From NCBI GenBank assembly GCA_009699875.1, contig WLNI01000001.1, positions 930,001 to 994,000 on the forward strand: 64,000 nucleotides of DNA, in the 5' to 3' direction. The translations under genes were made by a program, and so were the position numbers. Below are positions 1 to 64,000 of this stretch, one piece after another. Under the pieces are notes generated by a model. The model saw only the letters and a list, made by a program, of their open reading frames with translations, ran no database searches and was not told where the DNA came from. This stretch comes from Actinomycetota bacterium. GTDB lineage: Bacteria; Actinomycetota; Acidimicrobiia; Acidimicrobiales; RAAP-2. Every line of letters starts with the position of its first letter. The first letter of the stretch is position 1.

Positions 1-434
1 GCATCGAGCTGATTTGCAATCGTCTGCACCCCGGAAGGGTAGACACAGCCAGAGGTGCCATTGACTTGGCCTAAGGCATTTGTTCCCGTGACAGGAGTGC
101 CCGGGGTGACGTCGGCGTAACTGGCAATGCAGTCACCTTGAGTCGTGGGAGTTGGAGCCTGCCCCGAGATTTCGGCGACGTAGTTGGGCAAGCTCACGTG
201 GGCCGTTCCAAAATAATTCTGAATAAGCACGCCCTTCTTCTTTAGTGTTTGATTCAGATAGGTTGCGGGAGAAGACGCTCCAAACGTGGTGGAGTAGGAC
301 TCATTCTCAAAGTTAATGACGACGACGTGAGAGATTCCTCCCTTGGCCGGAACACCCGCAGATGCCACCCCACCGAGAATGAACGATCCCATCGCACAAA
401 AAATGACGACACAGAAACGAAGTACTTTTGTCAC
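1..434 (-). CDS. Secreted phosphoesterase (alkaline/acid phosphatase family), N-terminal part
   Basis: The gene runs off the left edge, so only about 144 N-terminal residues are visible. It begins with GTG at 434, preceded by the strong ribosome site AGGGGG. Residues 1-27 form a signal peptide (basic start, hydrophobic core, ASAG). The mature part opens with HVVVVNFENESYSTTFG, the metal-site start of the phosphoesterase family (PF04185-like, phospholipase C/acid phosphatase). The NFEN Glu/Asn pair sits in the first metal site of that family. A hydrolytic extracytoplasmic role on phosphate esters is inferred from the family. The catalytic C-terminal part is outside the window, so substrate class cannot be judged. 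It is divergent from the NlpC/P60 gene at 620. Confidence 0.75.
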   Translation of the reverse strand, partial: MTKVLRFCVVIFCAMGSFILGGVASAGVPAKGGISHVVVINFENESYSTTFGASSPATYLNQTLKKKGVLIQNYFGTAHVSLPNYVAEISGQAPTPTTQGDCIASYADVTPGTPVTGTNALGQVNGTSGCVYPSGVQTIANQLD

Positions 435-619
435 GCTAACCCCCTAAAAGATTCCTCCACTACTCTATTCCGCTTCGTGAGCACCTCGCTGAAGGTCGTA
501 GGTTCGCTTCTTTTAGGGTTCACTCTCTTGTAGGAGAGGTGTCACCAGTCGTTGGAACTTCGTTCAAGTGGTGATGCGAAGGTGAAGGTTCGTCGAAGAG
601 GAACGGGTTCGAAGTTTTC

Positions 620-1777
620 ATGGTCACTAATAGAAGGGCGATTTCAACGTCTCCATGGTTGAAGAGCGTTGGAGTCATCCTTGGAACGATGGCACTCCTT
701 GGGAGTGTTCCCGCAATCTCTTCGGGGGCGACTAGCCAAGGTAGCTCCGGGACTATCTCAACCACTGAGCCACCAGCCAGCCCGAAGACCCCGACGCAAC
801 CAAGTCCTCTCGTCTACCCAAAACAACAAGCCTCGGATCTGCTGAAAACAGTGAGGGATCTCACCACGTCACTTGATCAACTTGGCAACCAGTATCAAAT
901 CAACAAAGCGAAAGCGACGGCGTCCGAACAAGCCCTCAATCAGGCGACAGCACTCTTGGCGTCGACAGAGAGCGACTACACCTCGTTGGCTCATGAGGCC
1001 TCGGCCCTGGCTGCGAGCATTTATGTTTCTCGGACGCCCGCACGAAACGAACTTTCACGATTTCTTAGTAATCAAACAGCCGTGACTTCTCAAAATACCG
1101 GCGTTTATAACAAGATTGGGCTTTCAAATCTTGAGGTCAAGATCACTGCGGTCAATGAACTGAGGAAGCATCGCCAACACGCTGCGGAGACTGCAGCGGC
1201 CCAAGTGAAGGTCGCCACTGACGCGCGAGATGCTGCAGCCCAAGCCCTCGCCACCGCACAAGTGACGCAAAGTCGCCTCTTGAGCACGCTCTCGAGTCAA
1301 GATCCAGATGTTTTGAACGCAATCCACGACCTACAAGCTGTGGGGGACTCGAGTATTCAGGCGCTAATGAACTCCGGGTCATTGATGCTGCGCCAAGGAG
1401 TCGAAAATCCTCCCGCTGTTCTTGCGTCAGCAAGCACGGCATTGGCATTTCTTCTTGGTCAACTTGGAAAACCATATCTTTGGGGAGGGAATGGTCCCGA
1501 ATCTTTTGACTGTTCTGGCCTCGTACAACAAGCATGGGCAGCTGCGGGGGTGAGTCTGCCTCGAGTCGCAGAAGAGCAATACAACACGACCATCCCAATT
1601 TCATTTTCGGACCTACAACCAGGTGATTTGGTGTTCTTTGAAGAGCCTGTTGGTCACGTTGGGATCTATATCGGTAATGGGAGCATGATTGATGCCCCTT
1701 ATACCGGAGCTGTCATTCAAATTGACAGTATCTTCTGGAAAAACCTTGATGGCTTTGGTCGAGTGAAGGCGAACTAG
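620..1777 (+). CDS. Secreted NlpC/P60 peptidoglycan endopeptidase
   Basis: A 385-residue cell-wall hydrolase of the RipA/NlpC type that would cut peptide stems of peptidoglycan outside the membrane. Residues 1-37 are a signal peptide, followed by a Ser/Thr/Pro linker and an alanine-rich coiled coil (about 60-215) as in RipA-like proteins. The C-terminal NlpC/P60 domain (about 273-385) has the nucleophile motif DCSGL with Cys298 and the histidine motif GHVGIYIG with His346. The usual third catalytic His is not obvious and an Ala/Pro stretch lies there. ATG at 620 is chosen because an in-frame stop at 572 leaves no other start. A GAAGAGGAA stretch upstream may be the ribosome site. It lies among other envelope genes. 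Confidence 0.88.
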   Translation: MVTNRRAISTSPWLKSVGVILGTMALLGSVPAISSGATSQGSSGTISTTEPPASPKTPTQPSPLVYPKQQASDLLKTVRDLTTSLDQLGNQYQINKAKATASEQALNQATALLASTESDYTSLAHEASALAASIYVSRTPARNELSRFLSNQTAVTSQNTGVYNKIGLSNLEVKITAVNELRKHRQHAAETAAAQVKVATDARDAAAQALATAQVTQSRLLSTLSSQDPDVLNAIHDLQAVGDSSIQALMNSGSLMLRQGVENPPAVLASASTALAFLLGQLGKPYLWGGNGPESFDCSGLVQQAWAAAGVSLPRVAEEQYNTTIPISFSDLQPGDLVFFEEPVGHVGIYIGNGSMIDAPYTGAVIQIDSIFWKNLDGFGRVKAN

Positions 1778-1825
1778 CCCAGAGTCGATAGAGGGTGAAG
1801 TGTCAACAATCATGAACACGAGAAC

Positions 1826-2659
1826 CTATGCCGACGAAGAGGCGCCCTGTCCCCGCTCAGGAAGCAGAAGGACGGCGCCAAGAAGGAAGAAGACGGCACC
1901 GACAAAGGTGCCGAGGTTCGAGAGATTGTTGGCCTTCACGCTGTCATGAAATGAATAGAGATAGGGAGCAATCGCAGAGACGCCGAAGGCCACTGAGCCA
2001 AGAAGGTTCACGACGGTGACCCACCAGGAGTACTCACCAGGAGACCACGACCACCATCCATCAGAGACCTCGATCCATGCGAGAAGGCTCGCAACAAGGA
2101 AACAAATCGATCCAAACATGTCGGGTCGATAAGAGACGTCGATCAAGGTTGCTTGACTCACGTGGGTGAGGCTTGCTCCTGCGGTGCTGATATTAAAGAA
2201 GAACGTTCCAACGAGTTGCACCAGGCAAGCCAGCCAGCCAATTCGAAGGAGCCCGCCTTTTTCTAAGAGCGATGCAGTTCGCTTCTCGAATGCCAGGACA
2301 GCTTCTGCTGACTCGCGATATTGCAAGAGTGCGGCCGACGTAAAAAAGAGGGAGCCAACGAAAAATGTAAGTGCGTCAGCATGTCGATGAACGAGACGGG
2401 CGTAGGAAGGGACCGCACCAAGGGCGAATAAGAATGAGCCGATTGCAAATAAGACGCCAATCCACCAGCCTCGAGAGGTCGGCGCCCACCAGACGCCCCA
2501 CCCATGCGTTGGAGAGGAGAGGTCACGTTTGCGATATTTTCTCGACTTCCAGACTTCTAATTCACCGCTCGGAAGCTCTATTTCGAGGGTTGTCAGAAAG
2601 CGACCAAACCCGCGCTGCTTTCCCATCCGCTCTTGAGGTGAAGTTTTCTCAGGGGTCAC
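1826..2659 (-). CDS. Multi-pass membrane protein of unknown function (YrhK-like)
   Basis: A 277-residue protein with a soluble, basic N-terminus of about 65 residues and then six hydrophobic segments (roughly 66-86, 93-112, 135-157, 175-195, 210-235, 250-270). The first pair of segments, with the pattern WWIGVLFAIGSFLFALGA followed by FFVGSLFFTSAALLQY, resembles YrhK-domain helices. That assignment is only pattern recognition. The start is GTG 2659, with AAAGG five bases upstream. It ends facing the NlpC/P60 gene with 48 bp between the two stops and no clear terminator hairpin. No function is proposed. Confidence 0.7.
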   Translation of the reverse strand: MTPEKTSPQERMGKQRGFGRFLTTLEIELPSGELEVWKSRKYRKRDLSSPTHGWGVWWAPTSRGWWIGVLFAIGSFLFALGAVPSYARLVHRHADALTFFVGSLFFTSAALLQYRESAEAVLAFEKRTASLLEKGGLLRIGWLACLVQLVGTFFFNISTAGASLTHVSQATLIDVSYRPDMFGSICFLVASLLAWIEVSDGWWSWSPGEYSWWVTVVNLLGSVAFGVSAIAPYLYSFHDSVKANNLSNLGTFVGAVFFLLGAVLLLPERGQGASSSA

Positions 2660-2858
2660 TCGTACCTTTCGGGGTGCGGCGTTTTGGCGGGAACAGATTC
2701 AGTTTACGAAACGGCCAGGGTTGGCATCACACAAGAAGAGTCTTTCAAAACTCTGGAGGATGTCCGGTTAGTGGAGACAGCGCCTCAATCAATCGAACCC
2801 TTGGGTACTACCCATAGGGATTTTGGGAAGACCCTCTACACTCCTCGTCGTGTTGCGG

Positions 2859-3053
2859 CTAACCGTGCTGCCAGATTCGACTCTGGAAACTCCTGACGCC
2901 ACCAAGCGCAGCAGAGTCCAGGCGTTCAACATCATCACCGTCAAGCGCCCAGCCGAGCGTGCCCGCATTTTCTTGGGCTTGTTGGCGGTTCTTTGCTCCA
3001 GGAATCGGAATCGCACCCTTGGCAATGATCCAATTGAGCGCAACTTGGCTCGG
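2859..3053 (-). pseudogene. C-terminal remnant of an aldo/keto reductase
   Basis: On the minus strand, 64 codons ending in TAG at 2861-2859 read PSQVALNWIIAKGAIPIPGA, then a stretch with KN..QA.ENAG.LGW and a normal-looking C-terminus. This is the last TIM-barrel strand and NADP-binding end of aldo/keto reductases (the family IPIPGA/KN-x-x-QA-x-EN motif). Immediately upstream in the same frame is a stop (TAG, 3056-3054) and the similarity stops dead. No start codon or N-terminal two thirds exists. The similarity break coincides with the 5' end of the FUSC-like gene on the other strand, so this is one side of a deletion junction. Seen in sequence; family assignment from known motifs. Confidence 0.72.
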
Positions 3054-3067
3054 CTAGTGGCAGAGGG

Positions 3068-3820
3068 ATGCTCATCGCGATGGCGGCATCGATCATGACT
3101 ATTCAGATCATGATTCCACCGCACGTCGCCCATACGGCGAGCTTTCATTCGTGGAGCAATGTCGCCGCCGTATTCGGTTATGCGGCCATTGCATCAGTAT
3201 GGGGAATTCTCATTGGACTCCTCTTGCAGCGCGGTAGGGAATTCCCTTTGCCCCCGCGAGCAACCTGGAAGTGGGGAGTAACTCAAGGGATCATGATTGG
3301 TGTCGTCATGGCGGCCGTCGCTGTATTCGCAACGTCGCGCAATTTGGGCCAGGGCGGAGCGTGGCTCCTGTTGACGACCTTTCTTGTTTTTAAACCCCTG
3401 ACGCCTACCCCATGGAAACGCTCGTTGCATCGAGTACTTGGGACCGTCCTCGGCGTAGCGATCGTAGCCATCTACCTTCATACCCTCCCCGTTTCAGCAC
3501 CCACAATGGCCATTTTGATCCCTGCCGCCTTGATGTCAGTTGCTGCGGCCGTGACGGCGTTGTCGCAGCGGTGGCCGTATTGGTGCTACGTAGCACTCTG
3601 GACGCCCGCCGTCATACTTTTTGTGGCAACCATGAGTTCGACATCGAAGGCCGTGTCAACCGCCCGCTATCTCGACACACTACGAATCGAGTACTCGTTT
3701 CTGGGCATCGTCGTTGCGTTAGCTGCCCAAGGCCTACTCATCGGGATCAAAGCAGCATTTCACCTGGAGGAGAGCAGGTGGTTCGGTACTCCGGCACAAG
3801 CAGATCCTGGTGGATCATGA
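3068..3820 (+). CDS. FUSC-like membrane protein, probably 5'-truncated
   Basis: A 250-residue hydrophobic protein with about six membrane segments. The stretch QGGAWLLLTTFLVFKP followed by the basic loop KRSLHRVLGTVLG matches the second repeat of FUSC/aromatic-acid-exporter-like proteins (HR-x-x-GT-x-x-G signature). Family members usually carry an additional N-terminal set of helices that is missing here. The reading frame opens only at the stop 3035-3037, and the possible starts (ATG 3068, or ATG 3080 with AGAGGG about 12 bases upstream) lie a few bases from the end of the aldo/keto reductase remnant on the other strand. It may therefore be a decaying fragment with no native promoter. It may still be translated, as the frame is open throughout. 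Confidence 0.55.
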   Translation: MLIAMAASIMTIQIMIPPHVAHTASFHSWSNVAAVFGYAAIASVWGILIGLLLQRGREFPLPPRATWKWGVTQGIMIGVVMAAVAVFATSRNLGQGGAWLLLTTFLVFKPLTPTPWKRSLHRVLGTVLGVAIVAIYLHTLPVSAPTMAILIPAALMSVAAAVTALSQRWPYWCYVALWTPAVILFVATMSSTSKAVSTARYLDTLRIEYSFLGIVVALAAQGLLIGIKAAFHLEESRWFGTPAQADPGGS

Positions 3821-3880
3821 CTGGTGAGCCGTCTGGTGACAAAGAAGGTGCCATTTGACGAGTGTTGGTGCTGAACAGTG

Positions 3881-4038
<158 letters not shown>

Positions 4039-4169
4039 CGAACGGAGTCTCCGCGGGCTAGGAGGTGAAGAGCTTCCTAGCCTTTCTAACTGCACCCTCC
4101 TCATAATGGGTATGAGCGAAGGGTGTTCGGTGAACTTTTTGATGACTGATTCCGTTCATGATCAGTGGA

Positions 4170-4700
4170 TTAGGGATTGTGGTGGTTCTCCGGATACATC
4201 TCTTGAAGAAGAAATTGAACACGAGGCAGGATGAGACGTTCTGGGTAGAAACCAATGAGAAGGTCAAGGCCTTCTTGAGCAGTGGAGAATCCGCAGAGTT
4301 CATAGAGTGTGCGAATGTCGTCTTGGTCGCGCTCAACGCGTGATGCCATCAATTTCATCGCCAAAAGAAACCTGGGCGATGCTGCTGCAACGCTCAAGAA
4401 CGATCCTTCGTAGACGCCGACACGTTCGGGATCTTCACCAGGCATGAACGCTTTTGCTCCATCGTTGAGCCAGTCGGAATCAAGATTCATTCGTTCGGCA
4501 ACTCTGAGCGCTGCTTTTCGTACTTCTTTTGATGGTGCAAAGACAGCGTCGACGTCACTGGTTGATCGGCGGGCATCATATGCAATAGCCATGGCTGCTC
4601 CACCGACGATGAAGACTTCGGCACGAACGTTTGCGCGCTCAAGCTCTTCATCGAGGGCGTGTAATGCCGCTAAGAGTTCTGCTTTACCAAGTAATTGCAT
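4170..4700 (-). CDS. Nucleotidyltransferase-fold protein, toxin-like partner of a coupled pair
   Basis: A 176-residue protein with the polymerase-beta nucleotidyltransferase signature: GGAA at 33-36 and R-x-T-x-D-x-D with Asp49 and Asp51 as presumed metal ligands. The family is the short DUF6036/AbiEii-like NTase type often found in toxin-antitoxin operons. The chosen start is ATG 4700, which overlaps the stop of the upstream gene as TAATG, showing translational coupling. The frame is open further upstream, but that part reads as low-complexity shadow of the neighbour. Transfer of a nucleotide to a tRNA or protein is possible from the family but not shown here. The pair sits alone between duplicated tRNA-Leu genes. 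Confidence 0.72.
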   Translation of the reverse strand: MQLLGKAELLAALHALDEELERANVRAEVFIVGGAAMAIAYDARRSTSDVDAVFAPSKEVRKAALRVAERMNLDSDWLNDGAKAFMPGEDPERVGVYEGSFLSVAAASPRFLLAMKLMASRVERDQDDIRTLYELCGFSTAQEGLDLLIGFYPERLILPRVQFLLQEMYPENHHNP

Positions 4701-5095
4701 TAGGCATACTCCAACGCGCCTTGCGTGACAAAGACTCCCCTGCGAGCGAGAGAAATTGGACTGCTGACAAGCGCATCTGCATGGAGAGAGTCCATTCCCG
4801 AGACAAACCACCATTGTTCGAGGAAGAGGTCTTGATCGTTCACCCAAGAGGGAGCCAGCAGCCCATTCTTGGCGCAAGAGAATTCCGCTACTCCAGCGAG
4901 GAGGACATCAAATTGTAGATCACCAGTGGTTTGGGGTCGATGGGCAACCATTCTGGAACGCACCTCATCGGTGGCCTTATCGAAGGTTTCAATGAATCGA
5001 AACGAGAGTCTCAATGCGGAAGGACGGTCGTTTTCGAGCAGACACTTGCCGACCACTTGACCTACCTCTTTTATTGTCAACTGCGTCCGTGGCAT
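4700..5095 (-). CDS. Small partner protein of the NTase pair, antitoxin-like
   Basis: About 131 residues, first gene of the two-gene unit. No helix-turn-helix is recognised. The stretch with FSCAKNGLLAPSWV and the C-terminal SPISLARRGVFVTQGALEYA resembles the conserved companion of actinobacterial NTase genes (pattern G-L-x-x-P-x-W ... RRG-hydrophobic ... L-x-x-A). Its stop overlaps the NTase start (TAATG), typical of antitoxin-toxin order. ATG 5095 is preferred because its product begins with the conserved part. GTG 5161 would add 22 residues and is possible. The antitoxin role is inference from context and pattern. Confidence 0.6.
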   Translation of the reverse strand: MPRTQLTIKEVGQVVGKCLLENDRPSALRLSFRFIETFDKATDEVRSRMVAHRPQTTGDLQFDVLLAGVAEFSCAKNGLLAPSWVNDQDLFLEQWWFVSGMDSLHADALVSSPISLARRGVFVTQGALEYA

Positions 5096-5179
5096 ATGAC
5101 CATCGTAGGCGGCGGCTGGAACGGGAATGAGTCTGCACAAATTACGAGGGGGAGTCTCCACAACGCCAGGTCAATAACA

Positions 5180-5337
<158 letters not shown>

Positions 5338-5431
5338 AGAAGCCTACCCGAGCACACTTCTCTAGATTTACATAGGTTTTTGGCCCTATGGACTGCCTGA
5401 GAGGCCACCCCACCGGTAGAGTGAATCTGAC

Positions 5432-6082
5432 ATGGGAATCAAACGATTCGAAGGAAGAATCGAGCGTCTCGTCGAGGGGTCTTTGACCCGGCCATTTCGG
5501 AGCAATTTGCAGCCGGTGGAGATCGGACGACGACTGACTCGAGAGATGGACCTGCAGCGCAGGGTGGGTGCTCGCGGCCGTCTTGAAGCTCCCAACGTCT
5601 TTTCCATCACGCTTGCCGTAGACGACGTTGCCAAGTTTGCCCAGTATGCCGACGCACTGGTTCGAGAACTCGCCGAAGCCGCTCGAGAGCACGCAGAGAT
5701 CGAAGGCTATTCATTGATGGGCCCTGTTGAGGTCGATATTTTTGAAAGTTCTCGACTCCGAGCAGGTCAGATTGAAATCGTGGGCGAAGTCCACGAAGGC
5801 ACGTTCCCCTGTGATTTGGTCTTGCCCGGTGGTCGTCGGGTCCCAGTTTCTGATCAGCCTGTCGTCATCGGCCGTTTGCCCGAGTGTGAAGTTGTCTTAA
5901 ATGACCCAAACGTCTCTCGGCGTCACGCCGAGGTAGTTCGCCAGGGTGACGAGATCGTCCTGAGAGATTTAGGTTCGACCAATGGTGTCAAAGTGAACGG
6001 CACGAGAGTGCAGTCCACCATTCTCTACAACGGGGACGAAATTTCAATTGGTACGTCACGGCTTGTCCTTGAGGCTCCGTGA
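5432..6082 (+). CDS. fhaA: FhaA: DUF3662 plus FHA phosphothreonine-binding protein
   Basis: A 216-residue cytoplasmic adaptor of the PknB pathway. Residues 1-115 are the DUF3662 (FhaA N-terminal) domain, opening GIKRFEGRIERLVEG as in other actinobacteria. The FHA domain covers about 125-216, with the phosphothreonine-contact pattern GR-x-x-x-C ... S-R-x-H ... GSTNGV. The long disordered linker of mycobacterial FhaA is almost absent, so the protein is much shorter than that homologue. It is the first gene of fhaA-fhaB-pstP-pbpA-pknB, with TGATG overlap to fhaB. In the family FhaA binds phosphorylated kinase and lipid II flippase partners at growing septa; here that is inferred. Confidence 0.9.
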   Translation: MGIKRFEGRIERLVEGSLTRPFRSNLQPVEIGRRLTREMDLQRRVGARGRLEAPNVFSITLAVDDVAKFAQYADALVRELAEAAREHAEIEGYSLMGPVEVDIFESSRLRAGQIEIVGEVHEGTFPCDLVLPGGRRVPVSDQPVVIGRLPECEVVLNDPNVSRRHAEVVRQGDEIVLRDLGSTNGVKVNGTRVQSTILYNGDEISIGTSRLVLEAP

Positions 6083-6549
6083 TGGGTGAGTTCCTGATTG
6101 GAGCTCAAACCAACTACTCCGCACTGATTAAACCCCTGCAGTGGTTGGTCGTGATCTTGATCTTTGTTTTTTTCCTTCGCGTCATTCGAGCGGTGTACGT
6201 CGAAACTCGACCAGGGGGAAAACGAAAAGAACGAAAATCGCGAAGCGTGCGAGGCATAGGCCTAGAGATTATTGAGCCACTCACACGAGGGGGAGAGAGA
6301 ATCGAACTCGAAGTTGATCATGCGGTCACGTTAGGCCGTTCAGTGAGTTGCGACATTTCGTTGACAGAAGACATTTATGCCTCAAATCAACATGCTCGCA
6401 TTTCTCGTGACGACGTCGGCCTTTTCGTCGAGGATATGGCTTCGACGAATGGCACCTACGTCAATGCAGAAAGAATTTCCACGCCAACACGCATTGGAAA
6501 AGGTGACCTCATTCAGGTTGGCGAAATGATTCTCGAGGTCACCAAGTGA
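6082..6549 (+). CDS. fhaB: FhaB: membrane-anchored FHA protein
   Basis: A 155-residue protein with one N-terminal membrane helix (about 13-35), a basic patch (RPGGKRKERKSR) and a C-terminal FHA domain (about 65-155) carrying GRS-x-x-CD, S-x-QHARIS and STNGTYVN. ATG 6082 overlaps the fhaA stop (TGATG) with GAGG seven bases upstream. GTG 6079 in the same frame is an alternative. Its stop overlaps the pstP start as GTGA. In actinobacteria FhaB (FipA) couples kinase signals to the division machinery, and the order here supports the same role. Confidence 0.9.
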   Translation: MGEFLIGAQTNYSALIKPLQWLVVILIFVFFLRVIRAVYVETRPGGKRKERKSRSVRGIGLEIIEPLTRGGERIELEVDHAVTLGRSVSCDISLTEDIYASNQHARISRDDVGLFVEDMASTNGTYVNAERISTPTRIGKGDLIQVGEMILEVTK

Positions 6550-7805
6550 CCGTGCTCCGTGGGGGTTCCGCAAGCGACGTCGGCCGAGTTCGAACGGTTA
6601 ATCAAGACAGCGTCTTTGTCAGCGCCACGCTGTTTGCGGTGGCTGACGGTATGGGGGGCCATGCCGGGGGTGAAGTGGCGTCAGCGGCGGCGATCTCCAT
6701 TCTGGAACGCTCGCAAGGCTCAGTGGGTACCAAAGAAGGCCTAGTCGAAGCGCTCGTCATGGCCAATGAGGAGATTCTCGAGATGAGCTCGAGTGACGCA
6801 TCCTTGGCGGGCATGGGGACCACCATGGTCGCGGCGAGCCTCGTTGGCACCGAAGAAAATGACGTGCTCGTCCTTGCCAACGTTGGCGACTCTCGGGGCT
6901 ATCACTTTCATGGGGGGCGACTCGATCAAATCACGAAGGACCACTCTCTGGCCGCGGAATTACTTCGAGAGGGCTCGATCACTGAAGCAGAAGCCGCACA
7001 CCACCCCCAGCGCCACGTCATTACTCGAGCGCTCGGAATTCCAGGAGAGGTGAACGTCGACCTCTTTGACGTTGAACTCTCTCTTGGAGATCGGGTCCTG
7101 CTTTGTAGCGACGGCCTTTCGAATGAAGTTGACTCCGAAGAGATCATTCGCGTGCTCAGTACAATCACCGACCCTCATGAGGCAGCTGAGGATCTGGTCC
7201 GTCGAGCAAATGCCAATGGTGGCGCAGACAACATCTCTGTGGTGATCATCGACGCACTCGTTGCTCGAGAGCGAGACGATGAGCCCACTCGAGCTCATGT
7301 AGCGGTCATTGCAGAACCAGCAGCAAAACCCAGTCTCGATCCTGAGCCAGCGGATTCAGAGAAGCCTGAAAAAGTTGGCTGGTTCGCCCGCAGGAAAAAG
7401 ATGGGCGTTCCTCGGCTGCTTACCTTCAGGGTGATCGGATTTTTTCTTCTAGTTGTTGGCGTGATCGCTGCCGGGTGGTACTTCGTGAACTGGTACGCAA
7501 CAAGCTCGTACTACGTGACTTCGAGTGGCACACAGATCGTGATCTATCAAGGCCGCCCCGGAGGCGTGCTCTGGATCCAGCCCAAACTCGTTGAGGTGAC
7601 GCCGACGTCGACGACCCAGATTCTTCCCATTCGCCAACCCGCACTGAAAACTGGTGTCAATGAGCCGTCGCTTTCGGCGGCCAAGAACTATGTCTCGAAC
7701 CTGGCCAATGAGTACAGCCAGTCGGTGACCACACCAAACGCGTCAACCTCCACCACGATTCCATCGTCAATGCCTCGAATCTCGATCCATCACCTGGTGA
7801 GCTAA
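6546..7805 (+). CDS. pstP: PstP: membrane Ser/Thr protein phosphatase (PP2C)
   Basis: A 419-residue PPM/PP2C phosphatase that would reverse PknB phosphorylation. The catalytic domain (about 5-240) has NQDS (Asp21), VADGMGGH (Asp34, Gly35), GMGTT, NVGDSR, CSDGL and GGADNIS (Asp228), so all metal-ligand motifs are present. A linker rich in acidic and Pro residues leads to one membrane helix (about 290-313), then an extracytoplasmic tail of about 100 residues ending in Ser/Thr repeats. GTG 6546 overlaps the fhaB stop, with GAGG upstream. Only four bases separate it from the penicillin-binding protein, where most actinobacteria have rodA. Confidence 0.93.
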   Translation: MTVLRGGSASDVGRVRTVNQDSVFVSATLFAVADGMGGHAGGEVASAAAISILERSQGSVGTKEGLVEALVMANEEILEMSSSDASLAGMGTTMVAASLVGTEENDVLVLANVGDSRGYHFHGGRLDQITKDHSLAAELLREGSITEAEAAHHPQRHVITRALGIPGEVNVDLFDVELSLGDRVLLCSDGLSNEVDSEEIIRVLSTITDPHEAAEDLVRRANANGGADNISVVIIDALVARERDDEPTRAHVAVIAEPAAKPSLDPEPADSEKPEKVGWFARRKKMGVPRLLTFRVIGFFLLVVGVIAAGWYFVNWYATSSYYVTSSGTQIVIYQGRPGGVLWIQPKLVEVTPTSTTQILPIRQPALKTGVNEPSLSAAKNYVSNLANEYSQSVTTPNASTSTTIPSSMPRISIHHLVS

Positions 7806-7809
7806 GCGC

Positions 7810-9318
7810 GTGGAAAAGAGAATCCGCATCCTGGGCCTGGTCATGATGCTGCTCTTCGGAGCGGTGTTGATCCAGGCTGCGAACGTACAGTTCTTTCGAA
7901 GTCACGCGTTGGCAACGAGTCCAAATAACCCGCGCAACGTCGTGGCTCGACTCAGCTTGAGTCGTGGGGAGATTCTGGCCGCCGATGGCTCGGTGATGGC
8001 CCAATCGAATCCAACACCCAATGGCGTCTATAAGTATCAACGCGTCTACCCCTATGGCTCTCTCATGGGCCAAATCACCGGGTTTGACTCTCCGATCTAT
8101 GGCACGTGGGGTATCGAGGCCTATTACAACTCTGATCTGATGTCACATCAACAACCTGCGACCTCCATCTCGCAACTCCTCGCCCCCACCACCTCGACCG
8201 ACTCGGTCACCTTGACGATCCAGCCAGCCTTGCAGCTCCTCGCCCAACAGCAGTTGGCTGGACGCAATGGGGCAATTGTTGCGCTGAACCCCACCAACGG
8301 CGAGATCCAAGCGATGTATTCAAACCCCACCTACGACCCCACACCACTCGTCTCTCCTTCGTCGGCGACGGAAAAGTTTGCGTGGAATGCCTACCAAGTC
8401 AAAGACGCCGACGGCTTTGCTCCGTTAACGTCGCTCGCCTACCAACGAACCTTTCCTCCAGGATCAACCTTCAAGGTGGTCACGTCGTCGGCAGCCTTTG
8501 AGGCACGACCAGACTTGGCAGCAAAGAGCTATCCCGCCGTGAGTTCGGTGGCAATTCCCCAAACGAATCTTCCACTGCAAAACTTTGGAGGTGGCACGTG
8601 TGGGGGAAATGTGTCGATCATGCTCCCTCCAAGTTGTGACACTGGATTTGCGCTCCTTGGATTGGATCTTGGAGCGACGACACTCTGGCAACAAGCAACG
8701 CTCTTTGGCTGGGACTCAAAACCACCCTTAGATATCCCAGGCGTCGCGGCGTCGAATTTCCCGACCCCAGCGCAGCTTCAACACAATCTGCCGTTCTTGG
8801 CCTATGGAGCAATTGGCCAAGGCGACGTATCGGCAACCGCTCTCCAGAACGCCATGCTGGCGGCAGCCATAGCGAACAACGGAACGGTCATGGCGCCAGA
8901 TCTCTTGAAAGAGATCCGAGACCAACAGGGGAATTTGATTCAGAAGTACGCGGGGAAAATATGGAAAGTCGCGACGAGTCCAGACACTGCATCAAAGATT
9001 TCCCTCTTGATGCAGAAGGTTGTCTCCGAAGGAACAGCCTCTGGCATCTTTAATCCAAACCTCAAGGTTGCCGCCAAAACTGGAACCGCCCAGACCTCGG
9101 CAACAAATGTGAACTTGAAGACAGACGACTGGATGATTGCCTTCGCCCCAGCAGATCACCCCGTGATCGCCATTGCGGTGGTGTTTCCGAATCAAGCGCT
9201 TTCGGCAACGGGAGCTGAAATAGCCGGTCCAGTGATGAACTGCATGATTGAAGGCGCGTTGGCTGCGGCCGCGGGACTGCCAGTTTCGAATACGTCAAGC
9301 ACGTGTGCGAGCAAATGA
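7810..9318 (+). CDS. pbpA: Class B penicillin-binding protein (PbpA type)
   Basis: A 502-residue peptidoglycan transpeptidase with one N-terminal membrane helix (about 6-25), a short dimerisation region and a transpeptidase domain (about 140-500). Active-site motifs: STFK with Ser219 and Lys222, and KTG at 423-425. The second motif is S275-C-D277, where most PbpA proteins have SCN, so the usual Asn is Asp. The start is GTG 7810, with GGTGAG upstream. It belongs to the pstP-pknB operon and would make cross-links at mid-cell under kinase control. It lacks a neighbouring SEDS glycosyltransferase (rodA) that normally works with it. Confidence 0.9.
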   Translation: MEKRIRILGLVMMLLFGAVLIQAANVQFFRSHALATSPNNPRNVVARLSLSRGEILAADGSVMAQSNPTPNGVYKYQRVYPYGSLMGQITGFDSPIYGTWGIEAYYNSDLMSHQQPATSISQLLAPTTSTDSVTLTIQPALQLLAQQQLAGRNGAIVALNPTNGEIQAMYSNPTYDPTPLVSPSSATEKFAWNAYQVKDADGFAPLTSLAYQRTFPPGSTFKVVTSSAAFEARPDLAAKSYPAVSSVAIPQTNLPLQNFGGGTCGGNVSIMLPPSCDTGFALLGLDLGATTLWQQATLFGWDSKPPLDIPGVAASNFPTPAQLQHNLPFLAYGAIGQGDVSATALQNAMLAAAIANNGTVMAPDLLKEIRDQQGNLIQKYAGKIWKVATSPDTASKISLLMQKVVSEGTASGIFNPNLKVAAKTGTAQTSATNVNLKTDDWMIAFAPADHPVIAIAVVFPNQALSATGAEIAGPVMNCMIEGALAAAAGLPVSNTSSTCASK

Positions 9319-9370
9319 GGACCCCCCTGTACTTCCAAGAGGCTCTCGTGGCTAATAGGCTGGCGCTCTA

Positions 9371-11263
9371 ATGGAACCCGTCGACCAGAGTCGAGTCTTT
9401 TCTGAACGCTATGAGATCACACATCTCATCGCGAGAGGCGGCATGGCCCAGGTCTATCGAGCGAATGATCTCCTCCTTGATCGGGTGGTGGCCTTAAAGG
9501 TTCTCTTCCCCGAATTGAGTGTGGATCAAACCTTCGTCGAACGCTTCCGGAGAGAAGCCCAAGCCGCAGCGAAACTTTCACACCCAAATATTGTTCCGGT
9601 GTTTGACTGGGGAGAAGATAACGGGACCTACTTCATCGTCATGGAGTTCGTCGACGGCGAACCACTGTCAGCCACGCTTCGCCGAGAGGGCACGCTGCCG
9701 CCAGTCCACGCTGCGTCCATCGCCGCCGGCGTGGCCGCCGCCCTTTCCTATGCCCACCGTCACGGCGTCGTCCATAGAGATGTCAAACCTGGCAACGTCC
9801 TCTTGGCGACGGACGGCGCGGTGAAAGTAACCGACTTTGGGATTGCTCGAGCGATCAACACCGAAGAAGGCTTGACCCAAGCTGGTTCGGTGATGGGAAC
9901 CGCCACGTACTTCTCACCCGAACAAGCCGAAGGTGTTGGTGTTGACGCTCGCAGCGACGTTTACTCACTCGGGATCGTGCTCTTCGAGATGCTGGCGGGT
10001 CGGCCTCCCTTCCAGGGAGATTCACCGGTCGCTGTGGCGTCAAAACACGTCCGTGACCAGCCACAACTTGTTCGCGAGTTTGCCACGGACACCCCCGCAG
10101 CCCTCGAGGCAATCACCATGATGGCGATCGCCAAGGCCCCGTCCGATCGCTACGACTCCGCAGAAGATATGCGAGCTGACCTTCAACGATTCGTTGAAGG
10201 AAAGGGAGTCCTCGCCCCTGATCCACTCATTCTTTTAAGCGCAGCCAGTGCGGTCAATGCAACAACGACAATGGATGCAATCAACAACACCCAAGCGGTC
10301 CCAATTTTTCCTGGACCGAGAACTGACATCCGACCCCGCAAGTCCAAGCGGTCAAAGAAGATCTGGATCATCGGCGTCATCGCACTCGTGGTGGTGTTGT
10401 TAGCCGGACTTGGAGCTTACGCGGCATTCTCCGGGTCATCGGGCAGTAATTTGACCGTGCCAAATGTGGTTGGCATGACGGAATCAAAAGCAGCGACGGC
10501 AATCCAAAATGCGGGACTCAAAGTTGGCACGATCAACAAGGTCGCTTCTGACAAACCGGCGAACCAAGTGGTGAGTACGAATCCTGGCGTGGGGCTCCCG
10601 GTGAACAAAGGTGCCTCTGTTGATCTCTCAATATCTGACGGGAAGGGAGCACACCAAGTTCTCGTCCCTAACGTCACCAATCAAGACCTTCCTGGCGCAG
10701 AGGCAACACTGCAAGCCGCAGGCTTTACGGTCAAAGTCGTGACGACAACGTCATCTTCGGCCAAGCCCAATACGGTAATTTCTCAGACGCCAGCGGGTGG
10801 ATCAAAGGCTGCCAAGGGTTCAATCGTGACCCTCACGACGGTGGCCGCTCCACAAACGGTGGCGGTTCCCGACCTCGTGGGGCAGCCCACCTCATCGGTT
10901 GGGGCGACCCTGAGCACCGCGCAGCTGAGTATCGGCTCGCAAACCACACAGTGTGACAACACGCAACCCAACAGCACAGTGATCTCGTCGAGTCCCGCAG
11001 CTGGCGCACAGGTACAACCGGGAAGTGCGGTGAATATTGTGGTCTCCACAGGACCATGCTCGGCCACAGTTCCCAACGTGATCGGCTTGACCTACAGCTC
11101 GGCGAGGGGAATTGTCACCGGAGCGGGGTTTGTTGTTTCCTCATCGTGTGCGTCGAGTGACACGGTGACGAGCCAAAGCCCGAGTGGCTTTCAGTCAGCT
11201 CCCGCGGGAACCAGTGTCACGTTGACGTGTGCGGCGTCACCGACAACAACTACAACTTCATAA
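9371..11263 (+). CDS. pknB: PknB-like Ser/Thr kinase with four PASTA domains
   Basis: A 630-residue receptor kinase. The kinase domain (about 14-275) has RGGMAQVY in the glycine loop, Lys43 in VVALK, HRDVKPGN with Asp137, and DFGIAR. A basic juxtamembrane stretch is followed by one membrane helix (about 332-354) and four extracellular PASTA repeats (about 358-427, 428-492, 493-561, 562-625) that bind muropeptides in this family. The last two repeats each carry a Cys pair, giving possible disulfides. A Thr-rich tail ends the protein. Only one kinase is present; the separate pknA found in many relatives is absent. It ends 14 bp from the convergent trpG. Confidence 0.93.
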   Translation: MEPVDQSRVFSERYEITHLIARGGMAQVYRANDLLLDRVVALKVLFPELSVDQTFVERFRREAQAAAKLSHPNIVPVFDWGEDNGTYFIVMEFVDGEPLSATLRREGTLPPVHAASIAAGVAAALSYAHRHGVVHRDVKPGNVLLATDGAVKVTDFGIARAINTEEGLTQAGSVMGTATYFSPEQAEGVGVDARSDVYSLGIVLFEMLAGRPPFQGDSPVAVASKHVRDQPQLVREFATDTPAALEAITMMAIAKAPSDRYDSAEDMRADLQRFVEGKGVLAPDPLILLSAASAVNATTTMDAINNTQAVPIFPGPRTDIRPRKSKRSKKIWIIGVIALVVVLLAGLGAYAAFSGSSGSNLTVPNVVGMTESKAATAIQNAGLKVGTINKVASDKPANQVVSTNPGVGLPVNKGASVDLSISDGKGAHQVLVPNVTNQDLPGAEATLQAAGFTVKVVTTTSSSAKPNTVISQTPAGGSKAAKGSIVTLTTVAAPQTVAVPDLVGQPTSSVGATLSTAQLSIGSQTTQCDNTQPNSTVISSSPAAGAQVQPGSAVNIVVSTGPCSATVPNVIGLTYSSARGIVTGAGFVVSSSCASSDTVTSQSPSGFQSAPAGTSVTLTCAASPTTTTTS

Positions 11264-11277
11264 AGGAGTTTTTGAAC

Positions 11278-11859
11278 TTAAGCTGACGCGCGCTCGAGAA
11301 AGTTTCGGAGCATGTTCGGTCCTTCGACCGTCAAGATTGACTCGGGGTGAAATTGAACCCCTTCAATTGCGAACTCTTTATGAGCGACTCCCATAATCAC
11401 ACCATCACTCGTCGTGGCGGTGACGTTGAGACAGTCAGGAACGTTGTTCGGGTCAATGGTGAGTGAGTGGTAGCGAGTCGCCACAAACGGATTAGGGAGT
11501 CCAGTGAATACGCCCTGGCCGTTGTGGTGAATCTCAGAGATTTTGCCGTGCATCAGCGTGGGAGCATGAATGATCGAACCACCAAAGACTGCCCCAATAG
11601 CTTGGTGACCAAGACAAACGCCAAGAATTGGAATTGCTCCGGCGAACTCTGTGATCACGTCACAGGTGATACCCGCTCCTTCTGGGCGACCAGGCCCGGG
11701 AGACAGCACGAGGGCGTCGGGGGCCGACGAGCGAATGGTGGCAAGGTCGATCGCGTCGTTTCGGAAGACGACAGGATCAGCGCCTAACTCACCGAGTTCT
11801 TGGACGAGGTTGTAGGTGAAGGAGTCGTAGTTGTCGATAAGAAGAACACGTTTTCCCAC
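11278..11859 (-). CDS. trpG: Class I glutamine amidotransferase (TrpG/PabA type)
   Basis: A 193-residue glutaminase subunit that supplies ammonia to chorismate-using synthases (anthranilate or aminodeoxychorismate). Motifs: DNYDSFTYNLVQ at the N-terminus, SPGPGRPEGAG, the nucleophile elbow GVCLGHQ (Cys near residue 82), and the His-Glu pair in QFHPES. The sequence alone does not separate TrpG from PabA. No synthase partner is present, and in actinobacteria this gene sits by pknB regardless of pathway. The start is GTG 11859. It converges with pknB. Confidence 0.87.
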   Translation of the reverse strand: MGKRVLLIDNYDSFTYNLVQELGELGADPVVFRNDAIDLATIRSSAPDALVLSPGPGRPEGAGITCDVITEFAGAIPILGVCLGHQAIGAVFGGSIIHAPTLMHGKISEIHHNGQGVFTGLPNPFVATRYHSLTIDPNNVPDCLNVTATTSDGVIMGVAHKEFAIEGVQFHPESILTVEGPNMLRNFLERASA

Positions 11860-11914
11860 AGTCCCAGGCTAATCGGCCCAAGGGAGACCCCCTTCCTGGC
11901 TAGAGTCGTGTTCT

Positions 11915-12208
11915 ATGGCAGCAGGATCTGGTCCAGGGAAAGCGTCGAAGCGAGGACGCTCAGCGACAGGGCGAGCCGCATCTTCGAAAGAGCGGGTTAC
12001 CTCAGGTCGCTATACCGCACCCACTCCCCAAAGCGCCAAGGTCAGCCCACCCTGGTGGGGACCCGTCTTTTTGATTCTCTTGGTGATCGGCGTTCTCGTG
12101 ATCTTGTTGAATTATCTCTCGGTCTTTGGCACGCCATCAGGCTGGGCACTTTTAATTGGCCTCGTGATCATTGGCGCCGGCTTCGCCATGGCGACGAGAT
12201 ATCGCTGA
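11915..12208 (+). CDS. crgA: CrgA-like cell-division membrane protein
   Basis: A 97-residue protein with a basic, Ser/Gly-rich N-terminus and two membrane helices (about 48-70 and 76-94). The conserved stretch SGRYTAPTP ... KVSPPWWGP and the terminal GFAMATRYR match CrgA, the actinobacterial protein that bridges FtsZ and penicillin-binding proteins at the septum. It is longer at the N-terminus than typical CrgA. It is divergent from trpG, the usual position of crgA next to pknB/trpG, which supports the call. Confidence 0.87.
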   Translation: MAAGSGPGKASKRGRSATGRAASSKERVTSGRYTAPTPQSAKVSPPWWGPVFLILLVIGVLVILLNYLSVFGTPSGWALLIGLVIIGAGFAMATRYR

Positions 12209-12216
12209 GAGCGAAC

Positions 12217-12258
12217 ACGGCCGCCCCCCGAGCATCACTGCTCGAGAACGCGGCCGTT
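12217..12258. terminator. Compound hairpin between convergent crgA and thiolase genes
   Basis: An outer stem ACGGCCGC/GCGGCCGT (12217-12224 with 12250-12257) encloses an inner stem CGAGCA/TGCTCG with a TCAC loop. The plus-strand 3' side continues TATTCTT. The position between two convergent stops fits a bidirectional terminator. Confidence 0.65.
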
Positions 12259-12277
12259 ATTCTTCGACGTTGAGGAC

Positions 12278-13456
12278 TTAGCCGAGACGCTCAATAATGG
12301 TGGCGTTGGCCATGCCACCACCTTCACACATGGTGAGCAGACCGTAGCGACCCTGGGTGCGCTCAAGTTCATTGAGCAGTGTCGCGGTGAGCTTTGCGCC
12401 ACTCGCGCCCAATGGGTGTCCAAGGGCAATGGCGCCACCATTGACGTTGACCTTGGACATGTCGGGGTGATGTTCTTTTTCCCATGCCAAGACCACTGAC
12501 GCAAATGCTTCATTGATTTCCGTGACGTCGATGTCGTCCATGGTCATCCCTGCCTTGGCCAAGATTTTGGCGGTGGCGGGAATTGGACCGGTCAACATCG
12601 TTACCGGGTCAACGCCAGCGAGGGCGAAGGAGTGAAAGCGAGCACGTGGGGTGAGGCCAAGTTGCTTGGCTTTTTCTTCGCTCATGATCAGGACCGCTGA
12701 AGAGCCGTCAGTGATCTGCGAGGAGTTTCCCGCAGTTACTTTGCCGTCTTCTTTGAAGGCAGGCTTGAGTTTGCCAAGGGACTCCACGGAAGAGTCGCCA
12801 CGAATTCCCTCGTCGCTGTTCATTATCTCGCTGGTGTCGTTGCCATCGTCATCTCGGATGGCGAGGGACACAATCTCGTTTTCAAAACGTCCTTCAGCCG
12901 TTGCTTGAGCGGCTCGGCGGTGGGATTCAGCACTAAAGGCATCGAGGTCTTCTCGAGAGATTCCCCACTGATCGGCAATCATCTCGGCGCCGATTCCCTG
13001 TCCGACCAGACCGCCAGTTGGCGCGTAGCGAGCCATGACTCGAGGACCGAAGGGATAGCCAAGGTCTTTGACGACTGAGGAGCCCATTGGAGTTCTCGAC
13101 ATTCCTTCTACGCCAGAGGCAACGACGACGTCGTAGGCGCCGGCCATCACGCCTTGGGCGGCAAAGTGAAGTGCCTGTTGTGAAGAGCCACATTGGCGAT
13201 CGATGGTGGTGGAAGGGACCGACTCAGGCCACCCGGCGGCCAACACGGCATTTCGCCCAACGTTGAGTGACTGCTCGCCAACCTGCATGACACAGCCCAT
13301 GATGACGTCATCGATGAGTTCAGGGTCGAGGTTATTTCGCTCTTGGAGAGCCTTGAGGGTCTCTGAGGCTAAATCAACGGCATGCCAGTTCTTGAGTTTT
13401 CCGTTTCGCTTGCCCCCAGGGGTGCGAACAGCGTCGATAATGACGGCAGTAGTCAT
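12278..13456 (-). CDS. Thiolase (acetyl-CoA C-acyltransferase)
   Basis: A 392-residue thiolase-superfamily enzyme of fatty-acid or sterol-type beta-oxidation, cleaving or condensing 3-ketoacyl-CoA. The motifs are complete: nucleophile Cys in DRQCGSSQQA (about residue 92), NEAFA, the His of GGAIALGHPLGASGA and the Cys of MCEGGGMANA. The length is normal. ATG 13456 is chosen because GGGAG lies seven bases upstream; the frame is open a further 17 codons without family similarity. It stands alone, divergent from the PaaI-type thioesterase. Confidence 0.93.
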   Translation of the reverse strand: MTTAVIIDAVRTPGGKRNGKLKNWHAVDLASETLKALQERNNLDPELIDDVIMGCVMQVGEQSLNVGRNAVLAAGWPESVPSTTIDRQCGSSQQALHFAAQGVMAGAYDVVVASGVEGMSRTPMGSSVVKDLGYPFGPRVMARYAPTGGLVGQGIGAEMIADQWGISREDLDAFSAESHRRAAQATAEGRFENEIVSLAIRDDDGNDTSEIMNSDEGIRGDSSVESLGKLKPAFKEDGKVTAGNSSQITDGSSAVLIMSEEKAKQLGLTPRARFHSFALAGVDPVTMLTGPIPATAKILAKAGMTMDDIDVTEINEAFASVVLAWEKEHHPDMSKVNVNGGAIALGHPLGASGAKLTATLLNELERTQGRYGLLTMCEGGGMANATIIERLG

Positions 13457-13570
13457 GGGGAGTCTCCCTTCGTTCCGAGGGCCCAGCGCCTCCCGGTCTT
13501 GTCTCATTCACGCTAGCGCGAGGAGTGTGGGTCGGCCCCCAAGAATCGTTGACGGCTATGGTTTTGCCCT

Positions 13571-14011
13571 ATGGCAGGTGAATTCAAGAACATGGACCGA
13601 TGGCTGGGCGATGGCGGTATGGCCATCATCGCCAACATAGGCGGGTCGTTCGAGACCTACGGCGTCGACGGAGAAGACCTCGGTTGGGTAGACGGGGGAT
13701 TTACCCCTACCGATCTGGCGTGTAATCCCCACGGAATTGTCCAAGCGGGCGTCCACTCACTCTTGTTAGATGCTGCCGTGAACTTCGCCATCAACGCCGC
13801 AATGCCTGGAAAAGCCCGAACAAAAGCCACACTCGAGCTCAAGACCGAGACCATGCGACCCGCAATGAAGGGCGAGCGTTACACCATGCGCGGCGACGTC
13901 GTTCGGATGACTCGCCAGGTGGCCTTTGGTGAAGGGGTGATTCGAAACGAAGAGGGTGAACTCGTCAGCCGGGCGACGGCCACGTTTCTGCTCCATCGTC
14001 CCGAGGCCTAG
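13571..14011 (+). CDS. PaaI-type hot-dog thioesterase
   Basis: A 146-residue single hot-dog domain protein. The catalytic-loop pattern NPHGIVQAGVHSLLLDAA (about 57-74) corresponds to the N-x-H-G-x-x-x-G-x-x-x-x-L-x-D motif of PaaI/YdiI thioesterases, where the Asp or Glu acts with water on an acyl-CoA. The substrate is not determined. It lies divergently next to the thiolase gene and upstream of the iron-enzyme gene by 46 bp, which fits a role in acyl-CoA turnover. Confidence 0.82.
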   Translation: MAGEFKNMDRWLGDGGMAIIANIGGSFETYGVDGEDLGWVDGGFTPTDLACNPHGIVQAGVHSLLLDAAVNFAINAAMPGKARTKATLELKTETMRPAMKGERYTMRGDVVRMTRQVAFGEGVIRNEEGELVSRATATFLLHRPEA

Positions 14012-14057
14012 AAAAGATTGCTGGCATCTCACGGCGCTGGCAGGTAGTTTCTTAGGC

Positions 14058-14678
14058 ATGGACACCACCACACTCATCGAAACCAACCGACTCCTCGACC
14101 ACCCGTTTTATCGGCGCTGGGAAGAAGGAAAATTAGAAGAGGGCGAGCTCTCGTCCTACGCGGCGCAGTATCGCTACTTTGAAGCGCAGTTGCCAGAGTT
14201 CTTGACTGCGCTGAGCGCACTTGTTGTCGACCGTGACGCGCAAGCACTGGTTGACGCGAACCTGGCCGATGAAGTTGACGGACCAGAGACGCACCTCGCA
14301 CTCTTTGATCGCTTTGCGAGAGCCGTTGATGCTCCTGACGAAGCGCTCAGCCCCGCGATGGCCACACTCGTGAACACCTACAAAGAAGCCATTGCGAACA
14401 AGGACAGTTCGTTCGCTCTTGGCGTGCTCGCTGGGTACGAAGTGCAAGCCGCTGAAGTTGCCGCCACCAAGGGTGAAGGCTTAGCTGCACACTACGGCGT
14501 GACTGGCGAGGGTCTTTCGTTCTGGAACCTCCACGCCGAGGTTGAACAAGACCACGCAGCGTGGACACTCTCTGCCTCAGCAAGCTGCGACACCGAGCAG
14601 TTCATCAAGGGTGCGCGGGCGTCATCATCTGCATGGTGGGGCTTCTTAGACGAGCGAGAAGCACTGCACGCTGCGTAG
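14058..14678 (+). CDS. Heme-oxygenase-fold (HDO/TenA/CADD-like) iron enzyme
   Basis: A 206-residue all-helical protein of the iron-containing redox enzyme group. Candidate metal ligands follow the HDO spacing seen in CADD: Glu72 and His79 (E-x6-H in DEVDGPETH), Glu128 (AGYEVQAAE), His159, Glu163 and His166 (NLHAEVEQDH). That makes a diiron oxidase or oxygenase plausible, but the family includes p-aminobenzoate synthases, alkene-forming enzymes and N-oxygenases, and nothing here picks one. ATG 14058 is used; the frame is open upstream but without family similarity. Neighbours are a thioesterase and a secreted lipoprotein, neither diagnostic. Confidence 0.75.
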   Translation: MDTTTLIETNRLLDHPFYRRWEEGKLEEGELSSYAAQYRYFEAQLPEFLTALSALVVDRDAQALVDANLADEVDGPETHLALFDRFARAVDAPDEALSPAMATLVNTYKEAIANKDSSFALGVLAGYEVQAAEVAATKGEGLAAHYGVTGEGLSFWNLHAEVEQDHAAWTLSASASCDTEQFIKGARASSSAWWGFLDEREALHAA

Positions 14679-14739
14679 GAAATGTGAAGTACTTACTCAA
14701 TAGGTACGTTTTTCTCCCTGAATAACCAAGAACGTTGCG

Positions 14740-17067
14740 TTAGCCACTTCCGAACTGAGTATTCATTCCAACTCGAAGTTCCTCGCGCGTGAGACGCCCA
14801 CCGAAGATGGGTTCAGCACGATAGAGCAAGACATCGCTCGAAAAGGTAACTCGGAGTACATCAACATTTGCAGGAGTGGTTTCAGTGAATGTTGAAGTTC
14901 CTCCCCATGCCGTTACCCAGTTGCCACCCGGCAGAAGGCGAGTACTTCCGCAACAAAATGATGCAGGAATAGCTGCGTCGGTTCGTGACTCAACAAGAGT
15001 GGCCGTGTGTGCGCTCAGATCCAATTGATAACGAACCACTCTGGGAGGGCGGGCTCGGGTTCCACTCCCGTTGTCATGGAGCGAAATAGTTCCATCGCTA
15101 TTTAATCGAGCATCATGCTGCCCACCAAATCCATGAGTAGGTGGGTTCATTGTGTCAGAGGACGGGAAGTACGGATCATTCAGAATAGACAGACTTTCCG
15201 ACCGAGCACGCCCGCCCAGCTTCCACACAATGCTATTGCTCGTTGGATCGTTGCTTGGCGTCGTCCAGTCAACGTTATAGATTGCATCGAGATGCCGATA
15301 GGAAAGAATGAATCCGTTTGGCGTGTATTCAATTGAGTTCCAGTGATAGACGTCGTAGCCATAAACGTGATTGTTTGTTACTGGGCATCCCGGTGCTGAT
15401 GTTCCATCGGCAAGGACAAACGCGCAGATCCACTGCGGATCCATTTCGGTGACTGGAATATGGTCTGATGTCCTCCACGACCACACCACAGTCCCACTAC
15501 CCGCAGGGTTCGTGACTTTGATGACTGCATCCCAAATGGAGGCACTTGCTGGACCACACTGGCTTGCAATGCAGAGTCCAGAGAGATCAACACCGGATTT
15601 TGGTTCGAAGGTTACGGTCAGGTAGTAACCGCCCCACGCCCCAGATGGCCCTGCCCCCGCTGGCAACACCTTGACCTCATGCATATCGCTGTTGGTGAAT
15701 GGCTCGCTGCTAGGAATTGAAATTCCTCCCAACGCCCCTGCAAAATTCCTTACGGTTGCTCCATCTAAGGTGACCTCCCGCCCAGTCACGTTTTGAGGAT
15801 CCCCATAAAGAACATGATTGTTGGGAAGAAGTGTTGCGTAGCCAGGATTATTTATCGTTGGCACGGTCCACCACACAGGGACTCCGTGGTTATCGAAGAT
15901 CGTAGGATATGAGTGGGTAATAAGTGGAGCCGTGATGTAGAAATCTGATTGGGTCACACCTGAACCAGTGACCGTCCACGTGGGGAAATCACTAGGGAGA
16001 CAGCGAATGAAGTGTGACGTTGTTCCTGAGCTATCACGCACTGTCACAGGAAATTCCTGGCTGGCATTTCGTATCACGTTGACGACCGTTGAGGCTCCAG
16101 TGACACCACGTCCATTCACCGTCACGGTCACTCCTGGAGCCGCATAGACCGCTACTGGAATTGGAGACGACCCACTGCATCGGCTGACATAGTCAGTGAC
16201 CGTTCGACTGAATGCAGGAAAGAGTCCAGGAGCACTTGGTGTTCCAGGGCTAGGTGTCGCTTCTGGAGAACCACCAGCAATGCTTACGCTGAAGGTGCCC
16301 GTTCCGCCATTGGCTGTCGCGGCGGGACCAGCCCCTTTTGAATTACTAGCACTGACGCTAAACGAATAGGCCGTGTTTGGCGCTAAACCCGTGAAGATAC
16401 ACGTGAGCGCCACTGTGTTGGTACAGCTCGCAGGTGGCGCCACACTTGGAGATGACGTCACTGAATACCCAGTAATTGGCGCACCACCATCAGTGGCAGG
16501 GGTTTGCCATGACAGCGTTGATTGGCTTGTTGCTCCAATCGAAGCACTCGGATTTAACGGTGCACTCGGCACAGTGACAACCGGCCGAGGTAAGAGTCCA
16601 GTGATTCGGCTCCAAAGTGGACCATTTGATTGGTAGACGACAAGATTTGTATCATCTTGGAGCACCAGTGAGGAATTGAACCCTGAACTTCCGCTCGCCC
16701 ATACTGGTTGAGTGACTCCTGATCCGCGATAAAGAACCAAGTTTGCGTCACCTTGCATCTCAAGATGGGTAGCTCCAGAGTTCACAGTATTGGTGGACCA
16801 AATTGGCGTCCAGGGTGAGGTTGTGGCGTCATACTCCACAAGGTTTTGATCACTTTGGAGTCTGAGTACTGACTGCCCATTTGGAGAAACGAGCTGTTCG
16901 CCCGCCGAGAGCGTGCCTCCGCTCGCTAAGACATTCGGTCCAACTGGAAGTGTTGACCTGTCGGGAATACAGCCAGTCACCATACTTGCCGTTAGCGTCA
17001 ATCCGACCAGACTCGCAAAAATTTTCTTGTATCGAGTGAAGCCTTCGTTTACATGATTAACGCTCAA
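14740..17067 (-). CDS. Secreted lectin-FN3-arylsulfotransferase-like lipoprotein
   Basis: A 775-residue modular exported protein. A lipoprotein signal ends SMVTGC near residue 32. A bulb-lectin (B-lectin, mannose-binding type) domain follows (about 48-155), with repeated Q-x-D-x-N-L-V-x-Y motifs, then a fibronectin III domain (about 168-255). The rest (about 275-775) is an ASST-type arylsulfotransferase beta-propeller: the N-terminal LFPAFSRTVTDYVSRC strand pattern, then TYATLLPNNHVLYGD, SDMHEVKVLP, YDVYHWNSIEY and GGQHDARLNSDGTISLHDNG. Sulfotransfer is not proven, as many such secreted propellers lack known activity. The start is TTG 17067 with AGGGG at a good distance; no ATG gives a signal peptide. 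It shares the lectin module with the CHAP protein at 60575. Confidence 0.82.
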   Translation of the reverse strand: MSVNHVNEGFTRYKKIFASLVGLTLTASMVTGCIPDRSTLPVGPNVLASGGTLSAGEQLVSPNGQSVLRLQSDQNLVEYDATTSPWTPIWSTNTVNSGATHLEMQGDANLVLYRGSGVTQPVWASGSSGFNSSLVLQDDTNLVVYQSNGPLWSRITGLLPRPVVTVPSAPLNPSASIGATSQSTLSWQTPATDGGAPITGYSVTSSPSVAPPASCTNTVALTCIFTGLAPNTAYSFSVSASNSKGAGPAATANGGTGTFSVSIAGGSPEATPSPGTPSAPGLFPAFSRTVTDYVSRCSGSSPIPVAVYAAPGVTVTVNGRGVTGASTVVNVIRNASQEFPVTVRDSSGTTSHFIRCLPSDFPTWTVTGSGVTQSDFYITAPLITHSYPTIFDNHGVPVWWTVPTINNPGYATLLPNNHVLYGDPQNVTGREVTLDGATVRNFAGALGGISIPSSEPFTNSDMHEVKVLPAGAGPSGAWGGYYLTVTFEPKSGVDLSGLCIASQCGPASASIWDAVIKVTNPAGSGTVVWSWRTSDHIPVTEMDPQWICAFVLADGTSAPGCPVTNNHVYGYDVYHWNSIEYTPNGFILSYRHLDAIYNVDWTTPSNDPTSNSIVWKLGGRARSESLSILNDPYFPSSDTMNPPTHGFGGQHDARLNSDGTISLHDNGSGTRARPPRVVRYQLDLSAHTATLVESRTDAAIPASFCCGSTRLLPGGNWVTAWGGTSTFTETTPANVDVLRVTFSSDVLLYRAEPIFGGRLTREELRVGMNTQFGSG

Positions 17068-17205
17068 ATTGAATACCCCTTTCCTGATTAAACCCTACTC
17101 ATCAAAGTCCCCTATTTTTATTCGGGGTCGGGAATTCTCATTCGACGGGGAAAGTTCCACTTTTGATCGTTCACACTCAGTAAAGAACCGCAACGAGAAG
17201 GGACG

Positions 17206-18126
17206 TTAGTCAGATGGCCAGGTTGCATCGACTGCGTTCAGTGACGCATCGAAAAGTGCTCGAGCAAGCACCGGGTCTGTTGCTGCTTTCGAGGCTCCCA
17301 CTGTCGTGGGCTCGCCAAAGAGTTCAAAGACGCCCTCGGGTCCAACGTATGCGCCAGGTGGAATCGAAGGATCAAGTGCAGCACGCAGGGTAGGGAGCGC
17401 ACCGCGTTCGGTCTTTTGACCGAAGTGTTTCCCGGCGAATGTTCCCATCCGCTGGGAGAACTTGCTTCCTCCCTCTGCTGGTCCCTTTCCAGCTAACTCT
17501 GAGCGTGACCACCCCGGGTGCGCGGCTCGAATCGAGACGCGTGATCGAGATGCTCGAAGACGACGGTCAGCTTCAAAGGCAAATAACAAATCAGCCAATT
17601 TCGTGGAGCCATAGGCGGTCATTGGCTTCTGTCCATTAATGGAAAGCGGGTCAGAGGCCTGAAGTTTCCCTCGACGATGCATGTTTGATGCGAGCATCAC
17701 AATGCGCCCCCCTGCTGCTTCTAATGCAGGGAGAAGGCCAACAGTGAAGGCCACGTGTCCCAAGAGATTTGTCTGCATCTGTCGCTCCGGACCATCAGGT
17801 CCGCGAAGCCCCATAATGCCGGCGTTGTTGATGAGGAAATCAATCGTTGGATGTGACTCAGAAATCGCAGAGGCCGCGTTGCGCGCACTTTCAGTGTCGC
17901 TGAGATCAAGGTGGACAAACTCTGGTGTGGGACCGAGTGAGCTCGCCTCTAATTCAGCGATGGCCGAGCGTGCCTTTGCTTCATTGCGACATGCCATGAC
18001 GACGAGTGCACCTTTTCGCCGCAGCGCTCGTGCTGTTTCAAAACCGAGTCCGGCATTCGCTCCCGTCACGACGGCAACTTTGCCGTGGAGGTCAGGGGCA
18101 TCCTGAAGATTCCAAGGGGCCGCCAT
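17206..18126 (-). CDS. Short-chain dehydrogenase/reductase, retinol-dehydrogenase-like
   Basis: A 306-residue SDR with TGANAGLG cofactor loop near residue 21, NNAG and catalytic Tyr-x-x-x-Lys (YGSTK). The C-terminus is extended as in RDH/WW-oxidoreductase-like SDRs. The Arg after the second strand (ACRNE) suggests NADP. ATG 18126 follows the pirin stop by one base, making it the last gene of a four-gene minus-strand operon (aminotransferase, thioesterase, pirin, SDR). The substrate is unknown. Confidence 0.85.
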   Translation of the reverse strand: MAAPWNLQDAPDLHGKVAVVTGANAGLGFETARALRRKGALVVMACRNEAKARSAIAELEASSLGPTPEFVHLDLSDTESARNAASAISESHPTIDFLINNAGIMGLRGPDGPERQMQTNLLGHVAFTVGLLPALEAAGGRIVMLASNMHRRGKLQASDPLSINGQKPMTAYGSTKLADLLFAFEADRRLRASRSRVSIRAAHPGWSRSELAGKGPAEGGSKFSQRMGTFAGKHFGQKTERGALPTLRAALDPSIPPGAYVGPEGVFELFGEPTTVGASKAATDPVLARALFDASLNAVDATWPSD

Positions 18127-18127
18127 G

Positions 18128-19087
18128 TTAGATGTGGTCCGTAGGGATCGTGCCAAGCTTGCCAGCCTGGAAGTCTTCGAATGCTTGTCGAAGTTCGTCT
18201 CGTGTATTCATCACAAAAGGACCATAGGCGGCAACGGGCTCACCGATGGGCTCGCCGCCGAGGAGGAGAACATCAAAGGCCTCATGGCGTTCGTCCTGGC
18301 GCTCATTGGCTCGCAAGGTAATGGTGTCTCCCTCACCAAGGACAGCTAAGTGGCCCGTAGTCAGTTCAACATCGTCGACGCCAACAGCGCCATCGCCGCT
18401 GATGCCATAGACCAGGGCGTTGTAGGTCGGGTTCCAGGGGATGGTGGCGCTCGCACCGGGACTCAGTGTGGCGTGGACCATGGTGATGGGGGTCTGGGTG
18501 ATTCCCGGTCCGTCGTGGCCGTCAAGTGATCCTGCGATCAGCCGAAAGAGCGTGCCACCGTCTGGACTGGTGAGCAAGGTGACCTGTGAGGCTTCGATGT
18601 CTTGATACCGAGGCGAGATCATCTTCTTTGTCGAAGGGAGGTTGACCCAGAGTTGAAAGCCGTGAAAGAGGCCCCCTGAGATCACGAGTGCTTCGGGAGG
18701 ACGTTCGATATGCAAGATGCCACTTCCTGCGGTCATCCACTGCGTCGCGCCGTCTTTGATGACGCCCCCTCCACCAATGGAGTCTTGATGCTGAAAGGTT
18801 CCGTCAATCATGTAGGTCACTGTCTCGAAACCTCGATGCGGATGCCAGGATGTTCCCTTCGGCTCTCCTGGGCCGTAGTGAACCTCACCCATCTGATCCA
18901 TGTGGATAAAGGGATCTAAGTACTCGGTGGCGATACCGGCGAATGCGCGACGCACCGGGAATCCTTCGCCCTCCATCCCTTGGGGTGCGCTGCTTCGACC
19001 GAGAACGGGGCGTGGAACAAGCAGTGTTGGATCTGGGGTTTCAATTCGTGGGAGGACCAGGGTGTCTTCAACTCGTACTGCTGGCAT
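18128..19087 (-). CDS. Pirin-family cupin protein
   Basis: A 319-residue bicupin. The N-terminal cupin has the pirin metal motif HPHRGFETVTY with two His, and the later HIERP region supplies the His/Glu pair. Pirins are iron proteins with quercetinase or regulatory roles in various bacteria; neither is shown here. ATG 19087 has GGGAG eight to nine bases upstream. It is third in the operon that runs from 21138 to 17206. Confidence 0.87.
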   Translation of the reverse strand: MPAVRVEDTLVLPRIETPDPTLLVPRPVLGRSSAPQGMEGEGFPVRRAFAGIATEYLDPFIHMDQMGEVHYGPGEPKGTSWHPHRGFETVTYMIDGTFQHQDSIGGGGVIKDGATQWMTAGSGILHIERPPEALVISGGLFHGFQLWVNLPSTKKMISPRYQDIEASQVTLLTSPDGGTLFRLIAGSLDGHDGPGITQTPITMVHATLSPGASATIPWNPTYNALVYGISGDGAVGVDDVELTTGHLAVLGEGDTITLRANERQDERHEAFDVLLLGGEPIGEPVAAYGPFVMNTRDELRQAFEDFQAGKLGTIPTDHI

Positions 19088-19141
19088 TCTCTTCTCCCTT
19101 CAACGACTCGTGCACTTTATTCAACAACAATGTGGCGAGTT

Positions 19142-19789
19142 TTATTCCTTGCCAGCACCAGAGGTAAACGTGGCGGGGTCAACTGAGATAAATAACGCAT
19201 CACCTTCCGCGATCAAGACGTCGCCGGCCGTCACTTCAGCCGTCATGGTGATCTTGCGACCTTTTCGCTCAGTGATTCGAGCACGCCCCGTGAGCACAAC
19301 GCCAAGAGGTGTGGGAGCTCGGTAGGTAATCGTGAGTCGCCCAGTAAACGCGGGGGTCTGGACAATCCCGAGGACGAGGCCCATGGTCTCATCGATCAAG
19401 GCAGCCATGACGCCCCCATGGGCTCGACCCGGTGCGCCCTCGTGGGCTGGACCTAAGGTCGCTTTCATGACGGCTTCGCCATTTTCTTGCCAGAGTGTGG
19501 CGTTGACGCCCATTGGGTTTGCACTGCCAGAGACGATCGAGTCAGCAAAGAGGTGAGTCGCCGCTTCGCCTTCACTACTTGGCTGGGGCATCGCGAAGCT
19601 GGAGACTTGGCGAAAGGGGTGCGTACGCGTTGGCGAGTGTTCCACCAAGGCATTGAGTTTTTCTACTTGGACTGAGATCTCGGTGAGCGTTTCAATGCTG
19701 ACGTCATGGCCAATCATCCCGTGGCCGAGAGCTCGAAGTGCCGAGGCGGCTTCAATGCGGGCATCGAGCTCCTCTTCCGGGCTGCTCAC
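19142..19789 (-). CDS. PaaI-family thioesterase with helical N-terminal extension
   Basis: A 215-residue protein. Residues 1-75 are a helical extension, and the hot-dog domain follows, with GRAHGGVMAALIDETMG (about 126-142) containing the H-G-G ... D-E catalytic loop of PaaI-type acyl-CoA thioesterases. Its GTG start overlaps the stop of the aminotransferase (GTGA), so the two are translationally coupled. The substrate is unknown. Confidence 0.82.
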   Translation of the reverse strand: MSSPEEELDARIEAASALRALGHGMIGHDVSIETLTEISVQVEKLNALVEHSPTRTHPFRQVSSFAMPQPSSEGEAATHLFADSIVSGSANPMGVNATLWQENGEAVMKATLGPAHEGAPGRAHGGVMAALIDETMGLVLGIVQTPAFTGRLTITYRAPTPLGVVLTGRARITERKGRKITMTAEVTAGDVLIAEGDALFISVDPATFTSGAGKE

Positions 19790-21138
19790 TGGCCCTCGTA
19801 GTACGAGTCGATGGCGTCGAAGGCGCGATCAAGCCGCACGAGTGCGTCACTGGCCTCTTCGGCACTGATCGTGCACGGCGGCACGATGTGGAGTCGGTGA
19901 TAGTTCATGAACGGGAACAGCCCTTCAGCCTTCATGGCCGCACCAAGGGCGCCCATGGCTTCTGACGTTCCGCCGTAGGGTGCTAATTCTTCTTTGGTGG
20001 CTCGGTCCTTGACGAGGTCGAGGGCAAAGAACACACCGGTCCCTCTGACCTCACCAATCACAGGGTGCTTCTCCGCCAGGGCGCTCAGTCCGGGTCGCAG
20101 GACGTCATCGCCGATGGACTTGGCGTTGGCGATGATGCCCTCGCTCTCCATCGCCTCAATGGTGGCCACGGCGGCCGCACATGCGAGAGGGTGTCCCGAA
20201 TACGTCAGGCCACCCGGATAGACCTGGGTCGAGAAGGTTTCAACGATGGGCGCCGAAATCACCACACCGCCGAGGGGCACGTAACCAGAGTTCACGCCCT
20301 TGGCGAAAGTAATGAGATCGGGCGTGGTGTCGTGTGCGTCAAAGGCAAACCATTCGCCAGCCCTTCCAAATCCCGCCATGACTTCGTCAGCGATGTAGAC
20401 AATGCCGTAGCGATCACAGATCTCGCGTACACCTGCCAGGTACCCCGGTGGCGGGATCATGATGCCGGCGGTTCCTGGAATCGATTCTAAAAGGACGGCT
20501 GCGATGGTGGATGGGCCTTCGAAGCGAATGGTCTGCTCTAAGTGGGCAAGGGCCCGTTCACACTCCTGGGCCTCGTTCTCAGCGTGGAACTCTGAGCGAT
20601 AGAGAAAGGGTCCAAAGAAATGAACAACGCCAGCGCTCCCGGTGTCATTGGGCCAGCGTCGAGGATCACCGGTCAAGTTCACCGAGAGCGTCGTGCCACC
20701 GTGGTAGCTGCGATAGCGAGCAAGTACTTTTGGCCGGCCGGTGTGGAGCCGTGCCATCCGAACAGCGTGCTCCACTGCTTCTGTTCCACCGTTGGTAAAG
20801 AACACATGTGTGAACGCGTCAGGAGCACGCTCTGTGATTAATCGTGCGGCTTCGCCACGGACGTCGTTGGCGTGTTGCGGCGCAATCGTACAAAGTCGAT
20901 CCGCTTGTGCCTGAATGGCGGCGACGACTTTCGGGTGTTGATGTCCAATGTTCGTATTGACGAGCTGACTCGAGAGATCGAGGTACTCATTCCCGTCATA
21001 GTCGTAGACGTAACTCCCTTGCGCGCCGGCAATCACCATGGGATTGAGCGCGCCTTGGGCAGACCACGAGTGAAAGACGTGAGCGCGATCGTTGGCGTAA
21101 ACAGCAGCCTTGGCAGTGGGGTCGGTAACGGGTTTCAT
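19786..21138 (-). CDS. Class III PLP-dependent aminotransferase
   Basis: A 450-residue fold-type I aminotransferase (taurine-pyruvate / omega-amino-acid type). Seen: the cofactor phosphate loop TNGGTEAVEHA, YRSYHGGT, DEVMAGFGRAG with the PLP-binding Asp, and the Schiff-base lysine in TFAKGVNSGYVPLGG (about residue 285). The length is normal for the family. It heads a four-gene operon with thioesterase, pirin and SDR. The amine donor cannot be deduced, though the companions suggest breakdown of an amino or acyl compound. Confidence 0.87.
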   Translation of the reverse strand: MKPVTDPTAKAAVYANDRAHVFHSWSAQGALNPMVIAGAQGSYVYDYDGNEYLDLSSQLVNTNIGHQHPKVVAAIQAQADRLCTIAPQHANDVRGEAARLITERAPDAFTHVFFTNGGTEAVEHAVRMARLHTGRPKVLARYRSYHGGTTLSVNLTGDPRRWPNDTGSAGVVHFFGPFLYRSEFHAENEAQECERALAHLEQTIRFEGPSTIAAVLLESIPGTAGIMIPPPGYLAGVREICDRYGIVYIADEVMAGFGRAGEWFAFDAHDTTPDLITFAKGVNSGYVPLGGVVISAPIVETFSTQVYPGGLTYSGHPLACAAAVATIEAMESEGIIANAKSIGDDVLRPGLSALAEKHPVIGEVRGTGVFFALDLVKDRATKEELAPYGGTSEAMGALGAAMKAEGLFPFMNYHRLHIVPPCTISAEEASDALVRLDRAFDAIDSYYEGQ

Positions 21139-21237
21139 GGCTCCTCAGTCTGCCACCTCTTTTTGAGGGTTCAGTCGGCTCAGCGTGGACGACACGCTTC
21201 GGGAGTTTCCCTTGCGGGGAGCGAGGGAAGTGCGGAG

Positions 21238-21311
21238 TGGGGCTAGTAAGAATCGAACTTACGACCTCAGCATTATCAGTGCTGCGCTCTAACCGACTGA
21301 GCTATAGCCCC
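21238..21311 (-). tRNA. tRNA-Ile(GAT), CCA not encoded
   Basis: The minus-strand 74-nt cloverleaf starts GGGGCTA and ends TAGCCCC-A. The anticodon stem AGCAC/ATGCT region with loop CTGATAA gives GAT. The T-loop is GTTCGATTC. The genome continues CTC, so CCA must be added enzymatically, unlike the two tRNA-Leu genes and the tRNA-Ala gene in this window. Confidence 0.95.
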
Positions 21312-21370
21312 GTGAGGGTTCAACGCTACCCTAACCACCACGGCCCTCTCCCATAAAGGGAATTCCCGGC

Positions 21371-22168
21371 TTAGAGATCCCAGAGTTTGATTGCCATTGA
21401 CTGAGATGCCGTCGCCAACAAGGTGCCGTTTTCCGACCAGAGAAAGACGACGCCCTGGGCGTAGCCGTTAACGAGCGCATGGAGTCGCATGTCACAGAGC
21501 ACCCACTCGGTTGGTTCGACTTGGACCATCCGAATGGTGTTGTCGAGGCTTCGCCCCATCGTGATCCTCCCGACAGAGTTCGCCACGGCCCCGGTGAGAA
21601 AGTCGCCAAAGATCGCCAGCGTTGCAGCGGAAGGATCAACGTGACCGGGTAGTCGTGCCCAGAGCGCGGAGTCCGATGATCCAGGCGTGCCATCAATCTC
21701 TTCGTAGGAGCGACCCTTGGCCATTCGAACGTCCACGTGTTGAAAGATTGAATTCTCGACAAGGTGAGGAAGTCGACGAGGAGGACAGTCGTCGGGTTCT
21801 TTCACGACAGGTGGCTCAACCCACACGCCACCAACCTCGAGCGTATTGGTCCCAAGTGACGAGTTCACCGTCAGGATCTCTCGACCTTCCACGTGTCCAA
21901 CAGCACGAGCCTGGGTGACGTGGCCCCCTTCAACTTCGAGAACAACTTCGATCTCCATGGTGGAGTTCAGTGGTGCGTAGCTGAGATACTGCGCGTTGGC
22001 CCAAATTGTTGGGCGCCCTGACGCTTCTTCGAGGGCAACAATGGCTGCGCCAAGGCCGCATCCGCCAAAGAGAAACTCTCCAGGCGTAATGAGATGCGAG
22101 CCCACGTCGAGTGTGAAATGACGATTGTCGTCGACCTGTTTGATCCCGAGAAAATCTTTAACGTCCAC
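21371..22168 (-). CDS. TesB-like acyl-CoA thioesterase
   Basis: A 265-residue double hot-dog protein (acyl-CoA thioesterase II / 4HBT_3 family). The N-terminal half has GGCGLGAAIVALEEASGR and AQYLSYAP, and the second has LWARLPG, LAIFGDFLTGA (Asp) and a terminal hot-dog strand pattern. It would hydrolyse medium or long acyl-CoA. The start GTG 22168 has AGGGTG upstream. It sits alone between tRNA-Ile and the SGNH gene. Confidence 0.82.
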   Translation of the reverse strand: MDVKDFLGIKQVDDNRHFTLDVGSHLITPGEFLFGGCGLGAAIVALEEASGRPTIWANAQYLSYAPLNSTMEIEVVLEVEGGHVTQARAVGHVEGREILTVNSSLGTNTLEVGGVWVEPPVVKEPDDCPPRRLPHLVENSIFQHVDVRMAKGRSYEEIDGTPGSSDSALWARLPGHVDPSAATLAIFGDFLTGAVANSVGRITMGRSLDNTIRMVQVEPTEWVLCDMRLHALVNGYAQGVVFLWSENGTLLATASQSMAIKLWDL

Positions 22169-22205
22169 GGCAGAGCACCCTAGTAAGTCAGCGTGGGGTG
22201 GAGCG

Positions 22206-22919
22206 TCACGAGGCTTTTGACGCGATCAGAGACGCCAACGCTTGGGCCCCGGTTCCCCCAATTGCCAAGTGCGTGCCATCAGAGCCAAACCATGACGGGT
22301 TCTCGGTGGCGAGGGCATTCCAATCGACAAGGACGGCATTCGGGTACTTGGCGACACCTTGGGCGAGCACGGCATTGTTGGGGTCTTGCCAGGGGCGATC
22401 GACATGGGTGTTGACGAAGATCACTTTGGAGGCACCCGAGAGCACACTCATCATGGCGTCAAAGGCTGCGGGGGAGATCTCACCATTCGTGCCGAGTCCG
22501 ACAATGACGGTGGCCCCCAGTTGGTTTGATGCTTTGAGTTGGCTCAAAAGCGCGGTCCCCTGGGCCCACTGGCGACTCACTGATCCGTCGACACTGACGC
22601 CAGGAAGATCAGTCTCGAGCGGCCCCTGGTAGTCGATCATGACGGAGTCTCCAACGGCAGTGATCTTGCCGGCAGTGAAACCAGGTCCAGGAGGAGCCGT
22701 GGTCGAGGTTGTCGTCGTTGAACTTGTGGAGCTTGTTGAAGGAGAGGCCTGTGAGCGTGACGTGTGATTGCGAGTGAACCAGACACCGGCTCCCGCTACC
22801 AAGAGAACGACAACAAGAAGACTGACAAGAAGGACTGGTCGTTTTCGTCGAGCGCGGCGATGCGCTCCTCGACGACGATGACCCGGAGCGGGAGAAGGGG
22901 CTGGTGGACTCTCTTCCAT
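22206..22919 (-). CDS. Membrane-anchored SGNH-hydrolase-like protein
   Basis: A 237-residue protein: Pro- and Arg-rich cytoplasmic N-terminus (1-27), one membrane helix (28-48), Ser/Thr-rich linker (55-75) and an extracytoplasmic SGNH domain. Blocks: GDSVM (nucleophile Ser near 91), GTNG (Asn) and DGTHL (Asp/His dyad). This is the domain that normally forms the C-terminus of OatA-type acyltransferases, here without the acyltransferase-3 membrane part. O-acetyl-transfer or esterase activity on the wall is inferred from the family. Confidence 0.82.
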   Translation of the reverse strand: MEESPPAPSPAPGHRRRGAHRRARRKRPVLLVSLLVVVLLVAGAGVWFTRNHTSRSQASPSTSSTSSTTTTSTTAPPGPGFTAGKITAVGDSVMIDYQGPLETDLPGVSVDGSVSRQWAQGTALLSQLKASNQLGATVIVGLGTNGEISPAAFDAMMSVLSGASKVIFVNTHVDRPWQDPNNAVLAQGVAKYPNAVLVDWNALATENPSWFGSDGTHLAIGGTGAQALASLIASKAS

Positions 22920-23004
22920 AGACTTCTTCTATTCTCCCACGTCATCAGGGAGATTTGAATCCGGGGCGTGCCTTGCGTTGGAGGGCGTGTGGGAGGATTT
23001 GTCA

Positions 23005-23655
23005 GTGATCGACGTCCACTTTGTCTTCCTTGGCGTGGTGATTGCCCTCATTGGAGAGTTGGCCTACGCCCGAGACACGCTGCGTGGAACCACGCAACCC
23101 AATCGAGTGACCTGGGTCCTTTGGAGTGTCGCTCCACTCCTGGCGTTCGTCGCCGAACTTCGACAAGGGGTGGGGCTCCAGTCTTTGATGACGTTCATGA
23201 TGGGGTTTGGGCCACTGATTGTGCTCACGGCATCATTTATGAACAAGAGAAGCGTTTGGAAGATTGGACCATTTGATATTGCTTGTGGCATGGCGTCAGT
23301 GGCGGGCCTTGGGGTGTGGGTCGTCTCGTCGAACAACACGGTCGCTCTGGTTTCGTTCATGATCGCAGACGGATTGGCGTGCTTGCCGACACTCGTCAAG
23401 TCATATTCGACCCCGAGCTCGGAGAGTGCGAATGCGTATCTCTCATCGTTGGTGTGCGCGCTCTTGACCTTGGCGACGGTGAAGGTCTGGACGTCAGCGG
23501 TGGTGGCGTTCCCTCTGCAGATCGCGATTTTCAATGCCATTGAGATCATCGTGATCGTGGGACGAATCGGTCCTCGACTTCGCGGCCAAGCAGCCCCTGA
23601 GTCGCTGGCGCCCAAAGAACGTATGCTTGGGCCAAGAAAGCCGGAGGTCTTATGA
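23005..23655 (+). CDS. Integral membrane protein, PQ-loop-like pattern
   Basis: About 216 residues with six or seven hydrophobic helices. The stretch QPNRVTWVLWSVAPL resembles a PQ-loop/SWEET helix start, and a second similar stretch (ADGLACLPTLVKSY) occurs in the C-terminal half. GTG 23005 is chosen because GGGAGG lies eight bases before it; an in-frame TTG at 22978 has no such site. Its stop overlaps the DUF2252 gene start (ATGA), so the two are coupled. Transport is a weak inference. Confidence 0.6.
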   Translation: MIDVHFVFLGVVIALIGELAYARDTLRGTTQPNRVTWVLWSVAPLLAFVAELRQGVGLQSLMTFMMGFGPLIVLTASFMNKRSVWKIGPFDIACGMASVAGLGVWVVSSNNTVALVSFMIADGLACLPTLVKSYSTPSSESANAYLSSLVCALLTLATVKVWTSAVVAFPLQIAIFNAIEIIVIVGRIGPRLRGQAAPESLAPKERMLGPRKPEVL

Positions 23656-25070
23656 GCGAAGTAGAGCCATTGACGGCAGTCACCCTCACTGGTGACTCTC
23701 ACGGAAAGTATCGTCGTAAAGCCCTTCCGCGAGACACCTTGCAGCATCTTGGAACTCGGCCAAACGGGTTCGACCCGTTGAAACTTTTAGAGGCTCAAGA
23801 GTTTGCCCGGGTGCAAAGCCTTGTCCCACTGCGCGCACAGCGCATGGCGGAGAGCGAGTTCGCCTTTCTTCGAGGTGCCGCGGCGATTATGGCCTACGAC
23901 TTAGCAATGGCCCCCTCCACGGGTATCGATGCTCAACTCTGTGGCGACGCCCATATTTCAAACTTTGGAATTTTTAACTCACCGGAGCGACGCTTGGTCT
24001 TTGACGTCAACGACTTTGACGAAACACTGCCAGGGCCCTTTGAGTGGGACGTCAAACGGATGGTCGCCTCAGGAGTTGTGGCACTGAGTCATTTGAATTT
24101 TTCTGACAAACAGATTGAAAAGAGCATGGTCAATGCGGTGCGATCATATCGACTCGGCATGCAAGAACTTGCTCGAAAAGGAACCCTGGAGGGGTGGTAC
24201 GCACACTTCGACATCGAGGGGTCACTTCAAGTCCTGCGAGAGACCTTTCGAGATGAGAAGCGTTTGCCGATTGACGACATTATTTCCCGGGCCAGGAAGA
24301 GTGACTCAAAAAAAGCATTTAAAAAACTCACTGAAGTTGTCGACGGCTCGTTCCGATTTCGAAGCGACCCCCCGCTTCTCGTCCCGGTCGCAGAACTCCT
24401 CGATTCAATGGGCGTCCCCGAGGCCTTACCGCTGGTCTTGGCCCAAGCCTTGGCGAACTACGGAAAGTCCCTTCCCGATGATCGGGCGCATCTCCTCAAT
24501 AACTTTCAGATGGTAGATATCGCGAGAAAAGTCGTCGGCGTTGGCTCGGTGGGGACCAGATGTTTTGTGATGCTTTTGATGGGTCGAGACATCGACGATC
24601 CCCTTATTCTTCAAGTAAAAGAGGCGATGCCGTCAGTCTTAGAGGCGCACTTGGGCCCTTCGCACTATGAGACTGCCAGCCAGCGAGTTGTCGAAGGCCA
24701 ACGCCTGATGCAGACCACCCCCGATATTTTTCTCGGGCACATTCGGGCGAATTTTAGTGACACTGAGTACCACGACTTTTATTTCCGTCAGTTCCACGAT
24801 GGGAAAGCATCGGTGAACTTGGAGATGATTGATGACATTAAGCGGGCGTCGACCTATATGAACATCTGTGCGTGGACGCTTGCTCGAGCCCATGCCCGAA
24901 GTGGAGATCGAGCGGCGATCGCGTCGTATTTGGGAAATAACGACTCGTTTGATCGGGCAATTGCAACGTGGGCCATGGCCTATCGAGAACAAAACAGCGC
25001 TGACTATGCCTCCTATCAGGCAGCCATCGCCTCAGGGAGAATCACGGTGGCGCCAGCCCCAGAGGGCTAA
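23652..25070 (+). CDS. DUF2252 protein with kinase-like fold motifs
   Basis: A 472-residue cytoplasmic protein. CGDAHISNFG (about 96-105) and DVNDFDET (about 116-123) are the DUF2252 counterparts of the catalytic HxDxxxxN and metal-binding DFD of aminoglycoside-phosphotransferase-like folds. An N-terminal RMAESEFAFLRG motif is also typical. The substrate is unknown for the family. It is translationally coupled to the preceding membrane protein. The length matches family members. Confidence 0.83.
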   Translation: MSEVEPLTAVTLTGDSHGKYRRKALPRDTLQHLGTRPNGFDPLKLLEAQEFARVQSLVPLRAQRMAESEFAFLRGAAAIMAYDLAMAPSTGIDAQLCGDAHISNFGIFNSPERRLVFDVNDFDETLPGPFEWDVKRMVASGVVALSHLNFSDKQIEKSMVNAVRSYRLGMQELARKGTLEGWYAHFDIEGSLQVLRETFRDEKRLPIDDIISRARKSDSKKAFKKLTEVVDGSFRFRSDPPLLVPVAELLDSMGVPEALPLVLAQALANYGKSLPDDRAHLLNNFQMVDIARKVVGVGSVGTRCFVMLLMGRDIDDPLILQVKEAMPSVLEAHLGPSHYETASQRVVEGQRLMQTTPDIFLGHIRANFSDTEYHDFYFRQFHDGKASVNLEMIDDIKRASTYMNICAWTLARAHARSGDRAAIASYLGNNDSFDRAIATWAMAYREQNSADYASYQAAIASGRITVAPAPEG

Positions 25071-25153
25071 TGCTCTTTGGGTGGTGTGACCCAGGCTCCG
25101 ATACACTTCTGCTGAGTTATTGCACGCCTTCACACGATCGAAAGAGAGCCAGC

Positions 25154-26116
25154 ATGGGTAGTCGAAACGGACTCAAAGTACGAATCGGGGCCGCCGTCCT
25201 GGTCGGAAGTCTCGCCACGCTGGTCGCACCCGTGGCCATGGCTGGTGCCGAAGTGACGCCAGGACCGCCGATCAACGTGACCGCGTCAGCTGGACTCGAA
25301 AAAGCCTCAGTGTCGTGGAGCGCACCCACCGATGGAACAGCCACAGTGATCACTGGGTACACGGCGTCATCAACCCCCGGAGGAGTTTCGTGCACGGTCA
25401 CCGGCGCAACAGGGTCGGCCCCGACGACCTGCAACATCGTTGGCCTCACCGCGGGAACGCCCTATACCTTCCAGGTCATTTCGCTGACGCAGACGGGGCA
25501 ATCTGTCGCATCGTCCCCCTCAGCTCCCATCACGCCAACCGGGGCACCAACAACAACCGCAGTGACGACGACAACCGCAAAGACGACAACCACGGTGGCA
25601 AAGACCACCACCACGAAGGCGACGACCTCATCGTCGAACTCCTCGATGTGGATTTGGATCGTGATTGGTGTGGTCGTCCTGGCCCTCATTGCGGGAGGAA
25701 TTGCAATGTACGTGGCGTCGACTCGGCGAAAAGAAGCCGATGGCGCCTGGATCCCGAAGGCCCGAGCAGGTCTTGAAACGGCGACCCTGGCCCGAGGTCT
25801 TCTCATGGTCCAACCCCAAGGTGGCGACTCGCAACTCCCCGAAGTCCGCGCCCAGGCAGAAGATGCGGCACGAACGTTGGATCGAGCCGCTGCACAAGCC
25901 CCTGACGAAGCGCGTCGCCAGGCCGCCTCATCGGTGGCCGAAGGCCTTCGAGGAGTGGTCTTCTCGCTCGAAGCCGAGCACCTGTTGCGCACGAACCCCA
26001 CCGCCCCGACCGCCGAAGCCCTCGCCGAGGCAGACCTCTCTCGAAGGCGTCGCAGTGCCGAGCTTGACGCTGCGTTAGCGCAACTCGACGTGGCGACCCG
26101 CCCGCCCGCCAACTAG
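25154..26116 (+). CDS. Membrane-anchored fibronectin III protein
   Basis: A 320-residue protein with a signal peptide (1-32), one FN3 domain (about 38-125), a Thr/Lys-rich repeat spacer built from TTTAKTTTT-like units (about 130-160), a membrane helix (about 166-190) and a charged alanine-rich cytoplasmic helical tail of about 125 residues. ATG 25154 has AAAGAGAG upstream; the longer open frame from 25070 adds only non-signal sequence. It could link an extracellular ligand to a cytoplasmic helical domain. No known family for the tail is recognised. Confidence 0.7.
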   Translation: MGSRNGLKVRIGAAVLVGSLATLVAPVAMAGAEVTPGPPINVTASAGLEKASVSWSAPTDGTATVITGYTASSTPGGVSCTVTGATGSAPTTCNIVGLTAGTPYTFQVISLTQTGQSVASSPSAPITPTGAPTTTAVTTTTAKTTTTVAKTTTTKATTSSSNSSMWIWIVIGVVVLALIAGGIAMYVASTRRKEADGAWIPKARAGLETATLARGLLMVQPQGGDSQLPEVRAQAEDAARTLDRAAAQAPDEARRQAASSVAEGLRGVVFSLEAEHLLRTNPTAPTAEALAEADLSRRRRSAELDAALAQLDVATRPPAN

Positions 26117-26199
26117 ATCGTCACCGCTTCGTCACGCGGGGAACGACGAGTGGCAAAAGAGAATAGAGTGCCAGTGGAGCCGTCTGAAGGAGAATCACA

Positions 26200-27231
26200 A
26201 TGCAGTTAGGAATGATCGGCCTGGGCCGAATGGGAGCCAACATGTCGACAAGGCTGATGGGCCGTGGGCATGAGTTGTTCGTCAACGACCACGATGCATC
26301 GGCAATCGAAACCCTGAAGAAGGCTGGCGCCAAGGGGTCGGCCAAGCTGGCAGAGATGGTGGCGATGATGGATGCACCCAGAGCAATCTGGCTGATGGTT
26401 CCTGCGGGAGTCGTTGATTCGGTTCTCGATGAGCTCGTGCCACTCCTCGACAAAGACGACATTGTGATTGATGGTGGAAACTCAAACTACCGAGAAGACA
26501 TGCGTCGAGCGAAAAAAGTTGCGACGTCGGGTATTCACTACGTGGACTGTGGAACAAGTGGTGGTGTCTGGGGCGAAGAGCGTGGCTACTGCTTGATGGT
26601 TGGAGGCGACGACAAAGCGGTTGCTCGTATCGAGCCGGTTCTTGCCGATCTCGCACCTGGCGTTGACTCGGCACCTCGAACACCTGGTCGAGCTGGTACT
26701 CCTTCGACTGCTGAACAGGGCTACTTACACTGTGGACCTTCCGGCGCAGGACACTTCGTCAAGATGGTCCACAACGGAATCGAATACGGAATTATGGCCT
26801 CGTACGCTGAAGGTCTTGGTGTCTTAGAACAAGCCGACATTGGAACGAAGAAGCAAGAGACCGATGCCGAGACGGCACCGCTGCTCGATCCAGAAAACTA
26901 TGGCTACACCTTGAACCTCGAAGAAGTCACTGAGTTGTGGCGCCGAGGCAGTGTCATTGGCTCATGGCTTCTTGACTTAACGGCCCAAGCATTTGTGACG
27001 AGTCCCGATCTTTCGGACTTTGCGGGGCGAGTTTCAGATTCGGGTGAAGGTCGCTGGACGGTCCAAGCAGCGATTGACGTTGGTGTGCCAACGCCAGTGT
27101 TAGCCACTGCGCTGATGAGTCGCTTTGACTCACAAGGCAAAGCCGTCTTTAGCGACAAGGTGCTCTCCGCGATGCGATTTGGCTTTGGTGGCCACTTAGA
27201 GAAGCCAGGCGGGAACAAGTCCGGTGGCTGA
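26200..27231 (+). CDS. gnd: 6-phosphogluconate dehydrogenase, short type
   Basis: A 343-residue enzyme that oxidatively decarboxylates 6-phosphogluconate to ribulose 5-phosphate. The N-terminal dinucleotide fold has GLGRMGANM, then GGNSNYRED, CGTSGGVWGEERGYCLM, and the substrate-binding HFVKMVHNGIEYG with catalytic Lys and Asn. At 343 residues it belongs to the short actinobacterial/GntZ-type class, not the 470-residue enterobacterial class; that class is often NAD-linked. AAGGAG eight bases upstream supports ATG 26200. First gene of the pentose-phosphate operon. Confidence 0.93.
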   Translation: MQLGMIGLGRMGANMSTRLMGRGHELFVNDHDASAIETLKKAGAKGSAKLAEMVAMMDAPRAIWLMVPAGVVDSVLDELVPLLDKDDIVIDGGNSNYREDMRRAKKVATSGIHYVDCGTSGGVWGEERGYCLMVGGDDKAVARIEPVLADLAPGVDSAPRTPGRAGTPSTAEQGYLHCGPSGAGHFVKMVHNGIEYGIMASYAEGLGVLEQADIGTKKQETDAETAPLLDPENYGYTLNLEEVTELWRRGSVIGSWLLDLTAQAFVTSPDLSDFAGRVSDSGEGRWTVQAAIDVGVPTPVLATALMSRFDSQGKAVFSDKVLSAMRFGFGGHLEKPGGNKSGG

Positions 27232-28612
27232 GGTCGCTGATGCATTCGTGTTCTTTGGTGCCAGTGGCGACTTGGCCTATAAGCAGATCTTTCCTTCCCT
27301 CCAGTTGTTGGTGGCGAATGGAGATCTGAATATTCCGATTGTTGGAGTTGCCTACTCCGGTGAAAAGTGGACAGTCGATGATCTGCGAGCCCGTGCTCGA
27401 GCCAGCATCGAAGAACACGGTGGGGTTGATGAAAAGGCCTTCGCCAAACTCTCCGATCTTCTTCGTTACGTGGATGGGGAGTATCAAGATCAGACCACCT
27501 TTGATGAGCTCCGCAAAGTACTCGGGAATGCCGAGACGCTTGTTCACTACTTGGCAATTCCACCATCTCTCTTTGGCGTGGTGGCAGAAGGACTAGCCAA
27601 ATCACACTGCGTCAAGGGTTCACGAATTGTTGTTGAGAAGCCCTTCGGTCGCGATCTTGCGTCAGCAAATGATTTGAATAAATTGCTGCATCGCTACTTT
27701 GACGAAGAGAATATTTATCGGATCGACCACTACTTGGGCAAAGACCCCGTTGAGAACATCATGTACACGAGGTTCGCCAACCCGATCTTTGAACCCATTT
27801 GGAACCGCAACCACGTCGCATCGATTCAGATCACCATGGCCGAGACCTTCGGTGTGGCGGATCGGGCTTCCTTTTACGACTCGGTGGGAACAATTCGAGA
27901 CGTTTTCCAAAACCACCTCTTGGCCGTGACGTCAAATATCTGCATGGACCCCCCCTCAGGATCTGACGCGAACTCGGTTCGAGACTCGCGGGCCATGTTG
28001 CTCAAGGCAGTTCGACCGATGTCGCCTCATGATCTGATTCGTGGGCAGTACGAGGGCTACTTGCAAGAAGAAGGTGTGCACGCAGGTTCATGCACCGAGA
28101 CTTTCTTTGCCGCACGTATCTTCATCGATAACTGGCGATGGGAAGGCGTACCTATTTACATCCGTTCCGGCAAGCACCTCCCGGTGACCTGCACCGAGGT
28201 CAATATCCGCTTCAAGCGGCCACCTCTGGAGATCTTCAACGAAACCGTTCCTGTGACGTCGTCGCACATGAGGATGCGGATCAGTCCCGACGTCTCCATT
28301 GGCCTTGGCGTGCGCGTCAAGGTCCCGGGTGATCGAATGATTGGTGAAGACATCGAACTGCTGGTCTCGGAGCCTGCGGGCAAGCAAATGCCCCCCTATG
28401 AGCGACTCTTGGGAGACGCGCTACGAGGAAACGATGAACTCTTTAGTCGCGAAGACCTCGTCACCGCACAGTGGAACGTCGTCGACCCCATCCTCGACGA
28501 TGTGGTGCCGGTCTATCTCTACGAGCAAGGCACCTGGGGTCCTGATGAGTCAATGGGGCTCATTGGTAACGATGGTCCTTGGATTAATCCAAAGAAAGCA
28601 AAGAAGAGTTAA
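27224..28612 (+). CDS. zwf: Glucose-6-phosphate dehydrogenase
   Basis: A 462-residue enzyme oxidising glucose 6-phosphate to 6-phosphogluconolactone. The cofactor loop is FGASGDLAYKQIFPSL, a variant of the canonical GATGDLA-x-x-K seen in one actinobacterial Zwf branch. The active-site RIDHYLGKDPVENI is intact. GTG 27224 overlaps the gnd stop by eight bases. Second gene of the operon. Confidence 0.94.
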   Translation: MAEVADAFVFFGASGDLAYKQIFPSLQLLVANGDLNIPIVGVAYSGEKWTVDDLRARARASIEEHGGVDEKAFAKLSDLLRYVDGEYQDQTTFDELRKVLGNAETLVHYLAIPPSLFGVVAEGLAKSHCVKGSRIVVEKPFGRDLASANDLNKLLHRYFDEENIYRIDHYLGKDPVENIMYTRFANPIFEPIWNRNHVASIQITMAETFGVADRASFYDSVGTIRDVFQNHLLAVTSNICMDPPSGSDANSVRDSRAMLLKAVRPMSPHDLIRGQYEGYLQEEGVHAGSCTETFFAARIFIDNWRWEGVPIYIRSGKHLPVTCTEVNIRFKRPPLEIFNETVPVTSSHMRMRISPDVSIGLGVRVKVPGDRMIGEDIELLVSEPAGKQMPPYERLLGDALRGNDELFSREDLVTAQWNVVDPILDDVVPVYLYEQGTWGPDESMGLIGNDGPWINPKKAKKS

Positions 28613-28646
28613 CGGCGCCCTTGTGGGCCTCAGCTAAAGGAGCAAC

Positions 28647-29714
28647 ATGAGCGATACCGCAGATCTAGCCGCCGCAGGTCAAAGCCTCTGGGTCGACAAC
28701 ATCACCCGAGAGCTTCTTGACACTGGAGTCATTCAGCAGTTCGCTGACGAGTTCAGCGTGACCGGCTTGACGTCGAACCCGTCGATTTTCGACAAGGCCA
28801 TTACTGATTCAACGTCCTATGACGCACAGATTAAATCACTCGCCAAAGAAGGCGTCGTCGCCGAGGAATGCTTCTTTGAACTCGCCATCGATGACCTGCG
28901 ACGAGCCGCAGATATTTTCCGTCCGGTGCACGACTCCACCAATGGTCTTGATGGGTGGGTGTCGCTCGAAGTTTCACCAGAGTTGGCCGATGATGCGCCG
29001 AATACGATTGCTGCGGCGAAGAAACTTCACGCACAAGCTGGGAAAAAGAACCTCTTCATCAAGATTCCTGGAACACCCGCTGGTCTTGTTGCAATTGAAG
29101 AGACAATCGCAGCGGGTGTGCCTGTCAATGTGACGCTGCTGTTCTCAACTGAGCACTACCTCGCTGCGGCTGATGCCTACACCAAGGGCCTTGAGCGCAG
29201 GTTGGCTGCGGGCCAAGACCTCAATGTGTGTTCGGTAGCCTCACTGTTCATTAGTCGCTGGGACGTCGCCGTCGCCAAAGAGGTTCCTGGAGATCTCAAA
29301 GACAAATTAGGTATCGCCATTGGTGCCGATGCCTATGCGGCATATCGCACGTTCATTGCCTCAGAGCGAGTTCAGAAATTGGTGGCTGCAGGTGCGCCAA
29401 TCCAACGGCTGCTCTTTGCAAGCACGGGGACCAAGGACCCAGACGCGTCTGACACGCTCTACATCCAAGGCTTGGCTGCTCCTGAGACGATTAACACCAT
29501 GCCTGACGGGACGCTTCGCGCATTCCACGATCACGGTGTCGTCACCGGCGTGCTCGCCGCAGACGGCGGGGACAGCGCAGAGGTGTTTGCAGCGATCACT
29601 GATGCTGGTGTTGACCTCGATGCGCTCGCCGCCCGGCTCCAAGATGAGGGGAAAACGTCATTCGTCTCAGCGTGGAAAGAACTCTTGGACTCGATCGAAC
29701 AGAAGGCGAAATAA
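28647..29714 (+). CDS. tal: Transaldolase
   Basis: A 355-residue transaldolase of the actinobacterial/cyanobacterial subfamily. Visible motifs are GLTSNPSIFDKAI, the Schiff-base lysine in NLFIKIPGT, and VNVTLLFS. It interconverts sedoheptulose 7-phosphate plus glyceraldehyde 3-phosphate with erythrose 4-phosphate plus fructose 6-phosphate. AAAGGAG precedes ATG 28647. Third gene; transketolase is not in this operon. Confidence 0.94.
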   Translation: MSDTADLAAAGQSLWVDNITRELLDTGVIQQFADEFSVTGLTSNPSIFDKAITDSTSYDAQIKSLAKEGVVAEECFFELAIDDLRRAADIFRPVHDSTNGLDGWVSLEVSPELADDAPNTIAAAKKLHAQAGKKNLFIKIPGTPAGLVAIEETIAAGVPVNVTLLFSTEHYLAAADAYTKGLERRLAAGQDLNVCSVASLFISRWDVAVAKEVPGDLKDKLGIAIGADAYAAYRTFIASERVQKLVAAGAPIQRLLFASTGTKDPDASDTLYIQGLAAPETINTMPDGTLRAFHDHGVVTGVLAADGGDSAEVFAAITDAGVDLDALAARLQDEGKTSFVSAWKELLDSIEQKAK

Positions 29715-29718
29715 CACC

Positions 29719-31359
29719 ATGAGAGACGATGCCGTAATCAATCCTCGCTCAACCAAAGCCTGGAAGGCACTTGAAAAAGATGCCAAGCGGATGAAGGCCA
29801 CAACAATCCAGGAGCTCTTTGCTGCGGACCCCGCTCGAGCTGAACGGATGACCTTTGAAGGTGCAGGGATCTCTATGGATCTCTCCAAAAACCTCATTGA
29901 TGATGAGGTGATCACGCACCTGTTGGAGTTGGCCGAACAGACCAAGGTGTTGGATCGACGAGACGCCATGTTCCGGGGCGACGCGATCAACAATTCTGAA
30001 GAGCGACGTGTGCTGCACGTGGCCCTTCGGATGCCACGAAGCACGCCGCTGGTCCTCGATGGCCATGACGTGGTCGCCGACGTCCACGAAGTGCTTGACC
30101 ACATGGGCTCGTTCTGTGAAGACGTGCGAGAGGGTCGATGGCTTGGCGCGACCGGAAAGCGCATTACTGACGTGGTCAATGTTGGAATCGGTGGGTCGTA
30201 TTTAGGACCTGAAATGGCGGCACTCGCCCTTCGACGGGCAGTGAGCGCGCCGATCGATGCCCACTTTGTTGCCAACGTTGATGCGGCGGATCTCGAAGCA
30301 GTGGTGTCGAAACTGGACCCTGAGACCACGGTGGTCATCGTGGCGTCCAAGACCTTTACGACACTTGAGACGATGACGAACGCTGGGCTAGCTCGTGACT
30401 GGATTGCGGGAGCCCTGGGAGAAGCCGCCGTGGCAAATCACTTTGTCGCAGTGTCGACGAACCATGAAGCCGTCAAGGAGTTCGGTATCTCTGAGAACGC
30501 TATGTTCGGCTTCTGGGACTGGGTGGGTGGTCGCTACTCGATGGACTCAGCCATTGGTCTCTCCACCATGATGTTGATCGGAAAAGATGGCTTCGCCGAG
30601 ATGCTCGCAGGCTTTCACGACGTTGATCAGCACTTTTGCGACACTGACCCAAAGAAGAACCTTCCACTCCTGCTTGGACTGATGCGAGTCTGGTACGGCA
30701 ACTTCCTTGGCGCAGAGACGGTCGGCGTGATGCCCTACTCGAATGACTTAAAACGGCTTCCGGCGTATCTCCAGCAGTTACAGATGGAGTCAAATGGAAA
30801 GCGAGTCAGCCGGGACGGCGTCGCAGTTGAGTACTCAACAGGACCCATCGTCTGGGGAGAGCCAGGAACCGATGGCCAACACTCCTTCTATCAACTCCTC
30901 CATCAAGGGACGAAGTTGATTCCTCTTGACCTCATTGGCTTCCTCACGCCCCTGAGCGGCTATCGAGAAAGCCACGATCTCCTGATCGCCAACCTGCTCG
31001 CTCAGTCCCAAGCGCTGGCCTTTGGTCGCTTGGCTGACGAGGTTGCCGCCTCGGGTGTCGAAGAGTGGCAGGTCCCGTTCCGGACCTTCCCTGGGAACCG
31101 ACCCTCAACGCTGTTCTTCCTCGACGAGCTCACTCCTCGCTCGCTTGGCTCGCTTATTGCGCTCTACGAGCACGATGTCTTCACGCAAGGTGCCGTCTGG
31201 GGCATCGACTCCTTCGATCAGTGGGGTGTTGAGCTAGGAAAAGCAATGGCCACCTCTATTGCTGGAACACTCACCGACGAGACGGTGGCGTTGACCTACG
31301 ACTCATCGACCAATAGCGCCATTGAGCGCTACCGGAACTCACGACGCCGATGGGCATAG
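29719..31359 (+). CDS. pgi: Glucose-6-phosphate isomerase
   Basis: A 546-residue isomerase of the standard PGI family. Motifs include GIGGSYLGPEMA, ASKTFTTLETMTN, FGFWDWVGGRYS, the catalytic Glu/His region GTDGQHSFYQLLHQG, and the C-terminal lysine motif in FDQWGVELGK. ATG 29719 begins four bases after the tal stop; the open frame extends upstream across tal but only as a shadow. It links fructose 6-phosphate from transaldolase back to glucose 6-phosphate for Zwf, allowing cyclic operation. Confidence 0.94.
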   Translation: MRDDAVINPRSTKAWKALEKDAKRMKATTIQELFAADPARAERMTFEGAGISMDLSKNLIDDEVITHLLELAEQTKVLDRRDAMFRGDAINNSEERRVLHVALRMPRSTPLVLDGHDVVADVHEVLDHMGSFCEDVREGRWLGATGKRITDVVNVGIGGSYLGPEMAALALRRAVSAPIDAHFVANVDAADLEAVVSKLDPETTVVIVASKTFTTLETMTNAGLARDWIAGALGEAAVANHFVAVSTNHEAVKEFGISENAMFGFWDWVGGRYSMDSAIGLSTMMLIGKDGFAEMLAGFHDVDQHFCDTDPKKNLPLLLGLMRVWYGNFLGAETVGVMPYSNDLKRLPAYLQQLQMESNGKRVSRDGVAVEYSTGPIVWGEPGTDGQHSFYQLLHQGTKLIPLDLIGFLTPLSGYRESHDLLIANLLAQSQALAFGRLADEVAASGVEEWQVPFRTFPGNRPSTLFFLDELTPRSLGSLIALYEHDVFTQGAVWGIDSFDQWGVELGKAMATSIAGTLTDETVALTYDSSTNSAIERYRNSRRRWA

Positions 31360-32105
31360 ACGCCAACATCGTCAAGGCCGGGGACGTAGCTGCATGGACC
31401 GATGCAGCGGTAACGCTGTTTGTAGAGTCAGCGACACAAGCACTTGAAGAGCGAGGTCGCTTTAGCGTGGCGCTGGCTGGTGGGAATACCCCACGGCAGG
31501 TCTACGAAAAGATGGCGAACGATCCTCGTGTCCAGGCACTCGACTGGATGAAGATCTCCATCCTCTTTGGGGACGAGCGCTGTGTGCCACCAAGCGATCC
31601 CGCCTCGAATGCCGGCATGGCTGCCACCGCGTTCACTGACCACATTGGCATTCCCGCCGAGAACGTCAAGCGCATGCGAGGTGAGCTCGAGCCCGAAGAA
31701 GCGGCCAAGGACTACGAAGCCGTGCTCGTGGATCTCTTTGGAGGAACCCCTGGAAATGGGGCTCCGCCAAAGGAAGCGATTGATTTGGTCCTCTTAGGGT
31801 TGGGGACCAACGGGCATACCGCTTCGCTGTTTCCAGGACTCATTTGGTATACCCAGCCAGAACGCTGGGTCTTGGCTGAATACGTTGAAGTCGCCACAAC
31901 CTGGAGACTCACGCTGACGCCATTAGTGATCAATGCCGCTCGCAAGGTGGTCTTCTTGGTCGAAGGAGATTCAAAGACCGAGATCGTCGCCAGAGTCCTT
32001 GAAGGTCCCCTCGACCCCATTGTGCTGCCTTCTCAGACTATTGCGTCGACTCCAGATCCGCTCTGGCTCTTAGACGACGCCGCTGCGTCGGCCCTCACCC
32101 GCTAA
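31350..32105 (+). CDS. pgl: 6-phosphogluconolactonase
   Basis: A 251-residue DevB/Pgl-type lactonase with the sugar-phosphate isomerase fold. Seen: LAGGNTPRQVYE, LFGDERCVPPSDPASN, and LGLGTNGHTASLFPG with the catalytic His. It hydrolyses 6-phosphogluconolactone from Zwf. Its ATG overlaps the last codons of pgi by ten bases. Last gene of gnd-zwf-tal-pgi-pgl. Confidence 0.93.
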   Translation: MGIDANIVKAGDVAAWTDAAVTLFVESATQALEERGRFSVALAGGNTPRQVYEKMANDPRVQALDWMKISILFGDERCVPPSDPASNAGMAATAFTDHIGIPAENVKRMRGELEPEEAAKDYEAVLVDLFGGTPGNGAPPKEAIDLVLLGLGTNGHTASLFPGLIWYTQPERWVLAEYVEVATTWRLTLTPLVINAARKVVFLVEGDSKTEIVARVLEGPLDPIVLPSQTIASTPDPLWLLDDAAASALTR

Positions 32106-32146
32106 GACGACGTACTGACGGCGTCTCGAGGGGGCTGCCAGTAGCT

Positions 32147-32719
32147 CTAGGTTCCCGTGCAGTGGTTATGCCAGCCGCCGTACCCACCACCAACTTGGTA
32201 GAGGTGATAGGCGACCATGTCTTGGACTTCGACGGGGGCGTCACCTGGAACAGACCAGCTCCCGAGGGGGCTCCAGACATTCGAGAATGCTTGCCACGTG
32301 GAAATCAAGATTCCATAGGCCCCAGAGGTGATCGAGTAGCGGTCACCTGACTCGGCCGTTCTGATGCATTGGAACATGGAACTCTGTACGCCAAGGTGAG
32401 CTGCCGCAAGTTCAGCTTTCGCAGCAGTCCGAGCAGCAGCAAGCTTTTGCTCAGCGAGTTTGCTTTGGAAAGCTATGAACTCCGCGACGTGTGCTCGATG
32501 CATCAGAAACGATCTCGACTGTGTTGCCGCAACGACAGGCGCGACAGCGGAGTCGGGGACCTGGATCATTGGTGTGACAAACGCAGCCAACACCGTTGAG
32601 GGTGGGGCAAAAGTCTGGGGTTTCTCTTTGACGGCCGGAGCTTGTGCTGCGGCCACTGTTGCTGTGGTGAGTGTGACGATGACGCAAAGCGCCATAGAAA
32701 CAAGATGACGACGGTACAT
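32147..32719 (-). CDS. Secreted transglycosylase-like (Rpf-type) protein
   Basis: A 190-residue exported muralytic protein. Residues 1-26 are a signal peptide, followed by a Pro/Ala spacer and a helical alanine-rich stretch. The C-terminal domain (about 116-190) has QCIRTAESGDRYSITSGAYG with the catalytic-position Glu, then W..LGSW and a terminal GGGYGGWHNHC, the pattern of transglycosylase-like/resuscitation-promoting-factor domains. ATG 32719 has GGGAGGA nine bases upstream. It is preceded by an unusually long non-coding region. Confidence 0.83.
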   Translation of the reverse strand: MYRRHLVSMALCVIVTLTTATVAAAQAPAVKEKPQTFAPPSTVLAAFVTPMIQVPDSAVAPVVAATQSRSFLMHRAHVAEFIAFQSKLAEQKLAAARTAAKAELAAAHLGVQSSMFQCIRTAESGDRYSITSGAYGILISTWQAFSNVWSPLGSWSVPGDAPVEVQDMVAYHLYQVGGGYGGWHNHCTGT

Positions 32720-33060
32720 TTTCCGCGTCCTCCCTTCCGTAGGTTCTTTGGAGCACAACGGGCTCCTGGAATCGTTCAGTTGGTCGGTGTGCGGGAACTC
32801 GGCCGTTGTTCCAGTGATCTTGCGGGCTGCTGAAATAAAGCAGCCAGGGATTTAGGTCATCCGCTCGCAAGCGTGGTTGGCCGGGAGAACCCGTGGCCTG
32901 AAAGGGTGGCATAGATGCCACTTCTTTGAGGTGCCATTTGGTTCTTGTGAACGTGTCCTCCTGGGCGGATCAGAGGTCCTTAGAAAAGAAGATCTGACGT
33001 AGCCGTTTTTCCCGAGAGACGATCTCTCGGTCCTGTTAGGTACAAGGAACAACGTTAGGG
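32720..33060 (-). promoter_or_regulatory. Structured leader region upstream of the Rpf-like gene
   Basis: No gene is present. Read towards the Rpf-like gene it has several clean hairpins: GAGAGATCGTCTCTC near 33015-33030, GTGGCATCTATGCCAC near 32906-32921, GGCTGCT/AGCAGCC near 32825-32845 and GGAGC/GCTCC at 32750-32766 just before the ribosome site. The density suggests a regulated untranslated leader. I could not match a known riboswitch, including the c-di-AMP type that controls rpf genes in some actinobacteria. Confidence 0.35.
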
Positions 33061-33119
33061 GGTCGAGGTGACAGCTCCAGCCATTTCAGCCTCGCCAGGA
33101 TGGTTTTTTCGAGAATCTA

Positions 33120-33460
33120 TTTCTAAAAGACCAGGTCAGAGGCTAAATAAAAATTTATGGTGATTTGGCCCTTTGAGGGAGCTTCCGCGCTCGATTTCGT
33201 CATTTGAGGCTCGTTGTGGGCCAGATCTCGGTCCGGTCTCTGGGCCTTCCTGGGTCCTTGGGGATCACTAAATTTGGTATATCTCAATAGGAAGAATATC
33301 AATTATCTCAATAATTTGAGTCTACTAAGAAGTAAATAAAGAGTCTAATAAATAGTAAATAAGTAGTCCTATAATTGAAAATAGAACAAGAAGTAGTCCC
33401 GAGCGAAAATCCGAACTTACCCCCAGTAAACTACATGTAAGTAATTTCCAAATAGGAGCT
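33120..33460. repeat. AT-rich tract with short direct repeats
   Basis: About 340 bp far richer in A+T than anything else in the window. TATCTCAATA, AGTAAATAA and AAGTAGTCC each occur twice, and AGTCTA recurs. No open reading frame, DnaA box (TTATCCACA) or CRISPR-like spacing is visible. The function is unknown. The 275 bp from 33461 to 33735 also hold no gene. Confidence 0.5.
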
Positions 33461-33735
33461 TAGGACGCTGTCATTGTGCCTAGAAATTGAGTCGCTTTGA
33501 TGGGGATCAGCGGACTGAGTTGGCGACGAATCAGTTTCTCCTCGTGCCGAGAGCGAGCACAGGGGCAGTCACTACTGCCGCCCCCTCTTCGAGAAAACGC
33601 CTCACAATCCCTAAAACTAGGTGATCTGAGGGGATTCGCTAGAGAGATTTTTGGTCAATAGACCATGGAGTCTCGTGCCTATGAGTTCCACATAGCTGGT
33701 CAAATGGAGGATCCCACGAGCCGAAACGAGTGGGA

Positions 33736-34530
33736 TCAGGTGCCAGTAAATCGGGCGGGCCGCCGCTCGATGAAGGACTGGACCCCTTCTTGAAGGTCAG
33801 AACTGGCATTCAAGGCTCTGCGGACGTCACCGAAACGGGCGATCGCCGCATCCTCACCCTCTTCGAGGGCGAGGCGAGCGTTGGCCTTGGTGAGCTGCAC
33901 GGCCAGGGGTGCATTGGCGGCAATCTCGAGGGCAATCTCGAGAGAACGCTGAACCTGGGTGCCTTGTGGGACGACTTCTTGAGCGATGCCAACCCGAAAG
34001 GCTTCGTGAGCATCGAATTCGTCGGCTCGGAGCAGGTGATACATCGCATTCCCCCATCCTCCCCGAGAGGTAAATCGAAGCGTCGCCCCGCCGATTGCCA
34101 TCAGTCCTCGCTGGGGCTCTAATTGAGAAAACCGGGTGTCGTCGCTGGCGATGATGATGTCGCCGGCTAAGGCCAACTCGATGCCAATCGTGAAGGTGAT
34201 GCCCTGCACCGCAGTGATCAATGGCTTTGAAAGTCGACGAAAGAGCCCTAGGGGATCAACGAGATCTTTTGGCGACAAGGCATTTGGGTCGGCGTCGGGC
34301 CCAAAAAACATTGGCATGTCGAGACCCGCCGTGGTGTGGTCGCCGGCAAAACAGAGCACGCCCACCCTGAGCTCGGCTGTCTCTTCAAGCGTCGTCAAGG
34401 CATGGGCTAACTCGTCAATCATCTTCGGCGTAAAGCCATTTCGTTTTTCCTGGCGATCGACGGTGATCACGAGAACGTGATCTTCGTAGATCTCCGACGA
34501 GACGTGACCGTGAGGGTGGCGCTGTTCCAT
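33736..34530 (-). CDS. Enoyl-CoA hydratase/isomerase family protein
   Basis: A 264-residue crotonase-fold protein. The first oxyanion loop reads CFAGDHTTAGLDM, the second AVQGITFTIGIELALAGD with Glu at the first catalytic position, followed by FSQLEPQRGLMAIGG with Glu at the second position, so hydratase chemistry is feasible. ATG 34530 is used, because the family similarity begins there; longer in-frame starts at 34590 add unrelated sequence. A 7-bp hairpin overlaps its stop (33711-33736). It is divergent from a second crotonase gene at 34645. Confidence 0.85.
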   Translation of the reverse strand: MEQRHPHGHVSSEIYEDHVLVITVDRQEKRNGFTPKMIDELAHALTTLEETAELRVGVLCFAGDHTTAGLDMPMFFGPDADPNALSPKDLVDPLGLFRRLSKPLITAVQGITFTIGIELALAGDIIIASDDTRFSQLEPQRGLMAIGGATLRFTSRGGWGNAMYHLLRADEFDAHEAFRVGIAQEVVPQGTQVQRSLEIALEIAANAPLAVQLTKANARLALEEGEDAAIARFGDVRRALNASSDLQEGVQSFIERRPARFTGT

Positions 34531-34644
34531 AGAAGCGACGGTACTCGCCGGGCAAAGGAGATGGCGACCCTCCATGGAGACCATAGGCAACGAGTGATCT
34601 CAAAGAGCGAAGCCGTAATCTTTGAGAGCGGTCATACTAAGGAG

Positions 34645-35382
34645 ATGCCTTCGGAGAATGATCTCGTCCTACGCCAGGATCATGAGGGCTGCAGCACCTT
34701 GACGCTGAACAGACCCGACAAGCTCAATGCCCTAACCCCGGGCCTCTTTGTGTCGCTTGCCGCACACCTCGAGGATCTTGCTGGTGATGCCAGCATTGAA
34801 TGTGTTGTCCTGCAAGGGGCTGGTCGATCATTCTGTGCGGGCCACGACTTAGCGGCCATCGCCGAGGGTGAGCGAGCGCCGAGCAAACACTTTGAGCCCG
34901 AAACGGTCGACGCACTTGAGCGGCTTCCCCAACCAACGATCGCTCGGCTGCACGGCCACTGTTTTACCGGTGGTCTCGAACTCGCACTGGCGTGTGACGT
35001 CTTAGTTGCGGCTGCGTCGACAAAACTTGGCGACACCCATGGCCAGTGGGGTCTCGTCCCCATTTGGGGAATGTCTGTCCGACTCCCTGAGAGGGTGGGA
35101 CGCTCAATGGCAAAGCAACTCATGTACACGAGTCGACGTATCTCAGGGGAGCGAGCAGCTGAGATTGGTTTAGTCGATATCGTTGTTGACGATGCTGAAC
35201 TCGATGGCACGGTGGCGGCACTCGTTGCTGAGATTCTCTCGAACTCCCCAGGAACGAATCGGCGAGTCAAGCAGCTCATCGCTGACGCGGGAGAACTCGG
35301 GCGAGCCGAAGCCTTACTGCGTGAGCGGACACTTCCCTACGGAGTCCCAGAAGATCTTGCAGAACGTATGGCCGGTGGTTGA
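34645..35382 (+). CDS. Enoyl-CoA hydratase/isomerase family protein
   Basis: A 245-residue crotonase with AGRSFCAGHDLAAI as the CoA oxyanion loop, HGHCFTGGLELALACD with Glu, and GDTHGQWGLVPIWG where the second catalytic Glu is replaced by His/Gln-type residues. It may therefore be an isomerase or hydrolase instead of a hydratase. The AAGGAG directly before ATG 34645 is too close for a normal site, so the exact start is uncertain. It overlaps the following acyl-CoA dehydrogenase by eight bases. Confidence 0.83.
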   Translation: MPSENDLVLRQDHEGCSTLTLNRPDKLNALTPGLFVSLAAHLEDLAGDASIECVVLQGAGRSFCAGHDLAAIAEGERAPSKHFEPETVDALERLPQPTIARLHGHCFTGGLELALACDVLVAAASTKLGDTHGQWGLVPIWGMSVRLPERVGRSMAKQLMYTSRRISGERAAEIGLVDIVVDDAELDGTVAALVAEILSNSPGTNRRVKQLIADAGELGRAEALLRERTLPYGVPEDLAERMAGG

Positions 35383-36628
35383 ACTCACCACTGGCGACCT
35401 TTCGTTTCCTGGAAGCGATGAGCTCCTCGCCCTCCTCCACGAGACACTCCCCGCAGGGTGGGTCACCGCAGTTGAGCGAGGTGATGAAGAAGCGATTGAG
35501 GCATCGAAAGCGTCAAGTGATCGACGCGAAATCGTTCGGGTGCTCGGAGACGCTGGATGGGTTGCTCCGCACTATGCACCCGACTACGGAGGACGAGGTC
35601 TCACTCGAGATGAGGCACAGCGAGCACTGACCCTGCTCAATAGCTGGGGGGTTCCATTCGTTCCTCCTGGATCTGGTCTCCCCCTGGCAGCACCCACTAT
35701 TGAACAGTGGTCGAGTGACGCCACCAAGCGACACTTGCTTCCCCCGCTTCTCAGCGGACAAGAGCGCTGGTGCCAGCTGTTCTCTGAGCCTGGAGCGGGC
35801 TCTGACATGGCGTCACTTGCGACAAGCGCCGAGCGTGATGGTGATGAGTGGGTGATCAATGGACAGAAGGTGTGGACAACGTTTGGTCACCAGTCGGAGC
35901 GTGCCATGTTGATTGCCCGCACCGATCCTGAACAACCGAAGCACAAGGGGATTACTTACTTTGGATTGGATATGACCGCCCCAGGAGTTGAGGTTCGAGC
36001 GCTCATCAACATGGCCGGACAGCGAGAGTTCAATGAGATCTTCCTCACTGACGTGCGAGTTCCCGACCTTGATCGGATCAGTCCAATTGGCGACGGCTGG
36101 GCGGCAGCGATGACGACGTTGGGCGCCGAGCGCCACGCGCTCTCGGGGAGTGGAAAGAAGAAACGCAAAGCGTCCGATGAGATCCTTGGGGGAAAGCCCT
36201 ACGCAGAGATAGAGGCGATGGCGAAGACGCACCACGTTGGCGACCGCCTCGTTGTCAGGGATCGTCTCGTGAGCCAATACATCGCGGGGAGAGTTCTCGA
36301 GATGAATATTCTTCGCGCCCGTGCTCAAGCAGCGGCTGGCCATCCTCCAGGGCCTGAAGGATCGTTGACCAAGATTGCAAAAGCAGCCTCGAATCAGCAC
36401 CTGCAAGAACTCGCTATTGCGCTTCTCGGCATGGAATCGGTGGCATGGCGAGAAGGTGACGCGGACGCTGAAGAATGGGTGACGCAGTTCATGAGAACGC
36501 GGGCCAACTCCATTGAAGGTGGTACCTCTGAGATTCAGCGCAACATCATTGGAGAGCGAGTCTTAGGTCTCCCGCGCGAACCCGATCTGTTCAAAGGCGC
36601 ACCGTGGAGAGAAGTGCCACGCAATTAA
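35375..36628 (+). CDS. Acyl-CoA dehydrogenase
   Basis: A 417-residue FAD enzyme. Domain order is normal: N-terminal helices with APHYAPDYGGRGLT, the FAD loop QLFSEPGAGSDMASLAT, WVINGQKVWTT, and the C-terminal TRANSIEGGTSEIQRNIIGERVLGLP. In this last segment the Glu of the GTSEIQ motif is structural. The catalytic base position reads within the Ala/Ser-rich helix and cannot be fixed by eye. GTG 35375 overlaps the crotonase stop. The long variant (over 400 residues, with a GKKKRKASDE insert) resembles the FadE-type sterol or branched substrates group, which is weak inference. Confidence 0.88.
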   Translation: MVELTTGDLSFPGSDELLALLHETLPAGWVTAVERGDEEAIEASKASSDRREIVRVLGDAGWVAPHYAPDYGGRGLTRDEAQRALTLLNSWGVPFVPPGSGLPLAAPTIEQWSSDATKRHLLPPLLSGQERWCQLFSEPGAGSDMASLATSAERDGDEWVINGQKVWTTFGHQSERAMLIARTDPEQPKHKGITYFGLDMTAPGVEVRALINMAGQREFNEIFLTDVRVPDLDRISPIGDGWAAAMTTLGAERHALSGSGKKKRKASDEILGGKPYAEIEAMAKTHHVGDRLVVRDRLVSQYIAGRVLEMNILRARAQAAAGHPPGPEGSLTKIAKAASNQHLQELAIALLGMESVAWREGDADAEEWVTQFMRTRANSIEGGTSEIQRNIIGERVLGLPREPDLFKGAPWREVPRN

Positions 36629-36640
36629 CAACGCAGGGTG

Positions 36641-37444
36641 TTACCAATCGAATTGAAGGACTTGTCGCATCGTGGCCTCAAAGTCCTGATCGTTCATGGC
36701 TGCCCGAGTTGTGGCAATAAGTTCAGCGTCGCTGCCAACCGGAATTCGAAGTGGAGGCGTTTCAAGAGCCAGCGCGTCACCGATCGCTAAAGCGACGATC
36801 TCTGGCCCGGGAGATTCTTGGCCACCCTGCAACGTCGTCGTCGCTCCTTCCCACTTCGTAGCCAAGGGAGCGTAGGGGCCAGTACCGCCGCGATGATCAG
36901 CAAGGTTTGAGGAGAACTTCGTTTCGATGAAACCAGGCTCGATGACGATGACCTTCACGCCAAAGTGTCCAACTTCAAAGGAGAGTGACTCTGAGAGCGC
37001 TTCGAGTGCGTATTTCGTTGCCGCATAGTACCCACCGAGCGGAGGGGCCACGATGCCGGCAACGGAGGCGATGTTGACGATAGTGCCCGATCCACGCTCA
37101 CGCATAGCGGGGAGAAATGCTTGGACCATCCGAGCCGCCCCAAAAAAGTTCGTCTCGAAGGCTCGACGAACATCGTCCAGTGGTACGTCTTCGATCGCAC
37201 CCTCGATGCCAAAACCAGCATTGTTTACGAGGACGTCAACTGGGCCGACCTCCTGGAGCGCTGACGTGACTGACGCGTCAGAGTCAACATCAAGAGCGAG
37301 GGTCTGTGCGACCTTGAGGTCAACAAGACTTTCAAGTCGACGAGCCGTGGCGACGACGTCGTAGCCCCGTTTCGTTAATTCGAGAGCGGTCGCTCTCCCG
37401 ATTCCTGTGGAACATCCCGTGATTAATGCTTTTTTATTGGTCAT
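36641..37444 (-). CDS. Short-chain dehydrogenase/reductase
   Basis: A 267-residue classical SDR: TGCSTGIG cofactor loop, NNAGFGIEGA, Ser in NIASVAG and YYAATK active site. ARRLE after the second strand suggests NADP. ATG 37444 is chosen since the fold begins there. It is convergent with the acyl-CoA dehydrogenase (12 bp apart) and divergent from the monooxygenase at 37609. Confidence 0.88.
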   Translation of the reverse strand: MTNKKALITGCSTGIGRATALELTKRGYDVVATARRLESLVDLKVAQTLALDVDSDASVTSALQEVGPVDVLVNNAGFGIEGAIEDVPLDDVRRAFETNFFGAARMVQAFLPAMRERGSGTIVNIASVAGIVAPPLGGYYAATKYALEALSESLSFEVGHFGVKVIVIEPGFIETKFSSNLADHRGGTGPYAPLATKWEGATTTLQGGQESPGPEIVALAIGDALALETPPLRIPVGSDAELIATTRAAMNDQDFEATMRQVLQFDW

Positions 37445-37608
37445 GGCGTAAATCGTAGTCCGGTGTCGCAGCGAAGTCCCCGAAAACATAGGGTGTCTCG
37501 CCACCACTTGTGAAGCGTGGTGCGGACTCTTCGCTGGGCGTGACAAGATCAATTTCGTCAAGAATGGTGAGATCGTTTTGTGCGACCACGTGGAAAGGGG
37601 TGACAGGA

Positions 37609-39399
37609 ATGCCAGACAATGACACGACTGAACCTCTTTCGCTTGATGAAATGCGAGAGCGTTACCGCGCCGAACAGCAGAAGAGAATCCGCCCTGATGG
37701 ATTGAACCAGTGGCGAGACCTTTTTGACGACATGGACCGAGACCCCTTCGTCGAGCCAGGATTCACCCGAGAGCCACTCATCGAAGAAACCACGGTGGTC
37801 ATTGTTGGCGGTGGCTTTGCGGGAATGCTCACGGCGATTGATCTCACGAAGCACGGGATCACTGATTTCAAAATCGTCGAGAAAGCTGGCGACTTCGGGG
37901 GGACGTGGTACTGGAACCGCTATCCGGGCTGCATGTGTGATGTTGAGTCCTACGTCTATCTGCCACTGCTCGAAGAGACGGGGTTCATGCCAACGGAGCG
38001 CTACGCCAGCGCATCAGAGATTTTTGGCTACAGCAAAGAGTTAGCTCGCACCTTCGATCTCTACTCCCACGCTCTCTTTCAGACTGATGTTGTTGATGCC
38101 ACCTGGGACGAAGAGCGGTTGGTGTGGAAGGTCGCCACGAGCCGAGGAGATCAGCTGTCCACTCGCTTTTTGGTGTTGGCCGGTGGCATTTTGCACAAAG
38201 CAAAGTTGCCAGGCATTCAAGGAATTGAGAGCTTCGAAGGAAAAGCGTTCCACACCAGTCGATGGGACTACGACTACACGGGTGGTAGTCCCACCGAGCC
38301 CATGGAGAATCTCAAAGGTAAGCGCGTTGGGATTATCGGCACAGGTGCAACTGCGGTTCAAGTGGTTCCTCAAGTTGCTCGGGTCGCTGAAGAGCTCTAT
38401 GTGTTTCAGCGAACCCCAGGAGCAGTGGGAGTACGGAACCAGCAAGCAACTGATGCAGCGTGGTTTCAAAGTCAGAAGCCCGGATGGCAGAAGGAGCGGA
38501 TTGTGAACTTCACCCACGCGGTGACGGGAGCACAGCCGGAAAAAGATCTTGTCAATGATGGCTGGACAGAGCTGATGTGGATTGACACACAAAAAATGCC
38601 AGAGTCCGATGAAGAAGCCGATGCTCTCGATCGTGCTGACTTTGAGGCAATGGAGACGATTCGACAACGAGTCACCGATGTCATCGATGACCCAGAGACT
38701 GCAGAAAAGCTCAAGCCCTATTGGGGAAAGCACTGTAAGAGGATCTGCTTCCACGACGACTATCTCCCGGCCTTTAACCAGCCGAACGTTCATTTGGTCG
38801 ACACCAACGGGATGGGGGTCGATGAGATTACAAAGAACGGTCCTGTTGTTGACGGCATTGAGTATCCGGTTGATCTTTTGATTTATGCCTCAGGATTTGA
38901 AGTCACCACCGATCTCCACCAACGACTTGGGTTCAACCCAAAGGGTCGAGACGGCATTGCGCTTTCGGAGCGGTGGGCTGAAGGTGCGCACACCATGCAC
39001 GGTGTGCTCGCCAGCGGATTTCCAAACATGCTCCTGATCAGCCTCGTACAAGGTGGATTTGGTACGAACTTTTCTCACCTGCTTTCAGAGTCAGCCAAAC
39101 ACGTCGCTCGCATTATCGAAAAGTGCAATGAAGATGGCATCCTCTCCATCGAGCCCGAAGAAGCAGCGGAGGAAGAGTGGCTTTCGGTACTTCACGGCGT
39201 GGGAATGGGTGGAGCTCGTTACTTCTCTCACTGCACGCCGAGTTTCTACAACTCTGAACAGCAGAGAATTGATAAGCGAGCCGCACGGAATTTGACCTAT
39301 ACCGGCAGTGTCCTTGACTATGTCGGGTATCTCGAGCGCTGGAGAGACGTCCCAGACTTTTCAGGTGTGAAAACGGTGACGACTCCACCTGGCGACTGA
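37609..39399 (+). CDS. Baeyer-Villiger-type flavin monooxygenase
   Basis: A 596-residue enzyme binding FAD (VIVGGGFAGM, about 64-73) and NADPH (VGIIGTGATAVQ, about 240-251). Between them lies the BVMO fingerprint F-x-G-x-x-x-H-T-x-x-W-D (FEGKAFHTSRWD), and GGTWYWNRYPGCMCD is the usual flavin-side motif. The Asp variant of the fingerprint is that of true BVMOs such as phenylacetone monooxygenase. It would insert oxygen next to a ketone. ATG 37609 has AAAGGGG at good spacing. It lies next to acyl-CoA enzymes, which suggests breakdown of ketonic hydrocarbons or sterols. Confidence 0.9.
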   Translation: MPDNDTTEPLSLDEMRERYRAEQQKRIRPDGLNQWRDLFDDMDRDPFVEPGFTREPLIEETTVVIVGGGFAGMLTAIDLTKHGITDFKIVEKAGDFGGTWYWNRYPGCMCDVESYVYLPLLEETGFMPTERYASASEIFGYSKELARTFDLYSHALFQTDVVDATWDEERLVWKVATSRGDQLSTRFLVLAGGILHKAKLPGIQGIESFEGKAFHTSRWDYDYTGGSPTEPMENLKGKRVGIIGTGATAVQVVPQVARVAEELYVFQRTPGAVGVRNQQATDAAWFQSQKPGWQKERIVNFTHAVTGAQPEKDLVNDGWTELMWIDTQKMPESDEEADALDRADFEAMETIRQRVTDVIDDPETAEKLKPYWGKHCKRICFHDDYLPAFNQPNVHLVDTNGMGVDEITKNGPVVDGIEYPVDLLIYASGFEVTTDLHQRLGFNPKGRDGIALSERWAEGAHTMHGVLASGFPNMLLISLVQGGFGTNFSHLLSESAKHVARIIEKCNEDGILSIEPEEAAEEEWLSVLHGVGMGGARYFSHCTPSFYNSEQQRIDKRAARNLTYTGSVLDYVGYLERWRDVPDFSGVKTVTTPPGD

Positions 39400-39443
39400 A
39401 TAACGCTGCCACGGTTCGGGGACGTGCCACCTATCATCAAGGC

Positions 39444-39863
39444 ATGGACTTACAACGTGCCCTTGCCTACGCCGCTGATCGACGAAATACCCTGCTGACG
39501 ACGCTTCGTCGCGATGGCCGACCACAGCAATCAGTCGTCTTCTATCTCCTTGACGGCGATCAGTTCACGATCTCTTTGACGGATGACCGGGCCAAAGTGA
39601 AGAATCTTCGTCGTGATTCTCGAGCGGCGTTGTTTATTCCAAGCGATGACGTATTTATGTGGGCGGCGTTCGATGGGACCGTTGCCTTGAGTGACGTGGC
39701 GACAGATCCTGATGATGACGTGTGCGACCAGTTGGTTGAGTACTACCGACGAGGAAACGGTGAGCACCCGAACTGGGCGGAGTATCGCCAGGCGATGGTG
39801 AACGATCGCCGCTTGGTGGGGACCTTTACCGCCACGTCAGCCACTGGAATGTTGCCAGACTAA
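39444..39863 (+). CDS. PPOX-class F420-type oxidoreductase
   Basis: A 139-residue split-barrel protein. The start (L-x-x-x-R-x-x-x-LLTTLRRDGRPQ) and the DDRAKVKNLRRDSRAALFI motif match PPOX-class F420-dependent enzymes found in actinobacteria, the basic motif contacting the cofactor phosphate. Whether it binds F420 or FMN cannot be fixed by eye. It is the last gene before the composition change near 40 kb. Confidence 0.83.
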   Translation: MDLQRALAYAADRRNTLLTTLRRDGRPQQSVVFYLLDGDQFTISLTDDRAKVKNLRRDSRAALFIPSDDVFMWAAFDGTVALSDVATDPDDDVCDQLVEYYRRGNGEHPNWAEYRQAMVNDRRLVGTFTATSATGMLPD

Positions 39864-40115
39864 GCAAGGAGGTACACCGATGGAGCCAACACCACACGTC
39901 CTGATAGGCGAGCCGGTAGAAGTAACGGTCTACCCGCTTAGGCGCGTTCGTGAACTGGGTTAAATTTGACCGAGACACCTCCTCCAGTAGGACTTAGTGC
40001 CCAAGATTCCAGTGGTGCTTGACTCAACCGAAACCATCTGGTTCATCGCTTGATGCCCTTCACCTCGCAACGGCGGCCACGGTGTGCCGCAGCCGGTTGG
40101 TCTGGTCGCTGATCA
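39864..40115. other. Gene-free boundary between background and catabolic island
   Basis: About 250 bp with no supported gene, repeat or tRNA piece. The composition changes here from the background to the richer G+C of the following 20 kb. I searched by eye for a copy of the tRNA-Ala 3' end and found none. Confidence 0.4.
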
Positions 40116-40130
40116 GTGAACAGTGTTAAC
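40116..40130. promoter_or_regulatory. Palindromic operator A, upstream of carotenoid oxygenase 1
   Basis: GTGAACA-G-TGTTAAC, a perfect match to the island consensus, 39 bases before the ATG at 40170. Confidence 0.7.
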
Positions 40131-40169
40131 CTGTTAGGAGGTAACCATAACGGATGCGCAGGAGGACCC

Positions 40170-41603
40170 ATGGCCGCACTAGCCCCACTCGTTGGAAACG
40201 TCACCAACCAAAACCAGCAGCCCGATCTTGAGGGCAATATGTTCCCGGTCAGCGACGAAGTCGATGTTGCGTCACTGGAGATCACCGGTCAGCTCCCGAG
40301 TGGGTTGCAGGGCTCGTTCCTCCGCAACGGTCCGAACCCGCTGTTCGAGCCCATTGGTCGATACCACATGTTTGACGGCGACGGAATGCTGCATGGCATC
40401 ACCCTGGAAGATGGCCGAGCGTCCTACCGCAATCGGTGGATCCGCTCTCGTGGGTTGTGCGCCGAGGCCAAACTGGGTCGAGCGGCATATCCGGGTCTGA
40501 GTGAGGTCACCGACTTCCCCAGCTCATCGCTCGTCGGCGATGCCGGTCGCGTGAAGAACCCTGCGAACACCCATATCGTCCGCCACGCCGACAAGTATCT
40601 GGCCCTATGGGAAGGTGGGCTGCCTACCGAAGTCACCGCGGCGCTCGAGACAGTGGGTGAATACGACTTCGATGGGAAGCTGAGGGGGGCGATGACGGCG
40701 CATCCACGCTTGGACCCCCGCACCGGCGATCTGTTCTTTTTCGGCTATTCAGTGATGGAACCTGTCATCAACTACTACGTCGTAAACGCTCAGGGAACCC
40801 TCATACACAGTGCGAAGGTCGACCTTCCGGCACCGGTGATGATGCATGACTTCATCATCACCGAGGAGCACGCCGTGTTTCTTGACTCACCCATCGTTTT
40901 CGACATCGCCAATCTGGGGAAGGGCCCTATGGTCCAGTGGCGGCCGGAGAACGGTACCCGAATTGGCGTGTTACCCAGGTTCGGCACAGGAGAAGAGGTG
41001 CGCTGGTTCGAGATCGATCCTGGACACGTGCAACACTTCTGGAACGGCTGGGTTGAGGGAGACCGGATAGAATTCTCTGGGACTCGCTTCGAACGACCTG
41101 ACTTCGGTATCGATTCGACTGTCGAACTCGATACGTCAGTAGTCGACAATACCCCGCCGCAACCAGCCCGCTTCTGGGTAGACCTTGCCGCCGACAAGGC
41201 TGGTTGGGAACAGTTCGACGATCTCGGCGGCGACTTTGCCCGGTTCAACGATGAGTTCGACGGCGTGCGCTCGCGTTTTCACTACATGTCGGCGGTCGTC
41301 GCCCAGGGCCGTCGGCTAGGGGACTTCGACAGCATCGTACGCTACGACGATGCAACAGGTGCGCGTCAGATCTGGACCGCAGGATCAAATGGCCACGTCG
41401 GAGAGAGCGTCTTCGCTCCTGACCCGGAGGGGAGCGCTGAGGACGACGGCTGGCTCCTCAACGCTGTCTACGATGCCGGCACCGAGAGCACGGACATCTG
41501 TGTGCTCGATGCCCGTGACGTGACCGCCGGTCCAATCGCCAGAATCCATCTGGCACGACGTATGCCATTTGGATTCCATGCCAGCTGGTTCGCCAAGAGC
41601 TGA
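40170..41603 (+). CDS. Carotenoid cleavage oxygenase family enzyme 1
   Basis: A 477-residue seven-bladed-propeller Fe(II) oxygenase (carotenoid/lignostilbene dioxygenase family) that would split an alkene double bond with O2 into two carbonyl products. The four iron His are seen at His178 (TAHPRLD), His226 (MMHDFIIT), His289 (HVQHFWN) and His470 (PFGFHASW). GSFLRNGPNP near the N-terminus is typical. ATG 40170 has AGGAGG at ideal spacing. Family substrates range from carotenoids to stilbenes, and the sequence does not settle which. It starts the island and has operator A. Confidence 0.92.
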   Translation: MAALAPLVGNVTNQNQQPDLEGNMFPVSDEVDVASLEITGQLPSGLQGSFLRNGPNPLFEPIGRYHMFDGDGMLHGITLEDGRASYRNRWIRSRGLCAEAKLGRAAYPGLSEVTDFPSSSLVGDAGRVKNPANTHIVRHADKYLALWEGGLPTEVTAALETVGEYDFDGKLRGAMTAHPRLDPRTGDLFFFGYSVMEPVINYYVVNAQGTLIHSAKVDLPAPVMMHDFIITEEHAVFLDSPIVFDIANLGKGPMVQWRPENGTRIGVLPRFGTGEEVRWFEIDPGHVQHFWNGWVEGDRIEFSGTRFERPDFGIDSTVELDTSVVDNTPPQPARFWVDLAADKAGWEQFDDLGGDFARFNDEFDGVRSRFHYMSAVVAQGRRLGDFDSIVRYDDATGARQIWTAGSNGHVGESVFAPDPEGSAEDDGWLLNAVYDAGTESTDICVLDARDVTAGPIARIHLARRMPFGFHASWFAKS

Positions 41604-42002
41604 CAGGTGGCGATGTGGCCAGGGGCGTCCTCGTCGGACGCCTGACAAGCATGATCACGGTCAAGCCCGCATCCGGCGGATTCTGTGCGCCATAGAAATA
41701 CGAGCGCGTCTCTAGAACATCTGTGGAGAGCCGTTACCGACGATGAGCGATCGCCCGGATCTGGATGCCGCCCACCCAGCCTGAGCTCGATCGCTGCTTC
41801 ACGATAGTCAGCCAGGGCGGGAGCGATCACGTTGGTGGAGAATGGTTGAGACCTTCAGGTTGAATGTATGGTCACCCGTGTTCCCAGCTCGATGTGGTCT
41901 GGTCGAAGCAGGTTCGATGCATTGTTGCTCACCAGCCCGCTCGACACCCCACGTGCTTCACCACCCACGGTTGCCAGAACGGTCGGGTTGCCTCCGTGAA
42001 GG
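41604..42002. other. Non-coding gap between carotenoid oxygenase 1 and the CoA ligase
   Basis: About 400 bp between two 3' ends. Short frames exist on both strands, but none shows family motifs, a ribosome site or sustained length. It may hold degraded gene remains that I cannot assign. Confidence 0.4.
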
Positions 42003-43598
42003 TCAGATCGTGCGGCCGGATCCTTCCCAATAGGGTTCACGAATCTGTCGCTTCAGAAGCTTGCCCGTCTGGGTTCGGGGCAGGTGTGCGGTGAATTCAA
42101 CACTCCGAGGTGCCTTGTACCCGGCAAGATGGAGTCGAACGTATTCAATGAGCTCACGACTCAACTCGTCCCCGGCGGACACGCCATCCGTCAACTCGAC
42201 CACCGCCTTGACCTGTTCGCCGAACTCATCATCGGGCACACCGAATACGGCGGCGTCTTCAACCGCAGGATGCATGACGAGAACACCTTCGATCTCTGCC
42301 GGATAGATGTTCACACCACCACTGATGATCATGTCGATCTTACGATCGGAGAGGAATACAAAACCATCGTCGTCGATGTAGCCGATGTCGCCGAGCGTGC
42401 CGTACCCGTCCGACGAATGCGCAGCGGCTGTCTTTTCGGGAGCATTGTGGTACTCGAAGTCACTTCCCATCAAGCTTTTGAAGTAGATCTGACCCGCTTG
42501 GTTCGTCGGGCATTCATCTCCAGCGTCGTCGACCACTTTGAGGTCGATGGCGGCGAGCGCCCTCCCGATCGATCCAGGTCTCCCAAGCCACTCCGAACCC
42601 GAAATCATGGTGAGGAATCCACCCTCGGTCCCTCCGTAGTACTCCGTCACCTTCGAACCCCACCAGTCGAGCATTGACCGCTTCATTCCTGGAGCACAGG
42701 GGGCGCCACCGTGATAGACGACCTCAAGCGACGAGCCGGCGAAGGCAGCACGGACAGGATCGGGAAGCTTCAGCAAGCGCTGGAACTGTGTGGGTACCAG
42801 GTGGACATTGGTGACGCCATGGCGATCTATGAGCTCGAGGGTCTCTCCTGGATCGAAGCGGTGACGCATGACCACTGTCGATCCGTGGCCAAGCAACGGA
42901 AAGATGGTGAAGACCCACTGAGCAGAGTGGTACATCGGTCCGACGAGAAGTGTCACACCAAGCTTCGGGAGACCGAGCATGTCGGAAAATCCGGCGCAGA
43001 TCAGTTCGAGCATTCCGATATCGCCGCCCGACGCGGTGAGGACAGAGCGCACGCCCTTTGGAAATCCGGTGGTGCCCGAGGTGTAGAACATAGGGCCGCC
43101 CCTGGCCTGGTCGGTCGGCTCTGCCGGTGACCCCGAAGCCAGCACGGCTTCATAGTCCTCGAACGACGCCGAGTCGGGTACGGGTTCTGCGTCATCGGGA
43201 GCTGACGTGTCGTCGTTGATGACGATGCGCACCGGGCACGTCGCTTCGCTGCGTTCCATGGCGGCCTGTCCGACTTCGAGGAATCGGTCTTCAACGATGA
43301 GTGCGTCGGCGCTCGCGTTGTCGACGACATAGATCAACTCGTCCTCGACCCAGTGCCAGTTGACTGGAACAATGATCCAGGCGGCATGGGTGGCAGCCAC
43401 GGTGATCTCAATTGTTTCGCGCCTGTTACCGCTCATCAGTGCGATGGTCGCCCCGGGCTGAAGTCCACGCGCCCGTAGGGCGTCGATCATGCGATTGACA
43501 CGACTGTTGAACTCTGACCAACTCGTCGATCCGCGTTCATCAATCAGCGCCGGCTCGGCACCCCTGTGCTCCGCAATCCGGCTGACCAGTTGAGCCAT
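42003..43598 (-). CDS. Acyl-CoA synthetase (AMP-binding)
   Basis: A 531-residue ANL-family ligase that activates a carboxylic acid as AMP ester and then CoA thioester. Motifs: phosphate loop YTSGTTGFPKGV (about 170-181), YYGGTEGG, GDIGYIDDDGFVFLSDRKIDMII and the C-terminal catalytic lysine in TQTGKLLKRQIR. The length and order are normal. It probably prepares an acid made by the island oxygenases for further breakdown. A weak operator copy lies 28 bases upstream. Confidence 0.93.
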   Translation of the reverse strand: MAQLVSRIAEHRGAEPALIDERGSTSWSEFNSRVNRMIDALRARGLQPGATIALMSGNRRETIEITVAATHAAWIIVPVNWHWVEDELIYVVDNASADALIVEDRFLEVGQAAMERSEATCPVRIVINDDTSAPDDAEPVPDSASFEDYEAVLASGSPAEPTDQARGGPMFYTSGTTGFPKGVRSVLTASGGDIGMLELICAGFSDMLGLPKLGVTLLVGPMYHSAQWVFTIFPLLGHGSTVVMRHRFDPGETLELIDRHGVTNVHLVPTQFQRLLKLPDPVRAAFAGSSLEVVYHGGAPCAPGMKRSMLDWWGSKVTEYYGGTEGGFLTMISGSEWLGRPGSIGRALAAIDLKVVDDAGDECPTNQAGQIYFKSLMGSDFEYHNAPEKTAAAHSSDGYGTLGDIGYIDDDGFVFLSDRKIDMIISGGVNIYPAEIEGVLVMHPAVEDAAVFGVPDDEFGEQVKAVVELTDGVSAGDELSRELIEYVRLHLAGYKAPRSVEFTAHLPRTQTGKLLKRQIREPYWEGSGRTI

Positions 43599-43625
43599 GG
43601 CGTCACTCCTCCGAAGTGTTCGAGT

Positions 43626-43640
43626 GGGGTCACTGTCAAC
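43626..43640. promoter_or_regulatory. Weak operator-like site H, upstream of the CoA ligase
   Basis: GGGGTCA-C-TGTCAAC. The right half differs at one position from the consensus and the left half at three, so this may be chance. Its placement 28 bases before the CoA-ligase start matches the other sites. Confidence 0.3.
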
Positions 43641-43745
43641 TGCGCCCTTCGTTGATCAGCCTAGCCATCTGCTCTGGAAGATGTAGGAGTGCGCCATGGC
43701 TTGGTGGGAGGTCACCCTCAGGACATGGGCACGGATCAACTTCCT

Positions 43746-44339
43746 TCAGCGCTCGGGCGCAGCGAGGCCCGCAAGCAAATTGTCGATAACAGTGGCGACG
43801 ACCTGGGACTCGTACTCGGCACCCAGGTTGATCCCGGCCAACAGGACAGAGGCCGCGCCGTGAGCGGCGGCCCACACCGAGATGGCCACGAGGAGTGGGT
43901 CCGCAGACCGGAGGGCGCCACTTGCCATAGCTGCGTCGATGGCTGAAGCTCCAAGAGCGAAGGTCTTGGTGGCGGCCGGGAGCTCGTCGACGCTCGGTTG
44001 CTGCGCCCAGTCCGGGCGGAACAGGAACATCACCCGGAAGAGGGCCGGATCTTCGAGGGCGTGGTTCACGTAGGCAACGGCCTGTTCACGTATCCGCGCG
44101 AGGGGGTCTGGTGCGTCGATGGCGTCGAAACGGGCGGCGAGGCGTTCGAACTCGAGCTCTGCCACTCCCCGCAGCAGGTCGACCTTGTCGTCGACGTAGG
44201 CGTAAAGGGCAGGTGCTGTCACACCGAGGTCAGCGGCGATGCGGCGCAACGACAGCCCCTCGAGTCCATCAGCGACCACGATGTCTCGGGCGGCCATCAC
44301 GACCGCAGCTCGATTCAGACCAGGCCTATCGTTCGGCAT
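43746..44339 (-). CDS. TetR-family regulator (WHG-domain type)
   Basis: A 197-residue repressor-like protein. The N-terminal helix-turn-helix (about 10-55) contains LSLRRIAADLGVTAPALYAYVDDKVDLL, a textbook TetR DNA-binding helix pair. The C-terminal ligand domain has the VSVWAAAHGAASV-type W-x-x-x-HG pattern of the TetR_C WHG group. It is the only regulator in the island. A degenerate copy of the 15-bp palindrome sits 14-28 bases before its ATG, consistent with autoregulation. It probably controls the island through the palindromes and responds to the catabolic substrate or its CoA ester (inference). Confidence 0.9.
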   Translation of the reverse strand: MPNDRPGLNRAAVVMAARDIVVADGLEGLSLRRIAADLGVTAPALYAYVDDKVDLLRGVAELEFERLAARFDAIDAPDPLARIREQAVAYVNHALEDPALFRVMFLFRPDWAQQPSVDELPAATKTFALGASAIDAAMASGALRSADPLLVAISVWAAAHGAASVLLAGINLGAEYESQVVATVIDNLLAGLAAPER

Positions 44340-44353
44340 AATTAGAGCCTAGG

Positions 44354-44368
44354 CTAAACAGCGTTCAC
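44354..44368. promoter_or_regulatory. Operator B, upstream of the tetR gene
   Basis: CTAAACA-G-CGTTCAC, three mismatches to the consensus over both halves, just before the TetR start. A separate 10-bp perfect palindrome AGCCTAGGCT (44346-44355) overlaps its left edge. Confidence 0.5.
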
Positions 44369-44440
44369 CCATCCATAAGGAGCCCCCGCGACTTCTGCCC
44401 CCTGCCGTCAGCTTTGGAAGGTCTCGAACATCGCTAGGGC

Positions 44441-44750
44441 GACTACGCCACCTTCTCGTCGGATGAGCCGGAAGGGGGGTGGTTCGGCTCGGTTGCCAAG
44501 GCGGAATTCGTCAGCGGGACCGAGACCACCCACGAGTTCGGGACCCCCATCTGTGGCTGGCAAAGCCGTTTACACTCTTACTCCGGCGTCTAGCGGGGCA
44601 GGAGACGGAGGCTGGCTGCTCAACTACGTGAGCGACCGGACCAACTTGACCACCGATCTGGTCCTGCTCGACGCAGGAACGCTCGACGAGGTGGCCCGGG
44701 TGCACCTCATCGAGTGGGTGCCCTTCGGGTTCCACGGCAATTGGCTAGCC
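44441..44750 (+). pseudogene. Frameshifted C-terminal remnant of a third carotenoid oxygenase
   Basis: From 44441 one frame reads DYATFSSDEPEGGWFGS and then VAKAEFVSGTETTHEFG, then the similarity passes to another frame near 44550 with AGKAVYTL and continues DGGWLLNYVSDRTNLTTDLV and RVHLIEWVPFGFHGNWLA. The order and the last iron-binding His match the C-terminus of the enzyme at 40170 (DGWLLNAVYDAGTESTD ... PFGFHASW). A stop lies upstream of the first frame and the N-terminal two thirds are absent. It overlaps the 3' end of the ABC gene on the other strand. Confidence 0.75.
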
Positions 44751-45623
44751 GCTTGCGTCTCCACCATCTTCGCGCCGTTCCGCTGGCGTCGTGCCTTCGG
44801 GGGATGATGACTCCGAAAGGTTCACGCTCGGCCCGGCCTGATGCCGGTCCGGTATCGCACCGAGGTAGCGGGCGGCCAGCTCCTGAGAATCGGCGTTCAT
44901 CTCACTCGCCTGACCCGAAGTTGCAATGCGGCCCTGGACCATCACGTAGGCGCGGTCAGCCACGGTGAGGACCGCTTTCACATGTTGTTCCACCAAGAGC
45001 ATCCCCACTCCCGTGCTGCGAGCAGTGGCGGCAACTCTGGGCAGTAGTTGCTCGACAATGATTGGGGCCAGCCCCAAGGTCATTTCGTCGATCAGCAAGA
45101 GGCGGGGCCGGGTGGCCAGCGCTCGGGCGATGGCCAACATCTGCTGTTCACCACCAGAGAGCAGACCGGCTCGGCGATCGATGATTGCGGCCAGCGCAGG
45201 AAACGGCTCGAGGGCCAGTTCGATTGCCTCCCCATCCCCACGCCGGGCGGCCAGTCGGAGGTGCTCCCGGCCCGACAGGCCGAAGAAGAGCGCGCGATCC
45301 TCGGGGACGTAGGCCAGCCCCTTGCGTACCAGTGCCAGGGCAACCTTCTCCCGAGCGAATCTGCCACCCATCGGCGGCTCGACACCGAGGACGGTCAACT
45401 CGCCGGCCAACCTTTGGAGCAGGCCTGACACCGTCAGGAGCGTCGTGGTCTTGCCCGCACCGTTGGCACCGAGCAGGGCCACCACCTCACCGGCTCCGAC
45501 GTGCAGGTCCAGGTCATGGACCACGGCAACGCCACCATAGCCAGCTGACATACCTCGCAGCCGCAGCAATGGCTCGGTCGCATCGATCGATCTATCCGTT
45601 ACCTCGTCGGAGTCGGCATTCAC
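44745..45623 (-). CDS. livF: Branched-chain-type ABC importer ATPase (LivF-like)
   Basis: A 292-residue ATPase. Walker A GANGAGKTTT, the LivF-type signature LLSGGEQQMLAIARAL, Walker B LLLIDEMTLGLAP and the switch His in VEQHV are intact. The C-terminus carries an extra acidic tail of about 35 residues. It overlaps livG by four bases and, at its 3' end, the carotenoid oxygenase remnant on the other strand. Partner of LivG in energising import through the fused permease. Confidence 0.92.
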   Translation of the reverse strand: MNADSDEVTDRSIDATEPLLRLRGMSAGYGGVAVVHDLDLHVGAGEVVALLGANGAGKTTTLLTVSGLLQRLAGELTVLGVEPPMGGRFAREKVALALVRKGLAYVPEDRALFFGLSGREHLRLAARRGDGEAIELALEPFPALAAIIDRRAGLLSGGEQQMLAIARALATRPRLLLIDEMTLGLAPIIVEQLLPRVAATARSTGVGMLLVEQHVKAVLTVADRAYVMVQGRIATSGQASEMNADSQELAARYLGAIPDRHQAGPSVNLSESSSPEGTTPAERREDGGDASG

Positions 45624-46369
45624 GACCCACCTCCGAGATAGGCGGAAATGACCGAGGGGTCCTCCCGCACGTCCATCGGCACTCCTGAAGCGATCACCTG
45701 GCCAAAGTCAACCACGGTGAGCCGATCGCACACGTCGAGGACTAATGACATGTCGTGATCCACGAGCAGGACGGCGATGCCCAACTCAGGCAAGTTGCGC
45801 AGCATCTGGCCGAGGGACGCCGTCTCGGCCGGATCGAGACCAGCTGCTGGTTCATCGAGCAATACAAGTTTGGGTCGTGACGCCAATGCCCGGGCCACCC
45901 CGACGAGGCGGCGCTGACCATGGGAGAGATCCGATGGCCGGGCGGTGGCCAACGACCGCAACCCGACGGTGTCGAGGGCGAGGTTGACATCGTCACGGTG
46001 AACGTGGCGTCGGGGGGCGACGGCATCGACGAAAGGTGACCACCAACGGGATGTGGAAGTTGCGACGAGGAGGTTCTCCTCGACACTCAAGTCCACAAAT
46101 AGTTCTATGGACTGAAACGTCCGAACCAGTCCTGCTCGTGCACGCATGTGGGGAGGAAGCGAGTCAATTGGGTGGCCGTCGAGAAGGATTGACCCCCGTA
46201 CCTGCGGAACGAATCCACAGAGTGCATCGATCGTGGTTGTCTTGCCCGCTCCGTTCGGTCCGATAAGACCCATGATGGTGCCGTGGGCTAGCGAAATGCT
46301 CAGGCCATCCACGGCGCGCAGTCCGCTGTAGTCGACACACAAGTCGGTCACCTCGAGCAAAGCGGTCAC
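45620..46369 (-). CDS. livG: Branched-chain-type ABC importer ATPase (LivG-like)
   Basis: A 249-residue ATPase with Walker A GPNGAGKTTT, signature DLSHGQRRLVGVARAL, Walker B LVLLDEPAAGLDP and VDHDM. The signature reads LSHGQ instead of LSGGQ. GTG 46369 overlaps the permease stop (GTGA), supporting this start over the GTG/ATG at 46402. Second ATPase of the importer. Confidence 0.92.
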   Translation of the reverse strand: MTALLEVTDLCVDYSGLRAVDGLSISLAHGTIMGLIGPNGAGKTTTIDALCGFVPQVRGSILLDGHPIDSLPPHMRARAGLVRTFQSIELFVDLSVEENLLVATSTSRWWSPFVDAVAPRRHVHRDDVNLALDTVGLRSLATARPSDLSHGQRRLVGVARALASRPKLVLLDEPAAGLDPAETASLGQMLRNLPELGIAVLLVDHDMSLVLDVCDRLTVVDFGQVIASGVPMDVREDPSVISAYLGGGS

Positions 46370-48378
46370 GTCGCGCCACGCGATCGAACACCACGTAACC
46401 AAACGCTGTGCAGTCGGGTGATGGCGCGGCGGACGGCCATGCTCAACCCGTCAGGATAGAAAGCAGCGACCAGGATCAGCAGAATCCCACTCAGCGCGTA
46501 CTGTGTGGTCGTGTCGGCCGCTGCTCCGCCTTGGATACGGGTGAGCACTCCACCCGAAGCGAGGAATCCGGCGATCAACGCCCCGCTGAGCGTGGCGATA
46601 CCGCCCAAGTAGGTCAGGGCCAGCACCGCCAGGGCGCCCACCACCAGAAATTGCTGGGGCGAAAGTGCCGGCAACTCATACGCCAGCAGTGCACCCCCCA
46701 AACCGGCAAAGAGTGACGAGGCCGCGAAGGCACTCAGCTTTGTCGAGCCGACGTTGATCCCGGCGGCCGCCGCCGCCCGTTCGTTGCTGCGCACGGCCAG
46801 CCAACGTAACCCGGTGGGACTGCGCCGTAGGTTTGCCACTGCCAGCATGCTGGCGGCAAGTACCACCACGGCCACCACCCCAAAAGCGGGTCGGAAATTG
46901 GCCGCCCCCGGTGCAAGAAAGCCCAGATTGCTTCCGAACAGCTGGGGGTTGGGCACACCGCTTAGGCCGTTGAGTGCAGGAGAGTTGAACACGAGCTGCT
47001 CGATGGCCACGGCTGCGGCGATGGTGGCCACGGCCAGTGTCATGCCACGCACCCGAACGGCCGGAAGTCCGAACAGTATTCCGACCACGACTGTGAGAAT
47101 CACGGCAACGAGTGGCGCCCAGGGGAACCCGACACCGGCCAATTCCAGTTTGGCCGTGGCGAAGGCGGCGAGGCCGGCGAACGCGTAGAGGGCAAGTGAT
47201 ATCTGACCCACATATCCCGTCACCACGACACACGATAGGGCGATGAGCGCGGCGATCACCGAGACCACGATGGCGAGACGCCACTGGGCGTCGAGGGTGT
47301 AGAGCGCGACTACTGCAGCCCCGGACAACAGTGGAATCCACAGCCAAGGTCGCCTGGGAACTGGTGCGACGGGGAGCCGGCTGTCGACCAGCGATGCCCG
47401 GGTTGGTAGGTGGGCTCCTCGGATGGTGATGGCCACCAGTATGAGCAGTACCGGCAATGCCTGGCGGAGGCCGTCATTGGGGAGCCAGGAGGGTAGCCAC
47501 GCCGCCTGGGACTGGAATGTCGCCACCCCGCTCTGCGTCACTCCGATGGCCAGTCCGGCGAATGTGGCCATGGCGAAACTGTCCAGCCTGGCGAGGAGGG
47601 CGGCGGCAAGGGCGGGAACCACCAGCAGGCTGGATTGCGTCGGGTTGAGCTGGCTCGTGATGCCGGCGACGAAGATCATGGCCCCACCGGCAAGCACCGA
47701 GGCGATGATCCAGTTCAGAAGGCCCACGCGGTCAGGCGACACCCCGATCAGGATCGCGCCCTTCTCGCTCTCGGCTGCAGCTCGGGTTGACAGGCCGAAG
47801 CGCGTGTATCGGAACACCGCACCGAGGACGACCGCCACCGTCACCGCGAGTCCGGCCAGTACGAAGCTGGCGGTGGGCACCACAACGCTTCCGAGTCGCA
47901 CGACACCGTTCGGCAACAGGGAGGTCAGCGGCAGTGTGGCGGCACCGGCACCGATGTCATGTGCCCGTAACTCCATGACCGCCTGCAAGTAGAGGAACAG
48001 GCCCAGTGAAGCCACGAGCCGAGCAAGCGGCGGGGCGTTGCGCAGTGCCCGAAAGACCAGTAAGTAGACGAGCGCGCCGACAAGCGCTGCCACCACCAAG
48101 GCGATTGCCAGGGCGGTGACAACGGTAGGGCGGTCGATCAAGTGCACGACGCCGGGTACTCCGAAGACCGGAAGCACCAAGTTGCCACCCTTCTGGGTGC
48201 TGGCCACATTGAAGTTCCGCAGGCCGTAGTAGACGTACGCGATGTAGGTGCCCATGGCGGCGTGAGCGAGGTTGACCACGTTTGACGCCCGGAAGGTGAG
48301 CACCAGCCCGATGGCCAGTACCGCCACCACAGCTCCAGCCCCAAGACCGGTCAGCGATAACTGGAGATAGTGAGCCAC
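46366..48378 (-). CDS. Fused LivH-LivM ABC importer permease
   Basis: A 670-residue membrane protein that combines the two permeases of branched-chain amino-acid type importers. Residues 1-310 are LivH-like, with GLVLTFRASNVVNLAHAAMG at the start, and about 350-650 are LivM-like, with GQISLALYAFAGLAAFATAKL and GALLAYELPALSPQQF. About 16 helices are expected. LivH and LivM are separate genes in most bacteria; the fusion keeps a short Pro/Arg linker around 325-345. It lies between the binding protein and the ATPases in one minus-strand operon. Confidence 0.92.
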   Translation of the reverse strand: MAHYLQLSLTGLGAGAVVAVLAIGLVLTFRASNVVNLAHAAMGTYIAYVYYGLRNFNVASTQKGGNLVLPVFGVPGVVHLIDRPTVVTALAIALVVAALVGALVYLLVFRALRNAPPLARLVASLGLFLYLQAVMELRAHDIGAGAATLPLTSLLPNGVVRLGSVVVPTASFVLAGLAVTVAVVLGAVFRYTRFGLSTRAAAESEKGAILIGVSPDRVGLLNWIIASVLAGGAMIFVAGITSQLNPTQSSLLVVPALAAALLARLDSFAMATFAGLAIGVTQSGVATFQSQAAWLPSWLPNDGLRQALPVLLILVAITIRGAHLPTRASLVDSRLPVAPVPRRPWLWIPLLSGAAVVALYTLDAQWRLAIVVSVIAALIALSCVVVTGYVGQISLALYAFAGLAAFATAKLELAGVGFPWAPLVAVILTVVVGILFGLPAVRVRGMTLAVATIAAAVAIEQLVFNSPALNGLSGVPNPQLFGSNLGFLAPGAANFRPAFGVVAVVVLAASMLAVANLRRSPTGLRWLAVRSNERAAAAAGINVGSTKLSAFAASSLFAGLGGALLAYELPALSPQQFLVVGALAVLALTYLGGIATLSGALIAGFLASGGVLTRIQGGAAADTTTQYALSGILLILVAAFYPDGLSMAVRRAITRLHSVWLRGVRSRGAT

Positions 48379-48402
48379 GGGGTGAACCTTCGATCGGTCG
48401 AC

Positions 48403-49707
48403 TCAGCGGGCGAAGCTGCCGACGTCGATCCAGCCGGTGAGTTGTTTGATGGATCCGTTCTTGTACACCGCCAGCGACTGTTGGGGTGAGCACATGGCGG
48501 GGTAGCCGTTGAGTTGGTGTCCGTTGCACGTATAGGGATGGCCGAAGAAGCTGGGTTGGTCCTTTGCGCTCCTGAACATCCCGGCAATTGCGGTCGGAGT
48601 AATCTTGTCCACCCCGAGGCGGCGCATAACAACGTAGAGGTTGATAAGTGACCGGAAACTCACGGTTCCGGCGCTCTGCCACTGGTAGCCGTACTTGGGG
48701 CCGTAGTGGTCCACGATGTCGTGGTAGAGGACATTGTCGGGACTCGACCGGTTCAGATCGGCCTCGACATTGAAGATGGAATTGTTTGCCGCCGATCCGA
48801 GGCTGTTGAGAATGTCCGTTGCTGCGCAGGCGCCCGTGTACATGAGCGGGACTTTGATTCCGATCTGCTTGGCCGTGAGCATCGCCGGCTTGCATCCCGT
48901 GTCCGCGGTCAATGCGATAACCGCGTCGGGCGATGACTGGGCGGCCTGATTCATAGCGGTCACCAGGTCGGGGTTGATGGCGCTCACACTCACCAGAGTG
49001 ACGTGGGCGCCGTGACGTTCGAACACGCTCGCGGCAAGCTTGGCGGAGTTGGCGATCGGTCCGAAGTCGATGTAGATCATTGCGATCTTGCGGGCGTGCA
49101 GTGTCCGGATGGCGTACTCGCCCAATCCCAACGCCGCGCCCCAGGTACCACCGCTGAATTGGAAGCTCACCTTGGACTGAACCGACTCAGTACTGACCGG
49201 GACGCCCCCGACGTAGGGGATGCCGTTGTTGGTCAGGGTTTGGATGCCCGTTCCCCAGATATCGATTCCTCCGACCACGGCCATGACATGCTTGGTCACC
49301 ATTTCCTGGGCGCAACTCTGGGAAAGTTCTGGATCACCGTTGGTGTTGCACGTCAACAGCTCAAGGGGGTGACCGTCGATCCCATTGAGTTCCGAGTTGA
49401 CGAAGTCCACCGCGACCTTGTCAGCCTCTGTCAACTCTGGGAATGCACCCGCCGCCCCGCTGTCCTGGTTGATCGTTCCGATGACGATCGGACTGCCAGT
49501 GGCCTTCGTGGCCGTCTTGGTCATGTAGGGCGACAGCATGGATCCACTTGGAGTGCAAGCGACCACCGAGGTGCCAGCCCCGCACGAGGTTGATGTGACC
49601 GTGCTAGTGGTGCCGGATCCGGATCCGGCTGAGGTTGCCTCACTGCAGCCGGCCAATAACATCGCGCTCGTTGTGAGCACAATGGCCATAACTTTTTTAG
49701 TCCGCAA
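48403..49707 (-). CDS. ABC importer substrate-binding lipoprotein
   Basis: A 434-residue type I periplasmic binding protein (LivJ / Peripla_BP_6 class). The signal peptide ends LLAGC (lipid-modified Cys near residue 21), then a Ser/Thr/Gly linker and two lobes from about 72. The start GTINQDSGAAGAFPEL is the usual ligand-site loop. In actinobacteria this class also binds aromatic acids and other small molecules, so amino acids are not implied. The start is TTG 49707 after GGGGGG; ATG 49689 would cut into the signal. Operator C lies 36 bases upstream. Confidence 0.9.
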   Translation of the reverse strand: MRTKKVMAIVLTTSAMLLAGCSEATSAGSGSGTTSTVTSTSCGAGTSVVACTPSGSMLSPYMTKTATKATGSPIVIGTINQDSGAAGAFPELTEADKVAVDFVNSELNGIDGHPLELLTCNTNGDPELSQSCAQEMVTKHVMAVVGGIDIWGTGIQTLTNNGIPYVGGVPVSTESVQSKVSFQFSGGTWGAALGLGEYAIRTLHARKIAMIYIDFGPIANSAKLAASVFERHGAHVTLVSVSAINPDLVTAMNQAAQSSPDAVIALTADTGCKPAMLTAKQIGIKVPLMYTGACAATDILNSLGSAANNSIFNVEADLNRSSPDNVLYHDIVDHYGPKYGYQWQSAGTVSFRSLINLYVVMRRLGVDKITPTAIAGMFRSAKDQPSFFGHPYTCNGHQLNGYPAMCSPQQSLAVYKNGSIKQLTGWIDVGSFAR

Positions 49708-49742
49708 TGGATCCCCCCCAACGGTTAACTAATGATCCGCAC

Positions 49743-49757
49743 GTTAACAGTGTTCAC
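49743..49757. promoter_or_regulatory. Palindromic operator C, upstream of the ABC importer operon
   Basis: GTTAACA-G-TGTTCAC, a perfect match to the consensus (reverse orientation of sites A and G). Confidence 0.7.
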
Positions 49758-49902
49758 TGAGGGGAGCAACGCGCCACCCCAGAAGTTCGTCAGCCCAAGG
49801 TGGAGGCCGCTCGTTCAAAGATCGCCGACCCCTAAAGCGTGACTCATGCAACCAGCCCCGCGCTCGCCTGAGCGGGACGAAGCGGTCGGGAACCAACGGA
49901 GG

Positions 49903-50658
49903 TCACCAATCGGCGGAAGGGTTGGGTGGAAAGATCTTGTCGCGTTCGGTCGCCAATCGTCGAGCGTCCCACGTTGCATCAACGCGCTGCCAGATCACCG
50001 GATTCCGGCTGGAATCCTCGATCTGCTTCCACTGACCTGTGGACACGAACATCGGGTCACTGGCGCCGACGACCGTCTGCTCGGAGCGGTCGGTGATAGT
50101 TCCGACCAGTCGATCAGGGCTCACCTGGGTGAGATCGTAGGCAAAGATCTCGCGTCGGATGATGTAGATCTCACCTTCCAAGTCGGCGCTGAACTTCATC
50201 TTCACGGTTACCCCTGGGCGTCCGTCGCCATCGACATCGATAATTCGAGAATCTTCGGGGTCACTCGGCAACGCCTCGTTTGCCGGATCAGCGAGCGTGA
50301 TCCCAATCGCCGTTGGGGTAGCGGGGCGGACGACGCGCAGCGCCCCCCCTTCCTCGGTGACCTCGAGTGGCACATCGATGGGGACAATCGCGCTGGTGGC
50401 CACGTCGGACATGGATATCTGTATGTCCAGGTCGGTCACGACGTCCGCGTGACAAAAGCGTTGTCGGTTCCACAGCCGCCCGTGACGGAGTTCGAGGTCA
50501 GCGAAGCCCGTGCTGATGATCAAGGTCTTCATGTCCTCGTCCTCGTACGCCACCACGTCGAAGTGGGCGTAACGACCGACCAAGCGTTCGGCTCCCTCGG
50601 GCAATCTGGAAGGCTCGGGCCTCGTGGACTCCTCATGGGCAACGTTGGCTGGTTCCAT
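49903..50658 (-). CDS. Unrecognised 251-residue protein coupled to the Rieske oxygenase
   Basis: No known family is recognised. The protein is acidic and strand-rich in appearance, with an N-terminal GRYAHFDVVAYEDEDMKTL segment, an EF-hand/dockerin-like calcium loop DVDGDGRPGV (about residues 142-151) and a Trp-rich C-terminus. There is no signal peptide or membrane helix, which is odd for a protein with such a loop. Its ATG follows the Rieske stop by one base, so the two are co-translated. It could be an accessory or substrate-carrying subunit of the oxygenase, but this is only context. Confidence 0.65.
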   Translation of the reverse strand: MEPANVAHEESTRPEPSRLPEGAERLVGRYAHFDVVAYEDEDMKTLIISTGFADLELRHGRLWNRQRFCHADVVTDLDIQISMSDVATSAIVPIDVPLEVTEEGGALRVVRPATPTAIGITLADPANEALPSDPEDSRIIDVDGDGRPGVTVKMKFSADLEGEIYIIRREIFAYDLTQVSPDRLVGTITDRSEQTVVGASDPMFVSTGQWKQIEDSSRNPVIWQRVDATWDARRLATERDKIFPPNPSADW

Positions 50659-50659
50659 T

Positions 50660-51874
50660 TCAGATTGCCTCGACGTAGTCGTCGAGTTGGTCCGACATCG
50701 CTGTTTCGGGCGGTAGTGCGTCGGTGCCGATGAACTTGTCGACTGCCCGCTCGAAGTGATGGATGAGGCGTTCGTGCCAACCGAGCTGGAGCGGGCGAGC
50801 CCCGGGCGAGGAGATCGAGGCTTGGATCGGCGCCATGTTGGCCTTGTCCTGTGCCATCACCGTCTCGAACAGTTCCATCCGGTCGAGGTGCTCCTGGGGG
50901 ACCTCATCGCCTGACCATTCGGGTGCGTACCACCGCAGTTCGAGTTCGGTGGTCGCAGGACCGGTGGGCCACATGCACAGAAACGTGAAGGCCCCGGTGT
51001 CCACCGGAACCACCAAATTGGGGAAGATGCCGAACGACGTCGACGTCTGACGCCAGAGAAGTGGAATCGCCGGGTTGTCATGCTCTTCAGAAACCATGGG
51101 AAAATCTTGGAAAATGTCATGCTTCTCCACGGTCAGGCGGCTGTGGCCATTGGGCAGCATAGACACAGTGGCCGATTGGTCGTTGTAGAGGAGGGCCGCA
51201 TTGTCAGGGTGCACGGTGCGGACGTGGTACACCTCGAGAAAGGCATCGACCATGAGCTTCCAATTGCAGTCGAGCTGGTGCACCTGGGTACCCACCGCCC
51301 GCATTCCCGGACCGTTGATCTCGGACATCTGATCAGCAATCGGACCTAAGAACTCGACTAGCGGGCATGCACCGGCGTCCTCGCTGATGAAGACCCAGCC
51401 GTCCCAGATCTCGCATCGCACGGGGATGAGCCCCAAAGAGTCCTTGTCGAGACCGACGAAACTTCGAGAATCGGGGACGGTCTTGAGGATCCCATCCGTT
51501 CCATAGGACCAGGAATGGTACTGACAGGTGAGCCGACGTGCGGTTCCGCATTCATCTCGGGTGACCGGCGCCCCCCGGTGTCGACAGGAGTTATAGAAGG
51601 CTCGGAGTACGCCGTCCTGACCCCGAACAACCACGATCGGCGCACCCGATCGGTGGGTCATGCGATAGGAACCGGGAACTGACCACTCGGACTCGTGACC
51701 GACGAACAGCCAGCACCGGCCGAAGACCTTCGCCTTCTCTAGTTCGTAGAACTCCGGGTCCGTGTAGCGACCGGTCGGGATCTGTGGAACTGCAATTGCG
51801 TCCGGCGGGGGAGCGGTTCGAGCTTTCTCCACCTCGATCCGTTCCCGGATGCTTCGATCGAGCGCAGCGTCCAT
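50660..51874 (-). CDS. Rieske non-heme iron oxygenase, alpha-subunit type
   Basis: A 404-residue oxygenase. The [2Fe-2S] site is Cys97-x-His99 and Cys117-x2-His120 (CRHRG ... CQYHSW). The mononuclear iron site is DAFLEVYHVRTVHP with Asp210, His217 and His222. It would hydroxylate or demethylate an aromatic or hydrophobic compound. No beta subunit, ferredoxin or reductase is in the window, so electrons must come from elsewhere. ATG 51874 has AAGGAGAT close upstream; a longer open frame to 52027 would run through the operator and is unlikely. Operator D is 28 bases upstream. Confidence 0.93.
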   Translation of the reverse strand: MDAALDRSIRERIEVEKARTAPPPDAIAVPQIPTGRYTDPEFYELEKAKVFGRCWLFVGHESEWSVPGSYRMTHRSGAPIVVVRGQDGVLRAFYNSCRHRGAPVTRDECGTARRLTCQYHSWSYGTDGILKTVPDSRSFVGLDKDSLGLIPVRCEIWDGWVFISEDAGACPLVEFLGPIADQMSEINGPGMRAVGTQVHQLDCNWKLMVDAFLEVYHVRTVHPDNAALLYNDQSATVSMLPNGHSRLTVEKHDIFQDFPMVSEEHDNPAIPLLWRQTSTSFGIFPNLVVPVDTGAFTFLCMWPTGPATTELELRWYAPEWSGDEVPQEHLDRMELFETVMAQDKANMAPIQASISSPGARPLQLGWHERLIHHFERAVDKFIGTDALPPETAMSDQLDDYVEAI

Positions 51875-51892
51875 GGATCTCCTTCTTCGTCT

Positions 51893-51924
51893 AGTGTATA
51901 AGTGAACACTGTAAACCATACACT
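51893..51924. promoter_or_regulatory. Nested inverted repeat with operator D, Rieske promoter
   Basis: The 15-bp core at 51902-51916 is GTGAACA-C-TGTAAAC (one mismatch). It is enclosed by a second inverted repeat AGTGTAT (51893-51899) and ATACACT (51918-51924) with nearly the same centre. A larger footprint or two dimers could bind. Confidence 0.65.
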
Positions 51925-52009
51925 CGGCGGGGATTTGATCACGTCGGCGAGGCGGCGAAGGGGCTGAACCGTGCCTCGCTCGGCGTCGAGGCACCAGTTG
52001 GGTGGTCTG

Positions 52010-52024
52010 GTTAATGTTGTTCAC
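52010..52024. promoter_or_regulatory. Operator E, upstream of the amidohydrolase operon
   Basis: GTTAATG-T-TGTTCAC. The right half is perfect and the left half has two mismatches. It ends 52 bases before the ATG at 52077 and lies on the other side of the divergent promoter from site D. Confidence 0.55.
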
Positions 52025-52076
52025 CACATGACCGCCGATCGCCTACTGGGGATCCGACGACGAGTGAGAGAAGTTG

Positions 52077-53408
52077 ATGGCTGTACAGAACCAAGTACTG
52101 CTCGCTGGCGGGTCGGTGATCGACGGGACCGGCACTGCATTACAGAGGGACACCGACGTGCTGTTCGAGGCCGACCGGATCATCGCCGTCGGCGTTGAGG
52201 CCACGGCAGTGGCGGAGCCCAGCGCAGAGCGGGTCGATGTACGTGGATTCACGGTGATGCCGGGCCTCATCGATTCGCACTGCCATATCACTTTCGGTGA
52301 ACCGGCGAGCAACGACGAACTCTTCTTCCACCGACCTCAGTCGACGGCCATGCTCGTCGCCGCATTCAACGTCGGCAAGCTGCTGCGCGCCGGCGTCACG
52401 GGCTTCCTCGACGCCGACTGCATCTATGACCTCGGACCAGCTCTGCGCGACGGTATCGAAGCAGGTCTCGTCGAAGGGCCACGCATGTCGTCAGGGCTCA
52501 ATGCCCTCCTCACGACGGCTGGCGGCACAGCTGGGCGCCTGATCCCCGATGCTGGACGGATCGGGTACGCGCACGTGATGGCGGATCGGAACGAGATGGT
52601 TCGCACCACACGCCAACAGGTCAAAGCCGGTGCCGACTGGATCAAGATCCACGTGACTGGAGCGCTCCCAAACACCTCGAGCGAGATCGCCGTTTGGTCG
52701 CTCGACGAGTTGAAGGCGGTGACCGAGACCGCACATGCACTCGGTACTCCGACGATCGCCCATTGTAGGAGTGCCGAATCCACCCGGCTCGCAGCCGAGG
52801 CCGGCATCGACCTCATACTCCACGCGTCCTACCTCGACCAAGCTGCGGTCGAGGCCATCGTTGCATCAGGTGCCGCAGTGGCTCCGACCTTCACCTTCCT
52901 TGCCAACCTGGCGGATCATGGCAGCGCTGTCGGGGCTGAGGACACCCAGGTCGATATGTTCCGAGGCGAAATCGCCGAGACCGCGAGCATGTTGCGCGTA
53001 GCGCATGAAGCGGGTGTTCCCATTCTCTGTGGATCCGAGAGCGGCTTTGCGCTCACACCGTATGGGCACTGGCACGCCCGCGAGATGGAACTGCTCGTCG
53101 ATGCCATCGGCCTTGATCCACTCGAGGCCATCACCTGTGCCACCCGCAACGGCGCCATCGCGCTGCGTCAGCCGGTCGGCTCGATCGGAGTCATCGCCCC
53201 TGACGCAGCGGCGGACATCCTGGTCATCGACGGAGATCCCTCTGCGGATATCTCCATTCTCGGTGATCGGCGTCGCATCCGACATGTGTTCTCGCGTGGC
53301 CGGCCGGTGGACCTCGGTCGACCTTGGCCCGAGCGCGAACCGCTTCGCGGTGAAAAGGTCGGCACATGGGCCACTCAGCTCCTTACCTGGGAAATCGTCA
53401 ATCCATGA
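52077..53408 (+). CDS. Imidazolonepropionase-like amidohydrolase
   Basis: A 443-residue metal-dependent hydrolase of the amidohydrolase superfamily. Metal ligands: His68-x-His70 (DSHCH), probable carboxylated Lys190 (WIKIHVTG), and His in IAHCRS and LILHAS. The position that normally holds the catalytic Asp (GTDAG/GTDS) reads G-S-Glu321-S, an unusual Asp-to-Glu change. The C-terminus GHWHAREMELLVDAIG fits the family. ATG 52077 is preferred over TTG 52074. It is first of a five-gene unit. It would cleave an amide, lactone or C-C bond in a ring product, exact substrate unknown. Confidence 0.85.
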   Translation: MAVQNQVLLAGGSVIDGTGTALQRDTDVLFEADRIIAVGVEATAVAEPSAERVDVRGFTVMPGLIDSHCHITFGEPASNDELFFHRPQSTAMLVAAFNVGKLLRAGVTGFLDADCIYDLGPALRDGIEAGLVEGPRMSSGLNALLTTAGGTAGRLIPDAGRIGYAHVMADRNEMVRTTRQQVKAGADWIKIHVTGALPNTSSEIAVWSLDELKAVTETAHALGTPTIAHCRSAESTRLAAEAGIDLILHASYLDQAAVEAIVASGAAVAPTFTFLANLADHGSAVGAEDTQVDMFRGEIAETASMLRVAHEAGVPILCGSESGFALTPYGHWHAREMELLVDAIGLDPLEAITCATRNGAIALRQPVGSIGVIAPDAAADILVIDGDPSADISILGDRRRIRHVFSRGRPVDLGRPWPEREPLRGEKVGTWATQLLTWEIVNP

Positions 53409-53446
53409 CGAGCGCTGGTCGAACGCAAGGTGTGGGAGGCCGGTCG

Positions 53447-54265
53447 ATGACCTCGACGAGTGTTCTCGTCACCGGTGCGGGCAGCGGACTCGGTGCCGAG
53501 ATCGCCGCCGCCGCCGCCCGGGCAGGTTGGATCGTCGGGGTTCTCGACCGCGACGACGCCACGGCCACGCGGACGGCCGATGCACTAGGTGAGTTCGCCG
53601 TAGCGTTGCACGCCGACACCACCGATGAAGTAGCCATTGAATCCGCACTCGACCGTTTCGCGCAGGTAACGGGACTCGAGACACCCGATGCGCTGGTATG
53701 CAACGCGGGCATTGTCCGATTCGGACCGCTGCTCGACCATTCCGCCGATGATTGGCGCGCCGTGGTCGACGTGAATTTGTCAGGGACCTTTCTGACAGCA
53801 CGGGCGTTTGCTCGGCGCCTTGTCGGTGCGGGCAAACGAGGTTCGATTGTGACCGTGACCTCGATGAACGGGGTGGCGCCCGGCCCCAACGGCGGTGCCT
53901 ACGGAGCAACGAAGGCAGGTATAGCCCTCCTCACCCAGCAGATGGCGTTGGAGTGGGGACCGCTCGGTATCCGAGCCAATGCGGTGGCGCCCGGGCTCAT
54001 CGACGCGGGCATGTCCAGGCCTATCTACGCCGATCCTGACATCTTGAAGCAACGTCGTGAGCGCGTACCGTTGGGTCGCCTCGGGACCGCAGCGGACGTC
54101 GCCTCGGTCGTGCTGTTTCTCCTTTCTGACGCAGCCGGGTACGTGAACGGGGCCGAGCTCCTCGTCGACGGTGGCGTCACCATGTCGGTCATAAGTTCAC
54201 TTCCGCGGCCTGAGGCGGTGGACTTCGTCGGTTCCGGTCACGACAATTCCCAAAGCCGGGAATGA
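53447..54265 (+). CDS. Short-chain dehydrogenase/reductase
   Basis: A 272-residue classical SDR: TGAGSGLG, the NAD-type Asp in VLDRDD, CNAG, Ser in TSMNG and YGATK. ATG 53447 has GGGAGG seven bases upstream; ATG 53405 overlaps the previous stop (ATGA) and would add 14 residues. An unusual C-terminal tail of about 25 residues after the usual DGGVTM end is present. It would oxidise an alcohol formed by an island oxygenase. Confidence 0.88.
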   Translation: MTSTSVLVTGAGSGLGAEIAAAAARAGWIVGVLDRDDATATRTADALGEFAVALHADTTDEVAIESALDRFAQVTGLETPDALVCNAGIVRFGPLLDHSADDWRAVVDVNLSGTFLTARAFARRLVGAGKRGSIVTVTSMNGVAPGPNGGAYGATKAGIALLTQQMALEWGPLGIRANAVAPGLIDAGMSRPIYADPDILKQRRERVPLGRLGTAADVASVVLFLLSDAAGYVNGAELLVDGGVTMSVISSLPRPEAVDFVGSGHDNSQSRE

Positions 54266-54978
54266 AGCGCAACCTCCTCCTCACGGGTGGTCCCGCCCAC
54301 GACTTCGAGGTCACATCGCATTCGCTCACGTCCTTGTTCGATGAGGTCGGCATGGTGACGACCGTCGTCGACGAACCTGGAGCTGCCCTCGCACTCCTCA
54401 GGTCCGTGGAGGCCGGTGATGCCGAGCGATTCGACCTCCTCACAGTCAACGGCCTCCATTGGAGCATGGATGCCGAACGCTACGCCCACCTTCGTGATCA
54501 GCACAGCTACACCCTCGAGCCGAACGATGCCACTGTGCTGGAGCGCTTCGTCGAGACAGGAGGTGGACTGCTCGCCCTCCACACCGCTGTCATAAGCTTC
54601 GACGCCGAACCAACCTGGCGGGGACTATGCGGGGCCGCGTGGAATTGGGACCGCTCGTTCCACGCGCCTCCTGAACACACGGCTGTAACCGTCACTCCAG
54701 CCGGACACCACCACATCGTCACGGAAGGATTGGACGACTTCTCGGTGTTCGACGAGATCTACGAGAGCCTCGATGTCAGCCCGTCGATCATTCCGCTCCT
54801 CTCGAGCCGGCGTGGCAATCGCGATCGTCCACTGCTCTGGGCCCGCGAGCTCGGCACGGGTCGAGTCGTGACGGACTTGTTGGGTCATGGTCTCGAATCG
54901 ATCATGCAGCCGACCCATCGCTCCATCCTCCAGCGGTCAGCCAACTGGGCGTCGACGGATCCATCGAGCGATTCATGA
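54262..54978 (+). CDS. ThuA-like protein (trehalose-utilisation fold)
   Basis: A 238-residue ThuA-domain protein with a class I glutamine-amidotransferase-like fold. Seen: LLTGGPAHDFEVTSHSL at the start, VETGGGLLALHTA and HHIVTEGLDDFSVFDEIY. It lacks an obvious catalytic Cys, as do other ThuA proteins. It overlaps the SDR stop (ATGA). Some ThuA-domain proteins act with sugar oxidoreductases on keto-sugars; the role in this catabolic operon is unknown. Confidence 0.8.
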   Translation: MKRNLLLTGGPAHDFEVTSHSLTSLFDEVGMVTTVVDEPGAALALLRSVEAGDAERFDLLTVNGLHWSMDAERYAHLRDQHSYTLEPNDATVLERFVETGGGLLALHTAVISFDAEPTWRGLCGAAWNWDRSFHAPPEHTAVTVTPAGHHHIVTEGLDDFSVFDEIYESLDVSPSIIPLLSSRRGNRDRPLLWARELGTGRVVTDLLGHGLESIMQPTHRSILQRSANWASTDPSSDS

Positions 54979-55003
54979 CGTCAGCATTTAGGAGTACCTC
55001 ACA

Positions 55004-56215
55004 ATGAAACAGCCACGAGTGGTGACCTTGTCCAACTACGAGGACGCGCGCGACGCGTTCCGCCAGAAGCAGCTGCGCCAGGCCCTCTACGACGAAGGCG
55101 AGGTCGTGATGGCTGATGTCCTCGTGAACTTGCACGGCGACGATCACCGTGCTCGTCGGCGATTGGAGAATCGTCTCTTCCTACGATCGACTCACGCCAG
55201 CTACGAGCGCGAACTCTTCCCGCCGATCGTCGATGACGCGATCGCACCACATATCGCCACCGGACGTGCCGAACTGGTGAGCCTGAGCCACCAGATGATG
55301 ATGAACCTTGCTGCGTTCACTGCGGGAGTTGACCGCCCTAGCGGTTCTGCCGAGGAGTCGTTTCGCCTCTACGCGTATCTCATGCGGTTCATCGAGGGCG
55401 CCACGCTCGCTCACTATTCCGGTGACCGCGATGCCAAGCGAGCCGCTGTGGCCGGCGCGCTCGACGATTTTGATGCTGAATTCCTGCGTCCGTCGATCGC
55501 CCGGCGCAGAGCCGAGATCGCCCGCTTCGAAGCCGGCGACATCGATGAGGCCGAACTACCACGTGATGTACTCACGGTGTTGCTTCGCAATCAGGATGAT
55601 CTCAACCTGGCCCACGAAGTAGTGCTGCACGAAACCTGCTTCTACCTGCTCGCAGGGGCACACACATCGGCGACTGCATTCGTGCGGACCCTTGACGCCA
55701 TCTTCGACATGGCTACCTCCGCACCGGCCGATGCCGAGCGCGCTCGTGACGACGTGTACTTCCTCCAGCGCTGCGTGCATGAAACCATCCGCCTCCACCC
55801 GTCCAGTCCGGTTGCCATTCGTTGGGCGCTCGACGACATCGAACTCAAGGGTGGGCAGCGCATAGAGCTGGGTGACAAGGTGATCATCGACCTGATGGCG
55901 GCCAACCGTGACCCTGCGATTTTCGGTGCCCGGGCTGAGACCTTCGATCCGAGCCGGAAACTCCCAGAGGGCGTGGGCCCGTGGGGGCTCAGTTTCGGGC
56001 TGGGCATGCATGCCTGCATCGGCCAGGAGTTGGCGGCCGGCACGGCCAGCATCAACGGCATTCCTGGCGAGGATCATCTCTACGGATTGGTCCCGGTGGC
56101 GGTACGGGCCGTGCTGGAAGCCGGTGGGTGTCGAGACCCAGAGGACCAACCCGAACTCGATCCCGAGTCCGAACGCGGCTACTGGCTGCGCTACCCGCTT
56201 GTGTTCGCCCGTTGA
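55004..56215 (+). CDS. Cytochrome P450
   Basis: A 403-residue soluble P450. The heme motif is FGLGMHACIG with Cys338, the K-helix is ETIR with Glu260 and Arg263. The I-helix reads A217-G-A-H220-T221, so the acid usually before the Thr is replaced by His. AGGAG precedes ATG 55004. No ferredoxin or ferredoxin reductase accompanies it. It would hydroxylate or cleave the same class of compound as the Rieske enzyme. Confidence 0.93.
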   Translation: MKQPRVVTLSNYEDARDAFRQKQLRQALYDEGEVVMADVLVNLHGDDHRARRRLENRLFLRSTHASYERELFPPIVDDAIAPHIATGRAELVSLSHQMMMNLAAFTAGVDRPSGSAEESFRLYAYLMRFIEGATLAHYSGDRDAKRAAVAGALDDFDAEFLRPSIARRRAEIARFEAGDIDEAELPRDVLTVLLRNQDDLNLAHEVVLHETCFYLLAGAHTSATAFVRTLDAIFDMATSAPADAERARDDVYFLQRCVHETIRLHPSSPVAIRWALDDIELKGGQRIELGDKVIIDLMAANRDPAIFGARAETFDPSRKLPEGVGPWGLSFGLGMHACIGQELAAGTASINGIPGEDHLYGLVPVAVRAVLEAGGCRDPEDQPELDPESERGYWLRYPLVFAR

Positions 56216-56249
56216 CCGCGCTCAGTGCCGACGTCGCAGGTTCGACCGA

Positions 56250-57245
56250 ATGATCGACCTCCACGCGCATGTGGTGCTCGACTCCGTTCTGGGTGCCGCT
56301 GGTCCTCTCGGGCCGCAGATGGACGATGGCGACGAGGCGTCCGGAATACCACCGTCCTTCCGAGTCGGGAGCTATACCCTGCTCGGCGTCCACTACCGAG
56401 ACACTCCATTCATGGATCTCAATCGCCGGATCGAGGCCATGGACGCGGCGGGAATCCACATGCAGGTGCTTTCACCGAACCCGCTTACCATGTTCTCGCA
56501 CGCCAGCGTGGAGTGGGCCGCCCCCTTCTGTCGACGGCACAACGACGAGTTGGCGGCGCTGGTGGCTCGAGCCCCCGATCGACTACGTGGGTTCGCTCAA
56601 CTCCCGATGCAGGACCCCACCATCGCCACAGCCGAGCTGCAGCGTGCCGTAGGCGAGTTGGGCCTGCTAGCGCCGTACCTCGCTACGGACCTCGGTCGCC
56701 CCCTCGACGACCCGGTGTTCGATGCGGTTTGGGAGACCTGCGTGAACCTCGACGTCCCGGTGTTCTTCCACCCCACTCCCGACGGAATCGACCGTCCCCG
56801 GCGCGACGACCGTTTGGCACGCTTCGACGGTGACCTCTGGCTGGGTTTCCTCTACGAAGAATCGATCGCCGTGTCATCGTTGGTGCTCGGCGGTGTCTTT
56901 GACCGCCATCCCGACCTGGACGTGTGCATGAGCCACGGTGGAGGGGCGACTTCCTGGCTGGCCGAACGGATGGAGCACGCGGCACGCACCAGACCGTGGG
57001 CAGCTAGCACGCTGAGTGAGCCGGGCGCGGTTGCACAACGGCTTGGCCGGATCTGGTGGGATGCCCATGTCGGTGGCCCCCGATCCCTTGGCGCCCTGAT
57101 CGCTACGTTTGGTCCGGACCGGCTGGTGGCCGGCACGAACTTCGCCGGATGGGACCAGTCGCCCGACCCCAGCTGGGGCGACGCAGACCTCGCTTCGGTC
57201 ATGGATGACAACGCCCGCCGGCTGCTACGCCTCGACCCGCGCTAG
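56250..57245 (+). CDS. Amidohydrolase-2 / ACMSD-like decarboxylase or hydrolase
   Basis: A 331-residue TIM-barrel protein of the ACMSD group (decarboxylases and hydratases of aromatic or ring-cleavage acids). Ligand candidates: His5-x-His7 at the N-terminus (DLHAH), His174 (FFHPTP), His in MSHGGG. The final acid in the GTD-x-P motif is replaced by Asn297 (AGTNFAGWDQ), which may alter metal binding. ATG 56250 lies 34 bases after the P450 stop. It probably acts late in the pathway. Confidence 0.85.
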   Translation: MIDLHAHVVLDSVLGAAGPLGPQMDDGDEASGIPPSFRVGSYTLLGVHYRDTPFMDLNRRIEAMDAAGIHMQVLSPNPLTMFSHASVEWAAPFCRRHNDELAALVARAPDRLRGFAQLPMQDPTIATAELQRAVGELGLLAPYLATDLGRPLDDPVFDAVWETCVNLDVPVFFHPTPDGIDRPRRDDRLARFDGDLWLGFLYEESIAVSSLVLGGVFDRHPDLDVCMSHGGGATSWLAERMEHAARTRPWAASTLSEPGAVAQRLGRIWWDAHVGGPRSLGALIATFGPDRLVAGTNFAGWDQSPDPSWGDADLASVMDDNARRLLRLDPR

Positions 57246-57253
57246 GTGCGAAT

Positions 57254-57553
57254 TCAGCCTTCGAACTCGAACTGCACCGCGGCCCTCTCGGCCACGATCG
57301 GCGCAATCCGTTCAGCGACGAGGGACTGGTGAGCCGGATGATCCCGATAGGCCAAGTAGCCCGTCACGTCATCGAAGTCCGCCACGACGGAGAAATCGAA
57401 GTTCCCTTCGTTGAGCCCGGCGTCGGGGCCGAAACGGAAGAAGCGCACTTCGGGGATCGCTTCTGGAAGGTTTGCGAGCGCCGAGGCGACCGGGCGCACT
57501 TCAGCCGCAGTCACCTCCGCTTTCCAGCGGAAGAGAACGATATGGCGGAGCAC
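57254..57553 (-). CDS. Dabb-domain (stress-responsive A/B barrel) protein
   Basis: A 99-residue dimeric alpha/beta barrel protein. It starts LRHIVLFRWKAEV and has FDFSVVADFDD and YRDHPAHQSLV, the standard Dabb motifs with the conserved His pair. Such proteins act as small enzymes or ligand binders in aromatic and polyketide pathways. The start is GTG 57553. It converges with the preceding operon and diverges from the SDR at 57612. Confidence 0.85.
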   Translation of the reverse strand: MLRHIVLFRWKAEVTAAEVRPVASALANLPEAIPEVRFFRFGPDAGLNEGNFDFSVVADFDDVTGYLAYRDHPAHQSLVAERIAPIVAERAAVQFEFEG

Positions 57554-57583
57554 GGTTTGATTCTAACGGACAGCAAAGTCTCG

Positions 57584-57598
57584 GTGAACACCGTTCGG
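57584..57598. promoter_or_regulatory. Operator F, between the Dabb and SDR genes
   Basis: GTGAACA-C-CGTTCGG. The left half is perfect and the right half has three mismatches. It sits between two divergent starts. Confidence 0.45.
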
Positions 57599-57611
57599 CT
57601 AGGGTGACGAC

Positions 57612-58367
57612 ATGGATCTCGGGATTGCGGGCCGGCGAGCGGCGGTGGCATGTTCGTCGGCGGGTCTCGGGTTCGAAGCGGCGCTGGCCTTGGCCAACGA
57701 AGGGGTTCGAGTAGCCATCAGTGGGCGCGACCCTGGTCGGCTCGCAGCTGCCTCCGACCGGCTTCGCTCAGCCGGCGCCGATGTGATCCCAATCCGAGCT
57801 GACGTCTCGGACCCGCAAGGAGCCACAGCGTTCGCATCGTCGGCCGCAGCCGAATTGGGCGGCATCGACATACTGATCGCCAACGCGGGTGGGCCACCTC
57901 CGGGCACGTTCTCTACGACCACCTTGGATGACTACCAAGCTGCGCTGAACCTGAATCTCCTTTCGACGATTGCGATGTGCCGGGCCGTGGTACCCGACAT
58001 GCAGCGGGCGGGATGGGGTCGGGTCGTCGCAATCACCTCCATCGGGGCGCGCCAACCGATCGGCTCGCTGATGGCGTCGACGACGGCACGCGCCGGGGTA
58101 ACGGGATTCCTGAAGGTTTTGGCAACCGAGGTTGCGCCTGATGGTGTGACCGTCAACTCGTTGCAGCCAGGTGTTCATGCAACCGAACGCCTCCTTTCGC
58201 TGCCCGCCCCGGCCCTTGACGAGCTCGTCGCCGACACTCCGACTGGGACGCTCGGCGATCCCGCCAACTTCGGCGCCGTTGTGACATTCCTGTGCAGTCA
58301 CCAGGCGCGTTTCCTGACCGGCGCCGGCATACCCGTCGATGGTGGGTCGTCCCGGGCCCTGATGTGA
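57612..58367 (+). CDS. SDR-fold protein lacking the usual catalytic Tyr/Lys
   Basis: A 251-residue SDR fold: modified cofactor loop CSSAGLGFE, NAGGPPPG, Ser in TSIG, terminal DGGSSRAL. At the active site the sequence reads Met154-A-S-T-Thr158 where YxxxK is expected. This occurs in a known divergent SDR group with the same PPPGTF and LNLLSTIAMCRAVVPDM motifs, so the change is likely ancestral. Activity as a standard reductase is doubtful. ATG 57612 has AGGGTGA upstream. Confidence 0.83.
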   Translation: MDLGIAGRRAAVACSSAGLGFEAALALANEGVRVAISGRDPGRLAAASDRLRSAGADVIPIRADVSDPQGATAFASSAAAELGGIDILIANAGGPPPGTFSTTTLDDYQAALNLNLLSTIAMCRAVVPDMQRAGWGRVVAITSIGARQPIGSLMASTTARAGVTGFLKVLATEVAPDGVTVNSLQPGVHATERLLSLPAPALDELVADTPTGTLGDPANFGAVVTFLCSHQARFLTGAGIPVDGGSSRALM

Positions 58368-58421
58368 AATCCGGGCTCGCAGGGGCCTGATGGACCGGGC
58401 CCTGTCCAGTCGGATATGGTG

Positions 58422-58436
58422 GTGAACACTGTTAAC
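58422..58436. promoter_or_regulatory. Palindromic operator G, upstream of carotenoid oxygenase 2
   Basis: GTGAACA-C-TGTTAAC, perfect consensus, 51 bases before the ATG at 58488. Confidence 0.7.
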
Positions 58437-58487
58437 CAGCGACTCGATCCGAGCCGCTGGTGCTGATCGCTTGTCGAGGGAGGACAA

Positions 58488-60218
58488 ATGACGCCACGCA
58501 CTCTGACAACTGCGGTCCATGCTGATTTCGAGTTGGAAGTCGTCAAGGGCTCATGGCCTGACGACATCAGCGGAGACATGGTGTTCTCCAGCCCCCAGCG
58601 ATGCACGCCAATGGCGTACGGGATCTTCGACTGGGGAGCGATTTGTCGTCTGGCGCTCGAACCGGGGACCCGGGGAGCGACCTCTGGTCGCTTCGCTTGG
58701 CAGTCGCGGTCTATTCAGACTCCCGGGAAGCGCCTGTGGGATCGCCACCCCAACCAGTTCACCACCAGCGCCGCCGGCTACCAGTCTGTGTTCGGCGCAG
58801 CGAACGCGTCGAACACCGCCCCGTTGCCCTGGGGCGGAAGGCTCTTCACGACCTGGGACGCTGGACGGCCCGTCGAGTTGCATCCCAGGACGCTCGAGTT
58901 CGTAGCGGAGGTCGGTCATCGCGACAGCTGGGGCGGAAGCTCACTCGACATGCCTGGTGTTCTGCCGTTTCTGCTGTCGTCAGCGCATCCGGTCGCCGAT
59001 CCCGACCGGAACTGCATGTGGACGGCGAAGCTCGACTTTGTGATGGAGCCGAGCTTTGGGATGCGTCCGGCGGTGGTTCGCTTCGACCCTACCGACGGCA
59101 CAAACGTTCGATACTGGCCCCTCGAGGGGATTACGTTCGGAGGCTCGACCCACACGGTGAGCCAGACCCGGGATTGGGTCATCCTCGCTGATTCCGGCAA
59201 CTTTAAGCCCGACCCTGCGGAGATTTTCGGCGGTGATCGCGAACTGACCATCGACGACGAGGTGCCGGTGTGGCTTATCCGAAAAGAGCAACTCGAGGGC
59301 CTCCCGTCGGGAACACCGGTAACCCCGATCTGCCTCACAATGGCCCCGCCGACAGGGCACTTCTACGCCCGGTGGGAGGACGCCGAGGGCATCTCGGTGG
59401 TGTGGGAGGGAATGGATCTGATGGATCTCGGCCTGTATCTCAAAGCTGACGATCTGGACGTCAACGGCAACCCCGTGGATCCCGCCGCGGTGGGCCAGTA
59501 CAACATGGCGATGGCTCCTGAGACGATCGTCGAGGTGCTGTTCGAACCCGAGTCAGGGAAGGTCATCGAGCGTGGCCGCTTTCGCGAAGACTGGACGTTC
59601 AACCTCCAGCTTTCTGCCATGGACTGGTCCATCGAGGGCATGACCAGGCCAACGCTGCACCACGTGACGTATCAGGGGTGCCGGCCGGGCAGTATCTCCC
59701 AACGGGCGGCCAAGCTCTACGAGGGTCGCATCGATCTCGACCAACTCCGCGAGGCGACACCTGGGAGCCTGGCCACGTTCGAGCGTGGCTCTATGGAGTT
59801 GAAGGCGAGATGGGAGTATCCGGACCTTGGCGATCACATCACATCGCCGACGTTCGCACCGCGATCATGCGGAAAGAATGCCGCACACAGTGCCTACGCT
59901 GGCGCTGAACCCGGTGGCCACGACGGGTACGTGGTCCAACCCGTGCACTCTGACGATGGGTTCCGCATCGAGGTGTTCGACGCTGCCGCCGTCGGCAACG
60001 GCCCGATCGCCATCTTGATGGGCACTAATAAAGAGTGCGTTCCGATGTTGTTGCATTCGGCGTGGATGCCCGTCTATGACGAACTGATCGATGCGGAGCG
60101 CCTCCGGTTCTCAGATGAGTTGAGCGATGAACTGATGACATCAGTTCCCAACGAGTTGCACGGCGCCATCCGTGCCGTGGCCGACGAATGCAATATGCTC
60201 ATCGACTCGGCGCCATAG
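58488..60218 (+). CDS. Carotenoid cleavage oxygenase family enzyme 2, divergent long form
   Basis: A 576-residue member of the carotenoid/lignostilbene oxygenase superfamily, about 100 residues longer than enzyme 1 and little alike in detail. The four expected iron His can be placed at His167 (SSAHPVAD), His222 (GSTHTVSQ), His291 (TGHFYARWED) and His523 (LLHSAWMP). The N-terminus lacks the usual G-x-x-x-RNGPNP and has GDMVFSSPQRC. AGGGAGGA precedes the start. Last gene of the island, with operator G. Confidence 0.82.
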   Translation: MTPRTLTTAVHADFELEVVKGSWPDDISGDMVFSSPQRCTPMAYGIFDWGAICRLALEPGTRGATSGRFAWQSRSIQTPGKRLWDRHPNQFTTSAAGYQSVFGAANASNTAPLPWGGRLFTTWDAGRPVELHPRTLEFVAEVGHRDSWGGSSLDMPGVLPFLLSSAHPVADPDRNCMWTAKLDFVMEPSFGMRPAVVRFDPTDGTNVRYWPLEGITFGGSTHTVSQTRDWVILADSGNFKPDPAEIFGGDRELTIDDEVPVWLIRKEQLEGLPSGTPVTPICLTMAPPTGHFYARWEDAEGISVVWEGMDLMDLGLYLKADDLDVNGNPVDPAAVGQYNMAMAPETIVEVLFEPESGKVIERGRFREDWTFNLQLSAMDWSIEGMTRPTLHHVTYQGCRPGSISQRAAKLYEGRIDLDQLREATPGSLATFERGSMELKARWEYPDLGDHITSPTFAPRSCGKNAAHSAYAGAEPGGHDGYVVQPVHSDDGFRIEVFDAAAVGNGPIAILMGTNKECVPMLLHSAWMPVYDELIDAERLRFSDELSDELMTSVPNELHGAIRAVADECNMLIDSAP

Positions 60219-60405
60219 TGCTGTACCGGGGACGAGTCGCCCATGACAAGTGTCCATGGACGTGACTTCGTCTCGTCCCACACCCTTCATGACGAAGCTG
60301 GTTCCTAGCGTGCCGCCATTGTCGACAGCGCCATCAGTCGAATCCTTACGGCGGAGAGAATCGAGCCCTAGGGGATCAATGCGTTGTTGTGGTTTTGACA
60401 ACGAT
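60219..60405. other. Gap between the island and tRNA-Ala
   Basis: About 190 bp without a gene. A small stem GTTGT/ACAAC (60386-60402), 3' of tRNA-Ala, could be its terminator, without a clear T run. Confidence 0.35.
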
Positions 60406-60482
60406 TGGTGGAGGCGATGGGACTCGAACCCACGACTTCCTGCTTGCAAAGCAGGTGCTCTAGCCAGCTGAGCTACGCCCCC
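60406..60482 (-). tRNA. tRNA-Ala(TGC), CCA encoded
   Basis: The minus-strand cloverleaf starts GGGGGCG and ends CGCCTCC-A-CCA. The anticodon stem CTGCT/AGCAG with loop TTGCA gives TGC. D-loop AGCTGGCTAGA and T-loop GTTCGAGTC are normal. Its 3' end faces the catabolic island. Confidence 0.95.
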
Positions 60483-60574
60483 GAATGATCACTCTTTCGG
60501 GTGAGGACTTTAGGTCCAAATTGTATCGTAGGCGTATTTTTTATCCCTGCTGTTCAACCGAAAGAGGTCGCTGT

Positions 60575-61918
60575 TTAGCGTGGGGTCCAAGGTCGCTGTG
60601 CATCGATTTGAGCCTGGGAGACCGGCGGGGTGTAAATCGGTGCACCTCCTCGAGATGCCGCAACAGCGTAGGCGAGTGGCGAGGTATAGCCAATGATTGG
60701 GTCGCCATGGATCGACGAGGTAGCCGGATTAAACCAGTTGTTTTGGCCACCAACCTGCCCGTTTCCGTCGTTTCCAGAGATCACCTTGATCCAGCCATCG
60801 TTGCGAACCGCCATAACGGTTCCAATGTGCGCGCTGTCCGAGGGTCCAGTGGCCCACACCACGGCATCTCCAGGCTGAGGATTGTTTGTTGGTCCAGCTT
60901 TAAAGGTCCCGTGTTGCTGTCCCCATGTCACAAATGAATAGCTATATGCCGTTAACCCCTTGTAGCCAGCACCAGCGTTCTTCCACACCCAGTTGGCAAA
61001 GTCAGAACACCACGCTTCGGCACTCGTTTGACTTGCACAGCCCCAGGTGCTGCCTCGACCAAGCGACCACGTAAAGACATTGCAGTCCGTTGACGAAGGG
61101 TTCGTGGTGTAACCAATTTGAGAAATTGCCAACTGGAGGACTTCATAGGCAATATCAGTCCCAGTGGACCAAAGTGCCCGGCTACCTTGATAGAGCACGA
61201 GATTGCCGTCAACCTGCATCGCCAAATTGACAACACTCGAGGCGAAGGTTCTTGTCGACCAGACCGCAATTCCACCTGGCCGGTAGAGCACGACGTTTCC
61301 ATCACCCTGGACAACCAGAGCGTTCGCACCTTTGCCAGCAGTTCCCGCTGACCACATCGGCGTGTAGCCATTGGTCATGCGGTAGACCACAAAGTTTCCA
61401 TCGCTCTGGAGAATCGCTTGGTACTGTCCACCGTACGAGACAATTGGTTGGTTCACTCCATAGATCACTGGCTGCAGTGGAACCTTTCCAGTGAAGATGC
61501 TCCAGAGTGCTTGGGTGGTGTTGTAGATCACTAAGTTGCCGTCGTCTTGCATGACGAGTCGAACTGGCGAAAGGCTTGACGTTCCTGTCGCCCATACCGG
61601 GACTCCACCAGGTCGATACAGCACCAGGTTACCGTCACCACCTTGCAGTGCCAGGGTTTGGGCGCCCTTATTCATGGTCCCAGAAGACCAGGTTGATCCT
61701 TGTGGTCCATAGACCACAAAGTTGCTGTCGCTCTGGAGAATGGCAGAGTACTGGCCGTTGGGAGACACAAGCGATTGGCCTTGGTTGAGAGTCCCATTCA
61801 TCGGCAACGTTGAGGTTCCTAGAGCCGAAGCGCTGCTTCCTTCGATGAGGTTGAGTCCGGCAAACGACATCACCGCTATCAGTAGCGAGCTAGTGAGAGA
61901 AACAAGTTTGGTCTTCAT
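60575..61918 (-). CDS. Secreted lectin-CHAP peptidoglycan hydrolase
   Basis: A 447-residue exported protein. Signal peptide 1-32 (ASA). Two B-lectin domains follow (about 38-145 and 155-265), containing six Q-x-D-x-N-x-V-x-Y motifs, one with an extra Gly (QGGDGNLVLY). The CHAP domain (about 268-420) has the nucleophile Cys in AWCSDFANWVWKNAG and the His in SAHIGTVMAV, with DAVVWA between them. It would cut peptidoglycan cross-bridges or amides outside the cell, and the lectin part may bind mannose-containing envelope glycans. ATG 61918 has GAGGT upstream. Confidence 0.88.
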   Translation of the reverse strand: MKTKLVSLTSSLLIAVMSFAGLNLIEGSSASALGTSTLPMNGTLNQGQSLVSPNGQYSAILQSDSNFVVYGPQGSTWSSGTMNKGAQTLALQGGDGNLVLYRPGGVPVWATGTSSLSPVRLVMQDDGNLVIYNTTQALWSIFTGKVPLQPVIYGVNQPIVSYGGQYQAILQSDGNFVVYRMTNGYTPMWSAGTAGKGANALVVQGDGNVVLYRPGGIAVWSTRTFASSVVNLAMQVDGNLVLYQGSRALWSTGTDIAYEVLQLAISQIGYTTNPSSTDCNVFTWSLGRGSTWGCASQTSAEAWCSDFANWVWKNAGAGYKGLTAYSYSFVTWGQQHGTFKAGPTNNPQPGDAVVWATGPSDSAHIGTVMAVRNDGWIKVISGNDGNGQVGGQNNWFNPATSSIHGDPIIGYTSPLAYAVAASRGGAPIYTPPVSQAQIDAQRPWTPR

Positions 61919-62110
61919 GTGGGTGACCTCAAAGTGGGAAGGATGCCTGAATAGGCGTTCCTCAGATTGTCCGACCTGTTCAGGCTACCCTTCGAACGGC
62001 GCAAGAAGGGGTCAACCTGGGGAGTCAGGGCTACGCTTCGACCGACTTCTAGGTTTCCACCTCGTTCGATGAGTAGTCTCGTGACGCTCGAAGAGATGAG
62101 AGGAATCGCT

Positions 62111-62905
62111 ATGGAGATCGAATCAACCCTGTTGGAGGGAAAAGTCTGTGTTGTCTCAGGTATTGGGCCGGGATTAGGGCGCCGAGCTGCGGTTCGCCTT
62201 GCCGCGAACGGAGCTGACATTGCGATTGGGGCTCGTCGCCAGTCGAGTCTCGACGACGTCGCCGCTGAAATTGAAGCCTTGGGTCGAAAAGTGATTGCCG
62301 TGCCAACAGATATTTCAAATGTTGAGGACTGTGAACGACTCTGTGCCACTGCGGCCAAGGAACTCGGCCGAGTTGATGTCCTCGTAAACAACGCGTTTCG
62401 TTTTGATGCCTTCCAGACATTTGAAGACGTTGATCTTGTGCAATGGGAAAAGATTGTTGGAACGAATGTCTTTGGATCGCTTCGCATGACGAAGGCAGTG
62501 CTTCCTCATCTCCATGCAGTCGGTGGAGGGTCAGTTGTGATGATCGCCTCAATGGTGGCGCGCCAACCCCAACCACTCCAAGGTGGCTATGCAACATCAA
62601 AGGGTGGTTTGTTAACGGCGACTCGTGTGCTGGCCTTTGAACTTGGAGCAAAGAACATTCGTGTCAATGCCGTTGTCCCCGGATGGATGAAGGGTCCAAG
62701 TGTCGACATCTATCTTTCGATGACGGCCGAGCAGCGCGGGATCACTGAGGCAGAAGTTGAAGCAGAGTTGATCAAGCCCATTCCGATTGGAAGGATTCCG
62801 GTCGATCAAGAAGTTGCGGGCGCCGTGGTGTTTTTGGCGTCTGATCTCTCAAGTGCCATCACGGGCCAAGCCATTGACGTCAATGGCGGCGAGCACTTTA
62901 ACTAG
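62111..62905 (+). CDS. Short-chain dehydrogenase/reductase
   Basis: A 264-residue SDR. The cofactor loop is the altered SGIGPGLG; then NNAF (Phe where NNAG has Gly), Ser in MIASMVA and YATSK follow. It ends with a normal DVNGGEHF. ATG 62111 has AGAGGA seven bases upstream; earlier starts at 62069 or 61967 have no site. Oxidation of an unknown alcohol is inferred. It is convergent with the FAD oxidoreductase. Confidence 0.85.
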   Translation: MEIESTLLEGKVCVVSGIGPGLGRRAAVRLAANGADIAIGARRQSSLDDVAAEIEALGRKVIAVPTDISNVEDCERLCATAAKELGRVDVLVNNAFRFDAFQTFEDVDLVQWEKIVGTNVFGSLRMTKAVLPHLHAVGGGSVVMIASMVARQPQPLQGGYATSKGGLLTATRVLAFELGAKNIRVNAVVPGWMKGPSVDIYLSMTAEQRGITEAEVEAELIKPIPIGRIPVDQEVAGAVVFLASDLSSAITGQAIDVNGGEHFN

Positions 62906-62911
62906 GCGGTC

Positions 62912-64000
62912 TTAGGAGTCGAAGCCCAGCCCGAGGGCATCGAGGAGCCGGAGCCACAGGCCACGGCGGCCATTGTGGCGATCAGCTCGAGCGATCGCGC
63001 GGCGGGTGAACTCAATACCAAGAAAGCGGAACGGCTCTGGGGGAAAGGGCAGCGAGGCGTGTCGGAAGAGGGCCAAGTTGGTCGCTGGACTTGACGTCTT
63101 TTCTAAGAGATCGAGGGCCCCTGAGGCAAAGAAACGAGACGCACCGACACCAAGACCAGTGAAGCCATTGATGGTGGCGACCGAGTCATTGTGACTCAGG
63201 GTTACGGAGGCACAGAAGCGAGTTGAAGTGTCGATGGCCCCACCCCATCGATGAGAAAAGCCAAGAGTCGTAAGTGTTGGAAAGAATGCATCAAAGTGTT
63301 CTTGGAGAAGAGCGAAGACATCATCGTCTTGATCAAATGATGGATGAACGCTCTGGTTAAATCGATAGACCGCCTCATAGCCACCAAAGAGAATTCGATT
63401 GTCACTGGTCAAACGTAAATAGTGAAACTGATTCCCTGCGTCAGAGACGCCTCGCCTTGACGTCCATCTAATCTCGCTCAGTTGAGTATCACTCAGTGGT
63501 TCTGTTATCAAGACGTAGTCATAGACAGGTACGACACGCCCACGTGTTCTCTTCACGAGTGGTCGAAAAGCTGAGGTGGCAACAATGACCTGTCGAGCTG
63601 TGATGGCACCTCTGTCCGTATGAAGTGTCGTGGCTTGGCGTCCCTTTTGAAGGCGATTCACTCGAGTGTGCTCGAAGAGTTCACCGCCAAGGGATTCGAA
63701 AGCGCTTGCTAAACCCCAGGCGAGGCGAGCGGGATTGAGGAGAACGCAGCCATCTTCATCGAGGAGGCCTGCAGTTGCGAGTGGCGATCCAAACTCATCG
63801 CTGATCGTTATGTGATCAAGGTAGGTGGCCTGAATTGTCGTCGTGGCTAATGCGTCGCACTCTTCCCTGAGGTCTCGTGCTTGCCATGGGGCAGTTGCGA
63901 TGTCGAGTTGACCAGTGCACTCAAGATCACAGTCGATCGAGAAATCATGAATGGTGTCAAGAATCTCTTGAAGATTTTGAGCACCAAGAGCTCGGAGTGT
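62912..64000 (-). CDS. FAD-dependent oxidoreductase (DAO family), C-terminal part
   Basis: The 5' end lies beyond the window, leaving about 362 residues. It shows the DAO pattern: substrate-domain start near LLDEDGCVLLNPARLAWGLA, the flavin-contact strand ARQVIVATSAFRPL, HYLRLTSDNRILFGGY, and the terminal NGFTGLGVGASRFFASGALDLL that contacts FAD. The family includes glycine and sarcosine oxidases and gamma-glutamylputrescine oxidases. The part with FAD's phosphate loop is not visible, so the substrate is open. Confidence 0.83.
   Translation of the reverse strand, partial: TLRALGAQNLQEILDTIHDFSIDCDLECTGQLDIATAPWQARDLREECDALATTTIQATYLDHITISDEFGSPLATAGLLDEDGCVLLNPARLAWGLASAFESLGGELFEHTRVNRLQKGRQATTLHTDRGAITARQVIVATSAFRPLVKRTRGRVVPVYDYVLITEPLSDTQLSEIRWTSRRGVSDAGNQFHYLRLTSDNRILFGGYEAVYRFNQSVHPSFDQDDDVFALLQEHFDAFFPTLTTLGFSHRWGGAIDTSTRFCASVTLSHNDSVATINGFTGLGVGASRFFASGALDLLEKTSSPATNLALFRHASLPFPPEPFRFLGIEFTRRAIARADRHNGRRGLWLRLLDALGLGFDS

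Follow-up and report, generated by a model that had tools for sequence, protein, structure and literature searches.

One TetR protein and a short palindrome standing before many operons, whose products take up a lipophile, oxygenate it, and activate it with CoA, characterize the KstR-type regulons of actinobacteria, which serve sterol degradation. Carotenoids and their fragments are bulk products of algae and plants, and to our knowledge few bacterial gene clusters for their breakdown have been defined. The 20-kb island described here lies in a 64-kb window (the whole stretch of DNA that was analyzed, 64,000 nucleotides) of an Acidimicrobiales genome, and resembles the KstR regulons in having one TetR, one short palindrome, and many uptake, oxygenation, and CoA operons. 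By contrast, its operator differs, its enzymes include carotenoid oxygenases and a Liv importer, and the similarity of its TetR to the KstR model is weak (19.7 bits, cut-off 280).

The two complete carotenoid oxygenases of the island, CCO1 and CCO2, have the four-His iron site of Synechocystis apocarotenoid-15,15'-oxygenase (ACO, 2biw) and the carotenoid 9,10-dioxygenases, and both also have the Trp present in the LALWEG segment of ACO. Relative to these enzymes CCO2 is very remote, its profile scoring about 30 bits, and both CCO1 and CCO2 are located within a catabolic, operator-marked cluster. The lignostilbene-α,β-dioxygenases belong to the same family, with alkene cleavage expected; the Lys position of the lignostilbene enzymes is occupied by Trp in the island oxygenases. 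The palindrome itself is close to the BioQ box, TGAAC-N3-GTTCA, of the TetR-type biotin regulon of actinobacteria, having a near-identical half-site and the same spacing (PMC3398298). Neither such a cluster nor a carotenoid role for the operator was found in the open-access literature searched.

Genes and predicted operators

The genes of the island, with the tRNA gene at its right edge, are as follows.

40170–41603, plus strand: CCO1, carotenoid oxygenase (RPE65 family), 477 aa (PF03055, 420 bits, cut-off 27)
42003–43598, minus strand: acyl-CoA ligase, FadD4-like (PF00501, NCBIfam; without its own operator by matrix)
43746–44339, minus strand: TetR-family regulator, 197 aa, the proposed regulator (TetR_N, TetR_C_33)
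44553–44747, plus strand: C-terminal remnant (pseudogene) of a third carotenoid oxygenase (PF03055 positions 404–468, 46.8 bits, above cut-off)
44745–45623, minus strand: LivF-type ABC ATPase (sequence; homologues in related clusters)
45620–46369, minus strand: LivG-type ABC ATPase (sequence; homologues in related clusters)
46366–48378, minus strand: fused LivH-LivM permease, 670 aa (sequence; homologues in related clusters)
48403–49707, minus strand: substrate-binding lipoprotein of the Liv importer (PF13458; lipoprotein signal in the sequence)
49903–50658, minus strand: 251-aa protein, predicted β-barrel (without Pfam/NCBIfam family; conserved in clusters)
50660–51874, minus strand: Rieske non-heme iron oxygenase, α subunit (PF00355, PF00848)
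52077–53408, plus strand: amidohydrolase 1, prolidase/carboxypeptidase-like (PF01979; solved relatives)
53447–54265, plus strand: short-chain dehydrogenase 1 (sequence; homologues in related clusters)
54262–54978, plus strand: ThuA-like protein (PF06283)
55004–56215, plus strand: cytochrome P450 (PF00067; I-helix, ExxR, and heme-Cys motifs conserved)
56250–57245, plus strand: amidohydrolase 2, ACMSD/resorcylate-decarboxylase-like (solved relatives; conserved in clusters)
57254–57553, minus strand: Dabb-like small protein, 99 aa (reading frame; related-cluster homologues; Dabb is the name given in the first-pass annotation)
57612–58367, plus strand: short-chain dehydrogenase 2, SDR2 (sequence; homologues in related clusters)
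58488–60218, plus strand: CCO2, divergent carotenoid oxygenase, 576 aa (PF03055, 71 bits, cut-off 27)
60406–60482, minus strand: tRNA-Ala (TGC), bounding the GC-rich island on the right (ARAGORN; GC step)

The acyl-CoA ligase is probably co-transcribed with tetR. No solved structure matched the substrate-binding lipoprotein, nor, at E 1e-15, the P450. The 251-aa protein was predicted with a mean pLDDT of 88.7 (AlphaFold2), and a fold search with it returned generic β-barrels alone, the best being a membrane barrel (Z 10.1), together with designed barrels, avidins, and DynF. The Rieske cluster and Fe ligands are conserved, with the exception of the Asp of DAF in G193. An FMO gene (37510–39399) and its neighbor (39444–39863) were considered as members and rejected, having lower GC, no accepted operator, and no counterpart in the related clusters.

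Eight palindromes had been proposed in the first-pass annotation, and seven of these are real; with a matrix trained solely on sites from other genomes, they are the best seven of the 64-kb window, scoring 15.3–24.3, the eighth-ranked site scoring 9.9 (at 20281). The supposed weak copy before the CoA ligase (43626, GGGGTCACTGTCAAC) scores −5.1, i.e. background, and was rejected. The predicted operators are the following.

40116–40130: operator 1, GTGAACAGTGTTAAC, 39 bp upstream of CCO1 (matrix 24.3; several relatives have a site before CCO1)
44354–44368: operator 2, GTGAACGCTGTTTAG on the minus strand, 14 bp upstream of tetR (matrix 19.4)
49743–49757: operator 3, GTTAACAGTGTTCAC, 35 bp upstream of the importer operon (matrix 24.3; Liv operons of relatives also have sites)
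51902–51916: operator 4, GTGAACACTGTAAAC, 27 bp upstream of the Rieske gene (matrix 20.8; Rieske genes of relatives also have sites)
52010–52024: operator 5, GTTAATGTTGTTCAC, 52 bp upstream of the amidohydrolase operon (matrix 15.3; G396, G365, and G380 carry better-matching sites at this position)
57584–57598: operator 6, GTGAACACCGTTCGG, in the intergenic region of the divergent pair Dabb and SDR2 (matrix 15.4; G058 also has a site there)
58422–58436: operator 7, GTGAACACTGTTAAC, 51 bp upstream of CCO2 (matrix 24.3; the most widely shared site position)

As first described, three copies, at 40116 (plus), 49743 (minus), and 58422 (plus), are perfect matches to GTGAACA[C/G]TGTTAAC, from which the site at 51902 differs by one mismatch. 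It also holds for all seven that no site is located inside a gene, once gene starts are corrected; the mechanical ORFs of CCO1 and the Rieske oxygenase begin in or beyond palindromes, and after correction CCO1 starts at the ATG at 40170 and the Rieske gene at 51874. When up to three mismatches are allowed, the pattern matches 15 times; shuffles gave an expectation of 2.8 and a maximum of 7.

The matrix scan covered the 64-kb window, and the genome-wide search was made by pattern matching. In the 1.97-Mb genome only four places come within one mismatch of GTGAACANTGTTMAC, all of them in the island (40116, 49743, 51902, and 58422); an independent-base model predicts about 0.7 strand-matches for the genome and 0.007 for 20 kb. 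Looser counts, however, do not rise above those for a reversed-pattern control, either at two mismatches (10 forward and 13 reverse versus 14 and 19) or, in the same genome, with a broader consensus at one mismatch (6 versus 7). The operator signal comes from the strong sites and from where they lie rather than from bulk counts.

Related clusters in other genomes

The search for syntenic clusters, proposed at the outset, was productive in that related clusters, with much common gene content in shuffled order, are present in at least 13 further members of the order. In these the palindrome GTKAACRNYGTTMAC precedes the corresponding genes, i.e. CCO2, CCO1, the Rieske gene, amidohydrolase 1, SDR2, the importer, and tetR. 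A further 36 loci were compared; they are related, such that the counts are not independent. Of their sites with no more than one mismatch, 36 fall in upstream zones, which make up 2.5% of the sequence, and 5 fall outside them, compared with means of 0.08 and 0.53, respectively, for permuted palindromes; the broad pattern was fixed after the sites of the first relative had been viewed, and this cross-genome test is thus not fully blind. A site is present in 28 of 40 CCO2 promoters of the Acidimicrobiia type (in the other 12 no operator was found at two mismatches) versus none of 39 of the Actinomadura type, the distant CCO2 homologues in Actinomadura and relatives being without both TetR and site.

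The same operator precedes the same genes in many relatives, and therefore a real, shared regulatory circuit is indicated. The sequences directly show that the sites exist, that they lie in promoters, that they recur ahead of the same genes in different families, and that they occur together with the TetR. The earlier description of the regulon as self-contained holds in part: one regulon occupies one island, but in relatives off-cluster sites precede carotenoid oxygenases, Liv importers, and a CoA ligase, and the TetR gene is sometimes unlinked. A smaller version of the cluster, with CCO1, TetR, CCO2, and Liv genes, is present in an isolate, Actinobacteria bacterium IMCC26207 (L177).

Carotenoid oxygenases and candidate substrates

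The four Fe-binding His residues are invariant among relatives of both oxygenases, as is ALWEGG in those of CCO1; by its profile score CCO2 is a distant member of the family. The third oxygenase, absent from the first-pass annotation, survives as a remnant that matches (59%) the oxygenase beside tetR in L152. No pathway could at first be named for this set of enzymes and none can yet be drawn, but a substrate class can be proposed, most likely an apocarotenoid or other isoprenoid polyene.

It is also conceivable, though on balance unlikely, that the regulon is real and its substrate an aromatic alkene (a stilbenoid, an isoeugenol-like compound, or a lignin-derived dimer), in which case the Rieske oxygenase and P450 would act on the ring, the carotenoid oxygenases would cut the alkene in the manner of lignostilbene dioxygenases, and the ACMSD-like amidohydrolase would decarboxylate an aromatic acid. 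The resemblance of the N-terminal half of the Rieske protein to cinnamate and biphenyl dioxygenases, and of amidohydrolase 2 to ACMSD and resorcylate decarboxylases, is consistent with such a role, as are the matches of CCO1 to the lignostilbene dioxygenase models (256 bits, cut-off 800) and to the solved bacterial dioxygenase 5v2d. In stilbene dioxygenases, however, the Lys of the LALKED segment, as in 5v2d, binds the phenol, whereas the aligned segments are LALWEG in CCO1, as in the apocarotenoid oxygenase, and TTWDAG in CCO2. Stilbenes and lignin dimers, earlier listed among candidate substrates, are made less likely by the Trp that both oxygenases share with the apocarotenoid oxygenase in place of Lys, and the active-site residues point to an apocarotenoid-like polyene in preference to 4-hydroxystilbenes. 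Among solved structures CCO1 matches a carotenoid 9,10-dioxygenase best. Its score against NF052295, an equivalog model for a named carotenoid-cleaving enzyme, is 299 bits with a cut-off of 675.

The proposed TetR regulator and its operator

The island TetR has an N-terminal helix-turn-helix (PF00440, 28.3 bits, cut-off 24) and a TetR_C_33 domain (46 bits, cut-off 26.8), and its recognition helix is near-invariant among relatives. An orthologue is present in 19 of 20 genomes bearing CCO2 and in none of 16 Actinomadura-type genomes. Its co-occurrence with the operator, and the positions of the sites, make this TetR the most likely regulator, and operator 2 is predicted to mediate autoregulation. 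Were the TetR a passenger, with a regulator encoded elsewhere binding the palindrome, it would be understandable that the gene is unlinked in several genomes and that for most copies in relatives no operator was found upstream; this is nevertheless improbable given that TetR and operator are missing together from the Actinomadura-type group, that the recognition helix varies so little, and that a predicted operator lies upstream of tetR in six loci, i.e. here and in five other copies.

Despite the likeness to the BioQ box, membership of a biotin regulon is very hard to credit: even with three mismatches allowed, this genome has no site at its bioB locus, and the sites mark oxygenase and importer genes, targets unrelated to biotin. 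A chance cluster or functionless mobile repeat, to which the lack of excess among looser matches might point, is just as implausible, since strong sites are confined to the island, their promoter position is conserved across families, and genomes that lack the TetR have none in front of the homologous genes.

We thus hold, with considerable confidence, that the locus is a catabolic island, probably acquired horizontally, in which one TetR most likely acts at seven promoters, and for which an isoprenoid polyene, apocarotenoid or other, is the most likely class of substrate; from the sequences we infer that the TetR binds, represses, and is released on induction, and likewise the order of reactions and the substrate. 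The TetR dimer would sit on the 15-bp palindromes in the seven promoter regions, its own included, and repress, until a ligand, either the substrate or an early intermediate, frees it from DNA. Once induced, the Liv importer would take up the compound, which the Rieske oxygenase and P450 would oxidize; the two carotenoid oxygenases would cut conjugated double bonds, and the short-chain dehydrogenases, two amidohydrolases, ThuA-like protein, and CoA ligase would process the fragments. The one-TetR regulon as originally proposed is retained for the import, oxygenation, alkene cleavage, and processing genes, which share the operator, but without the CoA-ligase site at 43626.

Probable acquisition of the island and implications

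The GC content is about 60–65% inside the island and 54–58% outside, and a tRNA gene lies at the edge of this composition step. The island was probably acquired horizontally because it is GC-rich, adjoins tRNA-Ala, and carries CCO2, which is absent from every other sampled genome of the host's family. No exact copy of at least 12 bases of the tRNA-Ala 3' end was found as a direct repeat within the window. In an empty-site comparison with five congeners, the left-flank acyl-CoA dehydrogenase had no strong match and the right-flank protein had partial matches.

It may be, as we suggest tentatively, that Acidimicrobiales have an undescribed mobile pathway for carotenoid derivatives, comprising a Liv importer, two distinct carotenoid oxygenases, a lone Rieske protein, and a P450, and that one TetR, with an operator that also marks dispersed carotenoid-oxygenase, importer, and CoA-ligase genes, constitutes an order-wide polyene regulon. 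Since the operator is conserved across families, it could serve to catalogue all members of the pathway in uncultured bacteria; with the TetR one could identify the inducer and, through it, the substrate. The isolate IMCC26207 provides a route to bench work.

Organization and distribution of the island

The island, a GC-rich 20-kb block at about 40-60 kb of the window, comprises the following genes, from left to right.

40170-41603, left end: carotenoid oxygenase 1 (CCO1)
Next, minus strand: CoA ligase, then TetR (43746-44339), the proposed regulator
44553-44747, between tetR and livF: C-terminal remnant of a third carotenoid oxygenase, above the RPE65 cut-off
Right of TetR, minus strand: Liv ABC importer
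Right of the importer, minus strand: 251-aa protein of no known family (49903-50658) and Rieske oxygenase
Single run, plus strand, in this order: prolidase-like amidohydrolase 1 (52077-53408), SDR (SDR1), ThuA-like protein, P450, ACMSD-like amidohydrolase 2 (56250-57245)
Next, minus strand: Dabb-like gene
Right end, plus strand: SDR2 and carotenoid oxygenase 2 (CCO2, 58488-60218)

The remnant, whose nearest match (59%) is the oxygenase adjoining tetR in locus L152 of a relative, is a trace of an older gene arrangement. The conserved 251-aa protein, always found near the Rieske gene, has no match in Pfam or NCBIfam; a structure model predicts a β-barrel, for which a fold search gave no specific match standing out, and the protein may bind small hydrophobic ligands. 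In the window and all relatives covering the segment, the position at which we would expect the metal-binding Asp of the family is invariably occupied by Asn (GTN) in amidohydrolase 2, and the matching position in amidohydrolase 1 by Glu (GSE).

Of 397 genomes of the order that were searched, 27 have CCO2 relatives; the window's genome is the sole member of its family among these 27. At least 13 other genomes, including Microthrixaceae MAGs, Aquihabitans and one Ilumatobacteraceae MAG, have clusters sharing much gene content in shuffled order, mostly at 45-84% identity; the isolate IMCC26207 has a smaller version. The common core is Rieske, 251-aa protein, CCO1, CCO2, amidohydrolase 1, SDR1, ThuA, P450 and amidohydrolase 2, and several clusters also have TetR, CoA ligase, Liv importer, SDR2 and Dabb; some contigs stop within the cluster. 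Most of L116-L151 (Actinomadura, Nonomuraea, Planobispora and relatives) have CCO2 homologues (44-48%) without other island genes, TetR or operator.

The island was likely gained by transfer: its GC content is about 60-65% versus 54-58% outside, its right edge is a tRNA-Ala gene, and the closest CCO2 relatives (80-84%) are in other families; no attachment repeat for the tRNA-Ala was found in the window. Elsewhere in the window, two tRNA-Leu genes with identical CAG anticodons (3939-4025 and 5238-5324) lie about 1.3 kb apart.

A shared operator

The 15-bp palindromes reported in the first-pass annotation are real. Those at 40116, 49743 (minus strand) and 58422 are perfect copies of GTGAACANTGTTAAC and that at 51902 has one mismatch; these four are the only places in the 1.97-Mb genome within one mismatch of GTGAACANTGTTMAC, against a chance expectation, under an independent-base model, of 0.7 strand-matches per genome and 0.007 per 20 kb. 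Enrichment in the genome holds for the strong site class and its location only, since two-mismatch matches are no more numerous than those of a reversed-pattern control. A matrix trained solely on sites of other genomes ranks seven of the annotated sites (40116, 44354, 49743, 51902, 52010, 57584 and 58422) as the window's top seven, with a clear gap below, and rejects the eighth, at 43626. All seven are intergenic after start-codon correction, in keeping with the first-pass remark that none was noticed within genes.

In related clusters GTKAACRNYGTTMAC lies upstream of CCO2, CCO1, Rieske, amidohydrolase 1, SDR2 or tetR, mostly within 100 bp, and somewhat farther upstream of the importer. Upstream zones account for 17.9 kb of the 727 kb covered by 36 loci, the window excluded. 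They contain 36 sites with at most one mismatch, against 5 in the remaining sequence; for 60 permuted palindromes the corresponding means are 0.08 and 0.53. Eleven of 15 genomes have 3-11 places that match the broad pattern with one mismatch, compared with 0-1 for its reversed form; the exceptions are the window's own genome (6 versus 7), G305 (1 versus 11), G412 (1 versus 1) and G415 (1 versus 0). The cross-genome tests, the matrix ranking included, are not fully blind, because the pattern was fixed after the sites of the first related cluster had been seen.

Twenty off-cluster stretches around sites from the 15-genome list were picked by eye, and so are not an unbiased sample. Among them, sites lie before or beside CCO1 homologues (L196, L203, L206, L208, L212, L213), a CCO2-like gene (L198), Liv importers (L200, L202, L205, L211) and a CoA ligase (L204, 65%). 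Operator-like sites in L197, L199, L207, L210, L213 and L214, near sulfotransferase, α/β hydrolase, lipoprotein-like and 2-oxoacid:ferredoxin oxidoreductase genes, reflect either chance or additional regulon members.

Proposed regulator, candidate substrate and significance

Orthologues of the island TetR (E ≤1e-22) are present, adjoining the cluster or elsewhere, in 19 of 20 CCO2-bearing genomes and, in the same search, in none of 16 Actinomadura-type genomes. Correspondingly, the operator is found at CCO2 in 0/39 Actinomadura-type homologues versus 28/40 in the Acidimicrobiia-type group, a contrast whose Fisher value (4e-12) makes the evidence look stronger than it is, because the loci are not independent. 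The recognition-helix segment V[TS]AP[AT]LY is common to all TetR copies except the most distant. An operator precedes tetR in the window and five other copies; most copies in relatives have no site there. The distance from operator to start codon, 13-52 bp, suggests that bound protein would block the promoter.

Both CCO1 and CCO2 keep the four iron-binding His residues. The LALKED segment of 5v2d, a solved bacterial stilbene dioxygenase, is replaced by Trp-containing segments, LALWEG in CCO1, as in apocarotenoid-15,15'-oxygenase, and TTWDAG in CCO2; every relative examined has this Trp. Its presence gives moderate weight to an apocarotenoid-like polyene, rather than a 4-hydroxystilbene, as candidate substrate.

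TetR catabolic regulons are already known as a kind of system; for this gene set and an order-wide carotenoid-oxygenase regulon, no counterpart was found in the open-access papers searched. The proposal that the island is one regulon under its TetR is strongly supported by comparison between genomes, the same operator standing before corresponding genes in relatives that also encode the putative regulator.
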